Assembly (NCBI RefSeq): GCF_937871615.1
Contig: NZ_CALMPA010000021.1
Location: 1 to 64,000 of the forward strand
DNA length: 64,000 bases
Direction of reading: 5' to 3'
Source of the DNA: an uncultured Sphingomonas sp.
GTDB lineage: Bacteria > Pseudomonadota > Alphaproteobacteria > Sphingomonadales > Sphingomonadaceae
The notes under the pieces are model-generated. The model made no database searches. It worked only from the letters and a program-made list of their open reading frames with translations, and had not been told where the DNA came from. Of this stretch, positions 1 through 64,000 are shown piece by piece; positions within the stretch are counted from its first letter, which is position 1, and every line of letters starts with the position of its first letter. A program made the translations under genes and the position numbers.

Positions 1-310
1 GAGCGGCGGGCGCGGCTTCCTTCTTCGGCGCATCCTGTTTCGCAGGCGCTTTCGCGGGCGCCACTTCACCCTCGCCCGACAGGAGCAGAATGACCGTGCC
101 GACCTTCACGCCATCGGCGCCCTCGGCGACAAGGATCTTCTCCACGGTGCCTTCGTCCACGGCCTCGAATTCCATCGTCGCCTTGTCGGTCTCGATCTCG
201 GCCATCAGGTCGCCGGCCCTGACCGTATCGCCTTCCTTCACCAGCCATTTGGCGAGCGTGCCCTCCTCCATCGTTGGCGAGAGCGCGGGCATTTTGATCT
301 CGATCGGCAT
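1..310 (-). CDS. Lipoyl-domain subunit of pyruvate dehydrogenase complex (N-terminal part, cut by window edge)
   Basis: The visible 103 residues begin [17 protein letters not shown] and hold a complete lipoyl domain with the lipoylation motif [10 protein letters not shown] around residue 43 (the Lys carries the lipoyl arm), followed by an Ala/Pro/Lys-rich swinging linker that runs off the left edge. The domain shuttles acetyl groups between active sites of the 2-oxoacid dehydrogenase complex in the cytoplasm. In sphingomonads both the E1-beta subunit and the E2 acetyltransferase start with nearly this sequence, so I cannot say which of the two it is. The start is the ATG at 308-310; a universal stress gene is transcribed divergently 105 bases away. 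Confidence 0.9.
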
Positions 311-415
311 TCAATTCCCCGAGGAACGGTGGGTAGTTCCGATCGTCTCTCGCGCCGCACCCTTGCGCGGTCAAGCCCATGGGCCGATAACCGATCGCAT
401 TGGGGGGCATTGGTC

Positions 416-868
416 ATGCGCATCTATCTGACCGTGATCGACGATACGCCGGAGGCGGAAATCGCGCTGCGCTTCGCCGCGCGGCGGGCGGTGAAGACGG
501 GGGGCGGCGTCGAAATACTCGCGCTGGTGCCCAAGCAGGAGTTCATCGCCTTCGGCGGCGTGCAGGCGACGATCGAGGAGGAGGCGCGGCTCCACGCCGA
601 GGGGCTGGTGGCGAAGGCCGCCGGCACGTTGATCGAGGAATCGGGCCTGCGCCCGTCGATCACCGTGCGGCAGGGCGACGGGCGAAAGATCATCCGCGAG
701 GTGCTCGCAGCGAATCCCGATATCTCCGCGCTGGTGCTGGGCGCCGCGAACAATGGCGCGCCCGGCCCGCTTGTCGCGCATTTCGCCGCCGATCTCAGCC
801 TGTTGTCCGTCCCGCTGATGATAATCCCCGGCAATCTCGATCAGGCCGCGATCGACCGGCTCAGTTGA
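416..868 (+). CDS. Universal stress protein (UspA family)
   Basis: A 150-residue single-domain protein starting MRIYLTVIDDTPEAEIALRF, the usual Usp pattern: first beta strand, then a helix containing the E-A-x-x-A-L-R-F-A-A segment, and a late strand ALVLGAAN with a Gly-rich turn before the last strand VPLMIIPG. The nucleotide-binding G-x2-G-x9-G-S/T motif is only partly kept (GAANNGAPGP), so ATP binding is uncertain. The ATG at 416 is preferred over an upstream in-frame start at 329 because homology begins there and a purine-rich GGGGGG stretch precedes it. It stands alone between the divergent lipoyl gene and a peptidase gene. Confidence 0.85.
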   Translation: MRIYLTVIDDTPEAEIALRFAARRAVKTGGGVEILALVPKQEFIAFGGVQATIEEEARLHAEGLVAKAAGTLIEESGLRPSITVRQGDGRKIIREVLAANPDISALVLGAANNGAPGPLVAHFAADLSLLSVPLMIIPGNLDQAAIDRLS

Positions 869-920
869 TTCCCGGATGATGCGGCTTGCCTGAACGCGCG
901 CGCCGCGCCACCGTCCGCGG

Positions 921-2219
921 ATGCGCATTCTCCTGCCCCTCGCCGCCGCCACGCTGATCGCCACCCCCGCCGCCGCGCGCGATGCGCCATCGCCCGAGCG
1001 GCTGCGCGGCACGGTGGAAAAGCTCGTTTCGTTCGGGACACGGCATTCGCTCTCATCCGCCACCGATCCCCGGCGCGGGATCGGCGCGGCGCGCAACTGG
1101 GTGGCGGGCGAGTTCGTCGCGCTGTCAAGGCAATGTGGCGGATGCATCACCGTAGAGCGCTTGTCCCGCCGCTTCGTCGTCCCGCGTGCGCCCAATGGCG
1201 TGGTAATCGAGGACATTCTCGGCATCCAGAAGGGCACAGACCCCAACCGCTTCATCATCATCGGCGCCCACATCGACAGCCGCGTAACCGATGTGATGAA
1301 CGTCACCGCAGATGCGCCGGGCGCGAACGACGATGCCTCCGGCGTCGCGCTGGTGATGGAGGCGGCGCGCATCCTGTCGAAGGAGAAATTCGCCGCCAAT
1401 ATCGTCTATGTCGCTTTCTCCGGTGAGGAACAGGGGCTGTTGGGCGCCACCCTGCTGGCGCAGACCGCCAAGGCGCGCGGCTGGCAGGTCGATGCGATGC
1501 TCAACAACGATATCGTCGGCAATTCGGTCGGCCAGGGCGGGGTGAAGGTCGCCGATCGCGTCCGGGTTTTCTCCGAAGGCATCCGTTCGAGCGAAAACCT
1601 CGCCGAGCAGATGGAGCGCCGCGCGATCGGCGGCGAGGATGATGGGCCGAGCCGCGCGCTGGCGAAGGCGATCCGGGGTGTCGCGGGCGCCCTTCCGGGC
1701 GGATTCAACGCCTTCCTCGATCGTCGGCCCGATCGCTTCGGGCGCGGCGGCGATCACGAACCCTTCCTGCGTGAAGGCTATCCGGCGGTGCGCTTCACCG
1801 TCGCGGTGGAGAATTGGGATCGCCAGCATCAGGATCTGCGCACCGAGAACGGTCGCGCCTATGGCGACACGGTCGACGGCATGGATTTCGATTATCTCGC
1901 GAAGGTGACCGCGATCAACGTCGCCACGCTGGCGCGACTCGCGGCGGCACCGGCGGCACCGGCCAGCGTCTCGCTCGCCGGCGCGCTGGGGCTGGACACG
2001 CGGGTCACCTGGTCGCCGGTGCCGGGCGCGCACGGTTATCGCATCCACTGGCGCCGCGCCGACCAACAGGACTGGACCGATTCGCGCGACGTGACCGGCG
2101 CGACCGATATGGTGCTGAAGGAGGTGCCGGTTGACGATCACTTCATCGGCGTGTCCGCGATCGGCGCGGATGGCGCGGAGAGCATCGTCTCATTCGGCGG
2201 GCGCGCGCCGGCAAAGTGA
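921..2219 (+). CDS. Exported M28-family zinc aminopeptidase with C-terminal fibronectin-like domain
   Basis: The 432-residue protein has a cleavable signal peptide (MRILLPLAAATLIATPAAA) and an M28 peptidase domain. Expected di-zinc ligands are visible in order: H117 and D119 in GAHIDS, D137 in PGANDDASG, the catalytic E169 with E170 in FSGEEQGLLGA, D197 in NNDIVG and H279 in GDHEPF. From about residue 345 a beta-rich segment resembling a fibronectin type III domain (VTWSPVPGAHGYRIHWR) closes the protein. It probably trims peptides in the periplasm or outside. No clear ribosome binding site precedes the ATG, which follows the stress gene by 52 bases. Confidence 0.9.
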   Translation: MRILLPLAAATLIATPAAARDAPSPERLRGTVEKLVSFGTRHSLSSATDPRRGIGAARNWVAGEFVALSRQCGGCITVERLSRRFVVPRAPNGVVIEDILGIQKGTDPNRFIIIGAHIDSRVTDVMNVTADAPGANDDASGVALVMEAARILSKEKFAANIVYVAFSGEEQGLLGATLLAQTAKARGWQVDAMLNNDIVGNSVGQGGVKVADRVRVFSEGIRSSENLAEQMERRAIGGEDDGPSRALAKAIRGVAGALPGGFNAFLDRRPDRFGRGGDHEPFLREGYPAVRFTVAVENWDRQHQDLRTENGRAYGDTVDGMDFDYLAKVTAINVATLARLAAAPAAPASVSLAGALGLDTRVTWSPVPGAHGYRIHWRRADQQDWTDSRDVTGATDMVLKEVPVDDHFIGVSAIGADGAESIVSFGGRAPAK

Positions 2220-2329
2220 CGCGCGCGATCAACCTGAAGCGCGGCTGACCAGGCTTTTCAACGATCGTTCAGTTGCGATTCGGCAGAACGATCGGACGGG
2301 AGTGGATGCCTTGAGCGAAAGGAATTCAC

Positions 2330-2662
2330 ATGAACACGTCACGGATCGCCATGATCGCCTGCGCGCTTGGCGCAATTGCCGGGCTCAGCACCGCCGCCTC
2401 CGCTGAAACACGCTGGGGGCGCCATCATCCGCGCCAGCACGAGGTGCTGAAGCGCGCACATCACCAGATCGCGCGCATCAATCACGAGCGGCGCGAAGGC
2501 GAGATCACCGGCGCGCAGGCCCGCGCCGATCGCGCCACCGATCGCGCGATCATGCGGCAGGATCATGCCGATGCGCGCGCCAATGGCGGGTACATCACGC
2601 GCGCCGAGCAGCGCCAGTTGAATGCCGAGGAAAATGCCCAGAGCCGCACGATCGGCAAATGA
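2330..2662 (+). CDS. Small periplasmic His/Arg-rich protein of unknown function
   Basis: A 110-residue protein with an N-terminal signal peptide ending near ASAET, then a very basic, His/Arg/Ala-rich helical region (RHHPRQHEVLKRAHHQIARINHE). Similar small exported proteins of unknown role are common in sphingomonads; the pattern suggests an extended helix, perhaps binding metal or polyanions, but this is inference. A good ribosome binding site AAAGGA stands 6 bases before the ATG, and a strong terminator follows the stop, so it is probably a one-gene transcript. Confidence 0.65.
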   Translation: MNTSRIAMIACALGAIAGLSTAASAETRWGRHHPRQHEVLKRAHHQIARINHERREGEITGAQARADRATDRAIMRQDHADARANGGYITRAEQRQLNAEENAQSRTIGK

Positions 2663-2668
2663 CGGGAT

Positions 2669-2703
2669 CGCGCCTCGCCTCGGCAGCGGGCGGGGCGCGT
2701 TTT
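2669..2703 (+). terminator. Rho-independent terminator after the small periplasmic gene
   Basis: Arms CGCGCCTCGCC (2669-2679) and GGCGGGGCGCG (2689-2699) pair over 11 positions with one G-U wobble, with a 9-base loop and a TTTT run at 2700-2703. It ends the gene finishing at 2662 and lies at the tail of the convergent RcnB-like gene. Confidence 0.75.
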
Positions 2704-3398
2704 CAGCGCCGCCGCGGCTTGTGTCTGCGCGTTGCTCGATGCGCGGGCCTTGGCGTATAGGTGACTGTATCGCTGGCGATCGCAGGCCCCATTCGCTCCT
2801 TCCGGATGGTAACCGTCGTGATCGTGGGGGCGGGATAATAATAGCCGTCGGCGTAATAGCCCGGCGTCGTGCCGGTGGTACTCGTCGTCACCACCGTCGT
2901 TCCATCCGGGCTGCGCACGACGCTGGGCGGCGGCAACGGCTGCTCTCCATAATAACCTGCATCCAGGCCCGGCCCGTCGAGGCGATCCCAGTCCACCCCC
3001 GCAACCCAATCATAGACGCGGCCACGCGTGTCGATCAGCACCGCATCGTCGTAGTAACGCGACCAATTGTAGCCATAGGGCGGCTGCGGCAATCCATAGC
3101 CGCGCCAATCGCCGACATACCAATCGGGCGCGACCCAATAAGACGGCAGAACGCGGCCACGCGTCGGCTGACGATAGGCCCGCCAGCCGCCCGGCGCCCC
3201 GGCCCCGCCCCACCAACGCCCGTCAACCCGCCCACCCCAGCGGCTTTCGCGCCGGGGATGATGGAGCGGCGCTGGCGGTACGCCATGCCAGTCCCCGGCA
3301 GGGCCGCCCGGCCCCGGCACCGCGACGCGCTGGGCGCTGGCTACCCCGGCGGTGCCAAGAAGCGTCAGCGCGGCGACCGACAGGATCAGCGTGCGCAT
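2703..3398 (-). CDS. RcnB-family periplasmic protein
   Basis: A 231-residue exported protein: signal peptide MRTLILSVAALTLLGTAGVASAQ, then a Gly/Pro/Trp/Arg-rich region and, at about residues 85-140, the RcnB-type core (a W-V-x-x-D-W-Y-x-x-D-W-R-x-Y-G-L-P-x-P-P-x-G-Y pattern followed by DDAVLIDTRGRVYDWV). RcnB of E. coli tunes Ni/Co efflux in the periplasm; most sphingomonad members have no known role. The C-terminal third is Thr/Ser/Tyr-rich and ends in a basic tail. I start at the ATG at 3396-3398, which has GGGAGAAATGAC upstream and gives a clean signal peptide, rather than an earlier in-frame start. Confidence 0.75.
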   Translation of the reverse strand: MRTLILSVAALTLLGTAGVASAQRVAVPGPGGPAGDWHGVPPAPLHHPRRESRWGGRVDGRWWGGAGAPGGWRAYRQPTRGRVLPSYWVAPDWYVGDWRGYGLPQPPYGYNWSRYYDDAVLIDTRGRVYDWVAGVDWDRLDGPGLDAGYYGEQPLPPPSVVRSPDGTTVVTTSTTGTTPGYYADGYYYPAPTITTVTIRKERMGPAIASDTVTYTPRPAHRATRRHKPRRR

Positions 3399-3502
3399 GT
3401 CATTTCTCCCTGTTTTCAAGCCGCAACGATCAGGCAATCCCTGACGGATTGCTTACCATCCCGCCGGGGGAGTCTCCAGCACGGGCACTGTCCCGAATCG
3501 GA

Positions 3503-3985
3503 TCAGGCGATACGCTCCGCGATCAGCGCCACCAGCACCTCGCACCCCGCCGCATCCTCGGCATCGAACCGTCCGACATTGGGACTGTCGAGATCGAGCA
3601 CCCCGATCAGCCGCCCGGCGAACACGATCGGCACGACGAGTTCGGACGCGCTCGCCACGTCGCACGCGATATGCCCGGCGAAGGCGTTCACGTCCTCCAC
3701 CAATTGCGTCGCCCGCGTGCTCGCCGCCGCGCCGCACACGCCCTTGCCAAGCGGAATGCGGATGCACGCCGGCTTGCCCTGAAACGGGCCAAGCACCAGT
3801 TCGTCCCCGATCATGCGATAGAAGCCCGCCCAGTTGAGATCGGGCAGATATTGCCACAGCAACGCGGCGGCGTTGGCCATATTGGCGATCGCATCCGGCT
3901 CATTCGCGGTCATCGCGTCCAGCGCGCGCGTGAGTTCGCGGTACAGTTCCGCCTTCGATCCGGCGGCGATATCGAATTGATACAT
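3503..3985 (-). CDS. msrC: Free methionine-(R)-sulfoxide reductase (GAF domain)
   Basis: A 160-residue GAF-domain protein. The three cysteines of the fRMsr family are present with the E. coli spacing (10 and 24 residues): C74, C84 and C108, in KPACIRIPLGKGVCG and GHIACD. The enzyme reduces free L-methionine-(R)-S-oxide in the cytoplasm with thioredoxin and so repairs oxidative damage. It lies 104 bases upstream of the RcnB-like gene on the same strand and is divergent from arfB. The ATG at 3985 gives full-length homology; its ribosome binding site is weak. Confidence 0.9.
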   Translation of the reverse strand: MYQFDIAAGSKAELYRELTRALDAMTANEPDAIANMANAAALLWQYLPDLNWAGFYRMIGDELVLGPFQGKPACIRIPLGKGVCGAAASTRATQLVEDVNAFAGHIACDVASASELVVPIVFAGRLIGVLDLDSPNVGRFDAEDAAGCEVLVALIAERIA

Positions 3986-4073
3986 GCACCCGATCTAGGG
4001 CGGCCCGCCCGATCAATCCAGCCACACCCGCGCGGATGGCAGCCAAGCGGCCAAACTGCTACCAGCCCGCGCC

Positions 4074-4481
4074 ATGCTGCTGCGCGTCAACCATCGTCTG
4101 GAAATCGAGATCGAGGAATCCGCCACGCGTTCCGGCGGGGCGGGCGGCCAGCACGTCAACACGACGGACAGCGCGGTGATCCTGCGGTTCGATCTGGTGG
4201 CCGCCCCTTTGCCGGTAAGCGTCAAATACAGGCTCGCGCATCTCGCCGGCTCGCGGATGACCAGCGACGGCGTGCTGATCCTGCGCGCGGAAGGCTCGCG
4301 ATCGCAATATGACAATCGCGCGGAGGTACGCGCGCGGCTGATCGAACTGGTCAATCAGGCACTCGTCGTCCCCAAGAAACGCCGCCCGACCAAACCGACC
4401 AAGGGCTCTCAAAAACGGCGGGTCGAGGGCAAGAAAGCGCGGGGCGATATCAAGGCCGGGCGCGCGAAACCACGAGAATAA
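4074..4481 (+). CDS. arfB: Peptidyl-tRNA hydrolase ArfB (ribosome rescue factor)
   Basis: A 135-residue protein with the release-factor GGQ motif in SGGAGGQHVNTTDSA (about residues 20-34), which hydrolyses the peptidyl-tRNA ester on stalled ribosomes, and a long Lys/Arg-rich C-terminal tail (KKRRPTKPTKGSQKRR) that in ArfB enters the empty mRNA channel. The short length and lack of codon-recognition domains separate it from RF1/RF2. It is divergent from the fRMsr gene and convergent with the pseudouridine synthase, from which its stop is 7 bases away. Confidence 0.93.
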   Translation: MLLRVNHRLEIEIEESATRSGGAGGQHVNTTDSAVILRFDLVAAPLPVSVKYRLAHLAGSRMTSDGVLILRAEGSRSQYDNRAEVRARLIELVNQALVVPKKRRPTKPTKGSQKRRVEGKKARGDIKAGRAKPRE

Positions 4482-4488
4482 CGCCGCT

Positions 4489-5148
4489 TCATGCGGCTGG
4501 CGCGTCGAACCCCGCGCTCACGAAACGCTCGGGCCATGGCGCTGTTGCCGCGACATCCGCCTTGCCGGCGCGCGGCACGATCAGTTCGATGGCGTGGAGC
4601 ATCATTCCGGCTGGATGGGGGGTGCCGTAGAACGGGTCGCCGGTCACCGCGTGGCCGAGCCCTTCGAGCGCGTGGACGCGGATCTGATGCGTGCGCCCGG
4701 TCGCCGGGCGGAATTCGACGAGCGCGCGGCCATCGCGGGTATCGAGCAGCCGCCAGGCGGTGCGCGCAGGCTTTCCCTTCGGATCGGTGGTCATCCGCCA
4801 GCCCTTTTCGCGCGTCGATACCTTGCCCAGCGGCAGGTCTATCTCGCCCGCCTCGCTCTCGGGCACGCCATCGAGCACCGCGATATAACGCTTCATCACC
4901 GCCCCCGCCTCAAACGCCTGTTGCAAACGGGCGTGGGCCTTTGGGTTGCGCGAAAGAAGCAGACAGCCGCTCGTGTCGCGATCGAGGCGATGCACCGCCT
5001 GCGGCCAGCGGCGGAAGCCGAAGGTCAGGCTGTCGAGATGATTCTCGAGGCTGATCGAGCCATCGCGCGGCCGATCGACCGGCAACCCCGCGGGTTTGTC
5101 GATTACCAACGCCTCGCCGTCGAGGAAGAGCACCCGGTCGCCCAGCAT
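4489..5148 (-). CDS. RluA-family RNA pseudouridine synthase
   Basis: A 219-residue protein lacking an S4 domain. The catalytic motif HRLDRDTSG (about residues 52-60) has the Asp nucleophile that converts uridine to pseudouridine, and the later RTHQIRVH motif is also typical. The short form resembles the RluA/TruC group, so the target may be tRNA position 32 or 65 or 23S rRNA; sequence alone does not decide. The ATG at 5146-5148 is used because conserved sequence starts there and a longer reading would run into the promoter of the divergent peptidase gene. Confidence 0.88.
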   Translation of the reverse strand: MLGDRVLFLDGEALVIDKPAGLPVDRPRDGSISLENHLDSLTFGFRRWPQAVHRLDRDTSGCLLLSRNPKAHARLQQAFEAGAVMKRYIAVLDGVPESEAGEIDLPLGKVSTREKGWRMTTDPKGKPARTAWRLLDTRDGRALVEFRPATGRTHQIRVHALEGLGHAVTGDPFYGTPHPAGMMLHAIELIVPRAGKADVAATAPWPERFVSAGFDAPAA

Positions 5149-5195
5149 GACGCGCCCCTTGCCACCAAGGGCGCGCGGAGGCCAGAGAAAGCCGC

Positions 5196-5915
5196 ATGAA
5201 TCTGCGCCCCTTGTTCCTGATCCTGTCACTGCTCGCCGCGCCGGTGGAGGCGCAGGTCTGCGGCGGGACGAGCGCCAGCGTCGCTGCCGACGGGCGCGCG
5301 CTGGGGCATCTGCCTTATGGCGACGTGCCGGATCGCGATCTCGTCACGGCCCCGCCGGGGGTGGCGATCCTCGGCACATGTCGGCTGCGACCGGAGGCGA
5401 TGGCGGCGTTGCAACGGCTGCTCGCGGCGGCGGCGGGCGATCCGGCGGTGGAGGGGCAGCTCTATGCGCTGTCCTGCCATCGCTCGATCGAATCGCAGGA
5501 GGCGACCTTCTGCAAGCCGCGCGCCGAGGCGAGCGACGGCGATCGCTCGATCTCCGTCGCGCCGCCGGGACATAGCGAGCATGGCACCGGCTATGCGCTC
5601 GATTTCACGGTGCGCCCGACCGACGGCTGCCGCGATGCCGAGGCGTGCATGGCGGCCAAGCCCGCCTTCCGCTGGCTGCGCGAAAACGCGCCGCGCTTCG
5701 GCTTCGAACTGTCCTTCCCGCCGGGCAACAGCCAGCGCGTGAAATGGGAACCGTGGCACTGGCGCTGGGTGGGGACGAGCGCCGACGAGCCGGGCGCGGC
5801 ACGCGCGCGCTTCATCTTCGCGCGCGCCCGGCGCGAATTTCCGGCCGATCCGGCGCTCATTGACAGGCTTGCCGCCACGCCGGGCGGCGCGACACAGGCT
5901 CAGGCGAAGGAATAA
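5196..5915 (+). CDS. VanY-like D-alanyl-D-alanine carboxypeptidase (M15 family), exported
   Basis: A 239-residue protein with a signal peptide (about residues 1-19) and an M15B domain. The zinc site is visible: S127-x-H129-x-x-G132-x-A-x-D136 in GHSEHGTGYALDF, and E185 and H188 in KWEPWHWRW. Such enzymes trim D-Ala from peptidoglycan stem peptides in the periplasm; vancomycin resistance is not implied, as no vanHAX-like genes are near. Several Cys pairs suggest disulfides. Its last 16 bases overlap the end of the convergent dioxygenase gene. Confidence 0.85.
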   Translation: MNLRPLFLILSLLAAPVEAQVCGGTSASVAADGRALGHLPYGDVPDRDLVTAPPGVAILGTCRLRPEAMAALQRLLAAAAGDPAVEGQLYALSCHRSIESQEATFCKPRAEASDGDRSISVAPPGHSEHGTGYALDFTVRPTDGCRDAEACMAAKPAFRWLRENAPRFGFELSFPPGNSQRVKWEPWHWRWVGTSADEPGAARARFIFARARREFPADPALIDRLAATPGGATQAQAKE

Positions 5916-6688
5916 GCGTCCATCGCCAGCACGCCATAAGTGTAGCTGTGGTGGAGCCTGCTCGCCCGCGCGCCCTCCCCACCCGCGCCAAGCGCACCGG
6001 GGAGCGGCAGGAAGTGATCCGGCGTCGGATGGTTGCGATGCCCGTTCGGGCCAAGCGCGATCGCATCGAGCACCGCCGGCGTGTCTCCAGCGGCCAGCCG
6101 ATCATGTATCCAGTCGGCGAACGCGCTCACCCATTCGGGTGTCGGTGAATCGACCGTCCGGCGCCCGGCGAACACCTCGCGCAGGTTATGCGTCATGCTG
6201 CCCGATCCGATCACCAGCACGTTCTCCGCGCGCAGCGGCGCCAACGCGCGGCCAATGCGATAATGCCAGTCCGCGCCATGGGCCGTACTGATCGAGAGCT
6301 GGACGACCGGGATATCCGCCGCCGGCCAGCCAAGCAGCAGCGGCACCCACGCGCCATGATCGAATCCGCGCACCGGATCGGCCCGCACCGGAACGCCCGC
6401 CCCCTCGACCAGCGCGGCGACGCGCTCGGCGAGCGCCGGCGCGCCGGGCGCGGGATAGCGCAGACGATAGAGTTCGTCTGGAAAGCCCCCGAAATCGTGG
6501 ATCGTCCCCGGATGCGCGGCGGTGGTCACCACCGCGCCGGGCATGTCATAGTGCGCTGAGAGCATGACGATGGCGTCCGGCCGCGCCAGCGTTGCGCCCA
6601 GCCCGCTCAGGAAATCGCGCGCCGCGCTCGGCTCGGCAACGATCATCGGCGATCCGTGAGAGACGAACAATGCGGGCTGGGTATTCAT
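5900..6688 (-). CDS. DODA-type (LigB superfamily) extradiol dioxygenase
   Basis: A 262-residue class III extradiol dioxygenase-like enzyme of the YgiD/DODA group. Metal-binding histidines are expected at H11 (FVSHGSP) and H46 (LSAHYDMPG), with H111 (GFDHGAW) and the C-terminal HHSYTYG segment also conserved. The family opens catechol-type rings such as L-DOPA using Fe(II) or Zn(II) and oxygen. It is the third gene of a pirin, WrbA, dioxygenase series on the minus strand, which suggests handling of quinone/catechol compounds. The ATG at 6688 has GAGGA 7 bases upstream; an earlier in-frame start adds unconserved sequence. Confidence 0.85.
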   Translation of the reverse strand: MNTQPALFVSHGSPMIVAEPSAARDFLSGLGATLARPDAIVMLSAHYDMPGAVVTTAAHPGTIHDFGGFPDELYRLRYPAPGAPALAERVAALVEGAGVPVRADPVRGFDHGAWVPLLLGWPAADIPVVQLSISTAHGADWHYRIGRALAPLRAENVLVIGSGSMTHNLREVFAGRRTVDSPTPEWVSAFADWIHDRLAAGDTPAVLDAIALGPNGHRNHPTPDHFLPLPGALGAGGEGARASRLHHSYTYGVLAMDAYSFA

Positions 6689-6745
6689 GGCGATGTCCTC
6701 GAAAATGCGGCGCCGGTGCGCTGAACGACGCACCGGCGAACGACT

Positions 6746-7348
6746 TCATCCCTTCAGCTTCGCGGCGGTCTCGGCGATGCGGCGGCCCTGATAGCGCGCG
6801 CCGTCCAGTTCCTCCGCGCCGGGCTGGCGGCTGCCGTCGCCATTGGCGATCGTCGTCGCGCCATAAGGCGAGCCGCCGCGCACCTTGTCTACGCCCATCT
6901 GCTCGGTGAAGCCGTAATCGAGCCCTATGATCGTCATCCCCTGATGCAGCAGGTTGGTGATGATCGAGAATAATGTCGTTTCCTGACCGCCGTGCTGGCT
7001 GGCGGTGGAGGTGAAAGCGCCGCCAACCTTGCCGATCAGCCCGCCACGCATCCAGATGCCGCCGGTCGTATCCCAGAACGCCGCCATCTGGCTTGGCATC
7101 CGGCCATAGCGGGTCGGCGCGCCGACGATGATCGCGTCATAATCGAGCAGCGCCTCCGGCCCCTCGATCACGGGATGCGCGGTATCGGTCTTGAAATGCG
7201 CGGCCTTCACCACCTCCGGCGGCGCGGTTTCGGCGACACGGCGAATATGAACCTCCGCACCAGCGGAACGCGCGCCCTCGGCCACCGCGTCGGCCATCTG
7301 CTCGATATGGCCGTAGGACGAATAATAAAGAACGAGAACCTTGGTCAT
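6746..7348 (-). CDS. wrbA: NAD(P)H:quinone oxidoreductase WrbA
   Basis: A 200-residue flavodoxin-fold protein. The FMN phosphate loop is [12 protein letters not shown] near the N-terminus, and [16 protein letters not shown] and [13 protein letters not shown] are signature segments of WrbA. It reduces quinones by two electrons in the cytoplasm and so avoids semiquinone radicals. It sits between the pirin and dioxygenase genes on the same strand with short gaps (66 and 57 bases), consistent with one transcript. The ATG at 7348 is preferred over a GTG one codon earlier; GGGAG precedes it. Confidence 0.95.
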
Positions 7349-7414
7349 CACATTGCTCCCATCGGGAAAGGGGGTGCCGCCCGGCGGGGGAAGGCCGGGC
7401 GGCGGGGGAAGGAA

Positions 7415-8143
7415 TTATTCGGAATCGACGAGCACAAGCTCCGCATCCTCCTCGGCGGTGATCGTGAAGCTGCGGCCACCAGACAGCGCCGCGCCGTCTC
7501 GCGCCCCGAACGCCTCGCCATTGATCTCGATCCGCCCGGTGGCGGGGACGAGATAGGCATGGCGCCCCTCGCCCAGATCATAGCTGACCGTCTCGCCGGC
7601 CTTCAGCGTCGCGCCCATCACACGGGCGTCGGCGCGGATCGGCAGCGCGCCCGCGTCCTCGGCAAACCCGCTCGCCAGCGTGACGAAACGGCCCGAACGA
7701 TCCCCTTTGGGAAACGGCTTGGCGCCCCAACTCGGGCTGCCGCCACTCGCGCGCGGCATGATCCAGATCTGGAACAAGGTGGTCGGCTCATCCTCCAGAT
7801 TATATTCGGCGTGGCGGACGCCCGAGCCAGCGCTCATCACCTGCACGTCGCCAGCCGCGGTGCGGCCGCGATTGCCCATCGAATCCTGATGGGTGATCGC
7901 GCCGGTGCGAACATAGGTGATGATCTCCATGTCGCGATGCGGATGCGGCGGGAAGCCGTTCTGCGGGGCGATCAGATCATCGTTCCACACGCGGATCGCG
8001 CCCCAGCCCATCCGGGCGGGATCGTAATAATCGGCGAACGAGAAATGATGACGGGCATCGAGCCAGCCGTGATTGGCGTGGCCCAGGCTTTCGAACGGGC
8101 GGCGTTCGATGCCGCTATTGGCCTTTGTCAGTGTGTCGGTCAT
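7415..8143 (-). CDS. Pirin family protein (bicupin)
   Basis: A 242-residue pirin with the N-cupin metal site H67-x-H69 (FPPHPHRDME) and H111-x-E113 (GVRHAEYN), then a second cupin domain. Bacterial pirins of this group bind iron, and some have quercetinase activity. It is first in the pirin-wrbA-dioxygenase series and divergent from a LysR regulator, so flavonoid or quinone response is a reasonable guess. The ATG at 8141-8143 has an ideal GGAGG six bases upstream; longer readings include unconserved residues encoded in the intergenic operator. Confidence 0.9.
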   Translation of the reverse strand: MTDTLTKANSGIERRPFESLGHANHGWLDARHHFSFADYYDPARMGWGAIRVWNDDLIAPQNGFPPHPHRDMEIITYVRTGAITHQDSMGNRGRTAAGDVQVMSAGSGVRHAEYNLEDEPTTLFQIWIMPRASGGSPSWGAKPFPKGDRSGRFVTLASGFAEDAGALPIRADARVMGATLKAGETVSYDLGEGRHAYLVPATGRIEINGEAFGARDGAALSGGRSFTITAEEDAELVLVDSE

Positions 8144-8196
8144 GGCAACCTCCATTGCTTGACCGGAAGATAGGCCGGCGCGATGATCGCGAAAAC

Positions 8197-8222
8197 GGAA
8201 ACGAATGAAACGGATCGTTTCC
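8197..8222. promoter_or_regulatory. Candidate LysR operator between pirin and lysR genes
   Basis: Perfect 8-base arms GGAAACGA (8197-8204) and TCGTTTCC (8215-8222) flank a 10-base spacer that contains a further GAAACGG copy. It lies in the 94-base divergent intergenic region, 16 bases before the LysR start, where LysR regulators usually bind and autoregulate. Confidence 0.5.
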
Positions 8223-8237
8223 AAAATGGAGCATAAG

Positions 8238-9125
8238 ATGCGGTTACCCGATCTTGAAGGCTGGGCGACCTTCGCCACCGTCGTCGATCACGGCTCGTTC
8301 AGCGCGGCGGCGATCGCGATCGGCGTATCCAAGGCGACCGTCTCCAAGACGGTCGCGCGGCTGGAGGCGTCGCTCGGCCAATCCTTGTTCCACCGCACCT
8401 CGCGCCGCCTGACGCTGACCGAGGCGGGCAAGCCGCTCGCCGAACGTGCGCGGCGGATGCTGGCGGAGGCGGTGGCGGCAGAGGAAGCCGCGCACGACGC
8501 CGCCGCCGCTCCCGCCGGGCGCGTGCGGCTCGCCGCGCCGATGACTTTCGGAGTCAGCAATGTCGCGCCGCTGATCGCGGAATTTCTTGGCCTGCATCCG
8601 GGGATAGAGATCGAACTCGCGCTATCCGACGCGCGTGTCGATATCGTCGCGGAGGGCTTCGATATCGCGCTGCGCATCGCGGACCTGCCGGACAGTTCGC
8701 TCCGCGCGCGGCGGCTGTGCGCGATCGCCAGCCATATCGTCGCCGCGCCCGCCTATCTGGCGCGCCACGGCACGCCGCACCATCCGGGCGAACTCGGCGA
8801 GCACCGGCTGCTCGGCTATACCAACGTCACCGGCCCTTGGCGCTTTCGCGGGCCAGGCGGCGCGGAGGTGGTGGTGCGCGCGGAAGGGCCGCTCGCCGCC
8901 AATAGCGGCGACGCACTGATGCCGGCATTGCTCGCCGGGCTGGGCATCGCGCGGCTGCCGGATTTCATCCTCGGCGATGCGCTGGCCAGCGGGCAGGTGA
9001 TCGAGATCCTGCCCGATTGGCGCCCGGCCCCGGTCGGCCTGCACCTGCTCACCCCGCCCAGTCCGTTGCGCCCCGCGCGGGTGGAGGCGCTGATCGCCTT
9101 CCTTTCCGAACGGCTGCGCGATTGA
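8238..9125 (+). CDS. LysR-family transcriptional regulator
   Basis: A 295-residue LysR protein: N-terminal winged helix-turn-helix (GSFSAAAIAIGVSKATVSKTVARLE, about residues 20-44; the helix contains SKATVSKTVARLE) and a C-terminal periplasmic-binding-protein-like effector domain. It belongs to the AaeR/CrgA-like group by layout. The gene is divergent from pirin and likely controls the pirin-wrbA-dioxygenase operon, probably in response to an aromatic or quinone signal. I start at the ATG at 8238, six bases after GGAG; two in-frame ATGs upstream fall within the palindromic operator. Confidence 0.88.
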   Translation: MRLPDLEGWATFATVVDHGSFSAAAIAIGVSKATVSKTVARLEASLGQSLFHRTSRRLTLTEAGKPLAERARRMLAEAVAAEEAAHDAAAAPAGRVRLAAPMTFGVSNVAPLIAEFLGLHPGIEIELALSDARVDIVAEGFDIALRIADLPDSSLRARRLCAIASHIVAAPAYLARHGTPHHPGELGEHRLLGYTNVTGPWRFRGPGGAEVVVRAEGPLAANSGDALMPALLAGLGIARLPDFILGDALASGQVIEILPDWRPAPVGLHLLTPPSPLRPARVEALIAFLSERLRD

Positions 9126-9378
9126 GGTGCGCGCGCGATGGCGGGTTGATCTGTCATTTTCCCGGAGTATGAGCGCCGCCATTGAGCCAATCCCGACTCG
9201 CCACAAGGACGCCTGAACCCAATGCCCCGATCTAGCCCGTTGTCGGGCGACGGAGACAGTAGAAGCCGCGCTTCGCTGCCCCCGATCGCTCCCGGCCCGG
9301 TGGCGGTTCGCAACGGTCGGCACGACGCCTGACCGCGCGCTCCTCCTCGGGCTCATCACGAACCCGATGGAAGTCGCA

Positions 9379-10701
9379 ATGACCAGAATTTCAATTTTCA
9401 CGGCAGCCGCCGGCTGCCTTGCCGCGCTCGTGCCTCCCGCCGCCGCGCAGACCACCGACCAGCCGACGCAGGATTGGGCGGTCCACGGGCAGGCCAGCTT
9501 CGTCGTGCAGGGCGTGGGCGGATTCGCCGCGCCCTATTCCGGGGCGAACAGCCTGGCGCCGCATCAGGTGCGCGAAACCGGCGATGTCACCGCCTTCATT
9601 GGCGCGCGTCCGTGGGCGGGCGCCGAAATCTGGGCCAATCCGGAAATGGATCAGGGCTTCGGCCTGTCGGACACGCTCGGCATCGCGGGTTTCCCCAGCG
9701 CGGAGGCGTATAAGGTGGGGCGGGCCAACCCCTATTTCCGGCTGCAACGCCTGTTCATCCGCCAGACGATCGGGCTGGGCGGCGCGCGTGAGGCCATGGC
9801 GCCCGGCGCGAACCAGCTCGGCGGGATGCGCGACACTGATCGCATCGTCATCACCGCCGGCAAGTTCGGCGTCGACGACGTGTTCGACACCAATGCCTAC
9901 GCCCATGATCCGCGCGGCGATTTTCTCAACTGGTCGGCGGTGAGCGCTGGCACGTTCGATTATGCCGCCGATGCCTGGGGCTATTCCACCGGCGCGGCGG
10001 TGGAACTCTATCGCGGCGCATGGGCCGTGCGGCTCGGCGCGTTCAACCTGTCCAAAGTGCCCAATGGCGAAACGCTGGAGCGCGATTTCAGCCAGTATCA
10101 GATTGATGCCGAGATCGAGCATCGCCACGCGATCGCCGGCCATCCGGGCGCGGTGCGCGTCACATTGTTCCGCAATCACGGGCGGTTCAGCCGCTTCGAC
10201 GAGGCGCTGGCGCTCGCACAGGCGACGGGCGCGGCGATCGACCCGGCGCTGACGCGGCGGCCGATGACGCGGCTCGGCGTGCATTTCAATCTGGAGCAGG
10301 AACTCGCCGGCGATCTCGGCCTGTTCGCGCGCGCCGGCATCGCCGACGGCGCGATCGAGCCTTATGATTTCACCGACATCGACCGCACGGCGCAGATCGG
10401 CGCGGTGCTGCGGGGCGCGCGCTGGCGGCGCCAGAACGATCGCATCGGCCTCGCGCTGATCGCCAACGGCATATCGGCGGAACATCGCCGTTTCCTCGAT
10501 GCCGGGGGGATAGGCGTGCTGGTCGGCGACGGGCGATTGCCGCACGCGGGCGCGGAGCGGATCGCCGAATTGTTCTACGCCGCGCGCCTCACCCCCGCGC
10601 TGGAGGCGACGATCGACGCGCAGCATATCGCCAACCCCGGCTATAATCGCGATCGCGGGCCGGTGAACGTCCTCGCGCTCAGGCTCCACGCCGCGTTCTG
10701 A
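9379..10701 (+). CDS. OprB-like carbohydrate porin
   Basis: A 440-residue outer-membrane protein with a signal peptide ending near PAAAQ and a sequence of alternating amphipathic strands ending in a terminal Phe (LALRLHAAF), typical of beta barrels. Features of the OprB group include the segment around GKFGVDDVFDTNAYAHDPR and FNLEQEL. It should allow passive diffusion of sugars or other small solutes. The ATG at 9379 has GGAAG five bases upstream. The 253 bases before it hold no convincing gene; they presumably contain its promoter. Confidence 0.8.
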   Translation: MTRISIFTAAAGCLAALVPPAAAQTTDQPTQDWAVHGQASFVVQGVGGFAAPYSGANSLAPHQVRETGDVTAFIGARPWAGAEIWANPEMDQGFGLSDTLGIAGFPSAEAYKVGRANPYFRLQRLFIRQTIGLGGAREAMAPGANQLGGMRDTDRIVITAGKFGVDDVFDTNAYAHDPRGDFLNWSAVSAGTFDYAADAWGYSTGAAVELYRGAWAVRLGAFNLSKVPNGETLERDFSQYQIDAEIEHRHAIAGHPGAVRVTLFRNHGRFSRFDEALALAQATGAAIDPALTRRPMTRLGVHFNLEQELAGDLGLFARAGIADGAIEPYDFTDIDRTAQIGAVLRGARWRRQNDRIGLALIANGISAEHRRFLDAGGIGVLVGDGRLPHAGAERIAELFYAARLTPALEATIDAQHIANPGYNRDRGPVNVLALRLHAAF

Positions 10702-10739
10702 CTTGCCAGCGGCGCGGACTTCGGCCCTTAACTGCCGCC

Positions 10740-11435
10740 ATGCGCGAAGATCCCCTGCTCGACCATGAGGAGCCGGTGCCCCCCGGCGTCGCCCACCCCA
10801 GCCCGCTGATGCTGGGCGGCGGGCTGATCGCGCTCGCCATCATCGCCGCGCTGGCGGCGGGCGCGCTGGTCACGCGCCATCCGTTCGGCTTCGATCGGGC
10901 GATCATCCTCGCGCTGCATGAGGCCGGGCCGATGTGGCTGCGCCATGCGGTGATCGACGTGACCGCGCTGGGCGGCGTAACCGTGCTGGCGTTCGTGGTC
11001 GCCGCGACCACCGGGCTGCTGCTCGTCCGCCGCCTGTGGCTCACCGCGGCGCTGGTCGTGGCGGCGACGACGATCGGCTCGCTGGTGGTGGACGTGCTCA
11101 AGACGATCTTCAGCCGCCCCCGCCCCGAGATCGTCGACCACATCGTCGCGGCGAATGGCTACAGCTTCCCGAGCGGCCATGCCGCGAACAGCGCGATCGT
11201 CTATCTCACCATCGCGGCATTGGTATCGCAAGTGACGCGCGGTCACGCGACACGGCTCTATATCGCGCTGATCGCGGGCACGCTGGTTGCTGCGATCGGG
11301 CTGAGCCGTGTATATCTCGGCGTCCACTGGCCGTCCGACGTGCTCGCGGGGTGGAGCTTCGGGACGTTATGGGCGCTCGGCTGCTGGTCGATCGGGGCCA
11401 AAGCGCGGATGCGTCTAATCCACCAGCGCGAGTAG
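10740..11435 (+). CDS. PAP2-family membrane phosphatase
   Basis: A 231-residue integral membrane protein with about five or six hydrophobic segments. The three phosphatase signature motifs are present: KTIFSRPRP, PSGHAANS and SRVYLGVHWPSDV, the last two with the catalytic His residues. It likely dephosphorylates lipid phosphates such as undecaprenyl pyrophosphate or phosphatidate at the inner membrane. Its 3' end overlaps the convergent CitE-like gene by 21 bases. Confidence 0.92.
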   Translation: MREDPLLDHEEPVPPGVAHPSPLMLGGGLIALAIIAALAAGALVTRHPFGFDRAIILALHEAGPMWLRHAVIDVTALGGVTVLAFVVAATTGLLLVRRLWLTAALVVAATTIGSLVVDVLKTIFSRPRPEIVDHIVAANGYSFPSGHAANSAIVYLTIAALVSQVTRGHATRLYIALIAGTLVAAIGLSRVYLGVHWPSDVLAGWSFGTLWALGCWSIGAKARMRLIHQRE

Positions 11436-12242
11436 CCGCCGCGCCGCCTTCAGATGCGGCGCGTCGATCATCCTGCCGTCGATCTGGAGCACCCCTACCC
11501 CCGGATTGGCCGCGAACGCCGCCACCACCGCACGGGCGTGGACTATCTCATCGGGCGAGGGGGTGAAGGCTGCGTTGATGACCGCGATCTGGCTCGGGTG
11601 GATCGCCATCATGCCGGTGAAGCCATCGCGCCGCCCACGCGCGGCATAAGCGGCAAGCCCGTCGAGATCGCGGAAATCGGGATAGACCGTCTCGATCGCC
11701 GGCACCCCCGCTGCGTGCGCACCGAACAGGGTGAGCGCGCGCACCACCTTATAGGGATCGGTATAGCCGCCATCCGCCTCGCGCGCGGTCGCCGCGCCGA
11801 TCGCCGCGGGCAGATCCTCCGCCCCCCATGTCAGCCCGGCGAGCCGTGCACCGCCATAAGTGCCGAGCGCGAACACCGCGCGCGGCGTTTCGCTCGCGAT
11901 CGGCAGCACGACATAATCGCCCGCCAGCCGCGCGCACAGATCATCGACCGACGCGCCGCCTTCGGCCTTGGGCAAGGTGATCCCCGCGACCGGCAGCCCC
12001 GCCAGCGCCGCGAGATCATCCGCCACCAGCGCCGAATCGAGCGGGTTGATCCGCACGAACAGCGCCGGCCCGTCGGCCACCCGCGCGACGAATTCCCGCA
12101 CGGCCTGCCGCGCACGCTCCTTGCTGGCGAGCGCCACCGAATCCTCCAGATCGAGGATCAGCGCATCGGCCCCCAGCCCCAGTGCCTTTTCCATCCGCTC
12201 GGGCCGGTCGCCGGGGACGAACAGCAGCGACCGCAGCCTCAT
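11415..12242 (-). CDS. CitE-like CoA ester lyase (HpcH/HpaI aldolase family)
   Basis: A 275-residue TIM-barrel protein with the CitE signatures LFVPGDRPERM at the start, LILDLEDSV (metal-coordinating acidic residues) and GMMAIHPSQI near the end. Related enzymes cleave citryl-CoA, malyl-CoA, beta-methylmalyl-CoA or citramalyl-CoA; no citrate lyase alpha/gamma subunits are nearby, so it is probably a free-standing CoA-ester lyase or thioesterase. Its ATG overlaps the galE stop in an ATGA, so the two are translationally coupled, though the metabolic link is not obvious. Confidence 0.85.
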   Translation of the reverse strand: MRLRSLLFVPGDRPERMEKALGLGADALILDLEDSVALASKERARQAVREFVARVADGPALFVRINPLDSALVADDLAALAGLPVAGITLPKAEGGASVDDLCARLAGDYVVLPIASETPRAVFALGTYGGARLAGLTWGAEDLPAAIGAATAREADGGYTDPYKVVRALTLFGAHAAGVPAIETVYPDFRDLDGLAAYAARGRRDGFTGMMAIHPSQIAVINAAFTPSPDEIVHARAVVAAFAANPGVGVLQIDGRMIDAPHLKAARRLLALVD

Positions 12243-13237
12243 TCGCCCATTCCCGCGAGCTTGCGTTCCCACGCCAGCGCGTCGCGCACGATCCCGTCGA
12301 GGTCGTCGCGCTTCGGCCGCCACGGCAACGCCTTGAGGATCGCACGGTTATCCGCGACCAGTTCCGCCGGATCGCCCGCGCGACGCCCCTCGAATCGGCG
12401 CTCGATTTTCATGTTGGTCACGCGATCGACCGCGTCGAGCACCTCCATCACGGAGAAGCCGCGCCCATAGCCGCAGTTGAGCGTGTGGCTGTCCGCCGGT
12501 CGCGCGATCAGCAGCCCCAGCGCCGCGACATGCGCGTCGGCGAGATCGGAGACGTGGATGTAATCGCGCACCCCCGTGCCGTCGCGGGTGGGGAAATCGG
12601 TGCCGAACACGCCGACATGCGCGCGCTTGCCCGTCGCCGCCTCCACCGCGATCTTGATGAGGTGAGTCGCGCCGATCGTCGATTGCCCGCTGCGCGCCTG
12701 CGGATCGGCGCCGGCGACGTTGAAATAGCGTAGCACGCAATAATTGATCGGATGCGCCGTCGCCACGTCGCGCAGCATCGCCTCGGTCATCAGCTTCGAC
12801 ATGCCATAGGGATTGATCGGCACGGTCGGATCGCCTTCCGCCACCGGCACCTTGTCCGGCGTGCCATAAGTCGCGGCGGTGGAGGAGAAGATGAAATGCG
12901 GCACGCCCGCCACCACCGCGCTCTCGATCAGGCTGCGCGAGGCAGCGGTGTTGTTGCGATAATATTTGAGCGGATCGCTCACCGATTCGGGCACCACTAC
13001 CGATCCGGCGAAATGCAGGATCGCGCGCACGCGATGTTCGCTGAGCACATCACGGACGCGATCGTCCTCCACCGCCATCTCGATCAGCGTCGCACGGGGG
13101 TCAACCGCCCAGGCGAAGCCGGTGACGAGATTGTCGAGCACCACCACATCATATCCGGCGTCGAGCAGCGCCAGCACCGCATGGCTGCCGATATAGCCGG
13201 CGCCGCCTGTCACCATCACCTTGCCGTCGAATGTCAT
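12239..13237 (-). CDS. galE: UDP-glucose 4-epimerase
   Basis: A 332-residue extended short-chain dehydrogenase. The NAD-binding motif GGAGYIGSH is at residues 11-19, and the catalytic S-x24-Y-x3-K is in FSSTAATYG and PYGMSK. NxAGADP and the C-terminal RRAGDPAELVAD segment are typical of GalE. It interconverts UDP-glucose and UDP-galactose for polysaccharide synthesis in the cytoplasm. AAAGGAG precedes the ATG. It is divergent from msrA and coupled to the CitE-like gene. Confidence 0.95.
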   Translation of the reverse strand: MTFDGKVMVTGGAGYIGSHAVLALLDAGYDVVVLDNLVTGFAWAVDPRATLIEMAVEDDRVRDVLSEHRVRAILHFAGSVVVPESVSDPLKYYRNNTAASRSLIESAVVAGVPHFIFSSTAATYGTPDKVPVAEGDPTVPINPYGMSKLMTEAMLRDVATAHPINYCVLRYFNVAGADPQARSGQSTIGATHLIKIAVEAATGKRAHVGVFGTDFPTRDGTGVRDYIHVSDLADAHVAALGLLIARPADSHTLNCGYGRGFSVMEVLDAVDRVTNMKIERRFEGRRAGDPAELVADNRAILKALPWRPKRDDLDGIVRDALAWERKLAGMGE

Positions 13238-13300
13238 CCGCCACTCCTTTGCGTGGGCGTTAGCGGCTTACTACATTGGCCGCAAAGGAGACCTCATCCC

Positions 13301-13849
13301 ATGATCGAATATGCGACGCTCGCCGGTGGCTGCTTCTGGTGCACGGAAGCGGTGTTCAACGACGTGATCGGGGTGGAATCGGTCGAGAGCGGCTATATCG
13401 GCGGCACCGCGCCCAACCCCACATACAAGCAAGTGTGCGGCGGAGACACCGGCCATGCCGAGGCGATCCGCGTCGGCTTCGATTCCGCACAGGTGAGTTA
13501 TGCCGACCTGCTCGACATCTTCTTCGCGACGCACGATCCGACGCAGTTCAACCGGCAGGGCAATGACATCGGCACGCAATATCGCTCCGCGATCTTCCCC
13601 ATGAGCAACATGCAGGAGGAGCAGGCCAACGCGGCGATCGCGCGGACGCAGGCCAATCACGACAAGCCGATCGTCACCACCATCGAATATGCCGACGAAT
13701 GGTGGCCGGCGGAGGATTATCACCAGAGCTATTGGGAAGGGGAAGGCCAGCGCAATCCCTATTGCATCGCCTCGATCCCGCCCAAGCTGCAAAAGCTGCG
13801 CAAGAGCTTCGCGGCGCGCGCGAAAGCGGCAGCAGTCAGCGAGGAGTAA
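13301..13849 (+). CDS. msrA: Peptide methionine-(S)-sulfoxide reductase MsrA
   Basis: A 182-residue protein with the MsrA catalytic motif GGCFWCTEA (nucleophile C11) and the conserved GYIGG, DPTQFNRQGNDIGTQYRS and EDYHQ segments. It reduces methionine-S-oxide in proteins using thioredoxin. AAAGGAG lies 10 bases upstream of the ATG. The next gene starts 6 bases after the stop, suggesting a two-gene operon. Confidence 0.97.
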   Translation: MIEYATLAGGCFWCTEAVFNDVIGVESVESGYIGGTAPNPTYKQVCGGDTGHAEAIRVGFDSAQVSYADLLDIFFATHDPTQFNRQGNDIGTQYRSAIFPMSNMQEEQANAAIARTQANHDKPIVTTIEYADEWWPAEDYHQSYWEGEGQRNPYCIASIPPKLQKLRKSFAARAKAAAVSEE

Positions 13850-13855
13850 CAGAGG

Positions 13856-14329
13856 ATGACGATGCGCAACCTGCTCGGCGCCCTGACATTGGGCATGTCG
13901 GGCTTTGCCCCGGCAGCGGCGGCGGCGCCCCATTATCCGCAGATCGCGGCGATCGACGCGCAGCCGACCGCTGCCGAGGCGGCGATCGTCCGCAGCGTGC
14001 TCGGGCGGTCGTTCGGGAAGGAGTGGAGCGATTACGAGAGATCCGGTCACCGGGTGGGCTTCACGATCGGCCATGGCGATCTGAACGGCGACGGTCGCCC
14101 CGATCTGCTCGTTCTGTTCAACGATCCCGGCTTCGGCTATTGCGGCGCGGCGGCGTGCGCGGGCTATGCCATATTGGCGACACCGCAGGGCTATGCGGCC
14201 AAGCCGATCGACCTGGCATATTTTGTCGAGCGGGTGGTGATCCTCCCCACGGTCCATGGCGGGATGCACGATCTTCGCTATGACGACGCGCACGTCGTCT
14301 TCAAGTGGAACGGCAAGGGATATCAGTGA
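13856..14329 (+). CDS. Exported protein of unknown function with a DxNxDG calcium-type loop
   Basis: A 157-residue protein with a signal peptide (about residues 1-24, ending AAAAA) and one loop, DLNGDGRPDLLVLF, matching the D-x-N/D-x-D-G-x-x-D calcium-binding pattern seen in EF-hand and FG-GAP repeats. A Cys pair follows in YCGAAACAGY. I do not recognise a family. It follows msrA after 6 bases with GAGGAG upstream, so it may be made together with the oxidative repair enzyme. Confidence 0.6.
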   Translation: MTMRNLLGALTLGMSGFAPAAAAAPHYPQIAAIDAQPTAAEAAIVRSVLGRSFGKEWSDYERSGHRVGFTIGHGDLNGDGRPDLLVLFNDPGFGYCGAAACAGYAILATPQGYAAKPIDLAYFVERVVILPTVHGGMHDLRYDDAHVVFKWNGKGYQ

Positions 14330-14345
14330 GCCGTCCTCGTGGCGC

Positions 14346-14891
14346 TCAATCGCGGGATTTCGTCAGTTCCTTGCGCATCCTGACGAGCGGCACGGGCACC
14401 CCGTCAACATCGTCGGTGACCGTCTCGACCGGGCGATAGCCGCAGGCGGCATAGAGCGGCTGTCCGCTCATCGTGCCCATCAGCTCGATCGCGCCGAACC
14501 CGGCTTCCGCCGCGACCCGCTCGCAATGATCGAGGATCAGCCGCCCGACGCCGCGCCGCGCGAAATCGGGATGGGTGTACATCGCGCGCACCCGCGCCGC
14601 ATCGCGCGCCGGATCGAGCAATTCGGGCCGGCGCAGCGACACGCTGTGATCGCCGCCATATAGCGTCGCGCGGTTGCTCCATCCGCCGCATCCGGCCAGC
14701 ACGCCATCTTCCTCGACCATGAAATAGGTGCGATCGGCGATCAATTGCGTGTCCAGCCCCATCACCGCGCGGCTCGCGACGATCTGCTCGGGCGAGAGGA
14801 AGCCCTGTTGCAACGTGTCGATCGCCAGCGCCATCACGGCGCGCAGCGCGGGCAGATCGGCTTCGGTCGCGGTGCGGATCGTGAAGGTCAT
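14346..14891 (-). CDS. GNAT-family N-acetyltransferase
   Basis: A 181-residue GNAT fold: the acetyl-CoA pyrophosphate loop is RRGVGRLILDHCE (R-x-x-G-x-G), followed by FGAIELMGTMSGQPLYAACGYRP, the usual beta-5/alpha-4 region with the conserved Tyr. The acceptor substrate is unknown. GAGGAG stands 5 bases upstream of the ATG. Confidence 0.88.
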   Translation of the reverse strand: MTFTIRTATEADLPALRAVMALAIDTLQQGFLSPEQIVASRAVMGLDTQLIADRTYFMVEEDGVLAGCGGWSNRATLYGGDHSVSLRRPELLDPARDAARVRAMYTHPDFARRGVGRLILDHCERVAAEAGFGAIELMGTMSGQPLYAACGYRPVETVTDDVDGVPVPLVRMRKELTKSRD

Positions 14892-14933
14892 GTCGCTCCT
14901 CTAACCTGTCGTGACATAGCATGGATCCCGTCC

Positions 14934-15027
14934 GTCATTCCCGCGAAGGCGGGAATCCATAAGCACAATCGTTCCAGTTCCAGCCGCAAGGCCAGCGCGA
15001 ATGGATTCCCGCCTCCGCGGGAATGAC
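14934..15027. repeat. Inverted-repeat element (MITE/REP-like)
   Basis: Two 27-base arms, 14934-14960 and 15001-15027, are inverted copies matching at 26 of 27 positions; each arm is itself a small palindrome around CATTCCCGCG...GCGGGAATCC. The 40 bases between are AT-richer than the flanks. The arm sequence resembles the dispersed intergenic repeat seen in many alphaproteobacteria. It lies between the GNAT start and the Sua5-type gene stop. Confidence 0.65.
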
Positions 15028-15036
15028 GAAGCATTC

Positions 15037-15954
15037 CTAGCGATGCGCGGCGCGGCGCAGCCGGTCGTTGATCGCCGCGCCGATCCCCGCGTCGGGCACC
15101 GGCGCGACCGCGATTCGGCCCGGCTTGCTGGCGTCGGCGCGGTGCAGCGCATCGAACAGCCGTGCCGCCGCCTCCACGAGATCGCCGGATGCGGACAATG
15201 TGTCGTCGCCCTCGACCGCGCCGAAGCCGATCAGCCATTCCCCGGCCTCTGCTCCAGTCGCATCGAGCCGCAGCGGCTTGGCCGGCGCATAATGCGTGGC
15301 GAGCTGGCCGGGCGCCGTTACCTTTCCCGCCGCTTCAGCCAGCGGCAAGCCCAATTGTTCGGAGGAAATCGGGCCGGGGCGCAGGATGCGGCCCTGCATC
15401 ACGATGGTCGATTCCAGCCCCGCCGGGCACGCCCCATCATCGACGATCAGCGGCACCCGTTCGCCAAGGCTCGCCGCGACATGCTCTGCACGCGTCGGGC
15501 TGATGCTGTTGCTCGCATTGGCGGATGGGGCGGCAAGCGGCTTGCCCGTCGCGGCGAGCAGCGCCCGCATCGCGCGATGCGCCGGCACCCGGAGCGCGAT
15601 CGTATCCAGCCCGGCGGTGACGAGCGCGGCGATCCCCGCATCGGGCCGCGCGGGCAACACCAAAGTCAACGGCCCCGGCCACCAGTTGGCCGCCAGCGCG
15701 CGCGCGACATCATCGAATATCGCGATCCGCTCCGCCGCCGCGAGGTCCGGGACATGAACGATCAGCGGGTTGAAGCTCGGCCGCCCCTTGGCGGCATAGA
15801 TGCGCGCCACCGCGCGCGAATCGGTCGCATCGGCGGCGAGGCCATAGACCGTCTCGGTCGGCACCGCGACGATGCCGCCGCGCGCGATCTCCGCCGCCGC
15901 TTCCGCGATCGCCGCTGTGCCGTAGCGTCTCAGGCCGGGGTGTTGAGCTGTCAT
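15037..15954 (-). CDS. L-threonylcarbamoyladenylate synthase (Sua5-type)
   Basis: A 305-residue protein with an N-terminal YrdC domain (PTETVYGLAADA, KGRPSFNPLIVHV, and PLAAPSANASNSISPT) and a C-terminal Sua5 domain with the linker ending HYAPAKPLRLD. It makes threonylcarbamoyl-AMP from Thr, bicarbonate and ATP for t6A37 tRNA modification. The extra C-terminal domain separates Sua5 from the shorter TsaC of E. coli. It is divergent from the acyl-CoA dehydrogenase gene. Confidence 0.93.
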   Translation of the reverse strand: MTAQHPGLRRYGTAAIAEAAAEIARGGIVAVPTETVYGLAADATDSRAVARIYAAKGRPSFNPLIVHVPDLAAAERIAIFDDVARALAANWWPGPLTLVLPARPDAGIAALVTAGLDTIALRVPAHRAMRALLAATGKPLAAPSANASNSISPTRAEHVAASLGERVPLIVDDGACPAGLESTIVMQGRILRPGPISSEQLGLPLAEAAGKVTAPGQLATHYAPAKPLRLDATGAEAGEWLIGFGAVEGDDTLSASGDLVEAAARLFDALHRADASKPGRIAVAPVPDAGIGAAINDRLRRAAHR

Positions 15955-15991
15955 CCCATGGGGCTATAGCGGCGCGCGCAAGGAGATAGAA

Positions 15992-17692
15992 ATGCCCTTC
16001 ACTGCCCCGATCACCGAACAGCGCTTCATCCTCGATCATATCGTGCGCCTTGGCGAACTTGCCGCGACCGATCGCTTCGCCGCGGCATCCGATGACGTGA
16101 TCGACGCGGTGCTCGAAGGAATCGGCCAGTTCGCGGCCGGCGAATGGGCGCCGCTCGCCCGCGCCGGCGACACGGTCGGCGCGAAATGGACGGCTGACGG
16201 CGTGGTGATGCCGGCGGGCTATCCGCAAGCCTATCGCGCCTTTGTCGAGGGCGGCTGGGGCACGATCGGCGCGCCTGAAGCGTTCGGTGGGCAGGGGCTG
16301 CCCTTCACGATCCAGACGGCGGTGCTGGAAACGCTCGGCACCGCGAACATGGGGTTCGCGCTCTGCCCGATCCTGACCGTCGGCGCGATCGAGGCACTGG
16401 CGCATCACGGCACGCCGGAGCAGCAGGCGGCCTATCTCCCACGCCTCACCACCGGCGAATGGACCGGCACGATGAACCTCACCGAGCCGCAGGCGGGCAG
16501 CGATGTCGGCGCGCTCAAGACGATGGCGAAGCCGCGCGGCGACGGTAGCTGGTCGATTAAAGGGACGAAAATCTTCATCTCGTTCGGCGATCACGACATG
16601 GCGGAGAATATCGTCCACCTCGTGCTGGCCCGCACCCCTGACGCGCCCGCCGGAACGCGCGGCATCTCGCTGTTCCTCGTCCCCAAATACCGGCTCGACG
16701 CCGATGGCAATCCGGGCGCATTCAACGACGTTCGCGTCGTCTCGATCGAGCACAAGATGGGGCTGCACGCCTCCCCCACCTGCGTTCTTTCGTTCGGCGA
16801 CCATGACGATTGCATCGGCCACCTGATCGGCGCGGAACATGCCGGGATGCGCGCGATGTTCACGATGATGAACAACGCCCGCCTCAACGTGGGCCTGCAA
16901 GGCGTGCAGGTGGCGGAAGGCGCGACGCAGAAGGCGGTCGAATATGCCCGCGAGCGCATCCAGGGCACGCGCGGCGGCCAGCCGACCGCGATCATCGAAT
17001 TTCCCGACGTGCGCCGGATGCTGATGCGGATGAAGGCGCAGACGCTCGCCGCGCGCGCGCTCGTCTATTACGCCGCCGGTCAGGTCGATTACGCCGGGCT
17101 GGGCGACGCGGCCGCGAAGGACCGGCTGGAGTTGGTGACCCCGCTCGCCAAGGCGCACGCCACCGATATCGGCAATGAGGTCGCTAGCCTCGGCGTGCAG
17201 ATCCACGGCGGCATGGGCTTCATCGAGGAAACCGGCGCGGCGCAATTCTTCCGCGAGGCGCGGATCACCCCGATCTACGAAGGCACCAACGGCATTCAGG
17301 CCGCCGATCTCGTCGGGCGCAAGCTCGCTTTGTCGAACGGCGGCGCCTTCTCCAGCCTGATCGCCGATATCCGCGCCGAGGCGCAGGACGCCGGGCTGAT
17401 CGCGCTGGTCGACGCGTGCGAGCGCATCGGGCGGCGGCTCCAGACCGCCGATGCCGATGACCGGCTGGCGGCGAGCTATCCCTTCCTCAACATGCTGTCG
17501 GTCGCCACCGCCGGCTGGCTGGTCGAACGGCTGGCGCGCGAAAGCGCCGATGATGCGCCGGGGCGCACGCGTCGCGCGATCGCGGCCTTCTATCTCGCGC
17601 AGATTCTGCCTGAGGCCAGCGGGCAGATCGCCGCTGCCGAGGCCGATGCGAGCGCGCTCTACCGGCTCGACGCGGACGCCTTCATGGCCTGA
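15992..17692 (+). CDS. DmdC-like acyl-CoA dehydrogenase
   Basis: A 566-residue flavoprotein longer than classic acyl-CoA dehydrogenases and matching the layout of 3-methylmercaptopropionyl-CoA dehydrogenase (DmdC) relatives: VEGGWGTIGAPEAFGGQGLP, GEWTGTMNLTEPQAGSDVG, TKIFISFGDHDMAENIVHLVLAR, and the catalytic Glu segment ITPIYEGTNGIQA near residue 428, with a C-terminal extension. Whether it acts on DMSP-derived or ordinary acyl-CoA is not decidable here; no other dmd genes are near. AAGGAG is placed well before the ATG. Confidence 0.88.
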   Translation: MPFTAPITEQRFILDHIVRLGELAATDRFAAASDDVIDAVLEGIGQFAAGEWAPLARAGDTVGAKWTADGVVMPAGYPQAYRAFVEGGWGTIGAPEAFGGQGLPFTIQTAVLETLGTANMGFALCPILTVGAIEALAHHGTPEQQAAYLPRLTTGEWTGTMNLTEPQAGSDVGALKTMAKPRGDGSWSIKGTKIFISFGDHDMAENIVHLVLARTPDAPAGTRGISLFLVPKYRLDADGNPGAFNDVRVVSIEHKMGLHASPTCVLSFGDHDDCIGHLIGAEHAGMRAMFTMMNNARLNVGLQGVQVAEGATQKAVEYARERIQGTRGGQPTAIIEFPDVRRMLMRMKAQTLAARALVYYAAGQVDYAGLGDAAAKDRLELVTPLAKAHATDIGNEVASLGVQIHGGMGFIEETGAAQFFREARITPIYEGTNGIQAADLVGRKLALSNGGAFSSLIADIRAEAQDAGLIALVDACERIGRRLQTADADDRLAASYPFLNMLSVATAGWLVERLARESADDAPGRTRRAIAAFYLAQILPEASGQIAAAEADASALYRLDADAFMA

Positions 17693-17697
17693 CTCAC

Positions 17698-18492
17698 GTG
17701 TCGTTCAGCCGATCCGTGCGTTATGGCGCGGTGAACTGGACGATCGCCGCGCCGGAGAACCGCCACCGCCTCGTCGCCGCACTGGCGGCAGCGGTGGTGC
17801 AGGTGCTGCTCGTCTGGGCATTGCTGAGCGGGCTGACGGTGCGCATCCCGCATGTGATCGCGCGCAGCATGGCGGTGTTCGGCGTGCTGCCCGATCCGCC
17901 ACCGCCGCCCAAACGCGTCCCTCCGCCGCCACCACGCCACCGCGTCGCCGCGAAGGGCAGCCCCTCGCCACCCAATCTGCGCTCGCAGGCCACCCCGGTC
18001 GCCGCGCCCATTCCCGTGATCCCGCTGCCGGTTCCCCCGGTGATGGTCACCACGCCCAAGCCCTATATCGGCGCACAGGCAACGACCGGGGCGAGCGACG
18101 TGGCCGGCCCCGGCACCGGCGATGGCGGGCAAGGCAATGGCTATGGCGGCGGCGGCGATGGAGACGGCGGCACCGGCCCACGCTGGCGCAGCGGGCGGCT
18201 GAAGGATTCGGATTATCCCGCCGATGCCGGGCGCGCCGGCGTCAGCGGCACCGTCTCGGTCCGCTACCTCGTCGGCACCGACGGGCGGGTAACCGAATGC
18301 GACGTGACCCGTTCCAGCGGCAGTGCCGCGCTCGACGACACGACATGCGGCCTGATCCGGAAACGCTTCCGCTTCTCCCCCGCGCGCGATGGCAGCGGGC
18401 GCCCGGTGCCGGCGTGGATCGTCGAGAATCACACATGGGTGATCGAACATGATCCGACACCGCCGGATGAAGGTGACCGGCGCGGGCGATGA
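17698..18492 (+). CDS. TonB-family energy transducer
   Basis: A 264-residue protein: one N-terminal membrane span (about residues 24-46), a Pro-rich spacer (PDPPPPPKRVPPPPP), a Gly/Asp-rich stretch (about residues 140-160) and a C-terminal TonB domain (GVSGTVSVRYLVGTDGRV, then a late Cys). It should couple the proton-motive force of ExbBD to outer-membrane receptors; no exbBD is next to it. The start is GTG at 17698, directly after the acyl-CoA dehydrogenase stop; no ATG fits. Confidence 0.85.
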   Translation: MSFSRSVRYGAVNWTIAAPENRHRLVAALAAAVVQVLLVWALLSGLTVRIPHVIARSMAVFGVLPDPPPPPKRVPPPPPRHRVAAKGSPSPPNLRSQATPVAAPIPVIPLPVPPVMVTTPKPYIGAQATTGASDVAGPGTGDGGQGNGYGGGGDGDGGTGPRWRSGRLKDSDYPADAGRAGVSGTVSVRYLVGTDGRVTECDVTRSSGSAALDDTTCGLIRKRFRFSPARDGSGRPVPAWIVENHTWVIEHDPTPPDEGDRRGR

Positions 18493-18571
18493 TGCCACGA
18501 TCGGCGGCGGCGCATGGAAACGGACCCGGCGATGCTTCGTGCGCGTTGACGCCGCATCGAAGGAACGATCC

Positions 18572-19216
18572 ATGCCGGCGGCATCCAGTCTCCGCAGCGC
18601 GATGGTTGATGCCCAGATCGCCGCGCGTGGCGTGCGCGATCCGGCGGTGCTTGGCGCGATGCGCGTCGTCCCGCGCGAGCGCTTCGTCCCCGCGCACCTC
18701 CGCGAACTCGCCTATGAGGACATGGCGCTGCCGATCGAGGCGGGGCAAACGATCTCCCAGCCCTATATCGTCGCTTATATGATCGAGAGCGCGGGAATCG
18801 CGCGCGGCGCACATGTGCTGGAGATCGGCGCCGGCTCGGGCTATGCCGCCGCGGTCATGAGCCGGATCGCGGACAAGGTCTATGCGGTCGAGCGCCTGGC
18901 GGAACTCGCCGATCGCGCGCGCGAACGGATGGCGGCCCTCGGCTACACCAATGTCGAGATACGTACCCGCGACGGGATAGATGGTTGGCCCGAGGCAGCG
19001 CCGTTCGATGCGATACTCGTCGCGGCGGCGGCCCGCTCAATCCCCGAACGCTTGCCCTGGCAACTGGCGATCGGCGGCCATCTGGTGATGCCCGTCGGCA
19101 AGCGCGACCAGCAAAGGCTGGTGCGTGTGACGCGCCGCGCCACCGCTGCCTTTGATGAAGCCTGTCTCGGCGATGTGCGCTTCGTCCCGCTGATTAGCGC
19201 GCATGGGCAGGCGTAG
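18572..19216 (+). CDS. pcm: Protein-L-isoaspartate O-methyltransferase
   Basis: A 214-residue class I SAM methyltransferase with the Pcm segments RERFVP, QTISQPYIVAYM and the SAM loop VLEIGAGSGYAAAV, then LPWQLAIGGHLVMPVG. It methylates isoaspartyl residues in aged proteins to start their repair. The ATG at 18572 follows AAGGA; an earlier in-frame start overlapping the tonB 3' end adds unconserved residues. Together with MsrA and fRMsr it adds to a protein-repair theme in this stretch. Confidence 0.92.
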   Translation: MPAASSLRSAMVDAQIAARGVRDPAVLGAMRVVPRERFVPAHLRELAYEDMALPIEAGQTISQPYIVAYMIESAGIARGAHVLEIGAGSGYAAAVMSRIADKVYAVERLAELADRARERMAALGYTNVEIRTRDGIDGWPEAAPFDAILVAAAARSIPERLPWQLAIGGHLVMPVGKRDQQRLVRVTRRATAAFDEACLGDVRFVPLISAHGQA

Positions 19217-19248
19217 CGCGCAAGGACAAGGTCAAAAGACGCTATGCG

Positions 19249-19602
19249 CTACACGCGCTCCGCCATCAGATCGGCCAGGTCCAGCCCGAGCAACTCGATA
19301 TAGCCCCGGATGCGCGGCCATTGGTGTTGCACGAACGTCTCGCGCTCGGCCAGCCGCAGGCGCTCCACCGCGCCGGGGAGAACGAACATCCCCACCCCGC
19401 GCCGCACCTCGACATAATCCTCGTCCTGAAAGCTCTGATAGGCCTTGGCGACGGTCAACGGGTTCGCGCCATGCTCGGCGGCGAGCGCGCGGACGGAGGG
19501 AAGCTGATCCCCCGCGCGATAGTCCCCGCGCAGGATAGCCGCCGCGATCGTGGCGCGCAGGCGGATGTAAACCGGGCTGTCCTCGTTGCTCAAAGCTGTC
19601 AT
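19249..19602 (-). CDS. GntR-family regulator (YtrA type)
   Basis: A 117-residue protein with the GntR winged helix (IRLRATIAAAILRGDYRAGD, LPSVRALAAEHGANPLTVAKAY) and only a short C-terminal helical tail, as in the YtrA subfamily. Members of this group usually repress a neighbouring transport operon; none is evident on the same strand, and the next gene is a nitroreductase starting upstream. Effector unknown. Confidence 0.88.
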   Translation of the reverse strand: MTALSNEDSPVYIRLRATIAAAILRGDYRAGDQLPSVRALAAEHGANPLTVAKAYQSFQDEDYVEVRRGVGMFVLPGAVERLRLAERETFVQHQWPRIRGYIELLGLDLADLMAERV

Positions 19603-19639
19603 GGTGCCTTAATACAGCAAATGAGGTAAAAAGCCAGTC

Positions 19640-20218
19640 CTATCCGGGCCAATGGCTGATTACCGCGCCCGTTTCGGGGCGCGGGCGCTCCTCCAGCGGT
19701 TTCGCCGGCGTGCCGATGAACACGAAGCCGGCGATGCGCTCCGGTGCCGCGCCGAACGCATCGCGCACGCGATCGGAGAACGCCGCCCAGCCGGTCAGCC
19801 AGCCACCAGCGAAGCCCATCGCGTGCGCGGCATGGAGCAGGTTCATACACGCGGCACCCGCCGACAATTCCTGTTCCCACAAGGGAATCTTGCTCTCCGC
19901 GCGCGGCGAGGAAAGCACAACGACCAGCGCCGGCGCCTGATGCGCGAATTGCTCGAGCGCCTCGATCTCGATCCGTTTCGCCTCGGGCCGCTCGGCGCGA
20001 TAGGCATCGACGATCACCTGCGCGAGCGCCGCGCGACGCTCAGCCGCAACGATAACGAAGCGCCACGGCGCGAGCTTGCCGTGATCCGGCGTGCGCGCGG
20101 CAATGGCGCACATCGCCTCCAGTTGCGCCGGATCCGGGCCGGGCGCGGCAAGATCGCGCGGCTTGGCCGAACGGCGGGTGGCAAGAAGCGAGAGCGGCGT
20201 GGAGCGATCGTTGAACAT
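19640..20218 (-). CDS. Nitroreductase-family flavoprotein (YdjA-like)
   Basis: A 192-residue FMN oxidoreductase with the start LLATRRSAKPRDL, the segment ARTPDHGKLAPWRFVIV and the later SAGAACMNLLHAAHAMGFAGGWLTG, typical of the minimal YdjA-type nitroreductases. It probably reduces nitro or quinone compounds with NAD(P)H. The ATG at 20218 is chosen because the sequence upstream overlaps the coding start region of the divergent transporter. It lies just upstream of the GntR gene on the same strand. Confidence 0.85.
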   Translation of the reverse strand: MFNDRSTPLSLLATRRSAKPRDLAAPGPDPAQLEAMCAIAARTPDHGKLAPWRFVIVAAERRAALAQVIVDAYRAERPEAKRIEIEALEQFAHQAPALVVVLSSPRAESKIPLWEQELSAGAACMNLLHAAHAMGFAGGWLTGWAAFSDRVRDAFGAAPERIAGFVFIGTPAKPLEERPRPETGAVISHWPG

Positions 20219-20341
20219 CGCGATTCCCCCTACCCGCCCCTCGCGCCAATTTACAACGCGTGGATTGTCGTGGCGTTGTGCTGATCGCGTTTGCGCAGTA
20301 GTTTCCGATGCAACAAAACCTTCAGGGAAAGTTGAGCGCAG

Positions 20342-22135
20342 ATGGTGGACACCCCGACCGCGGATACCCCGCGCGAACCGGATATCTCCCACGTCAATCC
20401 GGCCGCCGAGGCAACGTGGTTCGGCCATCCTCGGCAACTCGCGCGGCTGTTCTCCACCGAAATGTGGGAACGGTTCGGCTATTACGGGATGCGTGCGCTC
20501 CTCACGCTCTATCTCACGCAGCATTTCCTGTTCGGGGATCGCGAGGCGACGGGGCTGTACGGCGGCTATACCGCGCTGGTTTACCTGACCCCGCTGATCG
20601 GCGGCTATCTCGCCGATCAGTATCTCGGCTCGAAGCGCGCGGTGAAGTTCGGCGCGATCATCATGGCGCTCGGCTATTTCACCCTGTGCTTCGGCGGGCA
20701 GACCGCGAAGCCCTTCGCCATCGTCGACGGCCAGCGTTACGAGGTGCAGATCGAGGGCAGCGACAATGCCCAGACGCGCTATGTGCTGGATGGCGGCCAG
20801 CGGCTGAAGATCAAGGGTAATGACGACAAGTCGATCGACCTCATGGCCGCCGACGGCAGCGTGAAGCGCCATATCGCGCCCGGCGCCTTCAAATCGGATG
20901 CGGAGCGCAGCCAGCTACACGTCATGATCCTGCTGATCGCGCTGTGCATGGTGTCGGTCGGCAACGGCTTCTTCAAACCCAATATCTCCACCATGGTCGG
21001 CGAACTATACGCGCAGGGCGACCGACGGCGCGACAGCGGCTTCACGATCTTCTATATGGGGATCAATCTGGGATCGTTCTTCTCGCAATTGCTCTGCCCG
21101 TGGCTCGCGGTGGCGGTCGGCTGGTGGGCCGGCTTCGGGCTTGCCGCGATCGGCATGTTGTTTTCGTGGTTCCTGATCCAGTTCAACGGCGGCAAACTCG
21201 ATGGCTATGGCGAGCCGCCCCGGCGCGACGGCCCGGATCGGGCGCTGGTGATCTATGGCTGCGCGCTGCTCGCGGTGCCGGTATTCTATTTCCTCTATAC
21301 CAATCTGATGAGTTCGGCGGCGGCGGAACCGGGCGAGGGCATCGTCGGCTATATCCTGTCGCTGCCACTGATGGGCAAATTGCTGTTCGGCACCTTCCTC
21401 CTCGCGGTGCCCGGAATCCTCATCTGGTCCTATGCCGCGGGCGATCGCCGCGAGTTTCAGATGATGGTGGCGGCGATGGTGCTCATCGTGTTCAACGTGG
21501 TGTTCTGGACGTTGTTCGAGCAGGCCGGATCGAGCCTGACGCTCTATGCCGACCGCAACACCGATCTCAGCGTGTTCGGCCTGTTCTCGATCACCGCCGG
21601 GCAGACGCAATTCTTCAACGCCGCCTTCATCGTCATGCTGGCGCCGGTGATGAGCATCCTGTGGAACGCGCTTGCCAAGCGCGGGCTGGAGCCGACCGTC
21701 CCCGTTAAATTCGGCATCGCGCTGATCGGCGTCGGGCTGGGCTTTCTGTTCCTCGTCTGGGGCGCCCGATTTGCCGGGCCGGATTTCAAGGTGGCGATCT
21801 GGTGGCTCGCGGGCCTCTACCTGATCCACTCGGTGGCGGAATTGTGCATCTCGCCGGTGGGCCTCAGCATGATAACCAAGCTGTCGATCGCGCGCATCGT
21901 GGGACTGATGATGGGCGTATGGTTCCTGTCGATCTCGGTCGCGCAATATGTCGCGGGCGTTGTGGCGCAGGTGGCGAGCGTCGAAACGGTGGGCGGGCAG
22001 GTCACCAACCTCAAGGTCAGCCTCGATACGTATAACGGCGTGTTCTGGACGATCGGGCTGGTCGCGGCGGCGATCGGGGTGTTCCTGCTGCTGATCTCGC
22101 CGCTCATCAGGAAGTGGATGCACGGCGTGCAGTAA
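20342..22135 (+). CDS. POT/PTR-family peptide:proton symporter
   Basis: A 597-residue major-facilitator protein of the proton-dependent oligopeptide transporter family. The ExxER motif occurs in FSTEMWERFGYYGMRALLT (about residues 38-56), and the FYMGINLGSF segment is typical. A soluble insertion of about 75 residues (around 118-195) sits between early helices. It should import di- and tripeptides with protons; the exported M28 peptidase and M19 dipeptidase in this window could supply or process such substrates. Confidence 0.92.
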   Translation: MVDTPTADTPREPDISHVNPAAEATWFGHPRQLARLFSTEMWERFGYYGMRALLTLYLTQHFLFGDREATGLYGGYTALVYLTPLIGGYLADQYLGSKRAVKFGAIIMALGYFTLCFGGQTAKPFAIVDGQRYEVQIEGSDNAQTRYVLDGGQRLKIKGNDDKSIDLMAADGSVKRHIAPGAFKSDAERSQLHVMILLIALCMVSVGNGFFKPNISTMVGELYAQGDRRRDSGFTIFYMGINLGSFFSQLLCPWLAVAVGWWAGFGLAAIGMLFSWFLIQFNGGKLDGYGEPPRRDGPDRALVIYGCALLAVPVFYFLYTNLMSSAAAEPGEGIVGYILSLPLMGKLLFGTFLLAVPGILIWSYAAGDRREFQMMVAAMVLIVFNVVFWTLFEQAGSSLTLYADRNTDLSVFGLFSITAGQTQFFNAAFIVMLAPVMSILWNALAKRGLEPTVPVKFGIALIGVGLGFLFLVWGARFAGPDFKVAIWWLAGLYLIHSVAELCISPVGLSMITKLSIARIVGLMMGVWFLSISVAQYVAGVVAQVASVETVGGQVTNLKVSLDTYNGVFWTIGLVAAAIGVFLLLISPLIRKWMHGVQ

Positions 22136-22161
22136 AAACCGGCGATGAGGGAGAGGATGCG

Positions 22162-22842
22162 ATGGAGAATGTCGTGGCGGCGGCGGTCGCTTTCGTGGGA
22201 ACCCATTTCCTGCTGTCGCATCCGTTGCGCGCGCCGATCGTCAGCCGGATCGGCGCACGCGGCTTCCTCGGGCTGTACAGCCTCGTCGCCTTCGCGACGC
22301 TGATCTGGCTCGCCCTCGCCTATCGCGCCGCGCCGCCCGCGCCATTGCTCTGGCCGGTCAGCGGCGCGCTATGGGCGGTGGCGAGCATCGTGATGCTGGT
22401 GGCGAGCGTGCTGTTGATGGGCTCGCTGATCCGCAACCCGGCGCTGCCCGAGGCGAAGACAAATATCGTGCCCGACGCGCGCGGCGTGTTCGCGATCACG
22501 CGCCATCCGATGATGTGGGCCTTCGCCCTGTGGGGGGCGGCGCATATCCTGATCTATCCCGCGCCATCGAACATCGTCGTCGCGCTGGCGATCATCGTGC
22601 TGGCGCTGGTGGGCGCCGCGATGCAGGATCGCAAGAAAGAGGCGCTCCAGCCCGAATTCTGGCGCGAATGGGAAAGGCGAACGAGCTACTGGCCGTTCGC
22701 CGCCATCGCCGGCGGTCGCGCGCGGCTCGGCGGATTCGGGATGCACGCATTGGCCGGTGGACTAATCGTCTGGCTGGTCGCAAGCTGGGTGCATATCCCG
22801 CTGGCTGGATGGCGCGCCGGCATCTGGTACTGGTTGGGCTGA
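22162..22842 (+). CDS. NnrU-family integral membrane protein
   Basis: A 226-residue protein with about six hydrophobic segments and the NnrU features HFLLSHP near the N-terminus and GVFAITRHPMMWAFALW in the middle. NnrU is linked with nitrite/nitric oxide reduction clusters in some bacteria, and related proteins are methyltransferase- or isomerase-like (isoprenylcysteine methyltransferase fold, ITRHP motif). No denitrification genes are present here. GGGAGAGG precedes the ATG at 22162; it follows the POT gene by 26 bases. Confidence 0.8.
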   Translation: MENVVAAAVAFVGTHFLLSHPLRAPIVSRIGARGFLGLYSLVAFATLIWLALAYRAAPPAPLLWPVSGALWAVASIVMLVASVLLMGSLIRNPALPEAKTNIVPDARGVFAITRHPMMWAFALWGAAHILIYPAPSNIVVALAIIVLALVGAAMQDRKKEALQPEFWREWERRTSYWPFAAIAGGRARLGGFGMHALAGGLIVWLVASWVHIPLAGWRAGIWYWLG

Positions 22843-22864
22843 AATTGCCTCACAAGCGGACTTC

Positions 22865-22878
22865 CATAGGAAGCTAAG
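22865..22878. promoter_or_regulatory. Weak candidate copy of the CTTAG-N4-CTAAG operator
   Basis: CATAG-GAAG-CTAAG lies 42 bases upstream of the acyl-CoA ligase start and matches the island consensus at 9 of 10 arm positions, but the centre is not AT-rich and it is 4.7 kb from the other sites. Confidence 0.3.
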
Positions 22879-22920
22879 TTTTTCTATGTGAGCCGGACAT
22901 AAGGATGGGAGAGGTTGTAA

Positions 22921-24555
22921 ATGCTCGGGTTGATGCAGCATGGCTCGCTGACGGTGGACAAGTTCCTCGATCATGCGGCGGCATGGCATAATGATCGCGA
23001 GATCGTTTCGCGCGATGCGGACGGCATCGTCACCCGCAGCAGCTATGGCGCGATCCACACGCTGGCGAAGCGCGTCTCGAACGGCCTCGCCCGCGCCGGC
23101 ATCCGCCCCGGCGATCGCGTGGCGACGATGGGCTGGAACTCCACCCGCCACCTCGCCGTCTGGTATGGCGCGGCGGGGATGGGCGCGGTGCTGCATACGC
23201 TCAACCCGCGGCTGTTCCTTGAGCAGATCGCCTATATCGCCAATCATGCCGGCGATCGCATCCTATTCGCCGATCCTTCCTGCGCCGATCTGATCGGCCA
23301 GTTGCTGCCGCTCGCGCCGACGATCGAGCGGGTGATCTTCATGTGCGATGCCGCCGCGCTGCCCAGGACCGATTATGCCGCCACCGCGTTCGACGCATGG
23401 GCGGAAGGCGAGCCGGCCGAATATGCCTGGGGCGGGTTCGACGAGAATACCGCCTGCGGGCTTTGCTACACCTCGGGCACGACGGGCAATCCCAAGGGCG
23501 TGCTCTACGGGCATCGCTCGAACTATATCCACGCGCTGATGACGCTGCAGGCGGATGCGCTCGCGCTGTCGGGGCGCGACAGCGTGCTGATGGTCGTGCC
23601 GATGTATCACGCCAACGCCTGGGGCATGGTCTATTCCGCCCCCGCCGTCGGCGCGAAGCTGGTGCTGCCGGGGCAGAAGATGGATGGCGAATCGCTCGTC
23701 GACCTGATCGAGGCGGAAGGCATCACCTTCTCCGCCGCGGTGCCGACGATCTGGCAGGGCGTGCTGCAATATCTGAAGTCCAGCGGGCGCGGGCTGGGCA
23801 CGTTGCGGCGCGTGGTGATCGGCGGATCGGCGGTGCCCGAAATGCTGGTGCGCGCCTTCCGCGACGATTACGGCGTAGAGATCACCCAGGGCTGGGGCAT
23901 GACGGAAACCTCGCCGCTCGCCACCATCTCCACCCCTTCCGTCGAGGTCGCCGCGCTCAGCCCCGACGAGCAGATGCGTTATGCGATCAAGCAAGGCCGC
24001 CTGCTGTGCGGGCTGGAACTCAAGCTGACCGACGACGAGGGCAAGCGGCTGCCGCACGACGGTAAGACGCCGGGGCGGCTGATGATAAAGGGGCCGACGA
24101 TCGTTGCCGGCTATTTCGGCGGCGATGGCGGCGACGTGCTTGACGAGGAAGGCTTCTTCGACACCGGCGACGTTTCGACGATCGACGCCCAAGGCTATAT
24201 GCAGATCACCGATCGCGCCAAGGATGTGGTGAAATCGGGCGGCGAATGGATCAGTTCGATCGAGATCGAGAATATCGCGGTCGGCCATCCGGCGGTCGCG
24301 GTGGCGGCGGTGATCGGCGTCGCGCATCCCAAATGGGATGAGCGCCCGATCCTCTTGTGCCAGCTCAAGCCCGGCGCCACCGCCTGCCGCGAGGATCTCA
24401 CCGCCTTTCTCGATGGAAAGATCGCGCGCTGGTGGATGCCCGACGACGTGCTGTTCGTCGATGAAATCCCGCTCGGCGCGACCGGCAAGATCGACAAGAA
24501 GCTGCTTCGCCAGCGGATGACCGGCTATACCCTGCCGTTCGAGGCGGCGCGCTGA
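22921..24555 (+). CDS. Fatty-acid/acid--CoA ligase (AMP-forming)
   Basis: A 544-residue ANL-superfamily enzyme. The ATP-binding motif [16 protein letters not shown] is near residue 183, the GWGMTETSP adenylate motif near residue 325, TGD in the hinge region, and the catalytic Lys motif GATGKIDKK close to the end. The layout matches medium-chain AlkK-type ligases, which start with MLGLMQ. It activates a free acid to its CoA thioester for beta-oxidation. GGAGAGG precedes the ATG by 7 bases. A weak copy of the island operator lies upstream, so it may feed the island pathway. Confidence 0.92.
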
Positions 24556-24600
24556 GGCACGGCACCGGCGTTCATGATTACGGGGAGTGAGAGGAAGTTG

Positions 24601-25887
24601 TTGAACCACCCGACCGGCAATCGCCGCCGGCAGGGCAGGCGCTGGATCGCCGCCCCGCTGCTCGCCGCCTTATGCGCCACGCTTTCCGCCTCGCCCGCGC
24701 TCGCGCAGGATTATGCCGCGCGCGTCGCGCGCATCCTGCGCACCACGCCGCTGATCGACGGGCATAACGACTGGCCCGAGGCGCTGGCCGACCGCGAGGG
24801 CGCCCGGCGCTGGACGATGGACCTGCGCGATCTCTCCCACGTCTCCGGCGAGCCATATGACACGGATATCGCGCGGCTGCGCAAGGGCATGGTCGGCGGC
24901 CAGTTCTGGTCGGTCTATGTCCCCGCCGACCTGCCCGGCAAGGAGCAGGTGGAGCGCACGCTGGAACAGATTGATCTCGTGAAGTCGATCGTCGCGCGTT
25001 ACCCGGACACGTTCGTGCTGGCGCGCACCGCCGCCGACGTGCGCCGCGCCCATGCCGCCGGAAAGATCGCCTCGATGATGGGGGTAGAGGGCGGCGGGCA
25101 GATCGACGGCAATCTTTCGATCCTACGCAGCTATGCGGCATTGGGGGCGGGTTATCTCACGCTCACCCATTCGCGCACCATCGACTGGGCGGATTCGGCG
25201 ACGGACAATCCGCAGCACAACGGCCTCACCCCGTTCGGCAAATCGGTGGTGCGCGAGCTGAACCGGCTAGGGATGCTGGTCGATCTGTCGCACGTCAGCG
25301 AGGATACGATGCGCTCTGCGCTCGCCGAGACGAAGGCGCCGGTGATCTTTTCCCATTCGGGCGCGCGCGCGGTCAACGATCATCCGCGCAACGTCTCCGA
25401 CGATGTGCTGCGGCTGGTGGGCGCGAATGGCGGCGTGGTGATGGTGGATTTCGCACCGGGCTATGTTTCGGACAGGAACCGGCGCTGGGCCGCGGATTCG
25501 GCAGCGGAGAAGACCCGGCTGAACTCGCCGCCGTTTCGCGGCCTCTATATCGGCCAACCCGAAAAGGCCGCCACCGCTTATGCCGCATGGCTGAAGGACC
25601 ACCCCGAGCCACGCGCCACGCTGGCCGAGGTAGCCGATCATATCGAGCATGTCGCACGCATCGCCGGCAAGGCGAGCGTCGGCCTCGGATCGGATTTCGA
25701 TGGCGTCGGCCACCCGCTGCCGACCGGGCTGGAAGATGTCTCCACCTATCCCGCGCTGCTCGCCGAGATGATGCGGCGCGGCTGGTCGGACGCGGACGTG
25801 GCGGGGCTGGCCGGCGGCAATGTGCTGCGCGTTATGGAGCGCGCCGAACAGGTCGCGAGGACGATGAACGCAACGCCCGCCGGCTGA
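24601..25887 (+). CDS. Exported M19 membrane-type dipeptidase
   Basis: A 428-residue zinc dipeptidase with a basic n-region and signal peptide ending SPALAQ. Zinc ligands of renal dipeptidase relatives are visible: LIDGHNDWP, the bridging Glu in MMGVEGGGQ, the His in IFSHSGAR, and GSDFDGV near the end. It probably hydrolyses dipeptides, including D-amino acid types, in the periplasm. I place the start at TTG 24601, five bases after AGGA; an ATG at 24574 in the same frame has no ribosome binding site but cannot be excluded. Confidence 0.88.
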   Translation: MNHPTGNRRRQGRRWIAAPLLAALCATLSASPALAQDYAARVARILRTTPLIDGHNDWPEALADREGARRWTMDLRDLSHVSGEPYDTDIARLRKGMVGGQFWSVYVPADLPGKEQVERTLEQIDLVKSIVARYPDTFVLARTAADVRRAHAAGKIASMMGVEGGGQIDGNLSILRSYAALGAGYLTLTHSRTIDWADSATDNPQHNGLTPFGKSVVRELNRLGMLVDLSHVSEDTMRSALAETKAPVIFSHSGARAVNDHPRNVSDDVLRLVGANGGVVMVDFAPGYVSDRNRRWAADSAAEKTRLNSPPFRGLYIGQPEKAATAYAAWLKDHPEPRATLAEVADHIEHVARIAGKASVGLGSDFDGVGHPLPTGLEDVSTYPALLAEMMRRGWSDADVAGLAGGNVLRVMERAEQVARTMNATPAG

Positions 25888-25972
25888 TTCGCCCGCGCAC
25901 TGATGGAACCCGGCGGCCCGGCAAGCATTGCCATATGCCGGATCAGACCGGGGCAGGCGAAAGGGGATCGAA

Positions 25973-26953
25973 TTGGCGAGAGGGGGCGGATTGCAACATA
26001 TCGCGGGGGCGCTGGCGTTCTTTGCGCTGGTTCTTGTCGGGCCAGCCGCCGCGCGCGCAGGCACGGTCGCGCTGACCTTCGACGATCTGCCGGCGCTCTC
26101 GATCCTGCCCGATCAGGCCTATGTCGATGATCTGAACGCGCGCCTGTTGTACAAGCTGAAGCGACACCGTTTCCCGGCGATCGGCTTCGTCAACGAAAGC
26201 AAGATCGGCGATCTCCAGCCCGAGCATCAGATCACCAATCTCGCGCGCTGGCTCGATGCCGGGATGCTGCTCGGCAACCACACCTTCTCGCACGATTCAC
26301 CCAACAAGCTGGGCGCGGAAGGATATATCGCGGACATCGCGCGCGGCGAGCAGATCACGCGCCCGATGCTGGAGAAGCGCGGGCTGAAGCTGCAGTGGTT
26401 TCGCCATCCCTATCTGGAAACCGGCTATCCCGCGGCGGTGCGCAATCAGATCGACGGCTGGCTCGCCACGCATGGCTATCGCATCGCCCCGGTGACGATC
26501 GACGCGGAGGACTGGGAGTTCGCCGAGCCTTATGACGACGCGATCGCGCGGCATGACATCGCGCGGCAACAAAGCATCCGCAAAGCCTATCTCGCTTATA
26601 CCGCGATCCGCATCCGCTGGTCACAGACGAGCGCGCGGGTGCTGTTCGGGCGCGATATCGCGCATGTCATGCTGCTCCATTGCACCCGGCTCAACGCGGA
26701 TACGCTGGACGGCCTGGCGAAACTGCTCCGCGCGGCGCACCTTCGCCCGGTTTCGCTCAATCGGGCGATGCGCGATCGCGCTTATCGCACGCCGGATGAT
26801 TATGCCGGGAAGGATGGCATCACCTGGCTCGAACGATGGGCGATCACCCTGCACAAGACTTTGCCCGAGCAAGGCGACGAAGACCCGCCCGCCGAAATTC
26901 AGGCGCAATATGATCGCGTGGACAATGATCGACAAAGTAACACGAATCGCTGA
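25973..26953 (+). CDS. Exported polysaccharide deacetylase (NodB homology)
   Basis: A 326-residue protein with a signal peptide ending PAAARA and a NodB domain: TFDDLP (the second Asp binds metal), then the His pair GNHTFSHDSP and RHPYLETG. It probably removes acetyl groups from peptidoglycan or an exopolysaccharide in the periplasm. I start at TTG 25973, preceded by AAAGGGG, because this gives a clean signal peptide; an ATG at 25928 lacks both. It follows the dipeptidase gene on the same strand. Confidence 0.85.
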   Translation: MARGGGLQHIAGALAFFALVLVGPAAARAGTVALTFDDLPALSILPDQAYVDDLNARLLYKLKRHRFPAIGFVNESKIGDLQPEHQITNLARWLDAGMLLGNHTFSHDSPNKLGAEGYIADIARGEQITRPMLEKRGLKLQWFRHPYLETGYPAAVRNQIDGWLATHGYRIAPVTIDAEDWEFAEPYDDAIARHDIARQQSIRKAYLAYTAIRIRWSQTSARVLFGRDIAHVMLLHCTRLNADTLDGLAKLLRAAHLRPVSLNRAMRDRAYRTPDDYAGKDGITWLERWAITLHKTLPEQGDEDPPAEIQAQYDRVDNDRQSNTNR

Positions 26954-27042
26954 TTGTTTCATAAGCGTTCTATTGAGCGTTGCCCGATGGGACAGAACCT
27001 CTTACCCTGCACAATATAAGCCAGTTATCCGGAGCACGTACG

Positions 27043-27558
27043 TTGACCGAAAAGCGAACGACCCGTCACCCGCCAGAATATTACAAGAATCCAGAGAACA
27101 GCATCGGCTATCTCACGCGGATCGTGTTCCGCAACTTTTCACGGTTGCTGGAACGCCATACGTTGCAGCATGAAATTTCCGCCGGGCAATGGCGTTTCCT
27201 GCGGCAATTGTGGGTAGAGGACGGCATTACCCAGCGCGAATTGAGCGAGCGTGTCGGTATGCGCGAGCCCACTACCGTCGTCGCGCTGAAGGGGCTGGAA
27301 GCCGCCAAGCTGATCCGCCGCGAGAAAAGCCAGATAGATCGGCGCAAAATCTATATTCATCTGACCCCGTTCGCGAAATCGCTGGAAGCGAAGCTGACCC
27401 CGCTCAATGCCGAGGTACATGCGACCGCGACCGCCGGGATGAGCGATGATGAAGTGGAAACATTGCGGCACCTGCTGCGGCGGGTGATCGGCAATCTTAC
27501 CGCCGAAACCAGCCATGATTCGCCCGATCTGAACAGCGATCCTGACGGAAAGGCTTGA
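27043..27558 (+). CDS. MarR-family transcriptional regulator 1
   Basis: A 171-residue winged helix-turn-helix protein: dimerisation helices at both ends and the recognition region GITQRELSERVGMREPTTVVALKGLEAAKLI with the wing QIDRRKIYIHLTP. The start is TTG at 27043 with GGAG eight bases upstream; an earlier TTG lacks this. It is the first gene of the catabolic island, directly before the flavin reductase-like gene and the first operator copy, and is one of three MarR candidates for binding the CTTAG-N4-CTAAG sites. Compared with the other two it has a longer N-terminal arm. Confidence 0.88.
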   Translation: MTEKRTTRHPPEYYKNPENSIGYLTRIVFRNFSRLLERHTLQHEISAGQWRFLRQLWVEDGITQRELSERVGMREPTTVVALKGLEAAKLIRREKSQIDRRKIYIHLTPFAKSLEAKLTPLNAEVHATATAGMSDDEVETLRHLLRRVIGNLTAETSHDSPDLNSDPDGKA

Positions 27559-27581
27559 CTGGATCGCCATCGCCCTCATTA

Positions 27582-27595
27582 CTTAGGTAGTTAAT
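27582..27595. promoter_or_regulatory. Island operator site 1 (CTTAG-GTAG-TTAAT)
   Basis: One full left half and a degenerate right half, 17 bases before the flavin reductase-like start and just after the first MarR gene. A bound regulator would cover the promoter or ribosome entry of the next gene. Confidence 0.6.
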
Positions 27596-27612
27596 TTACC
27601 AAGGGGTGGGCG

Positions 27613-28191
27613 ATGTCGGTTCGGATAGCGGTGATTTCGGGAAGCGTGCGCAACGGATCGCACAACAGCGCGCTTGCGGCGCTCGCCGCCGCGCGCATCG
27701 CGGCGGCGGGCGGCGAGGCCGAGGTAATCGACCTCGCCACCTATAACCTGCCGGTCTATTCGCAGGATCTGGAGCTTCAGGATTGCCCGCCCGATGCGCG
27801 CCGGCTGAAGGCGGTGCTGGCGGGAAGCGACGGCGTACTGATCGCGACGCCGGAGCATAATGGCTCGATCTCCACGTTGCTCAAGAACGCGATCGACTGG
27901 GCTTCGCGACCCGGCGAGGGCGAGACCCTGGTTACGCTCTCCGCCTTTCGCGGCAAGACCGCCGGGATCATGGCGGCGTCGATCGGCCCGTTCGGCGGGA
28001 TGCGCGCGCTTGCCCATCTGCGCCAGATTCTGGGCACCGTGCAGATGATGGTCGTCCCCGAGCAACTCGCGGTGCCGTTCGCGGATCGCGCCTTCACAGC
28101 AGAGCGCGCGCTGGCGGAGCCGCTGCCGAACATGATCCTCGACGGGCTGGTCGCGCGCGTGCTGGAGGTGGCCGAGCGCCTTCGCCCATGA
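27613..28191 (+). CDS. NADPH-dependent FMN reductase-like flavoprotein
   Basis: A 192-residue flavodoxin-like protein with the FMN loop ISGSVRNGSHNSALA at the N-terminus and the family segment ATPEHNGSISTLLKNAIDW near residue 80. Relatives reduce FMN, quinones or metal ions with NAD(P)H. Within the island it is a candidate source of reduced flavin for the acyl-CoA-dehydrogenase-fold monooxygenase at 50,910-52,169, though simple quinone detoxification is equally possible. Operator site 1 stands right upstream. Confidence 0.85.
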   Translation: MSVRIAVISGSVRNGSHNSALAALAAARIAAAGGEAEVIDLATYNLPVYSQDLELQDCPPDARRLKAVLAGSDGVLIATPEHNGSISTLLKNAIDWASRPGEGETLVTLSAFRGKTAGIMAASIGPFGGMRALAHLRQILGTVQMMVVPEQLAVPFADRAFTAERALAEPLPNMILDGLVARVLEVAERLRP

Positions 28192-28228
28192 CGACGACAG
28201 GCTTGCGCTGCTCGCCAGTCGAATATAT

Positions 28229-28242
28229 CTTAGCAATCTAAG
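28229..28242. promoter_or_regulatory. Island operator site 2 (CTTAG-CAAT-CTAAG)
   Basis: The only copy with two perfect CTTAG/CTAAG halves. It ends 17 bases before the GTG start of the CoA transferase gene, overlapping the likely transcription or translation start region. It defines the consensus of the series. Confidence 0.75.
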
Positions 28243-28259
28243 CATTGTTGAGGATCATC

Positions 28260-29438
28260 GTGGGGCCACTTTCGGATATTCGCGTCGTCGAGCTGGGACA
28301 GCTGATCGCCGGGCCGTTCTGCGCCCAGTTGTTCGGCGATCTCGGCGCGAACGTAATCAAGATCGAACCGCCCAAGACGGGCGATCCGATGCGCCAATGG
28401 GGGGCGGGCGATCCGCCGGTGTGGTGGGAGGTGATCGCGCGCAACAAGCGTTCGGTCGCCGCCGATCTGCGCACGCCCGAGGGGCAGGAAATCGCGCGGC
28501 GCCTGATCGCCACCGCCGATGTGCTGATCGAGAATTTCCGCCCCGGCACGCTGGAAAAGTGGAATCTCGCGCCCGCTGATCTGTGCGCGGCCAACCCCCG
28601 GCTGATCGTGGTGCGCGTTTCCGGTTACGGGCAGACCGGCCCCTATTCCACACGCGCCGGCTTCGGCGGGATCGGTGAGGCGATGGGCGGCTGGCGCGCG
28701 TTGGTCGGCACGGCTGACCGCCCACCATCGCGACTCGGCGTTTCGATCGGTGACAGCCTTGCGGGCACCTATGGCTGCCTCGGCGCGCTCGCCGCGCTGC
28801 ACGAACGTGAGAAAAGCGGACGCGGCCAGGTGGTCGACGTCAGCCTGTTCGAATCGGTGTTGCAGGTGATGGAGGGCCTCGTCCCCGAATATGCCGCCGC
28901 CGGCCATGTCCGCGTGCGCTCCGGCTCGATCCTCAAGGGCATCGCGCCGTCCAACGTCTATCCGTGCAGCGATGGCGAGTTGCTGATCGCGGGCAATCAG
29001 GATGCGATCTTCCGCCGGCTGGCGACCGCGATGGGCCAGCCCGAGCTTGGCGAGGATCCGCGCTTCGCCACGCATGTCGCGCGCGGGCAGAACCAGGCGC
29101 TGCTCGACGAGATGATCGCCAACTGGACCCGCGGGCAGACCGTCGCGGCAGTCGAAAAGCTGATGGAGGAATATGCCGTCCCCGCCGGGCGGATGTTCGC
29201 CGCGCGCGACATGCTCGCCGATCCGCATTTCGCGGCGCGTGAGGCGATCGTCTCGGTGGAGACCAAGCATCACGGCACGCTGCCGATGCAGGGCGTGTTC
29301 CCCCGCCTCTCCCGCACGCCCGGCGGCGTGCGCGCCGCCGCCCCGGTCACGGTCGGCGCGGATACCGACGCGCTGCTCGGCGAGGTCGGTTACGACGCCG
29401 CGGCGCTCGCGGACCTCAAGCAGCGCGGCATCGTGTGA
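28260..29438 (+). CDS. CaiB/BaiF-family (class III) CoA transferase
   Basis: A 392-residue class III CoA transferase. The conserved N-terminal block ([30 protein letters not shown]) and the expected Asp nucleophile D165 in [14 protein letters not shown] are present. It moves CoA between a donor such as succinyl-CoA and an organic acid. The start is GTG at 28260 after GAGG. Its stop overlaps the start of the LeuC-like gene by four bases, so the two enzymes are coupled: a CoA ester and an aconitase-type isomerisation are likely sequential steps. Confidence 0.9.
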
Positions 29439-30838
29439 GCGGCACCCTTTTCGATCACGTCTGGGATCGCCACCGCATCCTGGAAGACGGCGGCGAGACG
29501 TTGCTCTACGTCGACCTTCACCTGCTCCACGAGGTCACCTCGCCGCAGGCCTTCGCCGGGCTTGAGGCGCATGGCCGTCCCGTGCGTCAGCCGGCGCGCG
29601 CGCTGGCGCTGTTCGATCACAATGTCCCCACCGTCGGGCAGGAAGACGGCATTGCCGCCGTCGCCGATCCGCAGGCCCGCGCGCAACTCACCCGGCTGGT
29701 GGAAAACAGCACCCGCTACGGGATCGAGCGGTTCGACATGGGCGATCCGCGCAACGGCATCGTGCATGTCGTGGCGCCCGAACAGGGCCGCACCCATCCC
29801 GGCATGACGATCGTGTGCGGCGACAGCCACACCTCCACGCACGGCGCGTTCGGCGCGCTGGCGTTCGGCATCGGCACGACCCAGATCGAACATGTGCTGG
29901 CAACGCAGACGCTGCGGCTACGCAAGCCCAAAACAATGCGCGTCAACGTCACCGGCGCGCTGCCCGCGCACCTTTCGGCCAAGGATCTCGCGCTCGGCAT
30001 CCTGCGTGCGATCGGGGTGGGTGGCGGGCTTGGCCATGCGATCGAATTCACGGGGCCGGCGGTGCGCGCATTGTCGATGGAAGGGCGCATGACGCTGTGC
30101 AATCTCGCGGTGGAGATGGGCGCGCGCGCCGCGCTGATCGCGCCGGACGAAACGACCTTCGCCTATCTGCGCGGGCGCCCCGGCGCGCCGCAGGGCGACG
30201 AATGGGATCGGCAGGTCGCACACTGGCGCACGCTCGCCAGCGCGCCCGACGCCAGCTTCGATCGCGAGGTCGAGGTCGACGCGGCGGGGCTGCGCGCGAT
30301 GGTCACCTGGGGCACCAACCCGTCGCAGGTGGTCGCGGTGGACGAAGCTTTGCCCGATCCGCGCGCCACCACCGATCCGCTCGATCGCGCCGCCCAGGAA
30401 CGCGCGCTCGCCTATATGGGGCTCTCCCCCGGCCAGCCGATCGCCGGATTGCCGATTGATCGGGTGTTCATCGGATCATGCACCAACAGCCGGATCGAAG
30501 ACCTTCGCGCCGCCGCCGACGTCGTGCGCGGTCGCCGTGTCGCGGCGGGCGTCGGGGCGATGATCGTGCCCGGTTCGGGGCTGGTGCGCCAGCAAGCCGA
30601 GGATGAGGGGCTGGCCGATATCTTCATCGCCGCCGGCTTCGAATGGCGCGAACCCGGCTGCTCGATGTGCGTCGGCATGAACCCGGATCGCCTCGCGCCC
30701 GGCCAGCGTTGCGCGGCGACCTCGAACCGCAATTTCGAGAACCGGCAGGGCGCGGGCGGGCGCACCCATCTGATGAGCCCCGCAATGGCCGCCGCCGCCG
30801 CGATCGCGGGCCGCATCATCGACGTGGCGGCGCTTTAG
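29435..30838 (+). CDS. leuC: 3-isopropylmalate dehydratase-type large subunit (aconitase family)
   Basis: A 467-residue LeuC-like protein. The 4Fe-4S cysteines fall at C349, C409 and C412 (FIGSCTNSR and CSMCVGMNP), next to the E. coli LeuC numbers, and [27 protein letters not shown] and SMEGRMT are typical. It would hydrate and dehydrate a hydroxy di- or tricarboxylate. Because it is tied to a CoA transferase and lies in a catabolic island without leuA or leuB, I suspect a degradative paralogue (citramalate or dimethylmalate type) rather than leucine synthesis; that is inference. The matching small subunit lies 0.5 kb away on the opposite strand. The start is GTG at 29435. Confidence 0.85.
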
Positions 30839-30937
30839 CGGGGCGCGGGTTATCAACGTGCGAAACGCCTCGCGGTTTGTTTGGCAGCATGACGATAGCA
30901 CGATTGTGAATACCGAGTGCGAGACTATGGTGCTCAC

Positions 30938-31336
30938 ATGTGGCAATTGGCTGTCTTTACTTTGGCGTCTTCGCTTCCGGCGGGGCAACGGAGCCTTATC
31001 TTCGATGGCGAGGCTTTCGGACCGCAACGAGCCCTTACCTGCACTTGGTTCACCAACTTCGAAAACAGTCGGTTCAAGCAATGTCACGATGCGACAGGCA
31101 AATTGCTTCAGGAGGACGATGGAGCGTCGATCAAATGCCTTCGAGACACATGCGCGCGATTGGACACCGCAGCCCGAAAGGCGGCGGGTTGGCGGAAGCC
31201 TGAGCCGCCTTGGGGAACATATACGGTAAGGCTGGTCGGCCGCCTCAGCCTATATCCCCATGCAAAGCGCTACCTCGGCGACGCGACCCGAACCGTTCTT
31301 ATAGAGGAACTCGCCAGCGTTAGCATATCGAAATAG
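30938..31336 (+). CDS. Hypothetical protein, lower-GC insert between leuC- and leuD-like genes
   Basis: A 132-residue protein starting MWQLAVFTLASSLPAGQ, with a Cys-containing core (CTWFTNFENSRFKQC and IKCLRDTCARL) and no recognised domain. The short hydrophobic N-terminus could be an uncleaved signal. I have the impression that similar small proteins with the CTWFTNFENSRF block occur in other sphingomonads, but cannot check. Base composition and codon use are visibly poorer in G+C than the genes on both sides, suggesting a later arrival. There is no good ribosome binding site, so expression is uncertain; an in-frame start exists at 30917. Confidence 0.5.
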   Translation: MWQLAVFTLASSLPAGQRSLIFDGEAFGPQRALTCTWFTNFENSRFKQCHDATGKLLQEDDGASIKCLRDTCARLDTAARKAAGWRKPEPPWGTYTVRLVGRLSLYPHAKRYLGDATRTVLIEELASVSISK

Positions 31337-31353
31337 CAGGCCCATTCATGGGT

Positions 31354-31920
31354 TCACGGCCTAGTCGACGCGCGATCCTCGAACGCGTCGATCGCTGCGG
31401 CGTGGCGCAGCGTGCGGCCGATATCATCCAGCCCGGCAAGCAGCGCCTCGCGCAGATCGGGATCAATCGCGAACGTCATGCGCAGCGCACCCGCGCTGAT
31501 GGTGCAATCGGGCAGGTTCACCGTGACGGGCGTGCCCGGCGTCTCCGTCAGCAGATCCACCAGCGCGGCATAATCGCCGGGTGCGGGCGCGACGAGCAAC
31601 AGCCCGTTGGTCGCCGCGTTGCCGCTGAAAATCCCGCCGAAGCTCGGCGCGATGACACAGCGGATGCCATGATCGTCAAGCGCCCATACCGCGTGCTCGC
31701 GCGACGAACCGGAGCCGAAATTGCGCCCCGCCACCAATATCCGCGCGGCGGGATCAATCAGGAAACGCGAATCGATCGCACGCATGTCGGCGAACAGATG
31801 CGCGCCGAGCCCGCGCCGATCCAGGCCCTTCATGAACCGTGCGGGAAGGATCTTGTCGGTGTCGATATCCGCATCGCGCAGCAGCGCCGCGCGCGAGGTG
31901 ACGATCGTCCATGGCTTCAT
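31354..31920 (-). CDS. leuD: 3-isopropylmalate dehydratase-type small subunit (aconitase swivel domain)
   Basis: A 188-residue swivel-domain protein: DTDKILPARF near the N-terminus, the substrate loop GSGSSREHAVWALDDHGIRCVIAPSF (about residues 66-91; key residues S, R, E, H), and GIFSGNAATNGLL. The last segment differs from the usual leuD pattern (F-x-N-N-C-x-x-N-G), which may change substrate choice. It should pair with the LeuC-like protein. Its ATG overlaps the stop of the second MarR gene by four bases, so regulator and subunit are coupled and controlled from the 32,417 operator. Confidence 0.87.
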   Translation of the reverse strand: MKPWTIVTSRAALLRDADIDTDKILPARFMKGLDRRGLGAHLFADMRAIDSRFLIDPAARILVAGRNFGSGSSREHAVWALDDHGIRCVIAPSFGGIFSGNAATNGLLLVAPAPGDYAALVDLLTETPGTPVTVNLPDCTISAGALRMTFAIDPDLREALLAGLDDIGRTLRHAAAIDAFEDRASTRP

Positions 31921-32363
31921 ATCGGCTTGCCCCAATCCGCCGCCAGCGTTTCGAGCAACATTTCGAACCGTTTCTGCCCCACCTTCGCGGTGATCTGCGC
32001 GACAAGCTCGCTCATCGCGTCCTGCGCATCGCCGCGCATCTGTTCACCGAACGGGGTGAGCATCAGGCGCTTGTGGCGGGCGTCGTCGGGATCGTCCTCC
32101 AGCGTGACGACATCCTTCTCCACCATCTGCGCGATCGTGCTGTGGATCGCCTGACGCGAAACGCCCATGCGGCGGGCGATTTCCGACGGCCGGGTGACCC
32201 CGCTGACGATATTGACCATCACCATTGATTGCGCCCGGCTGATATCCGGCCACCCCCTGTCATGGACCCGCGCCTGAAGGCCCTCGTCGAGCCAGCAGAA
32301 ACGCTGGAACAGATGAATGATTAATTCGATCGACCGCATGAACTCGCTTAAACGGTGTTGCAT
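31917..32363 (-). CDS. MarR-family transcriptional regulator 2
   Basis: A 148-residue MarR protein with the DNA-binding segment RPSEIARRMGVSRQAIHSTIAQMVEKDVV and the wing DPDDARHKRLMLTPFG. Acidic Asp-Asp before the wing is typical of MarR repressors. The ATG at 32361-32363 is used; a TTG four codons earlier is possible. Its own promoter region holds operator site 3, which it shares with the divergent lyase gene, so it is the best placed candidate for autoregulated control of the series. Confidence 0.88.
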   Translation of the reverse strand: MQHRLSEFMRSIELIIHLFQRFCWLDEGLQARVHDRGWPDISRAQSMVMVNIVSGVTRPSEIARRMGVSRQAIHSTIAQMVEKDVVTLEDDPDDARHKRLMLTPFGEQMRGDAQDAMSELVAQITAKVGQKRFEMLLETLAADWGKPI

Positions 32364-32416
32364 CGCGCGGCGCAAGCCGTGCCGGCGGCTATGGACCAGC
32401 TTGCGGACGCGATTTA

Positions 32417-32430
32417 CTTAGTATACTATC
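32417..32430. promoter_or_regulatory. Island operator site 3 (CTTAG-TATA-CTATC)
   Basis: Placed in the 87-base divergent gap between marR 2 and the lyase gene, 20 bases before the lyase TTG start. Its centre contains TATACT, a good -10 hexamer, so binding would block the promoter. Confidence 0.7.
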
Positions 32431-32450
32431 TTTTTCGGAAGGAGCAATCA

Positions 32451-33353
32451 TTGCCTGCTATCGAAATCGTCGAGGTCGCGCCGCGAGACGGATTGCAGAA
32501 TGAGGCCCGCATCGTTTCGACCGCGCACAAGCTGGAACTGATCGACCGCGCCATCGTCGCGGGTGCGCGCCGGCTGGAGGTGACGAGTTTCGTCAACCCG
32601 CGCCGCGTGCCGCAAATGGCGGATGCGGACGAGGTGGTGGCCGGCCTGCCGGATCGCGATGACGTGACGTTCATCGCCCTGGTGCTCAACCGGCGCGGCG
32701 CGGAACGCGCGCTCGCCACGCGGATCGACGAGTTGGGCGCGGTGTGCATCGCCAGCGACACGTTCGGCATCCGCAATCAGGGGCAGACGAGCGCCGAGTC
32801 GCTCGACGTGGCGCGCGAGACGGTCGCGCTGGCGCGGGCGGCGGGGCGCAGCGCGCAGATCACCATCGCCACCGCCTTCGGCTGCCCGTTCGAGGGCGAG
32901 GTTCCGCTCGATCGCGTGGTGGAGATGGCGAAACGCGCGGCAGATGCTTCCCCGCGCGAAGTCGCGCTGGCGGATACGATCGGCGCCGCGGTGCCGGGGC
33001 AGGTAAGCGAGGCGGTCGCGCGCGTGGCGGAGGCGATCGCGCCGCTTCCCGTGCGGGTGCATTTCCACGATACGCGCAACACCGCTGTCGCCAATGTCTG
33101 GGCCGCGATCAACGCCGGCGCATCCGTGATCGACGCGGCACTCGGCGGGCTCGGCGGCTGCCCGTTCGCCCCCGGCGCATCAGGCAATGTCGCAACCGAG
33201 GATGTCCTCTATCTGCTCGATCGTTCGCGCATCGCAACCGGCTATGACCGCGCGCTGGCGATCGACGTGGCGAACTGGCTGACCGGCGTGGTGGGGCGCG
33301 ATCTGTCGGGCAAGGTGCGTTGCGCGCCCGCCTTCCCTGCCGTCACAGCCTGA
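32451..33353 (+). CDS. Hydroxymethylglutaryl-CoA lyase-like enzyme
   Basis: A 300-residue DRE-TIM barrel lyase. Catalytic and metal residues of HMG-CoA lyase are visible: R12-D13 and Q16 in APRDGLQNE, metal ligands H204 and H206 in VHFHDTRN, and the Cys loop GGLGGCPFAPGASGNVATED (C237). It cleaves a 3-hydroxy-3-methyl acyl-CoA, e.g. HMG-CoA to acetyl-CoA and acetoacetate; a citramalyl-CoA-like substrate is possible given the neighbours. The start is TTG at 32451, with AAGGAG six bases upstream. HMG-CoA lyase, CoA transferase and a LeuCD-type hydratase together suggest breakdown of a branched acid. Confidence 0.88.
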   Translation: MPAIEIVEVAPRDGLQNEARIVSTAHKLELIDRAIVAGARRLEVTSFVNPRRVPQMADADEVVAGLPDRDDVTFIALVLNRRGAERALATRIDELGAVCIASDTFGIRNQGQTSAESLDVARETVALARAAGRSAQITIATAFGCPFEGEVPLDRVVEMAKRAADASPREVALADTIGAAVPGQVSEAVARVAEAIAPLPVRVHFHDTRNTAVANVWAAINAGASVIDAALGGLGGCPFAPGASGNVATEDVLYLLDRSRIATGYDRALAIDVANWLTGVVGRDLSGKVRCAPAFPAVTA

Positions 33354-33420
33354 GCCCGCATGTGGGGCGAGGCAAGTTTTGGCACGGATGGGCTGGACCT
33401 CGCCGGTTCACGACGATAAT

Positions 33421-33434
33421 CTTCGCTATCTAAG
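33421..33434. promoter_or_regulatory. Island operator site 4 (CTTCG-CTAT-CTAAG)
   Basis: Right half perfect, left half one change. It ends 19 bases before the hydrolase ATG at 33,454 and heads the five-gene kinase/enolase operon. Confidence 0.65.
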
Positions 33435-33453
33435 CAAATTGAGAGGAGCGGCA

Positions 33454-34581
33454 ATGGACCCGCGCGACACCAACGGACTTGACGTGCAATTCATCGGCAA
33501 GGTTTCCCCCACCGCGCCGCGCATTCTTGCGGGCGGCCACCCTTGCCAGGGCATCTATTGGACGCCGGCGGGCAAGAAGCCCAAGACCGCGGTGATCGCG
33601 ACCCATTACAACGTCGATTTCACCGAACATTATATCGCGCCCTATTTCGCGCGGCGCGGGATCGGCTTCCTCGGCTGGAACACGCGCTATCGCGGGTTCG
33701 AGGATCAGTTCCTGCTGCATCACGCGGTGCTGGACATCGGCGTGGGGATGCGCTGGCTCAAGGAAGTGGCGGGCGTCGAGCGGATCGTGATCCTGGGCAA
33801 TTCGGGCGGCGGCTCGCTGATGGGCGCCTATCAGGCAGAAGCGATCAAGCCGACGCTCGGCAGCGAGCTTTCGGGCGCCGGGCTGGATGCGCTCAACGAT
33901 CTCATCAAGGCCGATCTCTACATCTCGCTCAACGCGCACCAGGGCCGCCCCGAAGTGCTGACCGACTGGCTTGACGCATCGGTGGTGGACGAAAATGATC
34001 CGGTGGCGACCGATCCGTCGCTCGATCCGTTCAGCGCCGAGAACGCCCCGCCCTATTCGGAGGAGTTCGTCACCCGTTACCGCGCGGCGCAGCGCACGCG
34101 CAACCAGCGCATCACCGATTGGGCGAAGGTCGAACTGAAGCGGCTCAACGATGCCGGCGTGCCTGACCGGCTGTTCCCGCTGTTTCGCGTGTGGGGCGAT
34201 CTGCGCTGCATGGATCCGTCGCTCGATCCGTCAACGCGCAAGCCGCGGCTGTGCTATCGCGGCGATCCCGTCACCGCGAACCGCACGCCCTCGATCGGGC
34301 GCTTCAACACGATCAAGACCTGGCTCAACATGTGGAGCCTGGAAACCTCGCCGTGCCAGGGCGCACCGCATCTCGCCAAGTTCGACACCCCCGCGCTGGT
34401 GGTGCAGGGCACGGCGGACACCGGCGTGTTCCCGAGCGACGCGCGCAAGATCTTCGACAATATCGGCTCGACCGACAAGCAGATCGAACTGATCCCCGGC
34501 GCGCATTATTTCGAGGATTCGAATGCGGAACGCGACGTGGCCGCCGACCTGATGGTCGCGTGGATCGAAGCCAAGAGCTGA
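33454..34581 (+). CDS. Alpha/beta-fold hydrolase
   Basis: A 375-residue alpha/beta hydrolase with a likely complete triad: S117 in ILGNSGGGS, D322 in GTADTGVF and H351 in PGAHYFED. A lid of about 150 residues lies between the Ser and Asp. It may hydrolyse an ester, thioester or C-C bond of a pathway intermediate. The ATG at 33,454 follows GAGAGGAG; a longer frame start at 33,379 crosses the operator. It is the first gene of an operon with the kinase (14-base gap), enolase paralogue, dehydrogenase and a second hydrolase. Confidence 0.82.
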   Translation: MDPRDTNGLDVQFIGKVSPTAPRILAGGHPCQGIYWTPAGKKPKTAVIATHYNVDFTEHYIAPYFARRGIGFLGWNTRYRGFEDQFLLHHAVLDIGVGMRWLKEVAGVERIVILGNSGGGSLMGAYQAEAIKPTLGSELSGAGLDALNDLIKADLYISLNAHQGRPEVLTDWLDASVVDENDPVATDPSLDPFSAENAPPYSEEFVTRYRAAQRTRNQRITDWAKVELKRLNDAGVPDRLFPLFRVWGDLRCMDPSLDPSTRKPRLCYRGDPVTANRTPSIGRFNTIKTWLNMWSLETSPCQGAPHLAKFDTPALVVQGTADTGVFPSDARKIFDNIGSTDKQIELIPGAHYFEDSNAERDVAADLMVAWIEAKS

Positions 34582-34595
34582 GCGAGGCATTGAGC

Positions 34596-35597
34596 GTGAC
34601 CGACACGGGCGAGGCAGCCACCATCACATCCCTGCGCCGCGCGGGGCTTGCCCGCGACGGCCAGCCGGTCACGCTCACCCCGCTTTCGGGCGGGGTATCG
34701 TGCGACGTGTGGCTGGCGCGGATCGGTGACGAGCCGCCGATCGTCGTCAAGCGCGCGCTGCCGCAATTGCGCGTTGCGGCGGAGTGGCTCGCCCCTGTCG
34801 AGCGGGCCGAGAATGAGGTGCGCTGGCTGCAATGCGCGCGGCGGATCGACGCGCGGCTGGCGCCGGAAGTGGTGGCGGCGGTGCCGGACGAGCATTTGTT
34901 CGCGCTCGCCTATCTGGAGCCGGAAGCGCATCCGGTGTGGCGCGACGAACTGATCGCGGGCCGCGTCGATCCCGGCTTCGCGAGCGGCTTCGGCCACGAT
35001 CTCGCCCGCATCCATGCCGCGACCGCCGACGACGCGGCGATGGCGCGCGATTTCGACAGCATGGACCTGTTCGACGCGCTGCGCATCTCGCCGTTTCTGC
35101 GCTATGTCGCGGGGAACCGGCCCGAGGTGGCGGCGCGGCTGAACGCGATCGCGGACGATCTTCAGGCGCGGCGCGGCGCACTGGTTCATGGCGATGTCAG
35201 CCCCAAGAATATCCTGTGCGGGCCGGAAGGCGGCGTGTTTCTCGATGCCGAATGCGCGGTCTATGGCGATCCCGCGTTCGATCTCGCCTTTTGCACCACG
35301 CATCTGCTGCTCAAGACGATCTGGCTCGCCGATCATGCCGCGCCGCTGAAACAATCGGCAAGCGCGTTCGTCGCGCGCTATCTCGCTGGCGTAACGTGGG
35401 AACCTGCCGAGGCGCTCGCCGCACGGGCCGGAGCCCTGCTCTCCGCGCTGCTGCTCGCGCGGGTCGAGGGCAAATCCCCCGCCCCCTATCTCGATGCGAC
35501 GGCCCGAGAGGTGGTGCGCGCCCGCGCGCTGGCGCTGCTCGCCGCCGACACCCCGACGATCGACCAACTTATCGCCGACTGGCCCATGGAGTTCTGA
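34596..35597 (+). CDS. APH-type phosphotransferase (small-molecule kinase)
   Basis: A 333-residue protein of the aminoglycoside phosphotransferase/choline kinase fold. The catalytic loop HGDVSPKNIL carries D200 and N205, and the metal-binding D217 is in FLDAECAVYGDPAFDLAF; the nucleotide Lys is in PPIVVKRAL. No antibiotic resistance is implied: in such catabolic operons these kinases phosphorylate a hydroxyl of a metabolite. The GTG at 34,596 follows GAGG by eight bases; a TTG two codons earlier is less well spaced. It is followed by the enolase paralogue with a one-base overlap, which suggests it makes the phospho-compound that enzyme uses. Confidence 0.82.
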   Translation: MTDTGEAATITSLRRAGLARDGQPVTLTPLSGGVSCDVWLARIGDEPPIVVKRALPQLRVAAEWLAPVERAENEVRWLQCARRIDARLAPEVVAAVPDEHLFALAYLEPEAHPVWRDELIAGRVDPGFASGFGHDLARIHAATADDAAMARDFDSMDLFDALRISPFLRYVAGNRPEVAARLNAIADDLQARRGALVHGDVSPKNILCGPEGGVFLDAECAVYGDPAFDLAFCTTHLLLKTIWLADHAAPLKQSASAFVARYLAGVTWEPAEALAARAGALLSALLLARVEGKSPAPYLDATAREVVRARALALLAADTPTIDQLIADWPMEF

Positions 35598-36895
35598 TGA
35601 CCAACCGTATCGCCAACATCCTCGCCCGCCAGCTTTGGGATTCGCGCGGCCGCCCGACCGTCGAGGCCGAGGTTCGGCTCGAAAACGGCGCGATCGGGCG
35701 CGCCATCGCGCCCGCCGGCGCCTCGCGCGGCGCGCATGAAGCGATCGACCTGCGCGACGGCGGCGACGCTTTCGGCGGGATGGGCGTGGCGCGGGCGGTG
35801 GCGAATGTCGCAACCGAAATCGCACCCGCGCTAAACGGCATGGATGCGCGCGACCAGGCGGCGATCGACCGCGCGCTCGTCGCGCTGGACGGCACGCCCA
35901 ACAAGGAGCGGCTCGGCGGCAATGCGCTGGTCGCGGTGTCGATGGCGGTGCTCCATGCCGCCGCCGCCGCCGAGCGTGCGCCGCTGTGGCGCTATCTCGC
36001 CGGCGGGCGCAAGGTGCGCATTCCGCTGCCTGAAATTCAGATCTTCGGCGGTGGCGCCCATGCCGGTCGCCGCACCGACATTCAGGATTTCATGGTGATG
36101 GCGCCGCGCGCCGGCAGCTTCCGCCGCGCGCTCGAAATCACCGACGCGGTATATCGCGCCGCCGGGGAGTTGATGGCCGCGATGGGGCCGCTTTCGGGCG
36201 TTGCCGACGAAGGCGGCTGGTGGCCGAATTTCTCCTCCAACGAACAGGCGCTCGATACGCTGACCAAGGCGATCGAGCTTGCCGGTTTCCGCGCCGGTGA
36301 GGACGTGTTCATCTCGCTCGACATCGCCGCCAACGAACTGGGCGACGCGACCGGCTATTCCCTTGCGCTCGACGATCGCCGGATGGACGGCGCGGCGATG
36401 GCCGAGGAAGTGATCGGCTGGACCCGGCGCTATCCGATCCTGTCGATCGAAGACCCCGCCTCGCAGGACGATTTCGCAACCATGGCGACGGTGGTGCGCG
36501 CGGTGGGCGATAAGGTGCAGGTGATCGGCGACGACGTGCTCGTCACCAATGCCGCGCGCGTGGCCAAGGCCGCCGAGGCGGGCGCGTGCAACGCCGCGCT
36601 CATCAAGGTCAATCAGGTCGGCACCGTAACCGAGGCGCATGAGGCGCTGGAGGCGGCGCGCGCGCGCGGCTGGGGCATGATCGTTTCGGCACGTTCGGGC
36701 GAGACCGAGGACGTGACGATCGCGCACCTCGCGACCGGCTGGGATGCGGGCCAGCTCAAGGTTGGCTCCTTCACCCGTTCCGAGCGGATGGCGAAGTGGA
36801 ACGAAGTACTGCGGATCGAGGAGGAAATGGGCGCGGATGCGGTGTTCGCCGGCGCCTCCGCCTTCGCCGCGCCGGTCGCCGCGCGGCTGGGCTGA
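35597..36895 (+). CDS. Enolase paralogue with altered active site
   Basis: A 432-residue protein alignable along its whole length with enolase. Metal ligands D242, E285 and D312, the catalytic Lys K337 (IKVNQ), E205 (ADEGG), R366 and S367 (SARSGETED) and K388 are kept. Changed positions relative to yeast enolase: E168 is D164 (IQDFM), H373 is A365 (VSARSG) and the mobile loop Thr is Arg (GASRGAHEA). So the chemistry of proton abstraction beside a phospho-carboxylate is plausible, but the substrate is probably not 2-phosphoglycerate, or binding is different. It is coupled to the kinase before (TGATG) and the dehydrogenase after (TGATG). I do not think it is the housekeeping enolase. Confidence 0.85.
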   Translation: MTNRIANILARQLWDSRGRPTVEAEVRLENGAIGRAIAPAGASRGAHEAIDLRDGGDAFGGMGVARAVANVATEIAPALNGMDARDQAAIDRALVALDGTPNKERLGGNALVAVSMAVLHAAAAAERAPLWRYLAGGRKVRIPLPEIQIFGGGAHAGRRTDIQDFMVMAPRAGSFRRALEITDAVYRAAGELMAAMGPLSGVADEGGWWPNFSSNEQALDTLTKAIELAGFRAGEDVFISLDIAANELGDATGYSLALDDRRMDGAAMAEEVIGWTRRYPILSIEDPASQDDFATMATVVRAVGDKVQVIGDDVLVTNAARVAKAAEAGACNAALIKVNQVGTVTEAHEALEAARARGWGMIVSARSGETEDVTIAHLATGWDAGQLKVGSFTRSERMAKWNEVLRIEEEMGADAVFAGASAFAAPVAARLG

Positions 36896-37806
36896 TGCGG
36901 CTCGCGATCGACACCATCCCGAGCGCGGGCTTTCAGGCTGAGATCGACGCGGTGTTCGGCGCGGGCGCGGTGCTCGCGGTTCAGCCCGGCTCGCCGCCGG
37001 GCGACGCGGAAGTGTTGCTCCATGTCCTGGCCCCGGTCTCGGCGGAGGCGATCGCCGCCGCGCCCTCGCTGCGGCTGATCCAGAAGCTCGGCGTGGGGGT
37101 GAATACGATCGCGCTGGAAGCGGCAAAGGCGCGCGGCATCGCGGTGTGCAACATGCCCGGCGTCAATGCGCAGGCGGTGGCGGAATGCGCGCTGACGCTG
37201 CTGCTCGCGGTGTTGCGCCGCACCGTGGCGCTCGATGCCGCCACCCGCGCCGGGCAATGGGCGGTGCCATCCGATGTCCTCGACAATATGGGCGAGGTTT
37301 CGGGCCGCACGATCGGGCTGATCGGGATGGGCAACAGCGCCGCGCGCCTCGCCCGCGCGCTGGAGGCGCTGGGGGCGGAGGTGGTGTTCACCGCCCGCAG
37401 CAGCCACGCGGACAAGCCGTGGCGGCAATTGCCGCTGGCCGAGCTGCTCGCGGTAGCCGATGTCGTTTCGCTGCACGTGCCGTTGACCGATGAGACCGCC
37501 AATCTGGTCGATCCGCTGGCGATGAAGCGCGGCGCGGTGCTCATCAACGTCGCGCGGGGCGGGCTGGTCGACGAAGCGCGACTGGCGGACGCGCTGCGCT
37601 CCGGCCATCTGCGCGGCGCGGGGCTGGACGTGTTCGCGACCGAGCCGGTCGATCCCGCCGATCCCTTGCTCACGCTCGCCAATGTCGTCGTCAGCCCGCA
37701 TGTCGCGTGGCAGACGCCGGAAACGCTCGCGCGCAGCCTCGCGACGGCGGCGGAGAATGTCCGCCGGCTCACGGCGGGCGAACCCTTGCTCAATCAGGTG
37801 ATTTGA
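36895..37806 (+). CDS. D-2-hydroxyacid dehydrogenase (NAD(P)-dependent)
   Basis: A 303-residue D-isomer-specific 2-hydroxyacid dehydrogenase. The Rossmann motif is GLIGMGNSAARLA (the third Gly is Ala), and the catalytic triad is R221 (NVARGG), E250 (FATEPVD) and H269 (VSPHVAW). It interconverts a 2-keto acid and a D-2-hydroxy acid, of the hydroxypyruvate/glycerate type. With the neighbouring kinase and enolase paralogue it mirrors the reductase, glycerate 2-kinase, enolase series of the serine cycle, which supports an analogous route on a different carbon skeleton. Start and stop both overlap neighbours by one base. Confidence 0.88.
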   Translation: MRLAIDTIPSAGFQAEIDAVFGAGAVLAVQPGSPPGDAEVLLHVLAPVSAEAIAAAPSLRLIQKLGVGVNTIALEAAKARGIAVCNMPGVNAQAVAECALTLLLAVLRRTVALDAATRAGQWAVPSDVLDNMGEVSGRTIGLIGMGNSAARLARALEALGAEVVFTARSSHADKPWRQLPLAELLAVADVVSLHVPLTDETANLVDPLAMKRGAVLINVARGGLVDEARLADALRSGHLRGAGLDVFATEPVDPADPLLTLANVVVSPHVAWQTPETLARSLATAAENVRRLTAGEPLLNQVI

Positions 37807-38504
37807 TGACCAGCCTTCCGATCGTTCTCGCGTCCGGCCAGTTGCTGACGCAGGAGACGTGGACGCCGCAGATCGCCGCCTGGGCGAAACGCGACGTGCG
37901 CCACGCCGATCACCGGCATGACGACACGATCGCCGGGATGGCACAGCGGCTGCTGGACGCGGCACCGGCACGCTTCGCGCTGGTCGCCCATGCGTTGGGC
38001 GGGTTCGTCGCGTTCGAGGTGATGCGGCGCGCGCCCGAACGGGTGGCGCGGCTGGCGCTGATCGCCACCCTCGCCTCCGCCGATGGCCCGGCGCAGACCG
38101 CGCGGCGGCAGGGCTATATTGATCTGGTCGAATCCGGGCGCTTCGATCAGGTGATCGAGGAGCGTATCCCGATGCTGTTCCCGCCGGAAAAGCGCGACGA
38201 CGCGGAGCTGCTCGGCCTCGCGCGACGGATGGCGGCGGATACCGGCGCGGAAACCTTTCTGCGCCAGCAGCGCGCGATCATGGCGCGGATCGACAGCCGC
38301 CCGACGCTCGGCGCGATCGCCGCGCCCGTGCTGCTGATCCGCGGCGCGGTGGATGGAATCACCACGGTGGAGCAACAGCAGGAAATGCTCGATGCGATCC
38401 CCGGCGCGCGGCTGGAAACGCTGGCGGGCGTCGGCCATCTGCCGACGGTGGAGGCGGCGAAACAGACCACCGCGCTCCTCACCGACTGGATCGACCGGGG
38501 CTGA
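37806..38504 (+). CDS. Alpha/beta-fold hydrolase lacking the nucleophilic serine
   Basis: A 232-residue alpha/beta hydrolase. At the nucleophile elbow the sequence is VAHALGGFVAF, so the expected Ser is A63 (codon GCG), while the partners D183 (GAVDG) and H211 (GVGHLPT) remain. A normal serine hydrolase mechanism is not possible; it could be a non-hydrolytic lyase, a cofactor-free oxygenase-like or binding protein, or an inactive relative. It is the last gene of the kinase/enolase operon, overlapping the dehydrogenase stop by one base, so loss of function by drift seems less likely than a new role. Confidence 0.8.
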   Translation: MTSLPIVLASGQLLTQETWTPQIAAWAKRDVRHADHRHDDTIAGMAQRLLDAAPARFALVAHALGGFVAFEVMRRAPERVARLALIATLASADGPAQTARRQGYIDLVESGRFDQVIEERIPMLFPPEKRDDAELLGLARRMAADTGAETFLRQQRAIMARIDSRPTLGAIAAPVLLIRGAVDGITTVEQQQEMLDAIPGARLETLAGVGHLPTVEAAKQTTALLTDWIDRG

Positions 38505-38516
38505 CGCCCCGCGCGA

Positions 38517-39011
38517 TCACCGCACCGAATAGAGCCGATGCCGCGCGCCGAGATCGGTGCGCTCGCCCACGCCGATCGCCACCGTCCCGTTGAGCCACGC
38601 ATAATCGGGGCTTGCCGTCTCGAACAATGACGCGATGCGCAGATAATAGCGCGACGGATCGACTTTCGAGGCAAGCGCGGGATCGGCGAATTCGCGGCGC
38701 ACGTCGTCCGGGATCACGCTGCGCCCGAAATAATTGACGTAGATCAGCGCGCCATCATGGGTGCGCAGCACCGCGCGCGCATCGAGCGTGCCGACAGTCG
38801 CATCCTCACCCAGTCGCCCGCCGACGGACCAGTTGCCGCCGCCCGGCAATACCTCGCCAGACAGGCGCGGGCCTTCGAACTTGCCGCCGGTGATATAGCC
38901 GATCCGCCGGTCGTTGAACGGCGCGGCGCCGACGTGGATGATCCCGCCGGCGACGTGAAAGTCGACCGTGCAGAGAAAATCGCCGAGCACCTGTGTCTTT
39001 TCGGTCACCAT
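38517..39011 (-). CDS. DUF3237 (UPF0311) protein 1
   Basis: A 164-residue beta-rich protein of DUF3237: GGKFEGPRLSGEVLPGGGNW, LDARAVLRTHDGALIYVNYFG and the late FETASPDYAWLNGTVAIG are family blocks. The function of the family is unknown; it is repeatedly found in catabolic clusters and has a small barrel fold suited to bind hydrophobic ligands. It is convergent with the Ser-less hydrolase (12-base gap) and divergent from a TonB receptor across operator site 5. The ATG at 39,011 has AGGAGG nine bases upstream. Confidence 0.85.
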   Translation of the reverse strand: MVTEKTQVLGDFLCTVDFHVAGGIIHVGAAPFNDRRIGYITGGKFEGPRLSGEVLPGGGNWSVGGRLGEDATVGTLDARAVLRTHDGALIYVNYFGRSVIPDDVRREFADPALASKVDPSRYYLRIASLFETASPDYAWLNGTVAIGVGERTDLGARHRLYSVR

Positions 39012-39046
39012 ATTCAGCACCCTCCTACTGGACTAAATCGGCGATA

Positions 39047-39060
39047 GTTCGTAATCTAAG
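39047..39060. promoter_or_regulatory. Island operator site 5 (GTTCG-TAAT-CTAAG)
   Basis: Shared by the divergent DUF3237 gene (start 39,011) and the TonB receptor (start 39,112). The right half is perfect and the centre AT-rich; the left half is the most degenerate of the set. Confidence 0.55.
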
Positions 39061-39111
39061 TTTGTCAGAAAACAAGGCACGCATTGCGCCGCGTTAAGGA
39101 GAAGGGGGGCC

Positions 39112-41343
39112 ATGTCCCAAAATTTCAATCGCTTGTTAACCGGCATCGCCGCTTCCGCGCTCGTCACCGCGCTGGGAATCGCATCGCCCGCCTTCGCTCA
39201 AACCGCCACCGATTCGACCACCGCCGCGCCGACCGAGACCAGCGGGGCCGATATCGTCGTCACCGCGCAGAAGCGCGAACAGAAGCTGCAGGATGTGCCG
39301 ATCTCGATGGAGGTCGTTTCCGGGCAGAAGGTCGCCGATTTCGCCGCCGCCGATTTCAAGGCCGTGCAGAATTTCGTGCCGAACATGTTCGTCCAGCAGA
39401 CCAACGGCAACGACACGATCTATATCCGCGGTTTCGGTTCGCCGCCCCAGAACTTCTCGTTCGATCAGGCGGTCAGCGTCTACATGGACGGCGTTTACGC
39501 GGGCAAGATGCGCCAGGCGCTGAACCCGTTCTTCGACGTTGCCCGCGTCGAGGTGATGCGCGGCCCGCAGGGGGCGCTTTACGGGAAGAACACGCCCGCG
39601 GGCGCGATCAGCGTCGTTTCGGCTGGCCCGACCAAGACCTTCCAGGCCGCGCTCACCGGCACGTATAATTTCGATCTCAAGGGCTATGACCTGACGGGCT
39701 ATGTTTCCGGCCCCGTCACCGACACGCTTTCGCTGCGCGTCGCGACGCGCGTTCAGGATCAGGATGGCTACATCAAGAACCTGGCAAACGGCAACGAGGA
39801 ACCGCGCAACAAGCTGCAACTGTTCCGCATCAGCGCGCTGTGGGAACCGAGCGATACGTTCGATGTATCCGCAAAGCTGGAACTGTCGAATTACGAGCGC
39901 ATCGGCGGCCTGGGCGTTTCGACGCCGGATAATACCGAGCAGCGGCCAACGCTGGTCCGCTATGCGGATAATTACCCACTTGGCCGCGAAGGCTATACCA
40001 ACAGTTCGGCGCTTGGCTCGGTCACCGCGAACCTGAAGGTGGGCACGCACACGCTTACCTCGATAACCGGCTATTCGTGGTTCAACGGCGCCGTGACGAA
40101 CTATTTCGATCAGCGTGTTCCGGGAACCGGGCAGGTGATCGAAAATTCCGTCGCCAACAAGTATCCCGAGGACTTCCACCAGTTCTCGCAGGAATTGCGC
40201 CTGTTGTCCCCGACTGGCGGCGTGCTCGAATATGTTGTTGGCGCTTATTACGACAAATCTACCTACAACGTAGATCCGTATCTCTATTACAATATTCTTG
40301 CGTTCAACCTGGTCTCGCTCAACCAGACCTATTTCCACCAGAGCGCCCGGACGCTGTCCGGATTCGGGCAGGCGACGCTGCGACCGGCGAACGGGCTTCG
40401 CCTGATCGGCAGCCTGCGCTATACCAACGTGCAGAAAGACGGGACGTTCAGCGGCAAGCTGCTCAGCGGCCAGCCTTTCCGGCCACTCACCAGCGCCAGC
40501 GGCTCGATCGACGAAGGCCTCGTCGATCCGTCGATCACGGTCCAGTACGATGTTTCGCGCAATCTGATGCTCTATGCGGTCTATGGCCGTGGCTCGAAGT
40601 CCGGCGGCTTCGTATCGAACACGCTGGGCACGAAGGACGCGACGTTCATCTACAAGCCGGAACGGTCGCGGAACTGGGAGGCGGGGTTCAAATCCACGCT
40701 GTGGGATGGCCGTGCAACGCTGAACGTGTCGGCATATGACACCAAGTTCACCGATCTGCAGACTTCGTCGTACAGTTCCACGCTGCAGACCTATATTACC
40801 GGAAACGCGGCCCAGGCGACCTCGCGCGGCGTCGAAGGATCGCTGCGCATCGCGCCGAGCCGCTATTTCGACATCACCGCGTCCGCCGCGTATATGGACA
40901 TCAAGTACGACAAATATCCGGGCGCGCCGTGCCTCGCGACGGCGCAAGGTCCAGCGCCCGCCGGCGTGTGCGACCTTTCCGGTCGCCGTCCGCCCTATAC
41001 GTCGAAGTTCACGGGCAACGTGTCGGTCCATGGCCGGGTCGACATCAGCGATTACAAGCTGGACGGCACCGCGATCCTCGGCGGTCGCTCGGGCTTCTTC
41101 AACTCGGACGATCAGAGCCCGAACTACGGCTATCAGAAGGGCTATGCGAAGCTCGATCTGCGTATCCAGTTCGCGCCACAGGACGAGCGCTGGCACATCG
41201 CGCTGATCGGGAAGAACCTGACCAACGAACTGACCAGCGGCAGCGCGTTCCGCCTGCCCGCACCGATCACCACCGTTTCGCGCGCGATCATGTTCGTCGA
41301 GCCACCGCGCAACATCGCGATCGAGGCGGGCGTGAAGTTCTGA
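39112..41343 (+). CDS. TonB-dependent outer-membrane receptor 1
   Basis: A 743-residue receptor with a signal peptide ending ASPAFAQ, a TonB box region DIVVTAQKREQKLQDVPIS, a plug domain with RGFGSPPQN and VEVMRGPQGALYGKNTPAGAISVVS, and a 22-strand barrel ending in the aromatic EAGVKF. It imports a large or scarce substrate across the outer membrane with TonB energy; the plug style (PQGALYGKN) is that of the catabolic receptors abundant in sphingomonads, not of siderophore systems. AAGGAG precedes the ATG, and operator site 5 lies 52 bases upstream. A strong hairpin follows the stop. Confidence 0.95.
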   Translation: MSQNFNRLLTGIAASALVTALGIASPAFAQTATDSTTAAPTETSGADIVVTAQKREQKLQDVPISMEVVSGQKVADFAAADFKAVQNFVPNMFVQQTNGNDTIYIRGFGSPPQNFSFDQAVSVYMDGVYAGKMRQALNPFFDVARVEVMRGPQGALYGKNTPAGAISVVSAGPTKTFQAALTGTYNFDLKGYDLTGYVSGPVTDTLSLRVATRVQDQDGYIKNLANGNEEPRNKLQLFRISALWEPSDTFDVSAKLELSNYERIGGLGVSTPDNTEQRPTLVRYADNYPLGREGYTNSSALGSVTANLKVGTHTLTSITGYSWFNGAVTNYFDQRVPGTGQVIENSVANKYPEDFHQFSQELRLLSPTGGVLEYVVGAYYDKSTYNVDPYLYYNILAFNLVSLNQTYFHQSARTLSGFGQATLRPANGLRLIGSLRYTNVQKDGTFSGKLLSGQPFRPLTSASGSIDEGLVDPSITVQYDVSRNLMLYAVYGRGSKSGGFVSNTLGTKDATFIYKPERSRNWEAGFKSTLWDGRATLNVSAYDTKFTDLQTSSYSSTLQTYITGNAAQATSRGVEGSLRIAPSRYFDITASAAYMDIKYDKYPGAPCLATAQGPAPAGVCDLSGRRPPYTSKFTGNVSVHGRVDISDYKLDGTAILGGRSGFFNSDDQSPNYGYQKGYAKLDLRIQFAPQDERWHIALIGKNLTNELTSGSAFRLPAPITTVSRAIMFVEPPRNIAIEAGVKF

Positions 41344-41350
41344 TCCCCCT

Positions 41351-41374
41351 CCCCTCCCCCACGCGGGGGAGGGG
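41351..41374. terminator. Bidirectional hairpin between receptor 1 and SDR genes
   Basis: Arms CCCCTCCCCC (41351-41360) and GGGGGAGGGG (41365-41374) with a four-base loop, between convergent stops. There is no long T run, so efficiency is uncertain. Confidence 0.6.
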
Positions 41375-41385
41375 AAGGTTTCATC

Positions 41386-42162
41386 TTATAGCGGCGTGTC
41401 GTGGCCCCATTGCCGGGTCACCACGCCGTTTTCTTTTCTGACCGCAACCCAATCGCCGCCGGCCAGCGCATCGTCGTGGATCAGATCAATCACCGCCGCC
41501 GCGATATCGCCGGGCGCGCAACGCTCATTGTTCGCCAGCACCGGCGCCATCCAGTCCGCCGCGCGATCGCCACCCGTGGTATGCAGGATCGGCGTATCGG
41601 TCAGCCCCGGCAAAACGCCGGCGACCCGCACCCCCCATTCCTCCTTGAGCGAGGCGCAGCAACGGGTGAGCATCATCACCCCCGCCTTGGTGACGGCATA
41701 CATCGCATCGCGAAAACCCGGCCCCAGCGCGACGGTGGACACGGTGTTGACGATCACGCCGCCGCCGCGCGCGCGCATCCCTTGCGCGATCGTCTGCGTC
41801 GCGAGCACCAGCGAGGTGAGGTTGACATCAACGATCCAGCGCAGCCGATCGAGCGGCATTTCGGGAAACGCCCCGGCGCCCGATACGACCCCGGCATTGT
41901 TGTGCAGGATATCCGGCGCGCCATCCGCAACCACGCGATCGACCCACGCGCCCGTGGCGGCCAGATCGGCGAGATCGAGCCGCATCACCACCGGCTCCGC
42001 ACCGCCCGCGCGAACGAGATCGGCGGTTTCGGTCAATCCCGCTTCATTCACATCGACCAGGGTGATCCGCGCCGCGCCCGCCGCCGCCAGCCGCGATGCC
42101 GTCGCGCGGCCTATTCCCGAAGCGCCGCCGGTGACGATCGCGGCCTTTCCCCGAATATCCAT
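41386..42162 (-). CDS. Short-chain dehydrogenase/reductase (SDR)
   Basis: A 258-residue classical SDR: cofactor motif TGGASGIGRA (T-G-x3-G-x-G), NNAGV, the catalytic Ser in VNTVSTVALG and Y-x3-K in MYAVTKAGV. An acidic residue after beta-2 (LVDVNEA) favours NAD over NADP. It likely oxidises or reduces an alcohol/ketone intermediate of the island pathway. The ATG at 42,162 follows GGGAGAG; it is divergent from the MFS transporter across operator site 6. Confidence 0.9.
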   Translation of the reverse strand: MDIRGKAAIVTGGASGIGRATASRLAAAGAARITLVDVNEAGLTETADLVRAGGAEPVVMRLDLADLAATGAWVDRVVADGAPDILHNNAGVVSGAGAFPEMPLDRLRWIVDVNLTSLVLATQTIAQGMRARGGGVIVNTVSTVALGPGFRDAMYAVTKAGVMMLTRCCASLKEEWGVRVAGVLPGLTDTPILHTTGGDRAADWMAPVLANNERCAPGDIAAAVIDLIHDDALAGGDWVAVRKENGVVTRQWGHDTPL

Positions 42163-42225
42163 ATCACTCTCCCGCAATTTGCCGCGTCACCTGTGTCTGC
42201 GATCGTCGGCTGGTTGACACATATT

Positions 42226-42239
42226 CTTACGTATCTAAG
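42226..42239. promoter_or_regulatory. Island operator site 6 (CTTAC-GTAT-CTAAG)
   Basis: In the divergent SDR/MFS gap, six bases after a consensus -35 TTGACA at 42,214-42,219 that points to the transporter. Binding here would cover the spacer and -10 region, so repression is likely. Confidence 0.7.
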
Positions 42240-42290
42240 CATCATCCGGGAGTCGACGCCGCTCGATCGCAACAACGGATAAGGATGGGA

Positions 42291-43601
42291 ATGGCTACTG
42301 GATCGGCGACAACGCTCGCGACGCGCGAAGCAGCCCCGGCGACACGCCGCACGGTGGCGCTGTGGATGCTGTTCGCCATTGGCACGCTCAATTTCGTCGA
42401 CCGGCAGCTATTGTCCGTGCTGGTCGAGCCGATCCGCGCCGAAATGGCTTTCACCGATACGCAATTCGGGCTGCTTACGGGCCTGAGCTTCGCGCTGTTC
42501 TACGCGCTGATGGGCATCCCGCTGGCGATGGTGGCAGATCGCTGGCATCGCGTGCGGCTGATCGCGGCGGCCTGTGTGGTGTGGAGCCTGTTTACCGCCG
42601 TCTGCGGGCTGGTGCAGAATTTCACCCAGCTCGCGCTCGCCCGGTTTGGCGTCGGCATCGGCGAGGCGGGCGGCGGGACGCCATCCTATTCGGTGCTCTC
42701 CGATTATTACCCGCCGGAACGCCGCCCGCTGGCGATCGGGCTTTACACGTTGTGCGGCCCGATGGGCGTGTTCCTTGGCGCGGGCCTGGGCGGCTGGGCG
42801 GCGGCGACGATCGGGTGGCGCGGCGCGTTCATCGCGATCGGGCTGGTCGGCGCCCTGGTCGCCGCGCCGATGCTACTGCTGCTGGTGCGCGAGCCGCCGC
42901 GCGGCCAGATGGACGCGGGCCGGCAGACCAACGAGGCCGCGCCGTCGATCGGGCAGAGCCTGTCAGCCTTCACCAGCAATCGCTCGCTCAGGGCGGTGGC
43001 AATCGCCAGCGGGCTGTGCGCGTTTGTCAGCTATGGAATGCTCAACTGGATTCCAGCCTTCCTGATGCGCACGCAGGGAATGCCTGTCGGCGCGCTCGCC
43101 ACCTGGTTCGCGCCCGCCGCCGGGATCACCTTCGGCCTTGGCAATTGGGGCGGCGGCGCGCTGGTCAACCGTTTCGCACGGCGCTCCGCCGCCGCTTATG
43201 GCATGGTGCCGTGCATCGCGATGCTGCTGCTGGTGCCGAGTTTCGGCGCGGCGCTGTTCGTGCAGAGCTGGCAATGGTCGCTCGCGATCATGCTGCCGCC
43301 TATGATCGCGTGCACCATCTTCGTCGCGCCGGCGATCGCGCTGGTGCAGAACTTGTCGCCGCCGCGCGCGCGCGCCACCGCGACCGCCGTGCTGATGCTG
43401 ATGTTCAATCTCGTCGGGCTGGGCTGTGGCCCGCTCGTGGTGGGGATCATCAGCGACGCGCTGACCCCGCTTCACGGCGCGGCGAGCCTGCGCTTCGCGC
43501 TGCTGTGCACCTTGCCGGTCGCCGCGCTCGCCGCCTACGCGCAATATCGCGTCGCGCGCGTCGTGCCGCGCGACCTCGACGAGCCGATCAAGGAAAACTG
43601 A
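42291..43601 (+). CDS. MFS transporter (spinster-like)
   Basis: A 436-residue, 12-span major-facilitator protein. The helix 2-3 loop ADRWHRVRLI follows the conserved Asp-Arg pattern, and NFVDRQLLSVLVEPI and GVGIGEAGGGTPSYSVLSDYYPP are typical of spinster-like carriers common beside TonB receptors in sphingomonads. It likely moves the substrate or an intermediate over the inner membrane. AAGGA lies six bases before the ATG at 42,291; the ATG at 42,285 abuts the ribosome binding site. Small enzyme genes follow at short spacing. Confidence 0.9.
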   Translation: MATGSATTLATREAAPATRRTVALWMLFAIGTLNFVDRQLLSVLVEPIRAEMAFTDTQFGLLTGLSFALFYALMGIPLAMVADRWHRVRLIAAACVVWSLFTAVCGLVQNFTQLALARFGVGIGEAGGGTPSYSVLSDYYPPERRPLAIGLYTLCGPMGVFLGAGLGGWAAATIGWRGAFIAIGLVGALVAAPMLLLLVREPPRGQMDAGRQTNEAAPSIGQSLSAFTSNRSLRAVAIASGLCAFVSYGMLNWIPAFLMRTQGMPVGALATWFAPAAGITFGLGNWGGGALVNRFARRSAAAYGMVPCIAMLLLVPSFGAALFVQSWQWSLAIMLPPMIACTIFVAPAIALVQNLSPPRARATATAVLMLMFNLVGLGCGPLVVGIISDALTPLHGAASLRFALLCTLPVAALAAYAQYRVARVVPRDLDEPIKEN

Positions 43602-43625
43602 GAAACCGATTTAGGGAGAGAGCCG

Positions 43626-44018
43626 ATGAACGACAGTGAGATGCGCGCCTTCGCCACGGGCTTTTTCGATGCGATCGAACGAGGCGATATCCCCGCGATG
43701 CAGGCATGTTTCACGCCCGATGCGGAGATCTGGCACAATACCGACGAACTGATCGTGAGCCCGGCGGACACCGCAAAGGTGCTGGCCGGCATGGTCGCGC
43801 GCATCAGCGATCCGCGCTATGCCGATCGCCGCATCAACGTCTTTGCCGGCGGCTTCGTCCAGCAGCATGTGCTGGAAGGAAAGCGCGTCCACGATGGCGG
43901 CGCGGTGCGGCTGCCCTGCGCGATCATCTGCAAGGTCACCGATGGCCGAATCACGCGGCTCGACGAATATTTCGATTCGGCGCACGTCGCCGAATTCCGC
44001 AAATACGCACAAGCTTGA
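43626..44018 (+). CDS. NTF2-like (SnoaL/ketosteroid-isomerase fold) protein
   Basis: A 130-residue protein with the cone-shaped NTF2 pattern: long first helix (RAFATGFFDAIERGDIPAM), CFTPDAEIWHNTDE and a C-terminal LPCAIICKVTDGRITRLDEYFDSA block. Relatives bind or isomerise small hydrophobic ligands or act as dehydratases; the exact role is unknown. GGGAGAG precedes the ATG; gaps to the MFS gene (24 bases) and the CMD-like gene (13 bases) suggest one operon. Confidence 0.85.
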   Translation: MNDSEMRAFATGFFDAIERGDIPAMQACFTPDAEIWHNTDELIVSPADTAKVLAGMVARISDPRYADRRINVFAGGFVQQHVLEGKRVHDGGAVRLPCAIICKVTDGRITRLDEYFDSAHVAEFRKYAQA

Positions 44019-44031
44019 GGAGAGAGAGACG

Positions 44032-44673
44032 ATGCCGGTTCTACGCCAGGTTCCCCGCAGCGAGGTAACGGACGAAACCGTGCTCGCTTACTACAACCGC
44101 CTGTTCGGGGATCGCGATCCGGTCAGCGAACCGGGCACCGCGACCGGCACGCCGGGCGACTGGTGGACGGTCTACGCGCTCGCGCCGGATATCTTCAAGC
44201 ACGCGGTCGACGGCTTCGCGGTCTATCGCCACCCGAGCCGCCGCATCTCGCCGGTATTGCGCGAATTGGGGCAGACCCGCGCGGGCTGGGTGAAGGGCAG
44301 CCAGTTCGTCTTCTCGCAACATTGCAAGTCGCTGCGCGGCCTTGGCGTCAGCGAGGAGAAGATCGCGGCGATCCCCTATTGGACCGTCGCCGATTGCTAT
44401 GACGAGCAGGAACGCGCGGTGCTCGCTTACGCCGATTGCCTGGCGCAGGCCGGCGGGCGCGTGCCCGATCAGGTGTTCGACAAGCTGCGCACCTTCTGGG
44501 ACGACGAGCAGATCTTCGAATTCACCTACATCACCTGCCTTTACGACATGCACGCGGTGATTACCCGCGCGCTGCGCATGGAATTCGACAACCGCGAAGA
44601 CCCGATCGTGGAAATCGCCGCCCCCGAAGGCTTCGACGCGGCGGACTTCCTCAGCGCGCGCCCGTCGCGATAA
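44032..44673 (+). CDS. Carboxymuconolactone decarboxylase-like (AhpD fold) protein
   Basis: A 213-residue helical protein of the CMD/AhpD superfamily, with the signature region SQFVFSQHCKSLRGLGVSEEKIAAI (about residues 82-106; one His-Cys pair) and the following helix DEQERAVLAYADCL. The single Cys in the HCK motif, rather than CxxC, argues against alkylhydroperoxidase activity and for a decarboxylase, isomerase or binding role. GAGGAGAG precedes the ATG. The stop codon lies inside a long palindrome. Confidence 0.8.
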   Translation: MPVLRQVPRSEVTDETVLAYYNRLFGDRDPVSEPGTATGTPGDWWTVYALAPDIFKHAVDGFAVYRHPSRRISPVLRELGQTRAGWVKGSQFVFSQHCKSLRGLGVSEEKIAAIPYWTVADCYDEQERAVLAYADCLAQAGGRVPDQVFDKLRTFWDDEQIFEFTYITCLYDMHAVITRALRMEFDNREDPIVEIAAPEGFDAADFLSARPSR

Positions 44674-44701
44674 CCGTCAATATAATTGACAGTTATCGCG
44701 A
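44665..44701. promoter_or_regulatory. 37-base palindrome over the CMD-like stop and next promoter
   Basis: Outer arms TCGCGATAAC (44665-44674) and GTTATCGCGA (44692-44701) and inner arms GTCAAT and ATTGAC are perfect inverted copies with single-base breaks at 44675 and 44691 and a three-base centre. It covers the -35 box of the promoter at 44686. With no T run it fits an operator better than a terminator. It is unlike the CTTAG-N4-CTAAG sites. Confidence 0.6.
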
Positions 44702-44714
44702 TTCGGCTTATGCT
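44686..44714 (+). promoter_or_regulatory. Strong sigma-70-type promoter for the VOC gene
   Basis: TTGACA (44686-44691), 17-base spacer, TATGCT (44709-44714). Transcription would start near 44,721 and give a leader of about 115 bases before the VOC start. The -35 box is inside the palindrome. Confidence 0.6.
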
Positions 44715-44728
44715 CGCGAACATAATAC

Positions 44729-44773
44729 GGGAAGGTGGCGAGTCGCCTGGGCGCACCGGCGCTTCACCTTCCC
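44729..44773 (+). other. Structured 5' leader (possible three-way junction) before the VOC gene
   Basis: Perfect nine-base arms GGGAAGGTG (44729-44737) and CACCTTCCC (44765-44773) enclose two small hairpins, GCG-AGT-CGC (44738-44746) and GCGC-ACCG-GCGC (44751-44762). The fold begins a few bases after the predicted transcription start, 62 bases before the coding start. I do not recognise an Rfam family. Confidence 0.4.
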
Positions 44774-44834
44774 GACAGTTTCCCCGGACCGCACCCACGC
44801 GCAATCCGGTTGATGGCACAAGAGGAGACGGATG

Positions 44835-45452
44835 ATGCCGGCCACCAACACCCAGTTCGAATTCAAAGGCGTCAACCATCTGGCGCTGGTCTGCAAGGAT
44901 ATGGCCCGGACAGTTGAATTCTATCGCGACGTGCTGGGGATGCCGCTGGTCAAGACGATCGACCTGCCGGGCAATCGCGGCCAGCATTTCTTCTTCGACA
45001 TGGGCAATGGCGACAGCCTCGCCTTCTTCTGGTTCCAGGGCGCGCCGGAAGCGCATCCGGGCATCTCCGCGCCGGAGGCTCTGCCGACGCAGGGCAATTT
45101 CATGTCCGCGCACGGATCGATGAACCATATCGCGTTCAACGTGCCGGCCGAGAAGTTCGACGAATATTATGAGCGGCTCCAGTCGAAGGGGATCGCGGTC
45201 ACGCGGATTCTGGATCACGACAATTCGGAAACGCAGGTGGCCGATCACATGCACGACGGCGTGTTCGTCCGCTCGGTCTATTTCTTCGATCCCGATGGCG
45301 TGTGCCTCGAATTCGCGGCGTGGACCAAGGAGTTCACCGATGCCGACGTGGCGCACGATCCGGTGACCGCCGACGGCACCAAGGTGGAGGGCATGATCGT
45401 CCAGAAGGCACTCGCGCGGAACGACGTCACGGAAATGGCGCTCGCCAAGTAA
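44835..45452 (+). CDS. VOC-family protein (glyoxalase/extradiol dioxygenase fold)
   Basis: A 205-residue vicinal-oxygen-chelate protein with two beta-alpha-beta3 modules. Likely metal ligands are H15 (GVNHLALVC), H98 (SMNHIAFNV) and E159 (GVCLEFAAW), the H-H-E set of type I extradiol dioxygenases and related lyases. It could open an aromatic ring or act as an isomerase/epimerase. It has its own promoter and structured leader, so may be expressed apart from the MFS-CMD operon. AGGAG is seven bases before the second of two adjacent ATGs, which I take as the start. Confidence 0.85.
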   Translation: MPATNTQFEFKGVNHLALVCKDMARTVEFYRDVLGMPLVKTIDLPGNRGQHFFFDMGNGDSLAFFWFQGAPEAHPGISAPEALPTQGNFMSAHGSMNHIAFNVPAEKFDEYYERLQSKGIAVTRILDHDNSETQVADHMHDGVFVRSVYFFDPDGVCLEFAAWTKEFTDADVAHDPVTADGTKVEGMIVQKALARNDVTEMALAK

Positions 45453-45464
45453 TCATGCGGGAAA

Positions 45465-45491
45465 GATCGGGAGGTTTCGCGCCTCCCGGTC
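45465..45491 (+). terminator. Hairpin after the VOC gene
   Basis: CGGGAGG (45468-45474) pairs with CCTCCCG (45482-45488), extendable by three pairs including one wobble, 13 bases after the stop. No T run follows, so termination is uncertain. Confidence 0.35.
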
Positions 45492-45510
45492 GCTCCGGCG
45501 CTTGCAGTCG

Positions 45511-45524
45511 CTTATATTGCTAAG
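45511..45524. promoter_or_regulatory. Island operator site 7 (CTTAT-ATTG-CTAAG)
   Basis: It ends 33 bases before the MetE-like start and lies within a plausible promoter, TTGCAG (45502-45507), 17 bases, TATCCT (45525-45530). Confidence 0.65.
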
Positions 45525-45557
45525 TATCCTTTGCGCTCCTTCCGTTTAAGGGGTGAC

Positions 45558-46607
45558 ATGGCCAACGATATCCTTCTGCCGACGACCATCGTGGGCAGCT
45601 ATCCACAGCCCGATTGGCTGATCGACCGTGAGCGGCTGAAGGCGAGCCTTCCGCCGCGCACCCGCGCCCAGGAATTGTGGCGTATCCCCGAGCCCTGGCT
45701 GGGCGACGCGCAGGAAGCCGCGACGCTCGTTGCCATTCGCGATCAGGAACTGGCCGGCATCGACATCGTCGGCGATGGCGAAATGCGCCGCGAAAGCTAT
45801 TCCAACCGCCTCGCCAACGCGCTGAGCGGGATCGATATCGACAATCCCGGCGTGGCGATGGATCGCACCGGCAAGCCCAACCCGGCACCGCGCGTCAGCG
45901 GCCCGATCCGCCGCATCGGCGGGATCGAGGTGCAGGACGCCCAATACCTCAAGCGCCATTCGACGAAGCCGGTGAAGCTCACCCTCCCCGGCCCGTTCAC
46001 GATGACCAAGCAGGCGCAGAACGATTATTACAAGACCGACGCCGATCTCGCGATGGATTATGCCGATGCGGTGAATGCGGAGATCAAGGATCTGTTCGCC
46101 GCCGGCGTCGATGTCGTCCAGCTTGACGAGCCGTATCTTCAGGCCCGCGCGACCGACGCGCGCGATTTCGCGCTTGCCGCGATTGATCGCTCGCTCGAAG
46201 GCGTTACCGGCACGACTGCGCTGCACATCTGTTTCGGCTATGCGCTGGTCCACGGCAATCAGGTGACCAAGCCCAAGGCCTATGACTTCCTGACCGAACT
46301 CAACCGCTCGCGAATCGACGTGATCTCGGTCGAGGCGGCGCAGCCGGGGCTCGATCCGTCGATCCTCGCCGAACTGCCCGACAAGATCATCATGTATGGC
46401 GTGCTCGATCTGTCGCATAACGAGATCGAGCCGGCGGAACTGATCGCGGCGCGCATCCGCGAGGCGCTGCGCCATGTGTCGTCCGACCGGCTGTGGATCG
46501 CGCCCGATTGTGGCATGAAATATCACTCGCGCGAGGTCGCCTTCGCGAAGCTCGCCGCGATGGTCGAAGGCACGCGCATCGTCCGCAAGGAGCTTGGCGC
46601 GGCATGA
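45558..46607 (+). CDS. Short MetE-like zinc methyltransferase (cobalamin-independent)
   Basis: A 349-residue protein equal to the C-terminal catalytic barrel of MetE without the N-terminal folate domain. Zinc ligands are expected at H223 and C225 (LHICFGY), E259 (SVEAAQ) and C318 (APDCGMK). Relatives move a methyl or alkyl group to a thiol, including core methionine synthases and epoxyalkane:coenzyme M transferase. In this island it may take a methyl or alkyl group from the substrate onto homocysteine or another thiol; a simple methionine synthase is the alternative. AAGGGG precedes the ATG at 45,558. Confidence 0.82.
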   Translation: MANDILLPTTIVGSYPQPDWLIDRERLKASLPPRTRAQELWRIPEPWLGDAQEAATLVAIRDQELAGIDIVGDGEMRRESYSNRLANALSGIDIDNPGVAMDRTGKPNPAPRVSGPIRRIGGIEVQDAQYLKRHSTKPVKLTLPGPFTMTKQAQNDYYKTDADLAMDYADAVNAEIKDLFAAGVDVVQLDEPYLQARATDARDFALAAIDRSLEGVTGTTALHICFGYALVHGNQVTKPKAYDFLTELNRSRIDVISVEAAQPGLDPSILAELPDKIIMYGVLDLSHNEIEPAELIAARIREALRHVSSDRLWIAPDCGMKYHSREVAFAKLAAMVEGTRIVRKELGAA

Positions 46608-46612
46608 ATATC

Positions 46613-46644
46613 ACCGGCCCGACGCCGGAATGGCGCGGGCCGGT
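46613..46644 (+). terminator. Hairpin between MetE-like and sulfatase genes
   Basis: ACCGGCCCG (46613-46621) and CGGGCCGGT (46636-46644) are perfect nine-base arms followed by CGTTTCC. The weak T run suggests partial termination, letting some transcription pass to the sulfatase. Confidence 0.4.
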
Positions 46645-46694
46645 CGTTTCCCCGGACGCAGTGTGTCCAGGGGCGGGATTTTGAGGAGAGGCCA

Positions 46695-48422
46695 ATGAGT
46701 AGTAACGATTTCAGCCGCCGCACCTTGCTTGCGAGTGCTGGCGGCGTGGCGGCGGTGGCAGCGGCGGTTTCGATGGCGAAACCGGCCGAAGCGGCCCCGG
46801 CGACGATCGAGCGCCCGCGTGGCAAGCGCCGCACGGATGGCCGCTACAACATCCTGATGATCGTTACCGACCAGCAGCGTTCCTTCGCCGACGTGCCGAA
46901 ATCGCTGCCGATGCCGGGGCAGGACATGATCCGCCGCCGGGGCGTCTCGTTCGACAATTACCTCATCAACACCAATCCGTGCGGGCCATCGCGCGCGGTG
47001 ATGTATACCGGGCAGCATACCCAGCAGAACGGCGTGTATCTCAATCCGAACAGCCAGCCCTTCCCGGAATTGCGCAAGGACATACCGACGATCGGCCATA
47101 TGCTGCGCGACGCGGGCTATTACACCACGTACAAGGGCAAGTGGCATCTGTCCGACATCGAGCTGCCGCAGGTTTCCGAGCGCAAGCTGAAATATCCGCG
47201 CGGCGACGATCTCCTCGAACCGTTCGGCTTCTCGGACTATAATTTCGACGGCGAGCGCGTCGGCCTGACCTGGCAGGGCTTCATGGACGACGGGACGACC
47301 GCCGCCGAAGCGATCAACACGCTGCGCGATCTGGAGGGCGGCAAGGCCGGCGACAAGCCGTGGTTCATGGCGGTGAATTTCGTCAATCCGCACGATATCA
47401 TGTTCTTCGACGCGCGCGGTGACGGCGAAAAGACCCGCATAATGCCCAATCTGATCGCGCCGCTGTTTCCAGCGCCCGGCGATCCGATCTACGACGCGGA
47501 CTGGAAAGCGCCGCTTCCCAAGAGCTTCTATGCCGACGATCTGTCGACCAAGCCCAGCGCGCACGCCGCGATCCGCGCCGCTTCATGGGCGTTCTACGGC
47601 AAGCTCGATCATGCCGACGAGGCGGCGTGGCAGCGTTTCCAGAATTACTATTTCAACTGCATTCGCGATGTCGATCGCCACGTCGCGGCGGTGATGACCG
47701 CGCTGGAGGAAAGCGGGCAGATCGACGACACGATCGTCATCTACACCTCCGATCACGGCGAGCGCGGCGGCGCGCACGGGCTGCGCCAGAAGGCCGGCAC
47801 GGTCTATAAGGAGGATATCGGCGTTCCGTTCGTCATCGCGCATCCAAAAGGCGCGAAGGGGCAACAGACCGCGGCGCTCGGCACCACGCTCGATATCGCG
47901 CCAACGCTGCTCAGCATGGCCGGCGTCGATGCAGCGAAGCGCCCTGCCACGCTCAAGGGGCACGATCTCACCCCCGCCGCGATGCACCCGGATGCGCGCA
48001 CCGGCCGCGATCAGCAGGGCTCGCTGCTCAATTATGCGGTGGCCTATGGCTGGAACCAGCCGGACGTGCCGCCCGGCGTGGAGAATGTGAAGCCGCTCGC
48101 CGCGCCCGATGTCGCGCTGCGGCGGCTGTATCGCGGGGTATTCGACGGGCGCTACAAGTTCGCGCGCTATTTCGCGCCGGACCAGCACCATATCCCGACG
48201 AGCTGGGAAATGCTGACCAGGCTCAACGATCTGGAATTGTACGACACGCTGCGCGATCCGGACGAGATCGTGAACCTCGCCAGCCCGGCGAACCGCGAGA
48301 AGAACCGCGCGCTGATCCTGCGGCTCAGCAAGATGACCAACGCGCTGATCGCGCGCGAAGTGGGCGTGGACGACGGCGCGCTCTACAAGGGCCAGTACAA
48401 GGTCACCAACAAGACGGCGTGA
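46695..48422 (+). CDS. Tat-exported type I sulfatase
   Basis: A 575-residue sulfatase with a twin-arginine signal (SRRTLLASAGG, cleavage near AEAAPA). The formylglycine site is C96 in NPCGPSRAVMYTG (C-x-P-S-R), and metal/substrate residues appear in IVTDQQ, YKGKWHL and YTSDHGE. It should cleave a sulfate ester in the periplasm; arylsulfatase or other alkyl sulfate classes cannot be told apart. A formylglycine-generating enzyme is needed and is not in the window. GAGGAGAGG precedes the ATG. It ends at a strong bidirectional terminator facing receptor 2. Confidence 0.9.
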   Translation: MSSNDFSRRTLLASAGGVAAVAAAVSMAKPAEAAPATIERPRGKRRTDGRYNILMIVTDQQRSFADVPKSLPMPGQDMIRRRGVSFDNYLINTNPCGPSRAVMYTGQHTQQNGVYLNPNSQPFPELRKDIPTIGHMLRDAGYYTTYKGKWHLSDIELPQVSERKLKYPRGDDLLEPFGFSDYNFDGERVGLTWQGFMDDGTTAAEAINTLRDLEGGKAGDKPWFMAVNFVNPHDIMFFDARGDGEKTRIMPNLIAPLFPAPGDPIYDADWKAPLPKSFYADDLSTKPSAHAAIRAASWAFYGKLDHADEAAWQRFQNYYFNCIRDVDRHVAAVMTALEESGQIDDTIVIYTSDHGERGGAHGLRQKAGTVYKEDIGVPFVIAHPKGAKGQQTAALGTTLDIAPTLLSMAGVDAAKRPATLKGHDLTPAAMHPDARTGRDQQGSLLNYAVAYGWNQPDVPPGVENVKPLAAPDVALRRLYRGVFDGRYKFARYFAPDQHHIPTSWEMLTRLNDLELYDTLRDPDEIVNLASPANREKNRALILRLSKMTNALIAREVGVDDGALYKGQYKVTNKTA

Positions 48423-48476
48423 TCCGGCTTCGCCCGCCCGGAAAACCGGGCGGGCGGCATGGCCGGCAACACGCGC

Positions 48477-48524
48477 AAAAAAGGGGGCGGGCCGCGCAGA
48501 TCGCGAGGCCCGCCCCCCTTTTTT
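48477..48524. terminator. Bidirectional Rho-independent terminator
   Basis: A-run AAAAAA, stem GGGGGCGGGCC / GGCCCGCCCCC with a 13-base loop, and T-run TTTTTT, symmetrical for both strands. It separates the convergent sulfatase and TonB receptor 2 genes. Confidence 0.92.
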
Positions 48525-48537
48525 GCAAGTTATCCGA

Positions 48538-50781
48538 TCAGAAGTTCTTCGACACCTGGAGCGTGATCGTCCGCGCCGGATTCACGAACACCGAGGTGGC
48601 GCCAGTGACGAACGGAATGCCGAATCCCTGGCTCCAGCTTACCGTGTTGCTGAGATTGCGCCCGATCAGCGCGATATCCCAGCCCTGCGCCTTGTTGGTG
48701 ACGGCGATACGCGCGTCATAGGTGGTATAGGCCGGCATCATCGTCGATGGCGCCTGCGTATCCTGATAGTTGGTCAGCCCGGTATAATTCGCCGAACCGC
48801 GCGCCGTGAGGCTCAGATCGTCGCTGATCGGCGCGTCGATCTGCGCATAGGCGGTCCATTTCCATTTGGGCGCGCGCGTCAGGCGATAGCCCGCAAGGTT
48901 CTGCGACACGCACGTCGGCGGCGCCCCGTAAACGCAGGTGGCACCCGGATAATCGAGATACTTCGCATCGAGATACGCCACGTTGCCGCCAAGCGTCAGG
49001 ATCGAAACCGGGCGGACATTGCCTTCGAATTCGATGCCACGCGAGCGGACCCTCGCAGCGTTTCCGGTAACGAAGCTGACGCCATTGTAGGTGGAAACCT
49101 GGAGATTGTCGAAATCGGTGCTGAACACCGCGAGGTTGGCATCATAAACGCCGCCCGCCCCGCGCATTTTCAGCCCAGCTTCCCACGACTTCGCGCGCTC
49201 GGGATCGAACTGATATTTGCCGGTCAGCCCAAGCCGCGTGTCATTCGAAACGAAGCCGCCGCCCTTGCTGCCGGTGGCGTAGCTTACATAAACTTGGCCG
49301 CGGCTGCTGAATTTGTAGCTGACCTTGCCTGAATAATCCCACAGCTTTTCCACGCGCTTGCCACGGATATCATAGGGCACGAACGCCAGCGGCCCCGGCA
49401 ATTGCTGCATCCGCGCCTGCTTGTTTTCATGGCTGTAGCGCAGGCTGCCGTCGATGGTGAGGCCGGGGAGCACTTCAAGGTTCGCCGCGATGAACGGCGA
49501 CACGGATTCGCTCGTCTGATCGAACGGCAGCACCGAATTGCCGTTCACTACCGGCGGCACCGGCAGCCCGGCGGTGCGCCAGAAGATATTCTGCACGATA
49601 TGCGATTTGGCGTAATAATATTGCACGCCACCGAACAGCGAAAGCGCGCCGATCGAGCCGGAAAGCCGGGCTTCCTGCGAAATCTGCGTGGTGCTTTCGG
49701 TGTGGAGATTATCCGAGAAGTTGAGCGGGCTGTTGTCGATATCGGTTTCGGTGCTCGCCTTGAGGTGGTTGTAGCCGCCGATCGTGGTGAGCTGGACCCC
49801 GCCACCGAGATCGGTGTTGGTAGTCAGCGTCACGGCGACATTCTCGGTGCGCGAGAATTCGGGATAGGGCGAGGACTGGACGCGGACGAAGCCGGGCGTT
49901 TCGGGAACGCCGCCAAATGCCGCATCAGTAGTGCGGACGAGATTGGCGAAGGCAGACGTGCCCAGCCCGTTATAGGCCCGGTTGCCGCCCTTGTAATCGT
50001 TCTTGCCGTATTCGACCTTCAGCTTGGCCGACATGCCCTTCATCGGCTCGAACAGCAATTGCCCGCGAATGCCGAGATAGTCGTTCGAATTGTCGCGCTT
50101 GCCGGTCGCGCGGTTATACATATAGCCGCCGGCATGGCCGCCCTGCGCGCTCAAACGGGCCGAGAGGGTGTCGGTCAGCGGGCCGGACAGATAGCCTTCC
50201 CCGTTCCACCCCTTGTTCTCGAATTCGTAGCCACCGCTGACGCGGCCCTCGAAATCGCGCGTCGGCGCGGCGGTGATGACGCTGATCGCGCCGGCATCGG
50301 TGTTCTTGCCGAACAACGCGCCCTGCGGCCCGCGCACCACCTCGACCCGCGCGACATCCATCATCGCGGTTTGCAGCGAGCGCGCGCGCCCCGAATAGAT
50401 GCCATCGACGAAGAAGCCGACCGATTGCTCAAACGCCAGATTGCCGCCGCCCGAGCCGAGCCCGCGCATACTGATGACGAAATTGCCGTTGGTCTGGTCG
50501 ATCTGGAGGTTGGGGACGCTGCCCTGGAGGTCGTTGAACTGGCGCGTGCCCATCTTGTCGAGATCGGCACCGGAAACCACCGCGACGGACAGCGGCACAT
50601 CGAGCAGGGTCTGCGGACGCCGCGTCGCGGTAACGATAACGTCATTGCCGGTGGCGGCGGTAGCGCGCTGATCGGCGCTATCGGTGGCAGGCGCCGCCTC
50701 CTGCGCATAAGCCGGCATCGCCAGAAACGGCACGGCCGCCCCCATCAGCAACGCAATACGCCTGTTCCTGAAACCCTTCAT
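48538..50781 (-). CDS. TonB-dependent outer-membrane receptor 2
   Basis: A 747-residue receptor: signal peptide ending MPAYAQ, TonB box region DVIVTATRRPQTLLDVPLS, plug with MRGLGSGGGN and VEVVRGPQGALFGKNTDAGAISVIT, and a barrel ending TLQVSKNF. It differs clearly from receptor 1 in the barrel, so the two may take different substrates or forms (for example sulfated and free). AGGAGGAGG precedes the ATG. Operator site 8 lies about 97 bases upstream. Confidence 0.95.
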   Translation of the reverse strand: MKGFRNRRIALLMGAAVPFLAMPAYAQEAAPATDSADQRATAATGNDVIVTATRRPQTLLDVPLSVAVVSGADLDKMGTRQFNDLQGSVPNLQIDQTNGNFVISMRGLGSGGGNLAFEQSVGFFVDGIYSGRARSLQTAMMDVARVEVVRGPQGALFGKNTDAGAISVITAAPTRDFEGRVSGGYEFENKGWNGEGYLSGPLTDTLSARLSAQGGHAGGYMYNRATGKRDNSNDYLGIRGQLLFEPMKGMSAKLKVEYGKNDYKGGNRAYNGLGTSAFANLVRTTDAAFGGVPETPGFVRVQSSPYPEFSRTENVAVTLTTNTDLGGGVQLTTIGGYNHLKASTETDIDNSPLNFSDNLHTESTTQISQEARLSGSIGALSLFGGVQYYYAKSHIVQNIFWRTAGLPVPPVVNGNSVLPFDQTSESVSPFIAANLEVLPGLTIDGSLRYSHENKQARMQQLPGPLAFVPYDIRGKRVEKLWDYSGKVSYKFSSRGQVYVSYATGSKGGGFVSNDTRLGLTGKYQFDPERAKSWEAGLKMRGAGGVYDANLAVFSTDFDNLQVSTYNGVSFVTGNAARVRSRGIEFEGNVRPVSILTLGGNVAYLDAKYLDYPGATCVYGAPPTCVSQNLAGYRLTRAPKWKWTAYAQIDAPISDDLSLTARGSANYTGLTNYQDTQAPSTMMPAYTTYDARIAVTNKAQGWDIALIGRNLSNTVSWSQGFGIPFVTGATSVFVNPARTITLQVSKNF

Positions 50782-50877
50782 CGCGTCCTCCTCCTGCTAT
50801 CGTGGACCGGAGGGCGATTGCCGCCCGCCGATCCTGATTCCGACTGGCTGGTCCCGAATTTCGCCAGCCATTATTAA

Positions 50878-50891
50878 CTTAGTATTCTAAT
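50878..50891. promoter_or_regulatory. Island operator site 8 (CTTAG-TATT-CTAAT)
   Basis: Upstream of receptor 2 (start 50,781) and just after the monooxygenase stop. On the minus strand it is followed by an AT-rich TTAATAAT that could be the -10 region of the receptor gene. Confidence 0.7.
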
Positions 50892-50909
50892 TGAATCGCC
50901 GTGCTGGCG

Positions 50910-52169
50910 TCAATACGTCTGGGCGTTGGGCGCCAGGCCGATCAGCGAGCGCCCGTGAAGCTCCGCGGCGCCGTCCTTGTCGTAAACGATATGGTTCGAC
51001 ATCACGTTCACGTCGCGCAGGTAGCGTTGCATCGGGTTGCTCCGCAGATGGGAGCTGGCGCCGCTCGCCTCCGCCACCATCATGATCGCGTGGCGGCACA
51101 GCTCCATCGCCTGCGCGATCTGCAACCGCATCCGCGAACGCTGTTCGAAATCGGCGCGCTTTTCCGGCGTGGCGAGCGCGATATTGCTGTTCAGCGCATC
51201 TCGCAGCAGCAATTCCGCCGTCCGCGCCATCACGCTGGCATTGGCGAGGCGCATCTGCGCCGCCGGCTTTTCGGACTGGGTGATATTGGTGCCCATCACC
51301 ATGCGCTCGGCGAGTTGCTCGCGGAACAGCGACACCGCCGCCCGCGCCGCGCCGACGCCGGAGATCGCCGCGGTCACGCCGAGCAACGGCAGCATCGGCT
51401 GGCGATAGATCGGGTTATCGTACAGCCGCGAGCCATGGGCGGTGCCGGCGCGCATCTCCGCCATGTCCATCGTGCGATGCTCGGGGATGAAAACATCCTC
51501 GATCAGGAGATCGTGGCTGCCCGTCCCCTCCATGCCGTCGATATGCCAGGTGTCGAGCACGGTGACCTGCTCGGTCGGCAACGCGCAGAACAGCACCACA
51601 TTGGCCGGGCCGTCGACGATCATGTTGGCGACCAGCACCCAATCCGAATGCATGACGCCGGTGCCCCATTTCCAGCGCCCGGTGATGCGATAACCGCCAT
51701 CGACCTTCACTGCCTTTCCCGGCGGGGCGGTGGCGCCCGGCGCGATCACATAAGGAACGCGATCGCCATCGAGCGTGCCGAACACCTCGTCCTGAAACTG
51801 TTCCGGAAACTGGGTGAGCATCCAATTGTGTTCGACGCAGAAAGCGGTGACCCAGCCGGTTGACGGGCAGCCTTCGCTCAGCGGCAACATCGCATCAATG
51901 AAGCTGTCCGCATCGAATTCCAGCCCGCCATATTTCTTGGGGATGAAATGATAGAAGCAGCCGGTCTTGCGGATTTCGTTCCACACCGATTCGATCGGAT
52001 GGCGCGCGCGCTCGCACTCCGCGGCATGGGCGGCGAGCAGCGGCTTCAGCGCGGTGGTGCGGCGGATCAGCTCCTGCGGCGTCAGGCTCGCGAGATCGCC
52101 ACGGGTCAGAAAATCATCGTTGGCGGGGATGAAGGGCTGAACCCTGGGGGCGGACGCGGCACTGCTCAT
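50910..52169 (-). CDS. Acyl-CoA-dehydrogenase-fold flavin monooxygenase (group D, HsaA/HpaC2-like)
   Basis: A 419-residue protein with the acyl-CoA dehydrogenase fold but monooxygenase-type features: KKYGGLEFDADSFIDAMLPLSEGCPSTGWV, GGYRITGRWKWGTGVMHSDWVL and a C-terminal SSHLRSNPMQRYLRDVNVMSNH, as in HsaA and 4-hydroxyphenylacetate monooxygenase oxygenases. The acyl-CoA dehydrogenase catalytic Glu segment is absent. It would use reduced flavin from a separate reductase, possibly the one at 27,613-28,191, to hydroxylate an aromatic or activated substrate. AGGAG is six bases before the second of two adjacent ATGs, chosen here. Site 9 is upstream. Confidence 0.85.
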   Translation of the reverse strand: MSSAASAPRVQPFIPANDDFLTRGDLASLTPQELIRRTTALKPLLAAHAAECERARHPIESVWNEIRKTGCFYHFIPKKYGGLEFDADSFIDAMLPLSEGCPSTGWVTAFCVEHNWMLTQFPEQFQDEVFGTLDGDRVPYVIAPGATAPPGKAVKVDGGYRITGRWKWGTGVMHSDWVLVANMIVDGPANVVLFCALPTEQVTVLDTWHIDGMEGTGSHDLLIEDVFIPEHRTMDMAEMRAGTAHGSRLYDNPIYRQPMLPLLGVTAAISGVGAARAAVSLFREQLAERMVMGTNITQSEKPAAQMRLANASVMARTAELLLRDALNSNIALATPEKRADFEQRSRMRLQIAQAMELCRHAIMMVAEASGASSHLRSNPMQRYLRDVNVMSNHIVYDKDGAAELHGRSLIGLAPNAQTY

Positions 52170-52251
52170 CATGCTCTCCTGACACTATCTTTCGTCATAC
52201 CCCTTCGCACGGGGCCTGAGTCGATATTGTCAGGTTGCCTGCCTAATTACA

Positions 52252-52265
52252 ATTAGAAATCTAAC
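52252..52265. promoter_or_regulatory. Island operator site 9 (ATTAG-AAAT-CTAAC)
   Basis: Between the DUF3237 protein 2 stop and the monooxygenase start, about 80 bases upstream of the latter. Both halves differ from the consensus at one outer base only. Confidence 0.65.
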
Positions 52266-52283
52266 TGATCCGCCGCATCGACC

Positions 52284-52772
52284 CTACAGCATCTCGTAAA
52301 CGTCATATTCCACCGCGCCGCCGACCGACGCGCCGATCGCCACCGTGACGATATCGTTGAGCCACTGATAATCGGGATGCCCGGTTTCGAAGACCGGCGC
52401 GGTGCGGAAATAGACCTGCGCATGATCCTCCGCCGTCTTCGGCCCGCCGCGCCGGATGAGTTCGCGCACCTTGTCCAGCGGGCGCAGCACGCCGCGATAT
52501 GAGGCGTAGATCAGCGCGCCATCATGCGTTTCCAGCGTGACCCGCGCGTCGAGCCGCAGCACGCCGCGATCATCGAACGTCGCCCAATCGCCGCCGCCCG
52601 GCAGTACCCTGCCGGAAAGGCGATCGCCCTTCACGATCCCGCCCGTCAGCGCCGCGATCATCCGCGTGCCGAAATGGCCGCGGCCGACCATCTGCTGAGG
52701 CTCGGAAAACTCCGCGCGATAGGAGCAGAGATACGCGAAACGCGGCTCCAGCATCGGGATGTTACGGGTCAC
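52284..52772 (-). CDS. DUF3237 (UPF0311) protein 2
   Basis: A 162-residue DUF3237 protein with GGIVKGDRLSGRVLPGGGDW, LDARVTLETHDGALIYASYRG and YFRTAPVFETGHPDYQWLND. It is a diverged paralogue of protein 1 at 38,517-39,011 with the same family blocks. The GTG start at 52,772 follows AGGAG by eight bases. It lies upstream of the monooxygenase on the same strand, suggesting it binds or processes a compound made or used by that enzyme. Confidence 0.87.
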   Translation of the reverse strand: MTRNIPMLEPRFAYLCSYRAEFSEPQQMVGRGHFGTRMIAALTGGIVKGDRLSGRVLPGGGDWATFDDRGVLRLDARVTLETHDGALIYASYRGVLRPLDKVRELIRRGGPKTAEDHAQVYFRTAPVFETGHPDYQWLNDIVTVAIGASVGGAVEYDVYEML

Positions 52773-52882
52773 GCGCGTCTCTCCTGCCTGTTCGGTTCGG
52801 CGGAGGCTCGATCTCCTCGACCATGCGGCATCGCGCCACCTGGCTGGATACGATCGTAAAAACCATTGGCCGACCGAGTTTG

Positions 52883-52896
52883 CTTCGAATACTAAC
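52883..52896. promoter_or_regulatory. Island operator site 10 (CTTCG-AATA-CTAAC)
   Basis: In the 233-base divergent gap between DUF3237 protein 2 (start 52,772) and marR 3 (start 53,006). The left half repeats the CTTCG variant of site 4. The rest of this gap holds no gene I can support. Confidence 0.6.
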
Positions 52897-53005
52897 TACA
52901 TATGGCGCAGCCGATCCGTCAAGCGCGGGCGGCCGCGTTGCTAGCGTGTGGCCCCGCTCCTACAGGCGATAGGGCGAGGCACGACGACAAGGTGACGAAC
53001 CGATC

Positions 53006-53530
53006 ATGACGGCGGAACAGGATTGCATCGAAAAGCCAGCCACGCCCGGCGGTGGCGACGACACGCTCCCGATGCTGATGATGAATCTGGTTCGCGCGGT
53101 CTATTGGTATGACGAAGCGTTGCAGGCCGCGCTCCGCCGCGCCGGCTGGCCGCCCGTCACCCGTATGCAATCCATGCTGTTCGCCAATATCGCCAACGGG
53201 GTGACTCGCCCCGCGCGGCTCGCGCACAATCTGGGCATGACCCGCCAGTCGATGGGCCAGATGATCGACGAACTGGTGCGGCGCAGGATTCTGCTCGTCA
53301 CGCCCGATCCCGCCGATGGCCGCGCGAGCATCGTGCGGTTCAGCCCCGAGGGACGGGCACTGACCAGCGCGGCGCGCGCAACCATGCGCGCGATCGAGCG
53401 TGAACTTGCCGAGCGGCTGGGGCCAGCGGCCGCCGAACAACTCGAAACCCTGCTGGCGCGCGACTGGGGGGCGCCCCCGGATGTCGCGGCGCCACCCAAC
53501 GAACCGACCGACAAGGAGAAAATCATATGA
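53006..53530 (+). CDS. MarR-family transcriptional regulator 3
   Basis: A 174-residue MarR protein with RPARLAHNLGMTRQSMGQMIDELVRRRIL as the helix-turn-helix and the wing DPADGRASIVRFSPEG. Its N-terminal helix (LVRAVYWYDEALQAALRRAGWPPVTRMQSMLF) resembles that of MarR 2 (FQRFCWLDEGLQARVHDRGWP, ISRAQSMVMV), so the two are probably paralogues with similar DNA targets. It overlaps the acyl-CoA dehydrogenase start in an ATGA. The site 10 operator upstream fits autoregulation. Confidence 0.88.
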   Translation: MTAEQDCIEKPATPGGGDDTLPMLMMNLVRAVYWYDEALQAALRRAGWPPVTRMQSMLFANIANGVTRPARLAHNLGMTRQSMGQMIDELVRRRILLVTPDPADGRASIVRFSPEGRALTSAARATMRAIERELAERLGPAAAEQLETLLARDWGAPPDVAAPPNEPTDKEKII

Positions 53531-54702
53531 GCATCGGAATCGACAAGGCGCTGGAGATCGCCGATCGCGTCGAGCATTTCGTGCGCGAGGTGATCGTGCC
53601 CTATGAACAGGATTCCCGCCGCGATCACCATGATTGCCCGACCGACGAACTCGTCATGGAAATGCGCGAAAAGGCGCGTGCGGCGGGCGTGCTCACCCCG
53701 CACATCCTGTCCGACGGCAGCCATCTGTCGCAGCGCGAAACGGCGATCGTGCTGGAACGCACCGGCCTGTCGCCGCTCGGCCCGCTCGCCTGCAACACCG
53801 GCGCGCCGGACGAGGGCAATATGTATCTGCTCGGCAAGGTCGGCAGCCCGGAGATCAAGGAGCGTTTCCTGAAGCAACTCGTGGAAGGCCGCTCGCGCTC
53901 CGCCTTCTTCATGACCGAGCCGGCAGCGGAGGGGGGCGCGGGCTCAGACCCCTCGATGATGCTCACCACCTGCCGCCCGGACGGCAATCACTGGGTGATC
54001 GACGGGCGCAAGGCGTTCATCACCGGCGCGGCCGGCGCGAAGGTCGGCATCATCATGGCAAAGGCCGATGAAGGCGCGTGCATGTTCCTCGTCGACCTGC
54101 CCGATCCGGCGATCACGATCGAGCGCGTGCCGAACACGATCGACAGCTCGATGCCCGGCGGCCACGCCACGATCCGCATCAACCAGCTCCGCGTCCCCGC
54201 CGATCAGATGCTGGGGCAGGCGGGCGAAGGCTTCAAATACGCCCAGATTCGCCTGTCCCCGGCGCGCCTGTCGCATTGTATGCGCTGGTATGGCGCGTGC
54301 GTGCGCGCGAACGAGATCGCCACCAATTACGCCTGCCGCCGCCAGGCGTTCGGCAAGGCGCTGGTCGATCACGAGGGCGTCGGCTTCATGCTGGCGGAAA
54401 ATCTGATCGACCTGAAACAGGCCGAATTGATGATCGACTGGTGCGCGAGCGTGCTCGACACCGGCGCGCTCGGCACGGCGGAAAGCTCGATGGCGAAAGT
54501 CGCGGTATCCGAGGCGCTGATGCGCATCGCCGATCGCTGCGTGCAGGTGATGGGCGGCAGCGGGGTGACCGGCGACACGATCGTCGAGCAGGTGTTCCGC
54601 GAAGTCCGCGCGTTCCGCATCTATGACGGCCCGACCGAGGTTCACAAATGGAGCCTCGCCAAGAAGGTGAAGCGCGACTGGAAGGCCGCCCACGGCGGCT
54701 GA
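53527..54702 (+). CDS. Acyl-CoA dehydrogenase with Asp at the usual catalytic Glu position
   Basis: A 391-residue acyl-CoA dehydrogenase: FFMTEPAAEGGAGSD, GRKAFITGAAGAK, MPGGHATIRI and GGSGVTGDTIVEQVFREVRAF. At the base position of medium-chain enzymes (YEGT) it has D367 in RIYDGPTEVHK, as in ACAD10/11-like and some bacterial relatives. It probably desaturates or eliminates from a CoA ester of the island pathway. Translation is coupled to marR 3. A 27-base inverted repeat follows the stop. Confidence 0.87.
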   Translation: MSIGIDKALEIADRVEHFVREVIVPYEQDSRRDHHDCPTDELVMEMREKARAAGVLTPHILSDGSHLSQRETAIVLERTGLSPLGPLACNTGAPDEGNMYLLGKVGSPEIKERFLKQLVEGRSRSAFFMTEPAAEGGAGSDPSMMLTTCRPDGNHWVIDGRKAFITGAAGAKVGIIMAKADEGACMFLVDLPDPAITIERVPNTIDSSMPGGHATIRINQLRVPADQMLGQAGEGFKYAQIRLSPARLSHCMRWYGACVRANEIATNYACRRQAFGKALVDHEGVGFMLAENLIDLKQAELMIDWCASVLDTGALGTAESSMAKVAVSEALMRIADRCVQVMGGSGVTGDTIVEQVFREVRAFRIYDGPTEVHKWSLAKKVKRDWKAAHGG

Positions 54703-54718
54703 GTTGTATCGCGCGGCG

Positions 54719-54788
54719 CCGGCCCGCTCCCCCACCCGGCCTCCCGCAGCATATCCTTGATGGGAGGCCGGGTGGGGGAGCGGGCCGG
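54719..54788. repeat. Long perfect inverted repeat (probable terminator hairpin)
   Basis: Arms 54719-54745 and 54762-54788 are perfect 27-base inverted copies (for example GCTCCCCCACCCGG and CCGGGTGGGGGAGC) around a 16-base loop. It lies between the convergent acyl-CoA dehydrogenase and DUF1501 genes and marks the right edge of the catabolic island. There is no T run. Confidence 0.7.
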
Positions 54789-54816
54789 GGCCGACTCTGC
54801 AAACAGCTCGCGCCGC

Positions 54817-56025
54817 TCAGATCAGGTGCAGATCGCGCGGCTTCGCGTTGGGGAACAGGCTGTTGAGCCGGTCCGCTCCCAGCCCGTATTGCCGCGCGAC
54901 GATCCCGCCGATCAGCGCGCGATAATCGGTCAGCACCGGCAGATCGCGCGCCTGATTGAGCGTCGCGGGCGAGAGCGCGACCTGCTCGCCCGCCAGCCGC
55001 CCGCCGGAGACACCGCCGCCCATCACCCAATAGATGCTGCCATGGCCGTGATCGGTGCCCTTGTCCCCGTTCTCGCGGAAGGTGCGGCCGAATTCGGATA
55101 CCACCACCACGGTCGTGCCGCGCCACGCCGCCGGCCCGATCGCTTCGGCGAACCCGGCCAGCCCGCGCCCCAGTTCACCGATCCGGTCGGCGAGATAGCC
55201 GGTCGCGCCGCCCTGATTGACGTGCGTATCCCACCCGCCGACATCGACGAAGGCGAGGTTGAACTGATCGCGCATCAACGTGCCGATCCGGCTGGCCGAC
55301 AGCGCGAAGCCCCTGGCGCTCACCGCCCCCCGGCTCGCCGCCTTCATCTCCTCATCGAGCGTGCGATATACCGTGTCGCGGACCGCGAACCCTTCCGCCA
55401 CGGAGCGCGAGAGCGCGGGCTGGGTGGCGTACATGCCCTCGATCAGCTTCGCCTGCCGCTGGTCGATCGGCTTGCCGACATTGGCGAGCGCAAGGTTCGG
55501 CACCGGCGATGCCCCGCCCCGGAAGCACAGCGGCAATTGATCGGTGAAGGCGATCGGCTTGTCGCCACGCCCGAGCAGGCCGGCCAGCCGCGCCATGAAG
55601 CCCGATCCGTAATCGCGATGCCCGCCGATCGGCTGCCCCAGTTCGATCGTGTCCTGCGTCTCGAAATGGCTGCGCGTCATGTCGTCGGTGCCGGCAAACG
55701 GCACGAAGGCGATCTGGCGTTGCTGCCACAATGGCAGGATGCTGTCCTTCAGCGCGGGGTGCAGGCTCCAGTCCGCATCTAGCGGCAGCGGCGCCCTGGG
55801 ATCGTTCGGATCGGGCTTGCCCAGCGCGATCGTCGGGCGGGCCTGATGATAGAAGTCGCTGGCCGTAGGCGCGATCACATTGGTCGCGTCATAGGCGCCG
55901 CGCAGGAACACCACGAGCAGCCGGCTCCCGGCCTGCGGCGCGGCGAACGCCCGCCCCGCGATCACGAACGGCGCGGCGGCGGCGGCCCCTATCAGCAGAT
56001 CGCGGCGATGGATGTGCGGCAACAT
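54817..56025 (-). CDS. DUF1501 protein, exported
   Basis: A 402-residue alkaline-phosphatase/sulfatase-fold protein with a Tat-like signal (HRRDLLIGAAAAAPF) and the family blocks VVFLRGAYDATN, HFETQDTIELG, VDVGGWDTHVNQGG and VVVVSEFGRTFRENGDKGTDHGHGS (in separate strands). The function is unknown; it is nearly always paired with DUF1800, and the pair is thought to act in the periplasm on polysaccharide or envelope material. GAGGAGG precedes the ATG at 56,025. It is 17 bases downstream of the DUF1800 gene. Confidence 0.9.
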   Translation of the reverse strand: MLPHIHRRDLLIGAAAAAPFVIAGRAFAAPQAGSRLLVVFLRGAYDATNVIAPTASDFYHQARPTIALGKPDPNDPRAPLPLDADWSLHPALKDSILPLWQQRQIAFVPFAGTDDMTRSHFETQDTIELGQPIGGHRDYGSGFMARLAGLLGRGDKPIAFTDQLPLCFRGGASPVPNLALANVGKPIDQRQAKLIEGMYATQPALSRSVAEGFAVRDTVYRTLDEEMKAASRGAVSARGFALSASRIGTLMRDQFNLAFVDVGGWDTHVNQGGATGYLADRIGELGRGLAGFAEAIGPAAWRGTTVVVVSEFGRTFRENGDKGTDHGHGSIYWVMGGGVSGGRLAGEQVALSPATLNQARDLPVLTDYRALIGGIVARQYGLGADRLNSLFPNAKPRDLHLI

Positions 56026-56042
56026 GGCGGCCTCCTCGGGCG

Positions 56043-57557
56043 CTAACGGTGCATGAACTCGGGGGAGGACAGGAACAGCCCGTTCCATTCCTGCGGCGTA
56101 TTGGCCTGCGCCAGCGCGGCACGGGTCGGCTGGGCGAGCGTGTCTTGCAGGCCATTGAAATATAGCGCGTTCTGCAATTGCGGAAAGGCGGGCAGATCGG
56201 CTTTGGCATCGGGCGCGCGGAACAGGCCATAGGCGCCGCCGCCGATCTGCCGCGCGATATCGAAGCGCGTCGCCATCTGGCCGGGGCCGGACCAGGCGGC
56301 GGAATGGAGATCATAACCATCGGGCGTCTCGTGATTATACGACCCCTGCCCCATGCGATTGAGCCAGTTGATTACCGGCTGCGCGTTGAGGATCACGCGA
56401 TCGCCATAGGTCAGCCGCACCGCCGAGATCGCATAATGGATCGGATCCTTGAACGCCTTGCCCAGCGACGCGGCAAATTCCGGCGAGCGGATCATCACCC
56501 GCATCACCTGCGCGATATCGCCGTGGCTGTGCTGGAAGGTCTGCGCCATGCGATCGACCAGCGCGGGCGGCGGAGCGTCACCCATGAAGAAGGTCGCGAT
56601 CTGCGCCGACACATGGTGCGCCGTGGCGGGCGCGGCGGCGATCAGATCGAGCGCCTGCTCCACCTCGGCATAGCCCGTGCCCCGGATCACATGGCCAAGG
56701 AAATGCTTCTCGCCGAAATCGTGGCGCGCGGGATTGAACTCGAACAGGCCGGCGCGGAGATAGAGCGGCTGAAGCTGCGGGCGCAACCGCGGGGCATCGG
56801 GCTTCAGATCGACCCCCACGCCGGTCAGGATACGGGCCAGCTCCTGCACGTCCTGCTGGGTATAGCCGGCGCCGACGCCCATGGTGTGCAATTCCATGAT
56901 CTCGCGCGCGTAATTCTCGTTGATGTGCCCGGCGGCATTCTGATCGTTATCGAGATAGCGCAGCATCGCGGGATGGCGCAGCGTCGCTTCGAGCAGATCG
57001 CGGAAATGCCCGAATGCGTGGGCACGGATCACATCCTCATAATCGCCGACCATCGCGCGGATATCGCGTTTCTGGGCCTGCACGTTGAAATGGTTGAACC
57101 AGAACCACGTCATCTGTTCACGCAACTGATCGGGCGCGTAGAGATCGCGCAGGATCGAGCGGGTGCGCGCCTCGTTCGCCAGCGCGTTCATGCTTTTCTG
57201 ATAGGCGTCGCGCGCGGCTTTCTTCTGCTCGGGATCGGCCAGCGCATTGGCATCGCGCTGCATCGCCTGCTGCTCGACGACGATCTGCGCCAGCGGCTCG
57301 CGGCTGATCCGCATCTGCGCGATCTGCGCGGCGGCGGCGGGCGGAAGCTCGGCGGGCGGGCCGTGAAGCTGCGCGTCGAGCCAGCGCTCGCTGCCCGGCC
57401 CGACGCTTTCCGAAAGATCGGCGGCGGTCGCGCCCCAGGTCAGCCGGTTGGCCCAGGCGATCCGGTCCGCCGCCGGCGTCGCCTGCACCGGCACCGCGGC
57501 GCACAGCATCGCGATGCCGGTGATCGAACGGGCAGGCCGCGATAGTCCGAACCTCAT
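56043..57557 (-). CDS. DUF1800 protein, exported
   Basis: A 504-residue protein with a signal peptide (ITGIAMLCAAVPVQA) and DUF1800 blocks: ANRLTWGATAADL, QMTWFWFNHFNV, NENYAREIMELHTMGVGAGYTQQDVQELARILTG (in two parts, about residues 225-260) and GPGQMATRFDIA. The function is unknown; it forms an operon with DUF1501. AAAGGCAAGGG precedes the ATG at 57,557; a longer frame upstream lacks a signal peptide. The 143 bases before it should carry the promoter. Confidence 0.9.
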   Translation of the reverse strand: MRFGLSRPARSITGIAMLCAAVPVQATPAADRIAWANRLTWGATAADLSESVGPGSERWLDAQLHGPPAELPPAAAAQIAQMRISREPLAQIVVEQQAMQRDANALADPEQKKAARDAYQKSMNALANEARTRSILRDLYAPDQLREQMTWFWFNHFNVQAQKRDIRAMVGDYEDVIRAHAFGHFRDLLEATLRHPAMLRYLDNDQNAAGHINENYAREIMELHTMGVGAGYTQQDVQELARILTGVGVDLKPDAPRLRPQLQPLYLRAGLFEFNPARHDFGEKHFLGHVIRGTGYAEVEQALDLIAAAPATAHHVSAQIATFFMGDAPPPALVDRMAQTFQHSHGDIAQVMRVMIRSPEFAASLGKAFKDPIHYAISAVRLTYGDRVILNAQPVINWLNRMGQGSYNHETPDGYDLHSAAWSGPGQMATRFDIARQIGGGAYGLFRAPDAKADLPAFPQLQNALYFNGLQDTLAQPTRAALAQANTPQEWNGLFLSSPEFMHR

Positions 57558-57700
57558 CCCTTGCCTTTCGAGCGAGCGGCACACGAATCCCGCCGCAGTG
57601 CCCGGCACGTTGCGCGCATCGGGCTGAACACGCTCTGACCCGCGCATGAAAAAACCGTCATTGAATTAGCGTTTACCACGAGGCGGCGAGGCGCCCGCGT

Positions 57701-59167
57701 TCAGCAGCCGCTTCCGTCGCCCCGCGTGCATTCATGCCAGCCGCCCCCGATCGCCTGCACCAATGCGATAGAGGCGATCTGCTGATCGACCACCGCCTGA
57801 ATCTGCGCCTGCTGCGCGCTCAACGCCGCCGTCTGCGCAACCACGACCGAGGTGAAATCGACCGTTCCGGCGCGATATTGATTGTCCGCGATCGTCGCCG
57901 CGCGCGACGCCGCCTCGCTCGCCGCGATCCGGCTGCCGGTCACATCGGCGAGCACGCGCGTGGCGGCAAGATTGTCCTCCACCTGCTGGAACGCGGCCAG
58001 CGCCGTCTGGCGATAGCTTGCCACCGCCTGCTCGTATTGCGCGCGCGCCTGCAGCACCTGCCCGTGCCGCGCCCCGAAATCGAGCAGGGTCATCAGCCCG
58101 CTCAGCCCGAATGACCACAGGCTGGTGGCGGCGGAGAACAACTGGCTCACCGCGCTGCCGCTCGTCCCCGCGCTACCCGAAAGCGTGACGGCGGGGAAAT
58201 AGGCCGCGCGCTGGATGCCGATACTGGCGTTGGCCGCCGCCACCCGGCGCTCCGCCGCCGCCACGTCGGGGCGGCGTTCAAGCAAGGTCGAGGGCAGCAC
58301 GCCGGGCACCACGGGCACCACGGGCTTCCACGCCGCCGTTCCGATCGAGAAGGTCGAGGGGTTTTCGCCCGCCAGCACCGCGATGGCATGTTCCAGCAAT
58401 GCGCGCTGCCGATCGAGATCCTGCCGCGTCGCGGTCGCGTTCGATAATGTGGTCTGCGCCTGATAAACATCCGAGCGGGCGACCGTCCCCGCTTTATATT
58501 TGTTGTTCGCGATGGTCAGCGAGCGTTGGTAATCCGCGATCGAACGATCGAGCAGCACCCGCTGCGCCTCGATCCCGCGCAACTGGATGTAATTGGTCGC
58601 CAGTTCGCCCTGCGCCGAAAGGGTGGCGTTGGCGAGATCGCCGGCGCTCGCCTGCGCATTGGCCTTCGCCTGCGACACGGCATTGCCGAGCTTGCCCCAC
58701 AAATCCGGCTCCCAACTGCCGCCGATGCTGAGCGCGAAACGCGAGCCGGATGTGGTGACGGTGGGGGTGCCCGCGCCAGTGCCCGTACCCGTGCCGCCCC
58801 CAACGCTCGTCGCCGTGCCACCCGTGAAAGCGCCCGAATGCTGCGCGCTCGTCGAGCCGGTGATGGTGGGGAACAGCGCCGAGCGCTGCACCATCACCAG
58901 CGCGCGCGCCGCCTGATAGGCCGCGCGCGCGGCGGCGACATTCTGGTTGGTAACCACCACCTTGCGCTCCAGCGCATCTAGCGCCGGATCGTTGAACAGG
59001 CGCCACCATTCGCCGCGCGCCGCCGCATCATCTGGCTTGGCGACGCCCCAGCCCGGCGCTTCCTTGAACGACGCAGGGATCGCGACGGTGGTGGGCACGC
59101 GATAGGCTGGCGCCATGCTGCACCCGGCGAGCAGCAGGGCGGCGGCGGCGGGCAGGACACGCTTCAT
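57701..59167 (-). CDS. Outer-membrane factor lipoprotein of an RND efflux pump (OprM/NodT family)
   Basis: A 488-residue TolC-fold lipoprotein. The lipobox LLLAGC puts the acylated Cys at residue 16, then PAYRVPTTVAIPASF, and two repeats typical of the family each with an L-G-G/S-x-W-E-P-D-L-W-G-like block and RRPDVAAAERRVAAANASIG. A Gly/Thr-rich stretch (about residues 118-142) lies where an extracellular barrel loop is expected. Its start overlaps the MdtC-like stop in an ATGA. Confidence 0.93.
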   Translation of the reverse strand: MKRVLPAAAALLLAGCSMAPAYRVPTTVAIPASFKEAPGWGVAKPDDAAARGEWWRLFNDPALDALERKVVVTNQNVAAARAAYQAARALVMVQRSALFPTITGSTSAQHSGAFTGGTATSVGGGTGTGTGAGTPTVTTSGSRFALSIGGSWEPDLWGKLGNAVSQAKANAQASAGDLANATLSAQGELATNYIQLRGIEAQRVLLDRSIADYQRSLTIANNKYKAGTVARSDVYQAQTTLSNATATRQDLDRQRALLEHAIAVLAGENPSTFSIGTAAWKPVVPVVPGVLPSTLLERRPDVAAAERRVAAANASIGIQRAAYFPAVTLSGSAGTSGSAVSQLFSAATSLWSFGLSGLMTLLDFGARHGQVLQARAQYEQAVASYRQTALAAFQQVEDNLAATRVLADVTGSRIAASEAASRAATIADNQYRAGTVDFTSVVVAQTAALSAQQAQIQAVVDQQIASIALVQAIGGGWHECTRGDGSGC

Positions 59168-62100
59168 GCGATGGCTCCGGGGGAGGAAAGCGGCAGATCG
59201 CCGTGCCGCGCCAGCGCGCGTTCGTCCGCCCCATGCCGGCGACGGAATCGATCGAGCGCGAGATAGACGACCGGGGTGGTCAGCAGGGTGATGAACTGGC
59301 TGGCGATGAGGCCGCCGAAGATCGCGATGCCGAGCGGGCGGCGCAGTTCCGCGCCGTCGCCAAAGCCGATCGCCAGCGGCAAGGCGCCGAGCGCGGCGGC
59401 CAGCGTGGTCATCAGGATCGGGCGGAAGCGCAGCAGCGACGCCTCGCGCACCGCCGCGAGCGGGCTAAGCCCCTCACCCCGCTCCGCCTCAAGCGAGAAG
59501 TCGATAATCATGATCGCATTCTTCTTCACGATGCCGATCAGCAGGATGATGCCGATCAGCGCGATCACATCGAACTGGCCGCCGGTGGCGATCAGCGCGA
59601 TCATCGCGCCGACGCCGGCGGAGGGGATCGTGGAAAGCGCGGTGAGCGGGTGGATCGCGCTTTCGTAAAGAATGCCGAGCACGATATAGATCGCGAGCAG
59701 CGCGGCGAGGATCAGGATCGGCATCGAGCCGGTCGATTGCGCGAACACCTTCGCCGTGCCGCCGAATTCGCCATGGACGGTCGCGGGCAGCGCGAGGCCG
59801 GCCTGCACCTGCGTTATCGTTTGCGCCGCCTGCCCGAGCGACACGCCATTGGGCAGGTTGAACGAAATGGTCGCGGAAGGCTCGCCATCCGAATGGCTGA
59901 CCGATGCGTTGGTCGATGCGGTGGACCAATGCGCGATCGCCGACAGCGGCGTCATCGTGCGCGCGGCTGTGCTGACCGCGCTGCCCGCCGCCACCGCCGC
60001 GCCGCCCGCGCCGGTTCCTCCGGTGCTGCCACCCGGCGCATTGCTGGTGGTGCCCGCGCTCGTCGTGGCGGTCGCGCTCCGCCTGGTCGCGCCGCTCACC
60101 GCTTTGTCCGGGGGCGAGGTGAGCGGGAGATAGATATTCTCGAGCGAGGCGGGCGATCCGTTGAACCGGCGCGCCGCCTCCATCACCACATGATATTGGT
60201 TCAGCCCGGAATAGATGTTCGCCACCTGCCGCTGGCCGAATGCGTCATAAAGCGCCGCGTCGATCGCCTGCATCGTCACGCCGAGCCGCGCGGCGGCATC
60301 GCGATCTACCTCGACAAAGGCGTTGGCGCCGGCATCCTGCTGGTCGATATCAACGTCGGTCAGCGTTTCGGGATGCTTCTTGAGCGCGTCGACCAGCTTT
60401 TGACCGGCGGCTTTCAGCACATCGGGATCATCCGCCTTCAGCACATATTGATAGGTGCTGTTGGTCTGCCGCCCGCCGACCTGGAGATCCTGCACCGGAT
60501 TGAGAAACAGGCTCACCCCGCTGACCGCGGCGAGCTTCGGGCGAAGCCGGGCGATCACCTGCTGCACCGGCGGGCGCTGCGAACGCGGCTTCAGCGTCGC
60601 GAACATGAACCCCCCGCCCGCGCGCGATCCGCCGGTGAACGCAACCACCGTCGCCACCGCCGGATCGGCATCGACGATCTTCGTGATGCGGGTGAGCTTG
60701 TCCTGCATGTCGGTGAAGGAGATACTCTGATCCGCGCGCAGGCCGCCGATCAGGCCGCCGGTATCCTGTTGCGGAAAGAAGCCCTTGGGCGCCACGCCGA
60801 TCAGGAAGATGTTGAGCGCCACCGTGCCCGCGAGCAGCAGCAGCACCGCGCCCCTGTTCGCCAGCGCCCAATCCAGCGCGGTGGCATAGCGCGCCTGCGC
60901 CCAATCGAACGCGCGTGCCGCCGCGCGCATCACCGCGCCGCCGCTTTCCTCGTTACGGAGCACGCGCGAGGCGAGCATCGGCGTGGTCGTCAGCGAAACG
61001 ACCAGACTTATCAGCACCGCGATCGACATGGTGAGCGCGAATTCGCGGAACAGCCGCCCGACGAGCCCGCCCATGAAGATCAGCGGCACGAACACCGCGA
61101 TCAGGCTCAATGAAATCGACAGCACGGTGAACCCCACCTCGCGCGCGCCGTTCAGCGCGGCATCGAGCGGCTTCATCCCCGCCTCGACATGGCGGCTGAT
61201 ATTTTCCACCACCACGATCGCGTCATCGACGACGAACCCGGTCGCGACGGTCAGCGCCATCAGCGACAGATTGTCGAGGCTGAACCCGGCAAGATACATC
61301 GCCGCGATCGTGCCGAGCAGCGAGGCGATCACCGCCGCCGCCGGGATCAGCGTGGCGCGCCAGCTTCTGAGGAACAGGCTGACCACCAGCACCACGAGCA
61401 GGGTGGCGATCAGCAATGTTATCTCCACCTCGCGCAGCGAGGCGCGGATGGTGAGCGTGCGATCGCTCGCCACATCGAGGTGGATGTCGGGGGGAACCTC
61501 GGCGCGCAAGGCGGGAAGCTGCGCCTTCAGCGAATCCACCACCTGCACGATATTCGCGCCGGGCTGGCGGCTGATGATGACGGGAACCGCGCTTTTCCCG
61601 TTGAACAGCCCCATGGTACGGATATCTTCCGGGCCATCCACCACATTGGCGATATCGGACAGGCGCACCGCGGCATTGTTGCGCCACGCGATCACGGTGT
61701 TGCGATAATCGGCGGCGTGGAGCCCCGGCTGATTGGAATAGATCTGCCAGCTATAGCCGCGCGCATCGAGCACGCCGCGCGGGCGGTTCGCGCTTTCGGA
61801 TTGCAGCGCGGTGCGCACATCCTCCAGCGCGATGCCATAGCGCGACAGCGCCAGCGGATTGACCTCGACGCGCACCGACGGCAGCGCCGCGCCGCCCAGT
61901 TCGACATTGCCGACGCCCTGCACCTGCAACAATTTCTGCTGCACGACGGTGGATACCGTGTCGTAGATTTCGGACGGGCTGCGCGTGGGCGAGGTGAGCG
62001 CGAGGATCAGCACCGGCGCTTCGGCGGGATTGGCCTTGCGATAGCTCGGGTTGGTCCTGAGCGTCGCGGGCAGGTCCGCGCGGCTGGCGTTGATCGCCGC

Positions 62101-62427
62101 CTGCACGTCGCGCGCCGCGCCGTCGATATCGCGCGACAGATCGAATTGCAGCACGATCGACGATGAGCCGACGCCCGAACGCGAGGTCATTTCCGATACG
62201 CCCGCGATCGTGCCGAGATGCCGCTCAAGCGGCGCGGCGACGCTCGACGCCATCGTCGAGGGGCTGGCGCCGGGCAGCCTCGCCTGAACCATGATCGTCG
62301 GGAAATCGACCGCCGGCAGCGGCGCCACCGGCAGCATGAAGAACGCGGCCACCCCCGCCAGCATCAGGCCGATCGTCAGCAGGATCGTTCCCACCGGCCG
62401 CCGGATGAAGGGCGCGGAAAAGTTCAC
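59164..62427 (-). CDS. mdtC: RND multidrug efflux permease, MdtC-like
   Basis: A 1,087-residue RND inner-membrane permease. The proton-relay Asp pair is in GFVVDDAIVVVENI; ARRGV-type and GVGNVELGG porter blocks are present, and the end has LIGIILLIGIVKKNAIMIIDF. It exports hydrophobic drugs or bile-salt-like compounds as a heteromultimer with the MdtB-like protein. About residues 771-824 hold a Thr/Ser/Gly/Ala-rich insert not expected from E. coli MdtC. The GTG start at 62,427 overlaps the upstream stop by four bases. Confidence 0.92.
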   Translation of the reverse strand: MNFSAPFIRRPVGTILLTIGLMLAGVAAFFMLPVAPLPAVDFPTIMVQARLPGASPSTMASSVAAPLERHLGTIAGVSEMTSRSGVGSSSIVLQFDLSRDIDGAARDVQAAINASRADLPATLRTNPSYRKANPAEAPVLILALTSPTRSPSEIYDTVSTVVQQKLLQVQGVGNVELGGAALPSVRVEVNPLALSRYGIALEDVRTALQSESANRPRGVLDARGYSWQIYSNQPGLHAADYRNTVIAWRNNAAVRLSDIANVVDGPEDIRTMGLFNGKSAVPVIISRQPGANIVQVVDSLKAQLPALRAEVPPDIHLDVASDRTLTIRASLREVEITLLIATLLVVLVVSLFLRSWRATLIPAAAVIASLLGTIAAMYLAGFSLDNLSLMALTVATGFVVDDAIVVVENISRHVEAGMKPLDAALNGAREVGFTVLSISLSLIAVFVPLIFMGGLVGRLFREFALTMSIAVLISLVVSLTTTPMLASRVLRNEESGGAVMRAAARAFDWAQARYATALDWALANRGAVLLLLAGTVALNIFLIGVAPKGFFPQQDTGGLIGGLRADQSISFTDMQDKLTRITKIVDADPAVATVVAFTGGSRAGGGFMFATLKPRSQRPPVQQVIARLRPKLAAVSGVSLFLNPVQDLQVGGRQTNSTYQYVLKADDPDVLKAAGQKLVDALKKHPETLTDVDIDQQDAGANAFVEVDRDAAARLGVTMQAIDAALYDAFGQRQVANIYSGLNQYHVVMEAARRFNGSPASLENIYLPLTSPPDKAVSGATRRSATATTSAGTTSNAPGGSTGGTGAGGAAVAAGSAVSTAARTMTPLSAIAHWSTASTNASVSHSDGEPSATISFNLPNGVSLGQAAQTITQVQAGLALPATVHGEFGGTAKVFAQSTGSMPILILAALLAIYIVLGILYESAIHPLTALSTIPSAGVGAMIALIATGGQFDVIALIGIILLIGIVKKNAIMIIDFSLEAERGEGLSPLAAVREASLLRFRPILMTTLAAALGALPLAIGFGDGAELRRPLGIAIFGGLIASQFITLLTTPVVYLALDRFRRRHGADERALARHGDLPLSSPGAIA

Positions 62428-64000
62428 GCAGGCTTCGCCTCGCCCGGATCGCGGCGGGTGAACCAGCCGCGCTCGCGCCATTCCTCCAGCCCCAGGAAGA
62501 TGACCGGCGTGGTGAACAGCGTCAGCACCTGGCTGAAGATCAGGCCGCCGGCGATCGCGATGCCAAGCGGCTGGCGCAGTTCATGCCCCATCCCGCCGCC
62601 GAAGATCAGCGGCAAGGCGGCGAACAATGCCGCAAAAGTGGTCATCATGATCGGGCGGAAACGCAGCAGCGCCGCCTGCCTGATCGCGTGCGGCGCATCC
62701 GCCCCCTCCTCGCGCATCGCATCGAGCGCGAAGTCGATCATCATGATCGCGTTCTTCTTCACGATCCCGATCAAGAGGACGATGCCGATGATGCCGATCA
62801 CGCCCAGCCCCGATCCGGTGAACCACAGCCCGAGCAGCGCGCCGATCCCCGCCGAGGGCAGTGTGGACAGGATCGTGACCGGATGGACGAAGCTTTCGTA
62901 GAGCACGCCCAGCACGATATAGACCACGACGATCGCCGCGAGGATCAGCCACAATTCGTTCGCCAGCGACGATTTGAACGCACTGGCCGCGCCGGTGAAA
63001 TTGGTGGTGAGCGCGGACGACATCGCGATCTGCTGCTCGGCGCGCTCGATCGCGTTGACCGCGCTGCCCAGCGACACGCCCGGCGCGAGATCGAAGCCGA
63101 TCGTCGCCGAGGGGAATTGCGCTTCCCGCGCGACGACCAGTGGCGCCGCCTCGGTGCGGATCGTCGCCACGGCGGAAAGCGGCACGCTCGCGCCGCCCGC
63201 CAGCGGGATTCGCAGATCGCCCAGCGCCTGCGGATCGCTGACGCTGCCGGGCAGCGCCTCCAGGATCACGCGATTCTGGCTCGACTGGGTATAGATGGTC
63301 GAAACGATGCGCTGGCCGAACGCGTCATAGAGCGCATTGTCGATCGCCAGCGCGCTCAGCCCGAGCCGGCCGGCGGTGTCGCGGTTGATATCCACCACCA
63401 CCGATCGCCCGTCCGCCAGCACGTTCGTGGTGACGTTGCGCAGATGCGGATCCGTCTTGAGCACCTCGGTGAGCCTGGCGCCCCATTGTTCCACCTGCCC
63501 CTGATCGGCGCCCTGCAATGAAAAGCGATAAGCGTTGACCCCGGTGGAGGTGTCGATCGTCAGATCCTGCACCGGGCGGAAATAAACGCGCATCCCGGCA
63601 ACATTGCCTGCCGCCTTCTCCAGCCCGGCGAGCACCTCGGCAAGGTTCCCGCGTTCGCCTTCGGGCTTCAGGTTCACGATCATCCGCCCCTGCGACAGGG
63701 TAGCGTTCTGCCCATCGACGCCGATCGCCGAACTGAGGCTGGCGACCGCCGGATCGGCGAGCAGCGCCTGCGCCACCTTCTGTTGCAGGCCGGCCATCCG
63801 CGCATAGCCGATATCCTGCGCCGCGCTGGTCGTCACCGCGATCTGGCCGGTATCCTGCTCGGGAAACAGGTTTTTCGGGATCACGTAAAACAGCACGCCG
63901 GTGACGATAAGGGTGGCCGCGAACACCAGCATCGTCAGCGTGCGCCGCAGCATCACCCAATCGAGCGCGCGGGCATAAAGATGCGAAAGCCGATCGAACC
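62424..64000 (-). CDS. mdtB: RND multidrug efflux permease, MdtB-like (C-terminal half, cut by window edge)
   Basis: At least 525 C-terminal residues are visible; the reading frame stays open to the window end (FDRLSHLYARALDW before the middle of the protein). Helix 7 (TLTMLVFAATLIVTGVLFYVIP), KNLFPEQDTGQI, the porter domain and IIGIVLLIGIVKKNAIMMIDF are typical. It pairs with the MdtC-like protein. Upstream genes, expected to include the membrane-fusion protein MdtA, lie beyond 64,000. Four-base overlaps link it to mdtC and mdtC to the outer-membrane factor. Confidence 0.92.
   Translation of the reverse strand, partial: FDRLSHLYARALDWVMLRRTLTMLVFAATLIVTGVLFYVIPKNLFPEQDTGQIAVTTSAAQDIGYARMAGLQQKVAQALLADPAVASLSSAIGVDGQNATLSQGRMIVNLKPEGERGNLAEVLAGLEKAAGNVAGMRVYFRPVQDLTIDTSTGVNAYRFSLQGADQGQVEQWGARLTEVLKTDPHLRNVTTNVLADGRSVVVDINRDTAGRLGLSALAIDNALYDAFGQRIVSTIYTQSSQNRVILEALPGSVSDPQALGDLRIPLAGGASVPLSAVATIRTEAAPLVVAREAQFPSATIGFDLAPGVSLGSAVNAIERAEQQIAMSSALTTNFTGAASAFKSSLANELWLILAAIVVVYIVLGVLYESFVHPVTILSTLPSAGIGALLGLWFTGSGLGVIGIIGIVLLIGIVKKNAIMMIDFALDAMREEGADAPHAIRQAALLRFRPIMMTTFAALFAALPLIFGGGMGHELRQPLGIAIAGGLIFSQVLTLFTTPVIFLGLEEWRERGWFTRRDPGEAKPA

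Follow-up and report, generated by a model that had tools for sequence, protein, structure and literature searches.

A CTTAG-N4-CTAAG palindrome before operon heads of a sphingomonad catabolic cluster, a likely operator of the MarR-family protein MarR1

In the window, that is the whole 64-kb stretch of DNA analysed here, eleven copies of an AT-flanked palindrome, CTTAG-N4-CTAAG, lie before the first genes of operons (Table 1). Genome comparison makes it likely that these sites are the operators of one MarR-family regulator, and points to MarR1 as the best candidate among the three MarR proteins encoded in the same span. The set would form a new regulon of a familiar type, with a MarR protein and a SlyA-like operator.

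Form, position and conservation of the sites

An earlier note had listed ten intergenic sites sharing the form CTTAG-N4-CTAAG, and we found all ten in place. The description was loose, since only site 28229 is a perfect copy; one of the ten fixed bases is mismatched at four sites (33421, 42226, 45511 and 50878) and two at five (27582, 32417, 39047, 52252 and 52883). For all ten to be intergenic, the start of the HMG-CoA-lyase-like gene must be TTG 32451, a codon preceded by GGAGC; the longer start of the gene caller would place site 32417 inside the gene.

Allowing up to two mismatches, 13 matches are found in the window; 100 dinucleotide shuffles gave a mean of 3.63 (sd 1.67, maximum 8). The three matches beyond the ten are at 22865, 6547 and 42474, the last two being inside called genes and absent from the hits of the weight matrix described below. 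These 13 matches were obtained with a spacer of 4; when the spacer was varied between 0 and 10, every other length gave 0-5. A permuted-arm control in the window was unsupportive: 60 permutations at the same tolerance gave a mean of 15.4 matches and a top value of 75, against 13 for CTTAG. Many other palindromes whose arms rearrange these letters outnumber CTTAG in the window at this tolerance because GC-rich coding sequence favours them. The case rests on position and conservation; the raw count does not carry it.

A 24-bp weight matrix was derived from 44 related loci, which contributed 178 sites, with the window excluded. In the 64 kb it gave exactly 11 hits of at least 8 bits, which are the ten listed sites and 22865; at 12 bits or more, 10 of them remain. 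Shuffling within 40-base blocks (100 times) left 0.44 hits of at least 8 bits on average and never more than 2, and a hold-out matrix that also lacked the window's four nearest loci put the same 11 sites on top. Site 22865 had been taken for one weak match elsewhere; it exists, but it is an eleventh member in front of the AMP-ligase gene and not a stray. Because it precedes that gene, the regulon starts at 22.9 kb at the latest, and the 25 kb proposed before become a span of about 30 kb.

Table 1. Predicted operators and genes of the proposed regulon in the window (matrix scores in bits; mismatches to the ten fixed bases)
Feature	Coordinates	Strand	Evidence
Operator 11 CATAGGAAGCTAAG	22865..22878	.	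1 mismatch; 23.1 bits; 42 bp before AMP-ligase start
AMP-binding acyl-CoA/acid ligase	22921..24555	+	PF00501 3.9e-76
MarR1	26983..27558	+	PF01047 1.7e-11; gene caller start 27043
Operator CTTAGGTAGTTAAT, between marR1 stop and FMN reductase	27582..27595	.	2 mismatches; 14.6 bits
NADPH-dependent FMN reductase	27613..28191	+	PF03358 2.5e-42
Operator CTTAGCAATCTAAG, only perfect copy	28229..28242	.	0 mismatches; 28.1 bits
CaiB-type CoA transferase	28260..29438	+	PF02515 2.8e-124 (on ORF from 28245, where the ORF opens); start 28260 picked for upstream GAGGA
LeuC-like dehydratase large subunit	29435..30838	+	TIGR00170 687.7 bits, over cut-off
LeuD-like dehydratase small subunit	31354..31920	-	TIGR00171 133.0 bits, over cut-off
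MarR2	31917..32375	-	PF12802 2.9e-10; 34% identity with MarR3; longest start used
Operator CTTAGTATACTATC, between marR2 and lyase	32417..32430	.	2 mismatches; 37.8 bits, top matrix score of the window
HMG-CoA-lyase-like enzyme, start TTG 32451	32451..33353	+	PF00682 8.4e-39; NF004283 295.9 bits, over cut-off (both on ORF from 32391)
Operator CTTCGCTATCTAAG	33421..33434	.	1 mismatch; 23.7 bits
Five-gene operon: alpha/beta hydrolase, APH-type kinase, second enolase, D-2-hydroxyacid dehydrogenase, alpha/beta hydrolase	33454..38504	+	Pfam/NCBIfam
DUF3237 protein 1	38517..39020	-	PF11578 4.4e-33
Operator GTTCGTAATCTAAG, between DUF3237-1 and TonB receptor 1	39047..39060	.	2 mismatches; 24.4 bits
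TonB-dependent receptor 1	39112..41343	+	named from sequence in the earlier note
Short-chain dehydrogenase	41386..42162	-	PF00106 3.3e-41
Operator CTTACGTATCTAAG	42226..42239	.	1 mismatch; 17.9 bits
MFS transporter	42285..43601	+	PF07690 1.5e-48 (on ORF from 42354); start 42285 by upstream GGATAAGG
SnoaL-like, carboxymuconolactone-decarboxylase-like and VOC (glyoxalase) proteins	43626..45452	+	PF12680, PF02627, PF00903
Operator CTTATATTGCTAAG	45511..45524	.	1 mismatch; 11.9 bits, weakest of eleven
MetE-like protein (cobalamin-independent methionine synthase catalytic-domain family)	45558..46607	+	PF01717 9e-38; below cut-offs of all 12 NCBIfam models listed for it
Sulfatase	46695..48422	+	PF00884 4.9e-41
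TonB-dependent receptor 2	48538..50781	-	named from sequence in the earlier note
Operator CTTAGTATTCTAAT, before receptor 2	50878..50891	.	1 mismatch; 33.6 bits
Acyl-CoA-dehydrogenase-fold flavin monooxygenase, HsaA-like	50910..52172	-	PF08028 2.7e-25; NF045629 244.9 bits, below cut-off 450
Operator ATTAGAAATCTAAC, before monooxygenase	52252..52265	.	2 mismatches; 20.6 bits
DUF3237 protein 2	52284..52772	-	PF11578 3.4e-41
Operator CTTCGAATACTAAC, between DUF3237-2 and MarR3	52883..52896	.	2 mismatches; 22.5 bits
MarR3	53006..53530	+	PF12802 27.9 bits, cut-off 27
Acyl-CoA dehydrogenase, overlaps marR3 stop	53527..54702	+	PF00441 1.7e-36; probably same operon as marR3

Two names given before were refined. 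The kinase/enolase operon does have an upstream site, but its first gene is an alpha/beta hydrolase; the monooxygenase has an acyl-CoA-dehydrogenase fold, and its best NCBIfam match is HsaA, below the cut-off of that model.

The sites are conserved at the same promoters. In the 44 related loci, which were chosen for holding MarR2, and with a threshold of 15 bits, an upstream site was found for marR2 in 44/44, and among testable loci for the MetE-like gene in 32/32, the FMN reductase in 40/41, the AMP ligase in 38/39 (as a rule one shared with marR2), leuD in 36/41 and marR1 in 38/43. Genes inside the operon had none in these loci (kinase and enolase, 0/41 each; hydroxyacid dehydrogenase and second hydrolase, 0/40 each). 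This strong conservation supports the idea of one regulon with a shared operator, although its boundaries and the equal standing of its MarR proteins had to be amended. The cluster is present in many Sphingopyxis records, some Sphingomonas and other sphingomonads.

The motif is enriched in the window but not confined to it: at one mismatch or less, the genome (3.99 Mb) holds 14 sites, of which 6 are in the window against 0.22 expected by length. Some of the others adjoin similar gene types, namely TonB, MarR3-like and monooxygenase genes on C55, MFS and TonB genes on C22, and kinase-like and acyl-CoA dehydrogenase genes on C8. The pattern WWNTTAGNNNNCTAANWW, searched over 18 genomes, was too strict, with no match in the own genome and matches in 7 of the 18.

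Which MarR protein reads the operator

MarR1, MarR2 and MarR3 each exceed a Pfam MarR cut-off, which confirms the MarR domains of the three candidate readers proposed earlier; they are not equal, and genome comparison favours MarR1. In the window a site lies 24 bp behind the stop codon of marR1, and marR2 and marR3 have their start sides facing a site. We searched 397 genomes and defined a cluster orthologue by a first hydrolase of at least 71% identity, which gave 16 genomes, 15 of them with a MarR1 orthologue (58% or more). Each of these 15 has 4-9 sites of at least 15 bits at the cluster, where between 20 and 64 kb were scanned. The only cluster genome without MarR1, G320, has no site in 39.9 kb despite a MarR2 that is 55% identical. 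As it is the single cluster-orthologue genome without MarR1, 15/15 versus 0/1 is thin alone (Fisher p 1/16). A MarR2 of at least 55% is missing in three of the 15, G302, G074 and G319 (which has a 42% copy), and these keep 8, 6 and 7 sites. MarR1 is favoured over MarR2 because G302 and G074 keep sites without a MarR2 orthologue and G320 shows the reverse.

The count by region points the same way. We observed 98 sites in 26 regions with MarR1 and the cluster against 0.7 expected, a count that is not fully independent since G252, G365, G384, G380, G324 and G284 are also loci of the matrix. This overlap does not involve the window, G302, G074 or G319. In contrast, 17 regions that hold cluster-type genes or MarR2/3-type regulators and from which a MarR1 orthologue is absent gave 1 site of at least 15 bits against 1.0 expected from shuffles. 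This comparison covers part of the first refuting condition of the earlier note, a motif equally frequent upstream of unrelated genes. Most of the no-MarR1 regions other than that of G320 are paralogous clusters and not orthologous ones, one (L049) belongs to the own genome, which carries MarR1 elsewhere, and distant MarR1-like genes occur in 1 of the 17. The exception is L251 of G089, a region that lacks MarR1 but has a MarR3-like gene and contains one strong site, of 24.7 bits.

These regions also bear on whether the palindromes serve another factor or a structural role, as a promoter element or AT-rich signal. Many sites of the relatives have TATACT or TATTCT centres resembling a -10 box, but a general promoter element would not be expected to fall to the level of shuffles in similar-gene regions without MarR1, the matrix has no further hit of at least 8 bits in the window, and the spacing of 4 stands out. 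We regard such a role as very improbable.

Some observations speak against MarR1. Five regions with an orphan MarR1 (61-76% identity; G021, G085, G242, G277 and G351) have no site of at least 15 bits in the 12-20 kb read, and their genomes gave no first-hydrolase match at 1e-60. Four of them share with the window the presumed recognition helix, placed by us, REPTTVVALK; that of G351, REPTTVIAIR, is also the helix of G074, a genome that does have sites. In addition, no site precedes marR1 itself in the window or in its four closest relatives (L074-L077).

It is unlikely, in our view, that MarR2 and/or MarR3 is the main reader and that MarR1 controls something else. The site before marR2 is found throughout the related loci, though these were picked for holding MarR2, and marR3 faces site 52883. 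In the same genome, sites flank the patch of a MarR3-like gene (48% identical) at C55:5452 and 7536, but their scores are no higher than 13.4 and 13.9. G089 lacks a MarR1 match at 1e-20, and there the 24.7-bit site shares a 20-kb region with the MarR3-like gene. Against this stand G302, which is outside the 159 genomes matched by MarR2 at 0.001, and G074, whose match is only 30%, both with sites, as well as G320, which has a second MarR2 copy (41%) and none. MarR2/3-type genes in G253, G189, G056, G185, G296, G219 and G099 likewise have no site of at least 12 bits in regions of 18-20 kb. MarR3-like genes were also considered as the sole carrier of the motif and rejected: those at G101:C1 (41%) and G201:C1 (31%) have no site of at least 12 bits in 20 kb. 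Both of these genomes do have MarR1.

No more probable is a multi-input switch or cascade, in which two or three MarR proteins would compete for the same operator. All three marR genes are linked to it by position, 12 of the 16 cluster genomes carry both MarR1 and a MarR2 of at least 55%, and in G319 a distant MarR2 accompanies MarR1. MarR1 and MarR2, however, are barely alike (22% over 82 residues), and there is no distinct sign of conservation that would require a second reader.

Proposed mechanism and pathway

We propose that a MarR1 dimer would bind the palindrome (core TTAG-N4-CTAA) at the eleven predicted operators, which end 17-110 bp before the start codons of operon heads from 22.9 to 53 kb. 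Bound MarR1 would act by repression rather than activation, blocking transcription until released by a small inducer, which may be a substrate of aromatic or acyl type or the corresponding CoA ester. Such release would switch jointly the ligase, the CoA transferase, the LeuCD-like dehydratase, the HMG-CoA-lyase-like enzyme and the kinase/enolase operon, together with the two TonB receptors, the MFS carrier and the flavin monooxygenase and reductase. Lying behind the same operator, marR2 and marR3 would be targets or second-tier regulators.

A wider reading is possible, and we offer it tentatively: a SlyA-like MarR1 may be the master switch of an undescribed sphingomonad catabolic pathway that has recruited extra copies of central-type enzymes (second enolase, LeuCD-like, HMG-CoA-lyase-like and MetE-like), with MarR2 and MarR3 as a second tier under the same operator and trans sites at transporter and receptor loci. 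The motif would then help to identify the substrate and all genes of the set. LeuCD, the CoA transferase and the lyase may act on citramalate-like intermediates. The regulatory principle itself is ordinary; the operator provides an objective criterion for pathway membership, including parts elsewhere in the genome, and the genome comparison singles out one regulator, which opens both the regulator-operator pair and the question of the substrate to direct tests. None of the papers listed in the literature searches has a title on this regulon, which does not establish its absence from print.

Comparison with known systems

The nearest operator is that of the SlyA/RovA-type MarR regulators of enterobacteria, with the consensus TTAGCAAGCTAA (PMC5797941). 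The core TTAG-N4-CTAA is the same, and site 28229 holds TTAGCAATCTAA, with 11 of the 12 bases of this consensus. MarR1 matches the SlyA chains 3q5f and 3deu, the former at 1.6e-7 (phmmer) versus 6.3e-4 for MarR2, and no SlyA chain is among the PDB matches of MarR3 at 0.01; the best PDB match of MarR1 is another MarR protein, 2fbh (PA3341), which scores above SlyA. Unlike in the SlyA/RovA systems, the regulon here is compact and catabolic, and AT-rich flanks are part of the motif.

MarR-type control of sphingomonad catabolic genes is described for DesR of Sphingobium sp. SYK-6, which acts at mutually similar inverted repeats before several genes and its own gene and is inhibited in binding by effectors (PMC6888825). 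Its repeats, GTTTGTGT(C/A)ACATAC, are unlike this motif (PMC6888825); compared by eye, these published repeats differ from our matrix, and the sites are not DesR-type operators (GTTTGTGTNACATAC). For DesR, control of desB, ligM and desR has been demonstrated, whereas here eleven sites are predicted.

In auxin (IAA) catabolic loci, MarR_73/IadR and IacR have been described, and MarR_73 was shown to be a MarR repressor that the pathway substrate releases (PMC9613470, PMC11630574). A Sphingopyxis strain studied there, Root154, has the same name as L103, one of our 44 loci; Pfam scans of 30 window proteins gave no match to a Rieske domain. CouR of Rhodococcus jostii, a MarR protein, represses an aromatic-acid pathway, and the CoA ester abolishes its binding to DNA (PMC4737184); by analogy it could serve as a model for the inducer proposed here.

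Operators in the window and an independent matrix

The window (66% G+C) belongs to a genome of 3.99 Mb in 71 contigs. In named records, the nearest relatives of its MarR2 come from Sphingomonas, Sphingopyxis, Polymorphobacter, Novosphingobium and from unplaced MAGs of sphingomonads or proteobacteria. An earlier note had proposed ten sites of the form CTTAG-N4-CTAAG as the operators of a 25-kb regulon. We found all ten where it had placed them, but the form is perfect in only one, with one mismatch in four and two mismatches in five. With up to two mismatches the window holds 13 matches, versus 3.63 in shuffles, and the spacing is specific: 13 matches at spacer 4 against 0-5 at any other spacer from 0 to 10, and 256 against 16-117 in 44 related loci. 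Permuting the arm letters is an unhelpful control in the GC-rich DNA of the window (with up to two mismatches allowed, CTTAG has 13 matches, fewer than the mean of 15.4 for 60 permutations); when up to one mismatch is allowed in the 44 loci, CTTAG ranks first of 60 (113; next 64; mean 12.4).

The matrix was built from sites that have at most two mismatches and lie outside genes marked by tblastn; they came from the 44 named loci encoding a MarR2 relative (L074-L117), the window being held out. A limit of one core mismatch and the removal of identical 24-mers left 178 sites for a symmetric matrix of 24 bp, whose core is TTAG-N4-CTAA and whose A/T-rich flanks on either side are also informative. 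At 8 bits or more it matched the window eleven times, at the ten sites and at 22865; the next-best match (4.5) overlaps site 50878, and 100 shuffles within 40-base blocks gave a mean of 0.44 matches and a maximum of 2. The same eleven ranked top with a matrix made without L074-L077, the four loci nearest the window. Downstream of 22865 lies the gene of an AMP-binding ligase. In related loci this ligase (about 73-77% identical to the window protein in a subset of them) is as a rule divergent to marR2, one site being common to both. Since the independent matrix recovers 22865 and 38 of the 39 related loci that could be tested have a site upstream of the ligase, we reclassified this site, formerly labelled a weak match, as an eleventh operator. 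The operator is real and conserved, its binding being predicted from sequence, and the regulon is larger than had been claimed.

Conservation before operon heads

In the 44 loci and L048, a patch on contig C55 of the window's own genome, 244 of 259 sites with at most two mismatches lie outside tblastn-marked genes, genes without a tblastn mark being counted as outside. Upstream sites (at least 15 bits, within 200 bp; for marR2 the limit was 420 bp in case its match was truncated) were then counted, again with the window held out. These counts are not independent events because a site can be common to both genes of a divergent pair (marR2/ligase, marR1/leuD), many loci are closely related and the matrix was built from the same loci.

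Window coordinates of features and upstream sites in testable related loci
Feature	Window position (strand)	With site/testable
marR2	31917-32375 (-)	44/44
MetE-like		32/32
FMN reductase		40/41
AMP ligase		38/39
marR1	26983-27558 (+)	38/43
leuD		36/41
leuC		20/33
CaiB		4/4
HMG-CoA-lyase-like		3/3
DUF3237-1		2/2
MFS		1/1
SDR		1/2
TonB1		2/8
First hydrolase		5/42
Kinase		0/41
Enolase	35597-36895	0/41
Hydroxyacid dehydrogenase		0/40
Second hydrolase		0/40
Sulfatase		0/6
Acyl-CoA dehydrogenase		0/11
VOC		0/5
CMD-like		0/4
SnoaL		0/2
DUF1501 + DUF1800 pair	54817-57509 (-)

The enolase inside the catabolic operon is a second full-length copy (478 bits to TIGR01060, cut-off 300); one further copy turned up in the genome, at C20:63835 (686 bits). 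Just outside the regulon, the DUF1501/DUF1800 pair has no operator in the matrix scan.

Which MarR protein is the probable reader of the operator

MarR2 and MarR3 are paralogues (34% identity), and MarR1 belongs to another subgroup. An orthologue of the first hydrolase (at least 71%) occurs in 16 of 397 family genomes, among which 15 have a MarR1 orthologue and 13 a MarR2 of at least 55%. All 15 cluster genomes with MarR1 carry 4-9 sites of at least 15 bits (20-64 kb read). Genome G320, in which a MarR1 match is absent at 1e-20, shows no such site in the 39.9 kb read; MarR2 (55%), a second copy (41%), hydrolases, ligase, VOC, CMD-like, SnoaL-like and TonB genes are present. G302 and G074, which have MarR1 and the cluster but lack a MarR2 orthologue, retain 8 and 6 sites, and G319, whose MarR2-like protein is at 42%, has 7. 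By region, the counts of sites of at least 15 bits are 98 (0.7 expected) in 26 regions that combine MarR1 with the cluster and 1 (1.0 expected) in 17 regions in which cluster-type or MarR2/3-like genes occur and a MarR1 orthologue does not. These 17 include L240, where two genes are distantly MarR1-like (39 and 34%), and L049, from the own genome; L048, L050-L053, L188-L194, L249, L252 and L254-L256 were left out as own-genome patches, distant MarR1-like neighbourhoods or parts of genomes with MarR1 elsewhere. In G363 and G149, too, GTTAGATAACTAAG sites adjoin MarR1-like genes, here distant ones (about 40%). From these sequence comparisons, MarR1 is the best candidate and probably the reader of the operator.

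Some cases speak against MarR1. In five genomes the region read around the MarR1 orthologue lacks the cluster; in three of them the orthologue adjoins a cluster-like kinase. Sites of at least 15 bits occur in none of these five regions (12-20 kb read; 0.3 expected), and the presumed recognition helix of these proteins resembles that of other MarR1s. These orphan genes could be remnants; alternatively, other targets of MarR1 may exist. Contig C13 of G351 has two one-mismatch sites, one of 17.4 bits and the other below 12. Genome G089, where a MarR1 match is absent at 1e-20, is an exception to the MarR1 rule, with a strong site, CTTAGTTGACTATC (L251:17877, 24.7 bits), which is the one counted in the 17 regions and shares its 20-kb stretch with a MarR3-like gene.

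The MarR1 orthologue of G085 is an orphan. On contig C11 of this genome, a strong one-mismatch site (L254:9940, 24.0 bits) adjoins LeuC/LeuD-like genes and the gene of a MarR1-like protein (29%). Around a MarR1 paralogue of the own genome (52%; L188:4421-4894, C45:62324), no site in the 20 kb read reaches 12 bits (one scores 11.9). Nearly identical GTTAATWTACTTAA sequences lie in regions with MarR3-like genes, at L049:14981 (own C46) and L195:15701 (G253); with two cases only, both weak matrix matches (11.0 and 9.0), this might be a motif of the MarR2/3 subfamily.

Sites elsewhere and likeness to known repressors

The own genome has 14 sites with at most one mismatch, 8 of them outside the window, and TTMGN4CTAA occurs in 20 places, 6 in the window. 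Some of the outside sites adjoin genes whose types resemble those of the regulon. C55:5452 and C55:7536 flank a MarR3-like/monooxygenase pair adjoining a TonB receptor. This paralogous patch (L048:3155-7549) encodes a receptor 55% identical to receptor 1, a MarR3-like protein (48%) and an HsaA-like monooxygenase (56%), with sites of 13.4 and 13.9 bits. A trans site, CTTAGCTTTCTAAT (L050:9764, C22:40763; 14.9 bits), lies upstream of an MFS carrier, about 3.7 kb from the gene of a TonB receptor that shares 45% identity with receptor 2. Judged from the translations, C8:24980 (26.7 bits) has a kinase-like gene on one side and an acyl-CoA dehydrogenase on the other, and C45:47914 lies upstream of a SnoaL-like ORF; C39, C42 and C47 were scanned for sites only. 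The receptor 2/monooxygenase/DUF3237-2/MarR3 block, joined to the main cluster in the window, is a separate module in G324 (L194, C1:163000-182900), not on the main-cluster contig, and its sites score 28.9 and 34.3 bits.

The sites end 17-110 bp before the start codons, chosen by Shine-Dalgarno-like sequence, distances compatible with a repressor that would block RNA polymerase, as reported for DesR in SYK-6 (PMC6888825). A flavin reductase together with an HsaA-like monooxygenase would point to an aromatic or polycyclic compound as the substrate. A CoA ester would be a reasonable inducer because the ligase and the CoA transferase are predicted to be co-regulated, as with CouR, a model for such an inducer. 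The operator core is the same as the SlyA half-sites.
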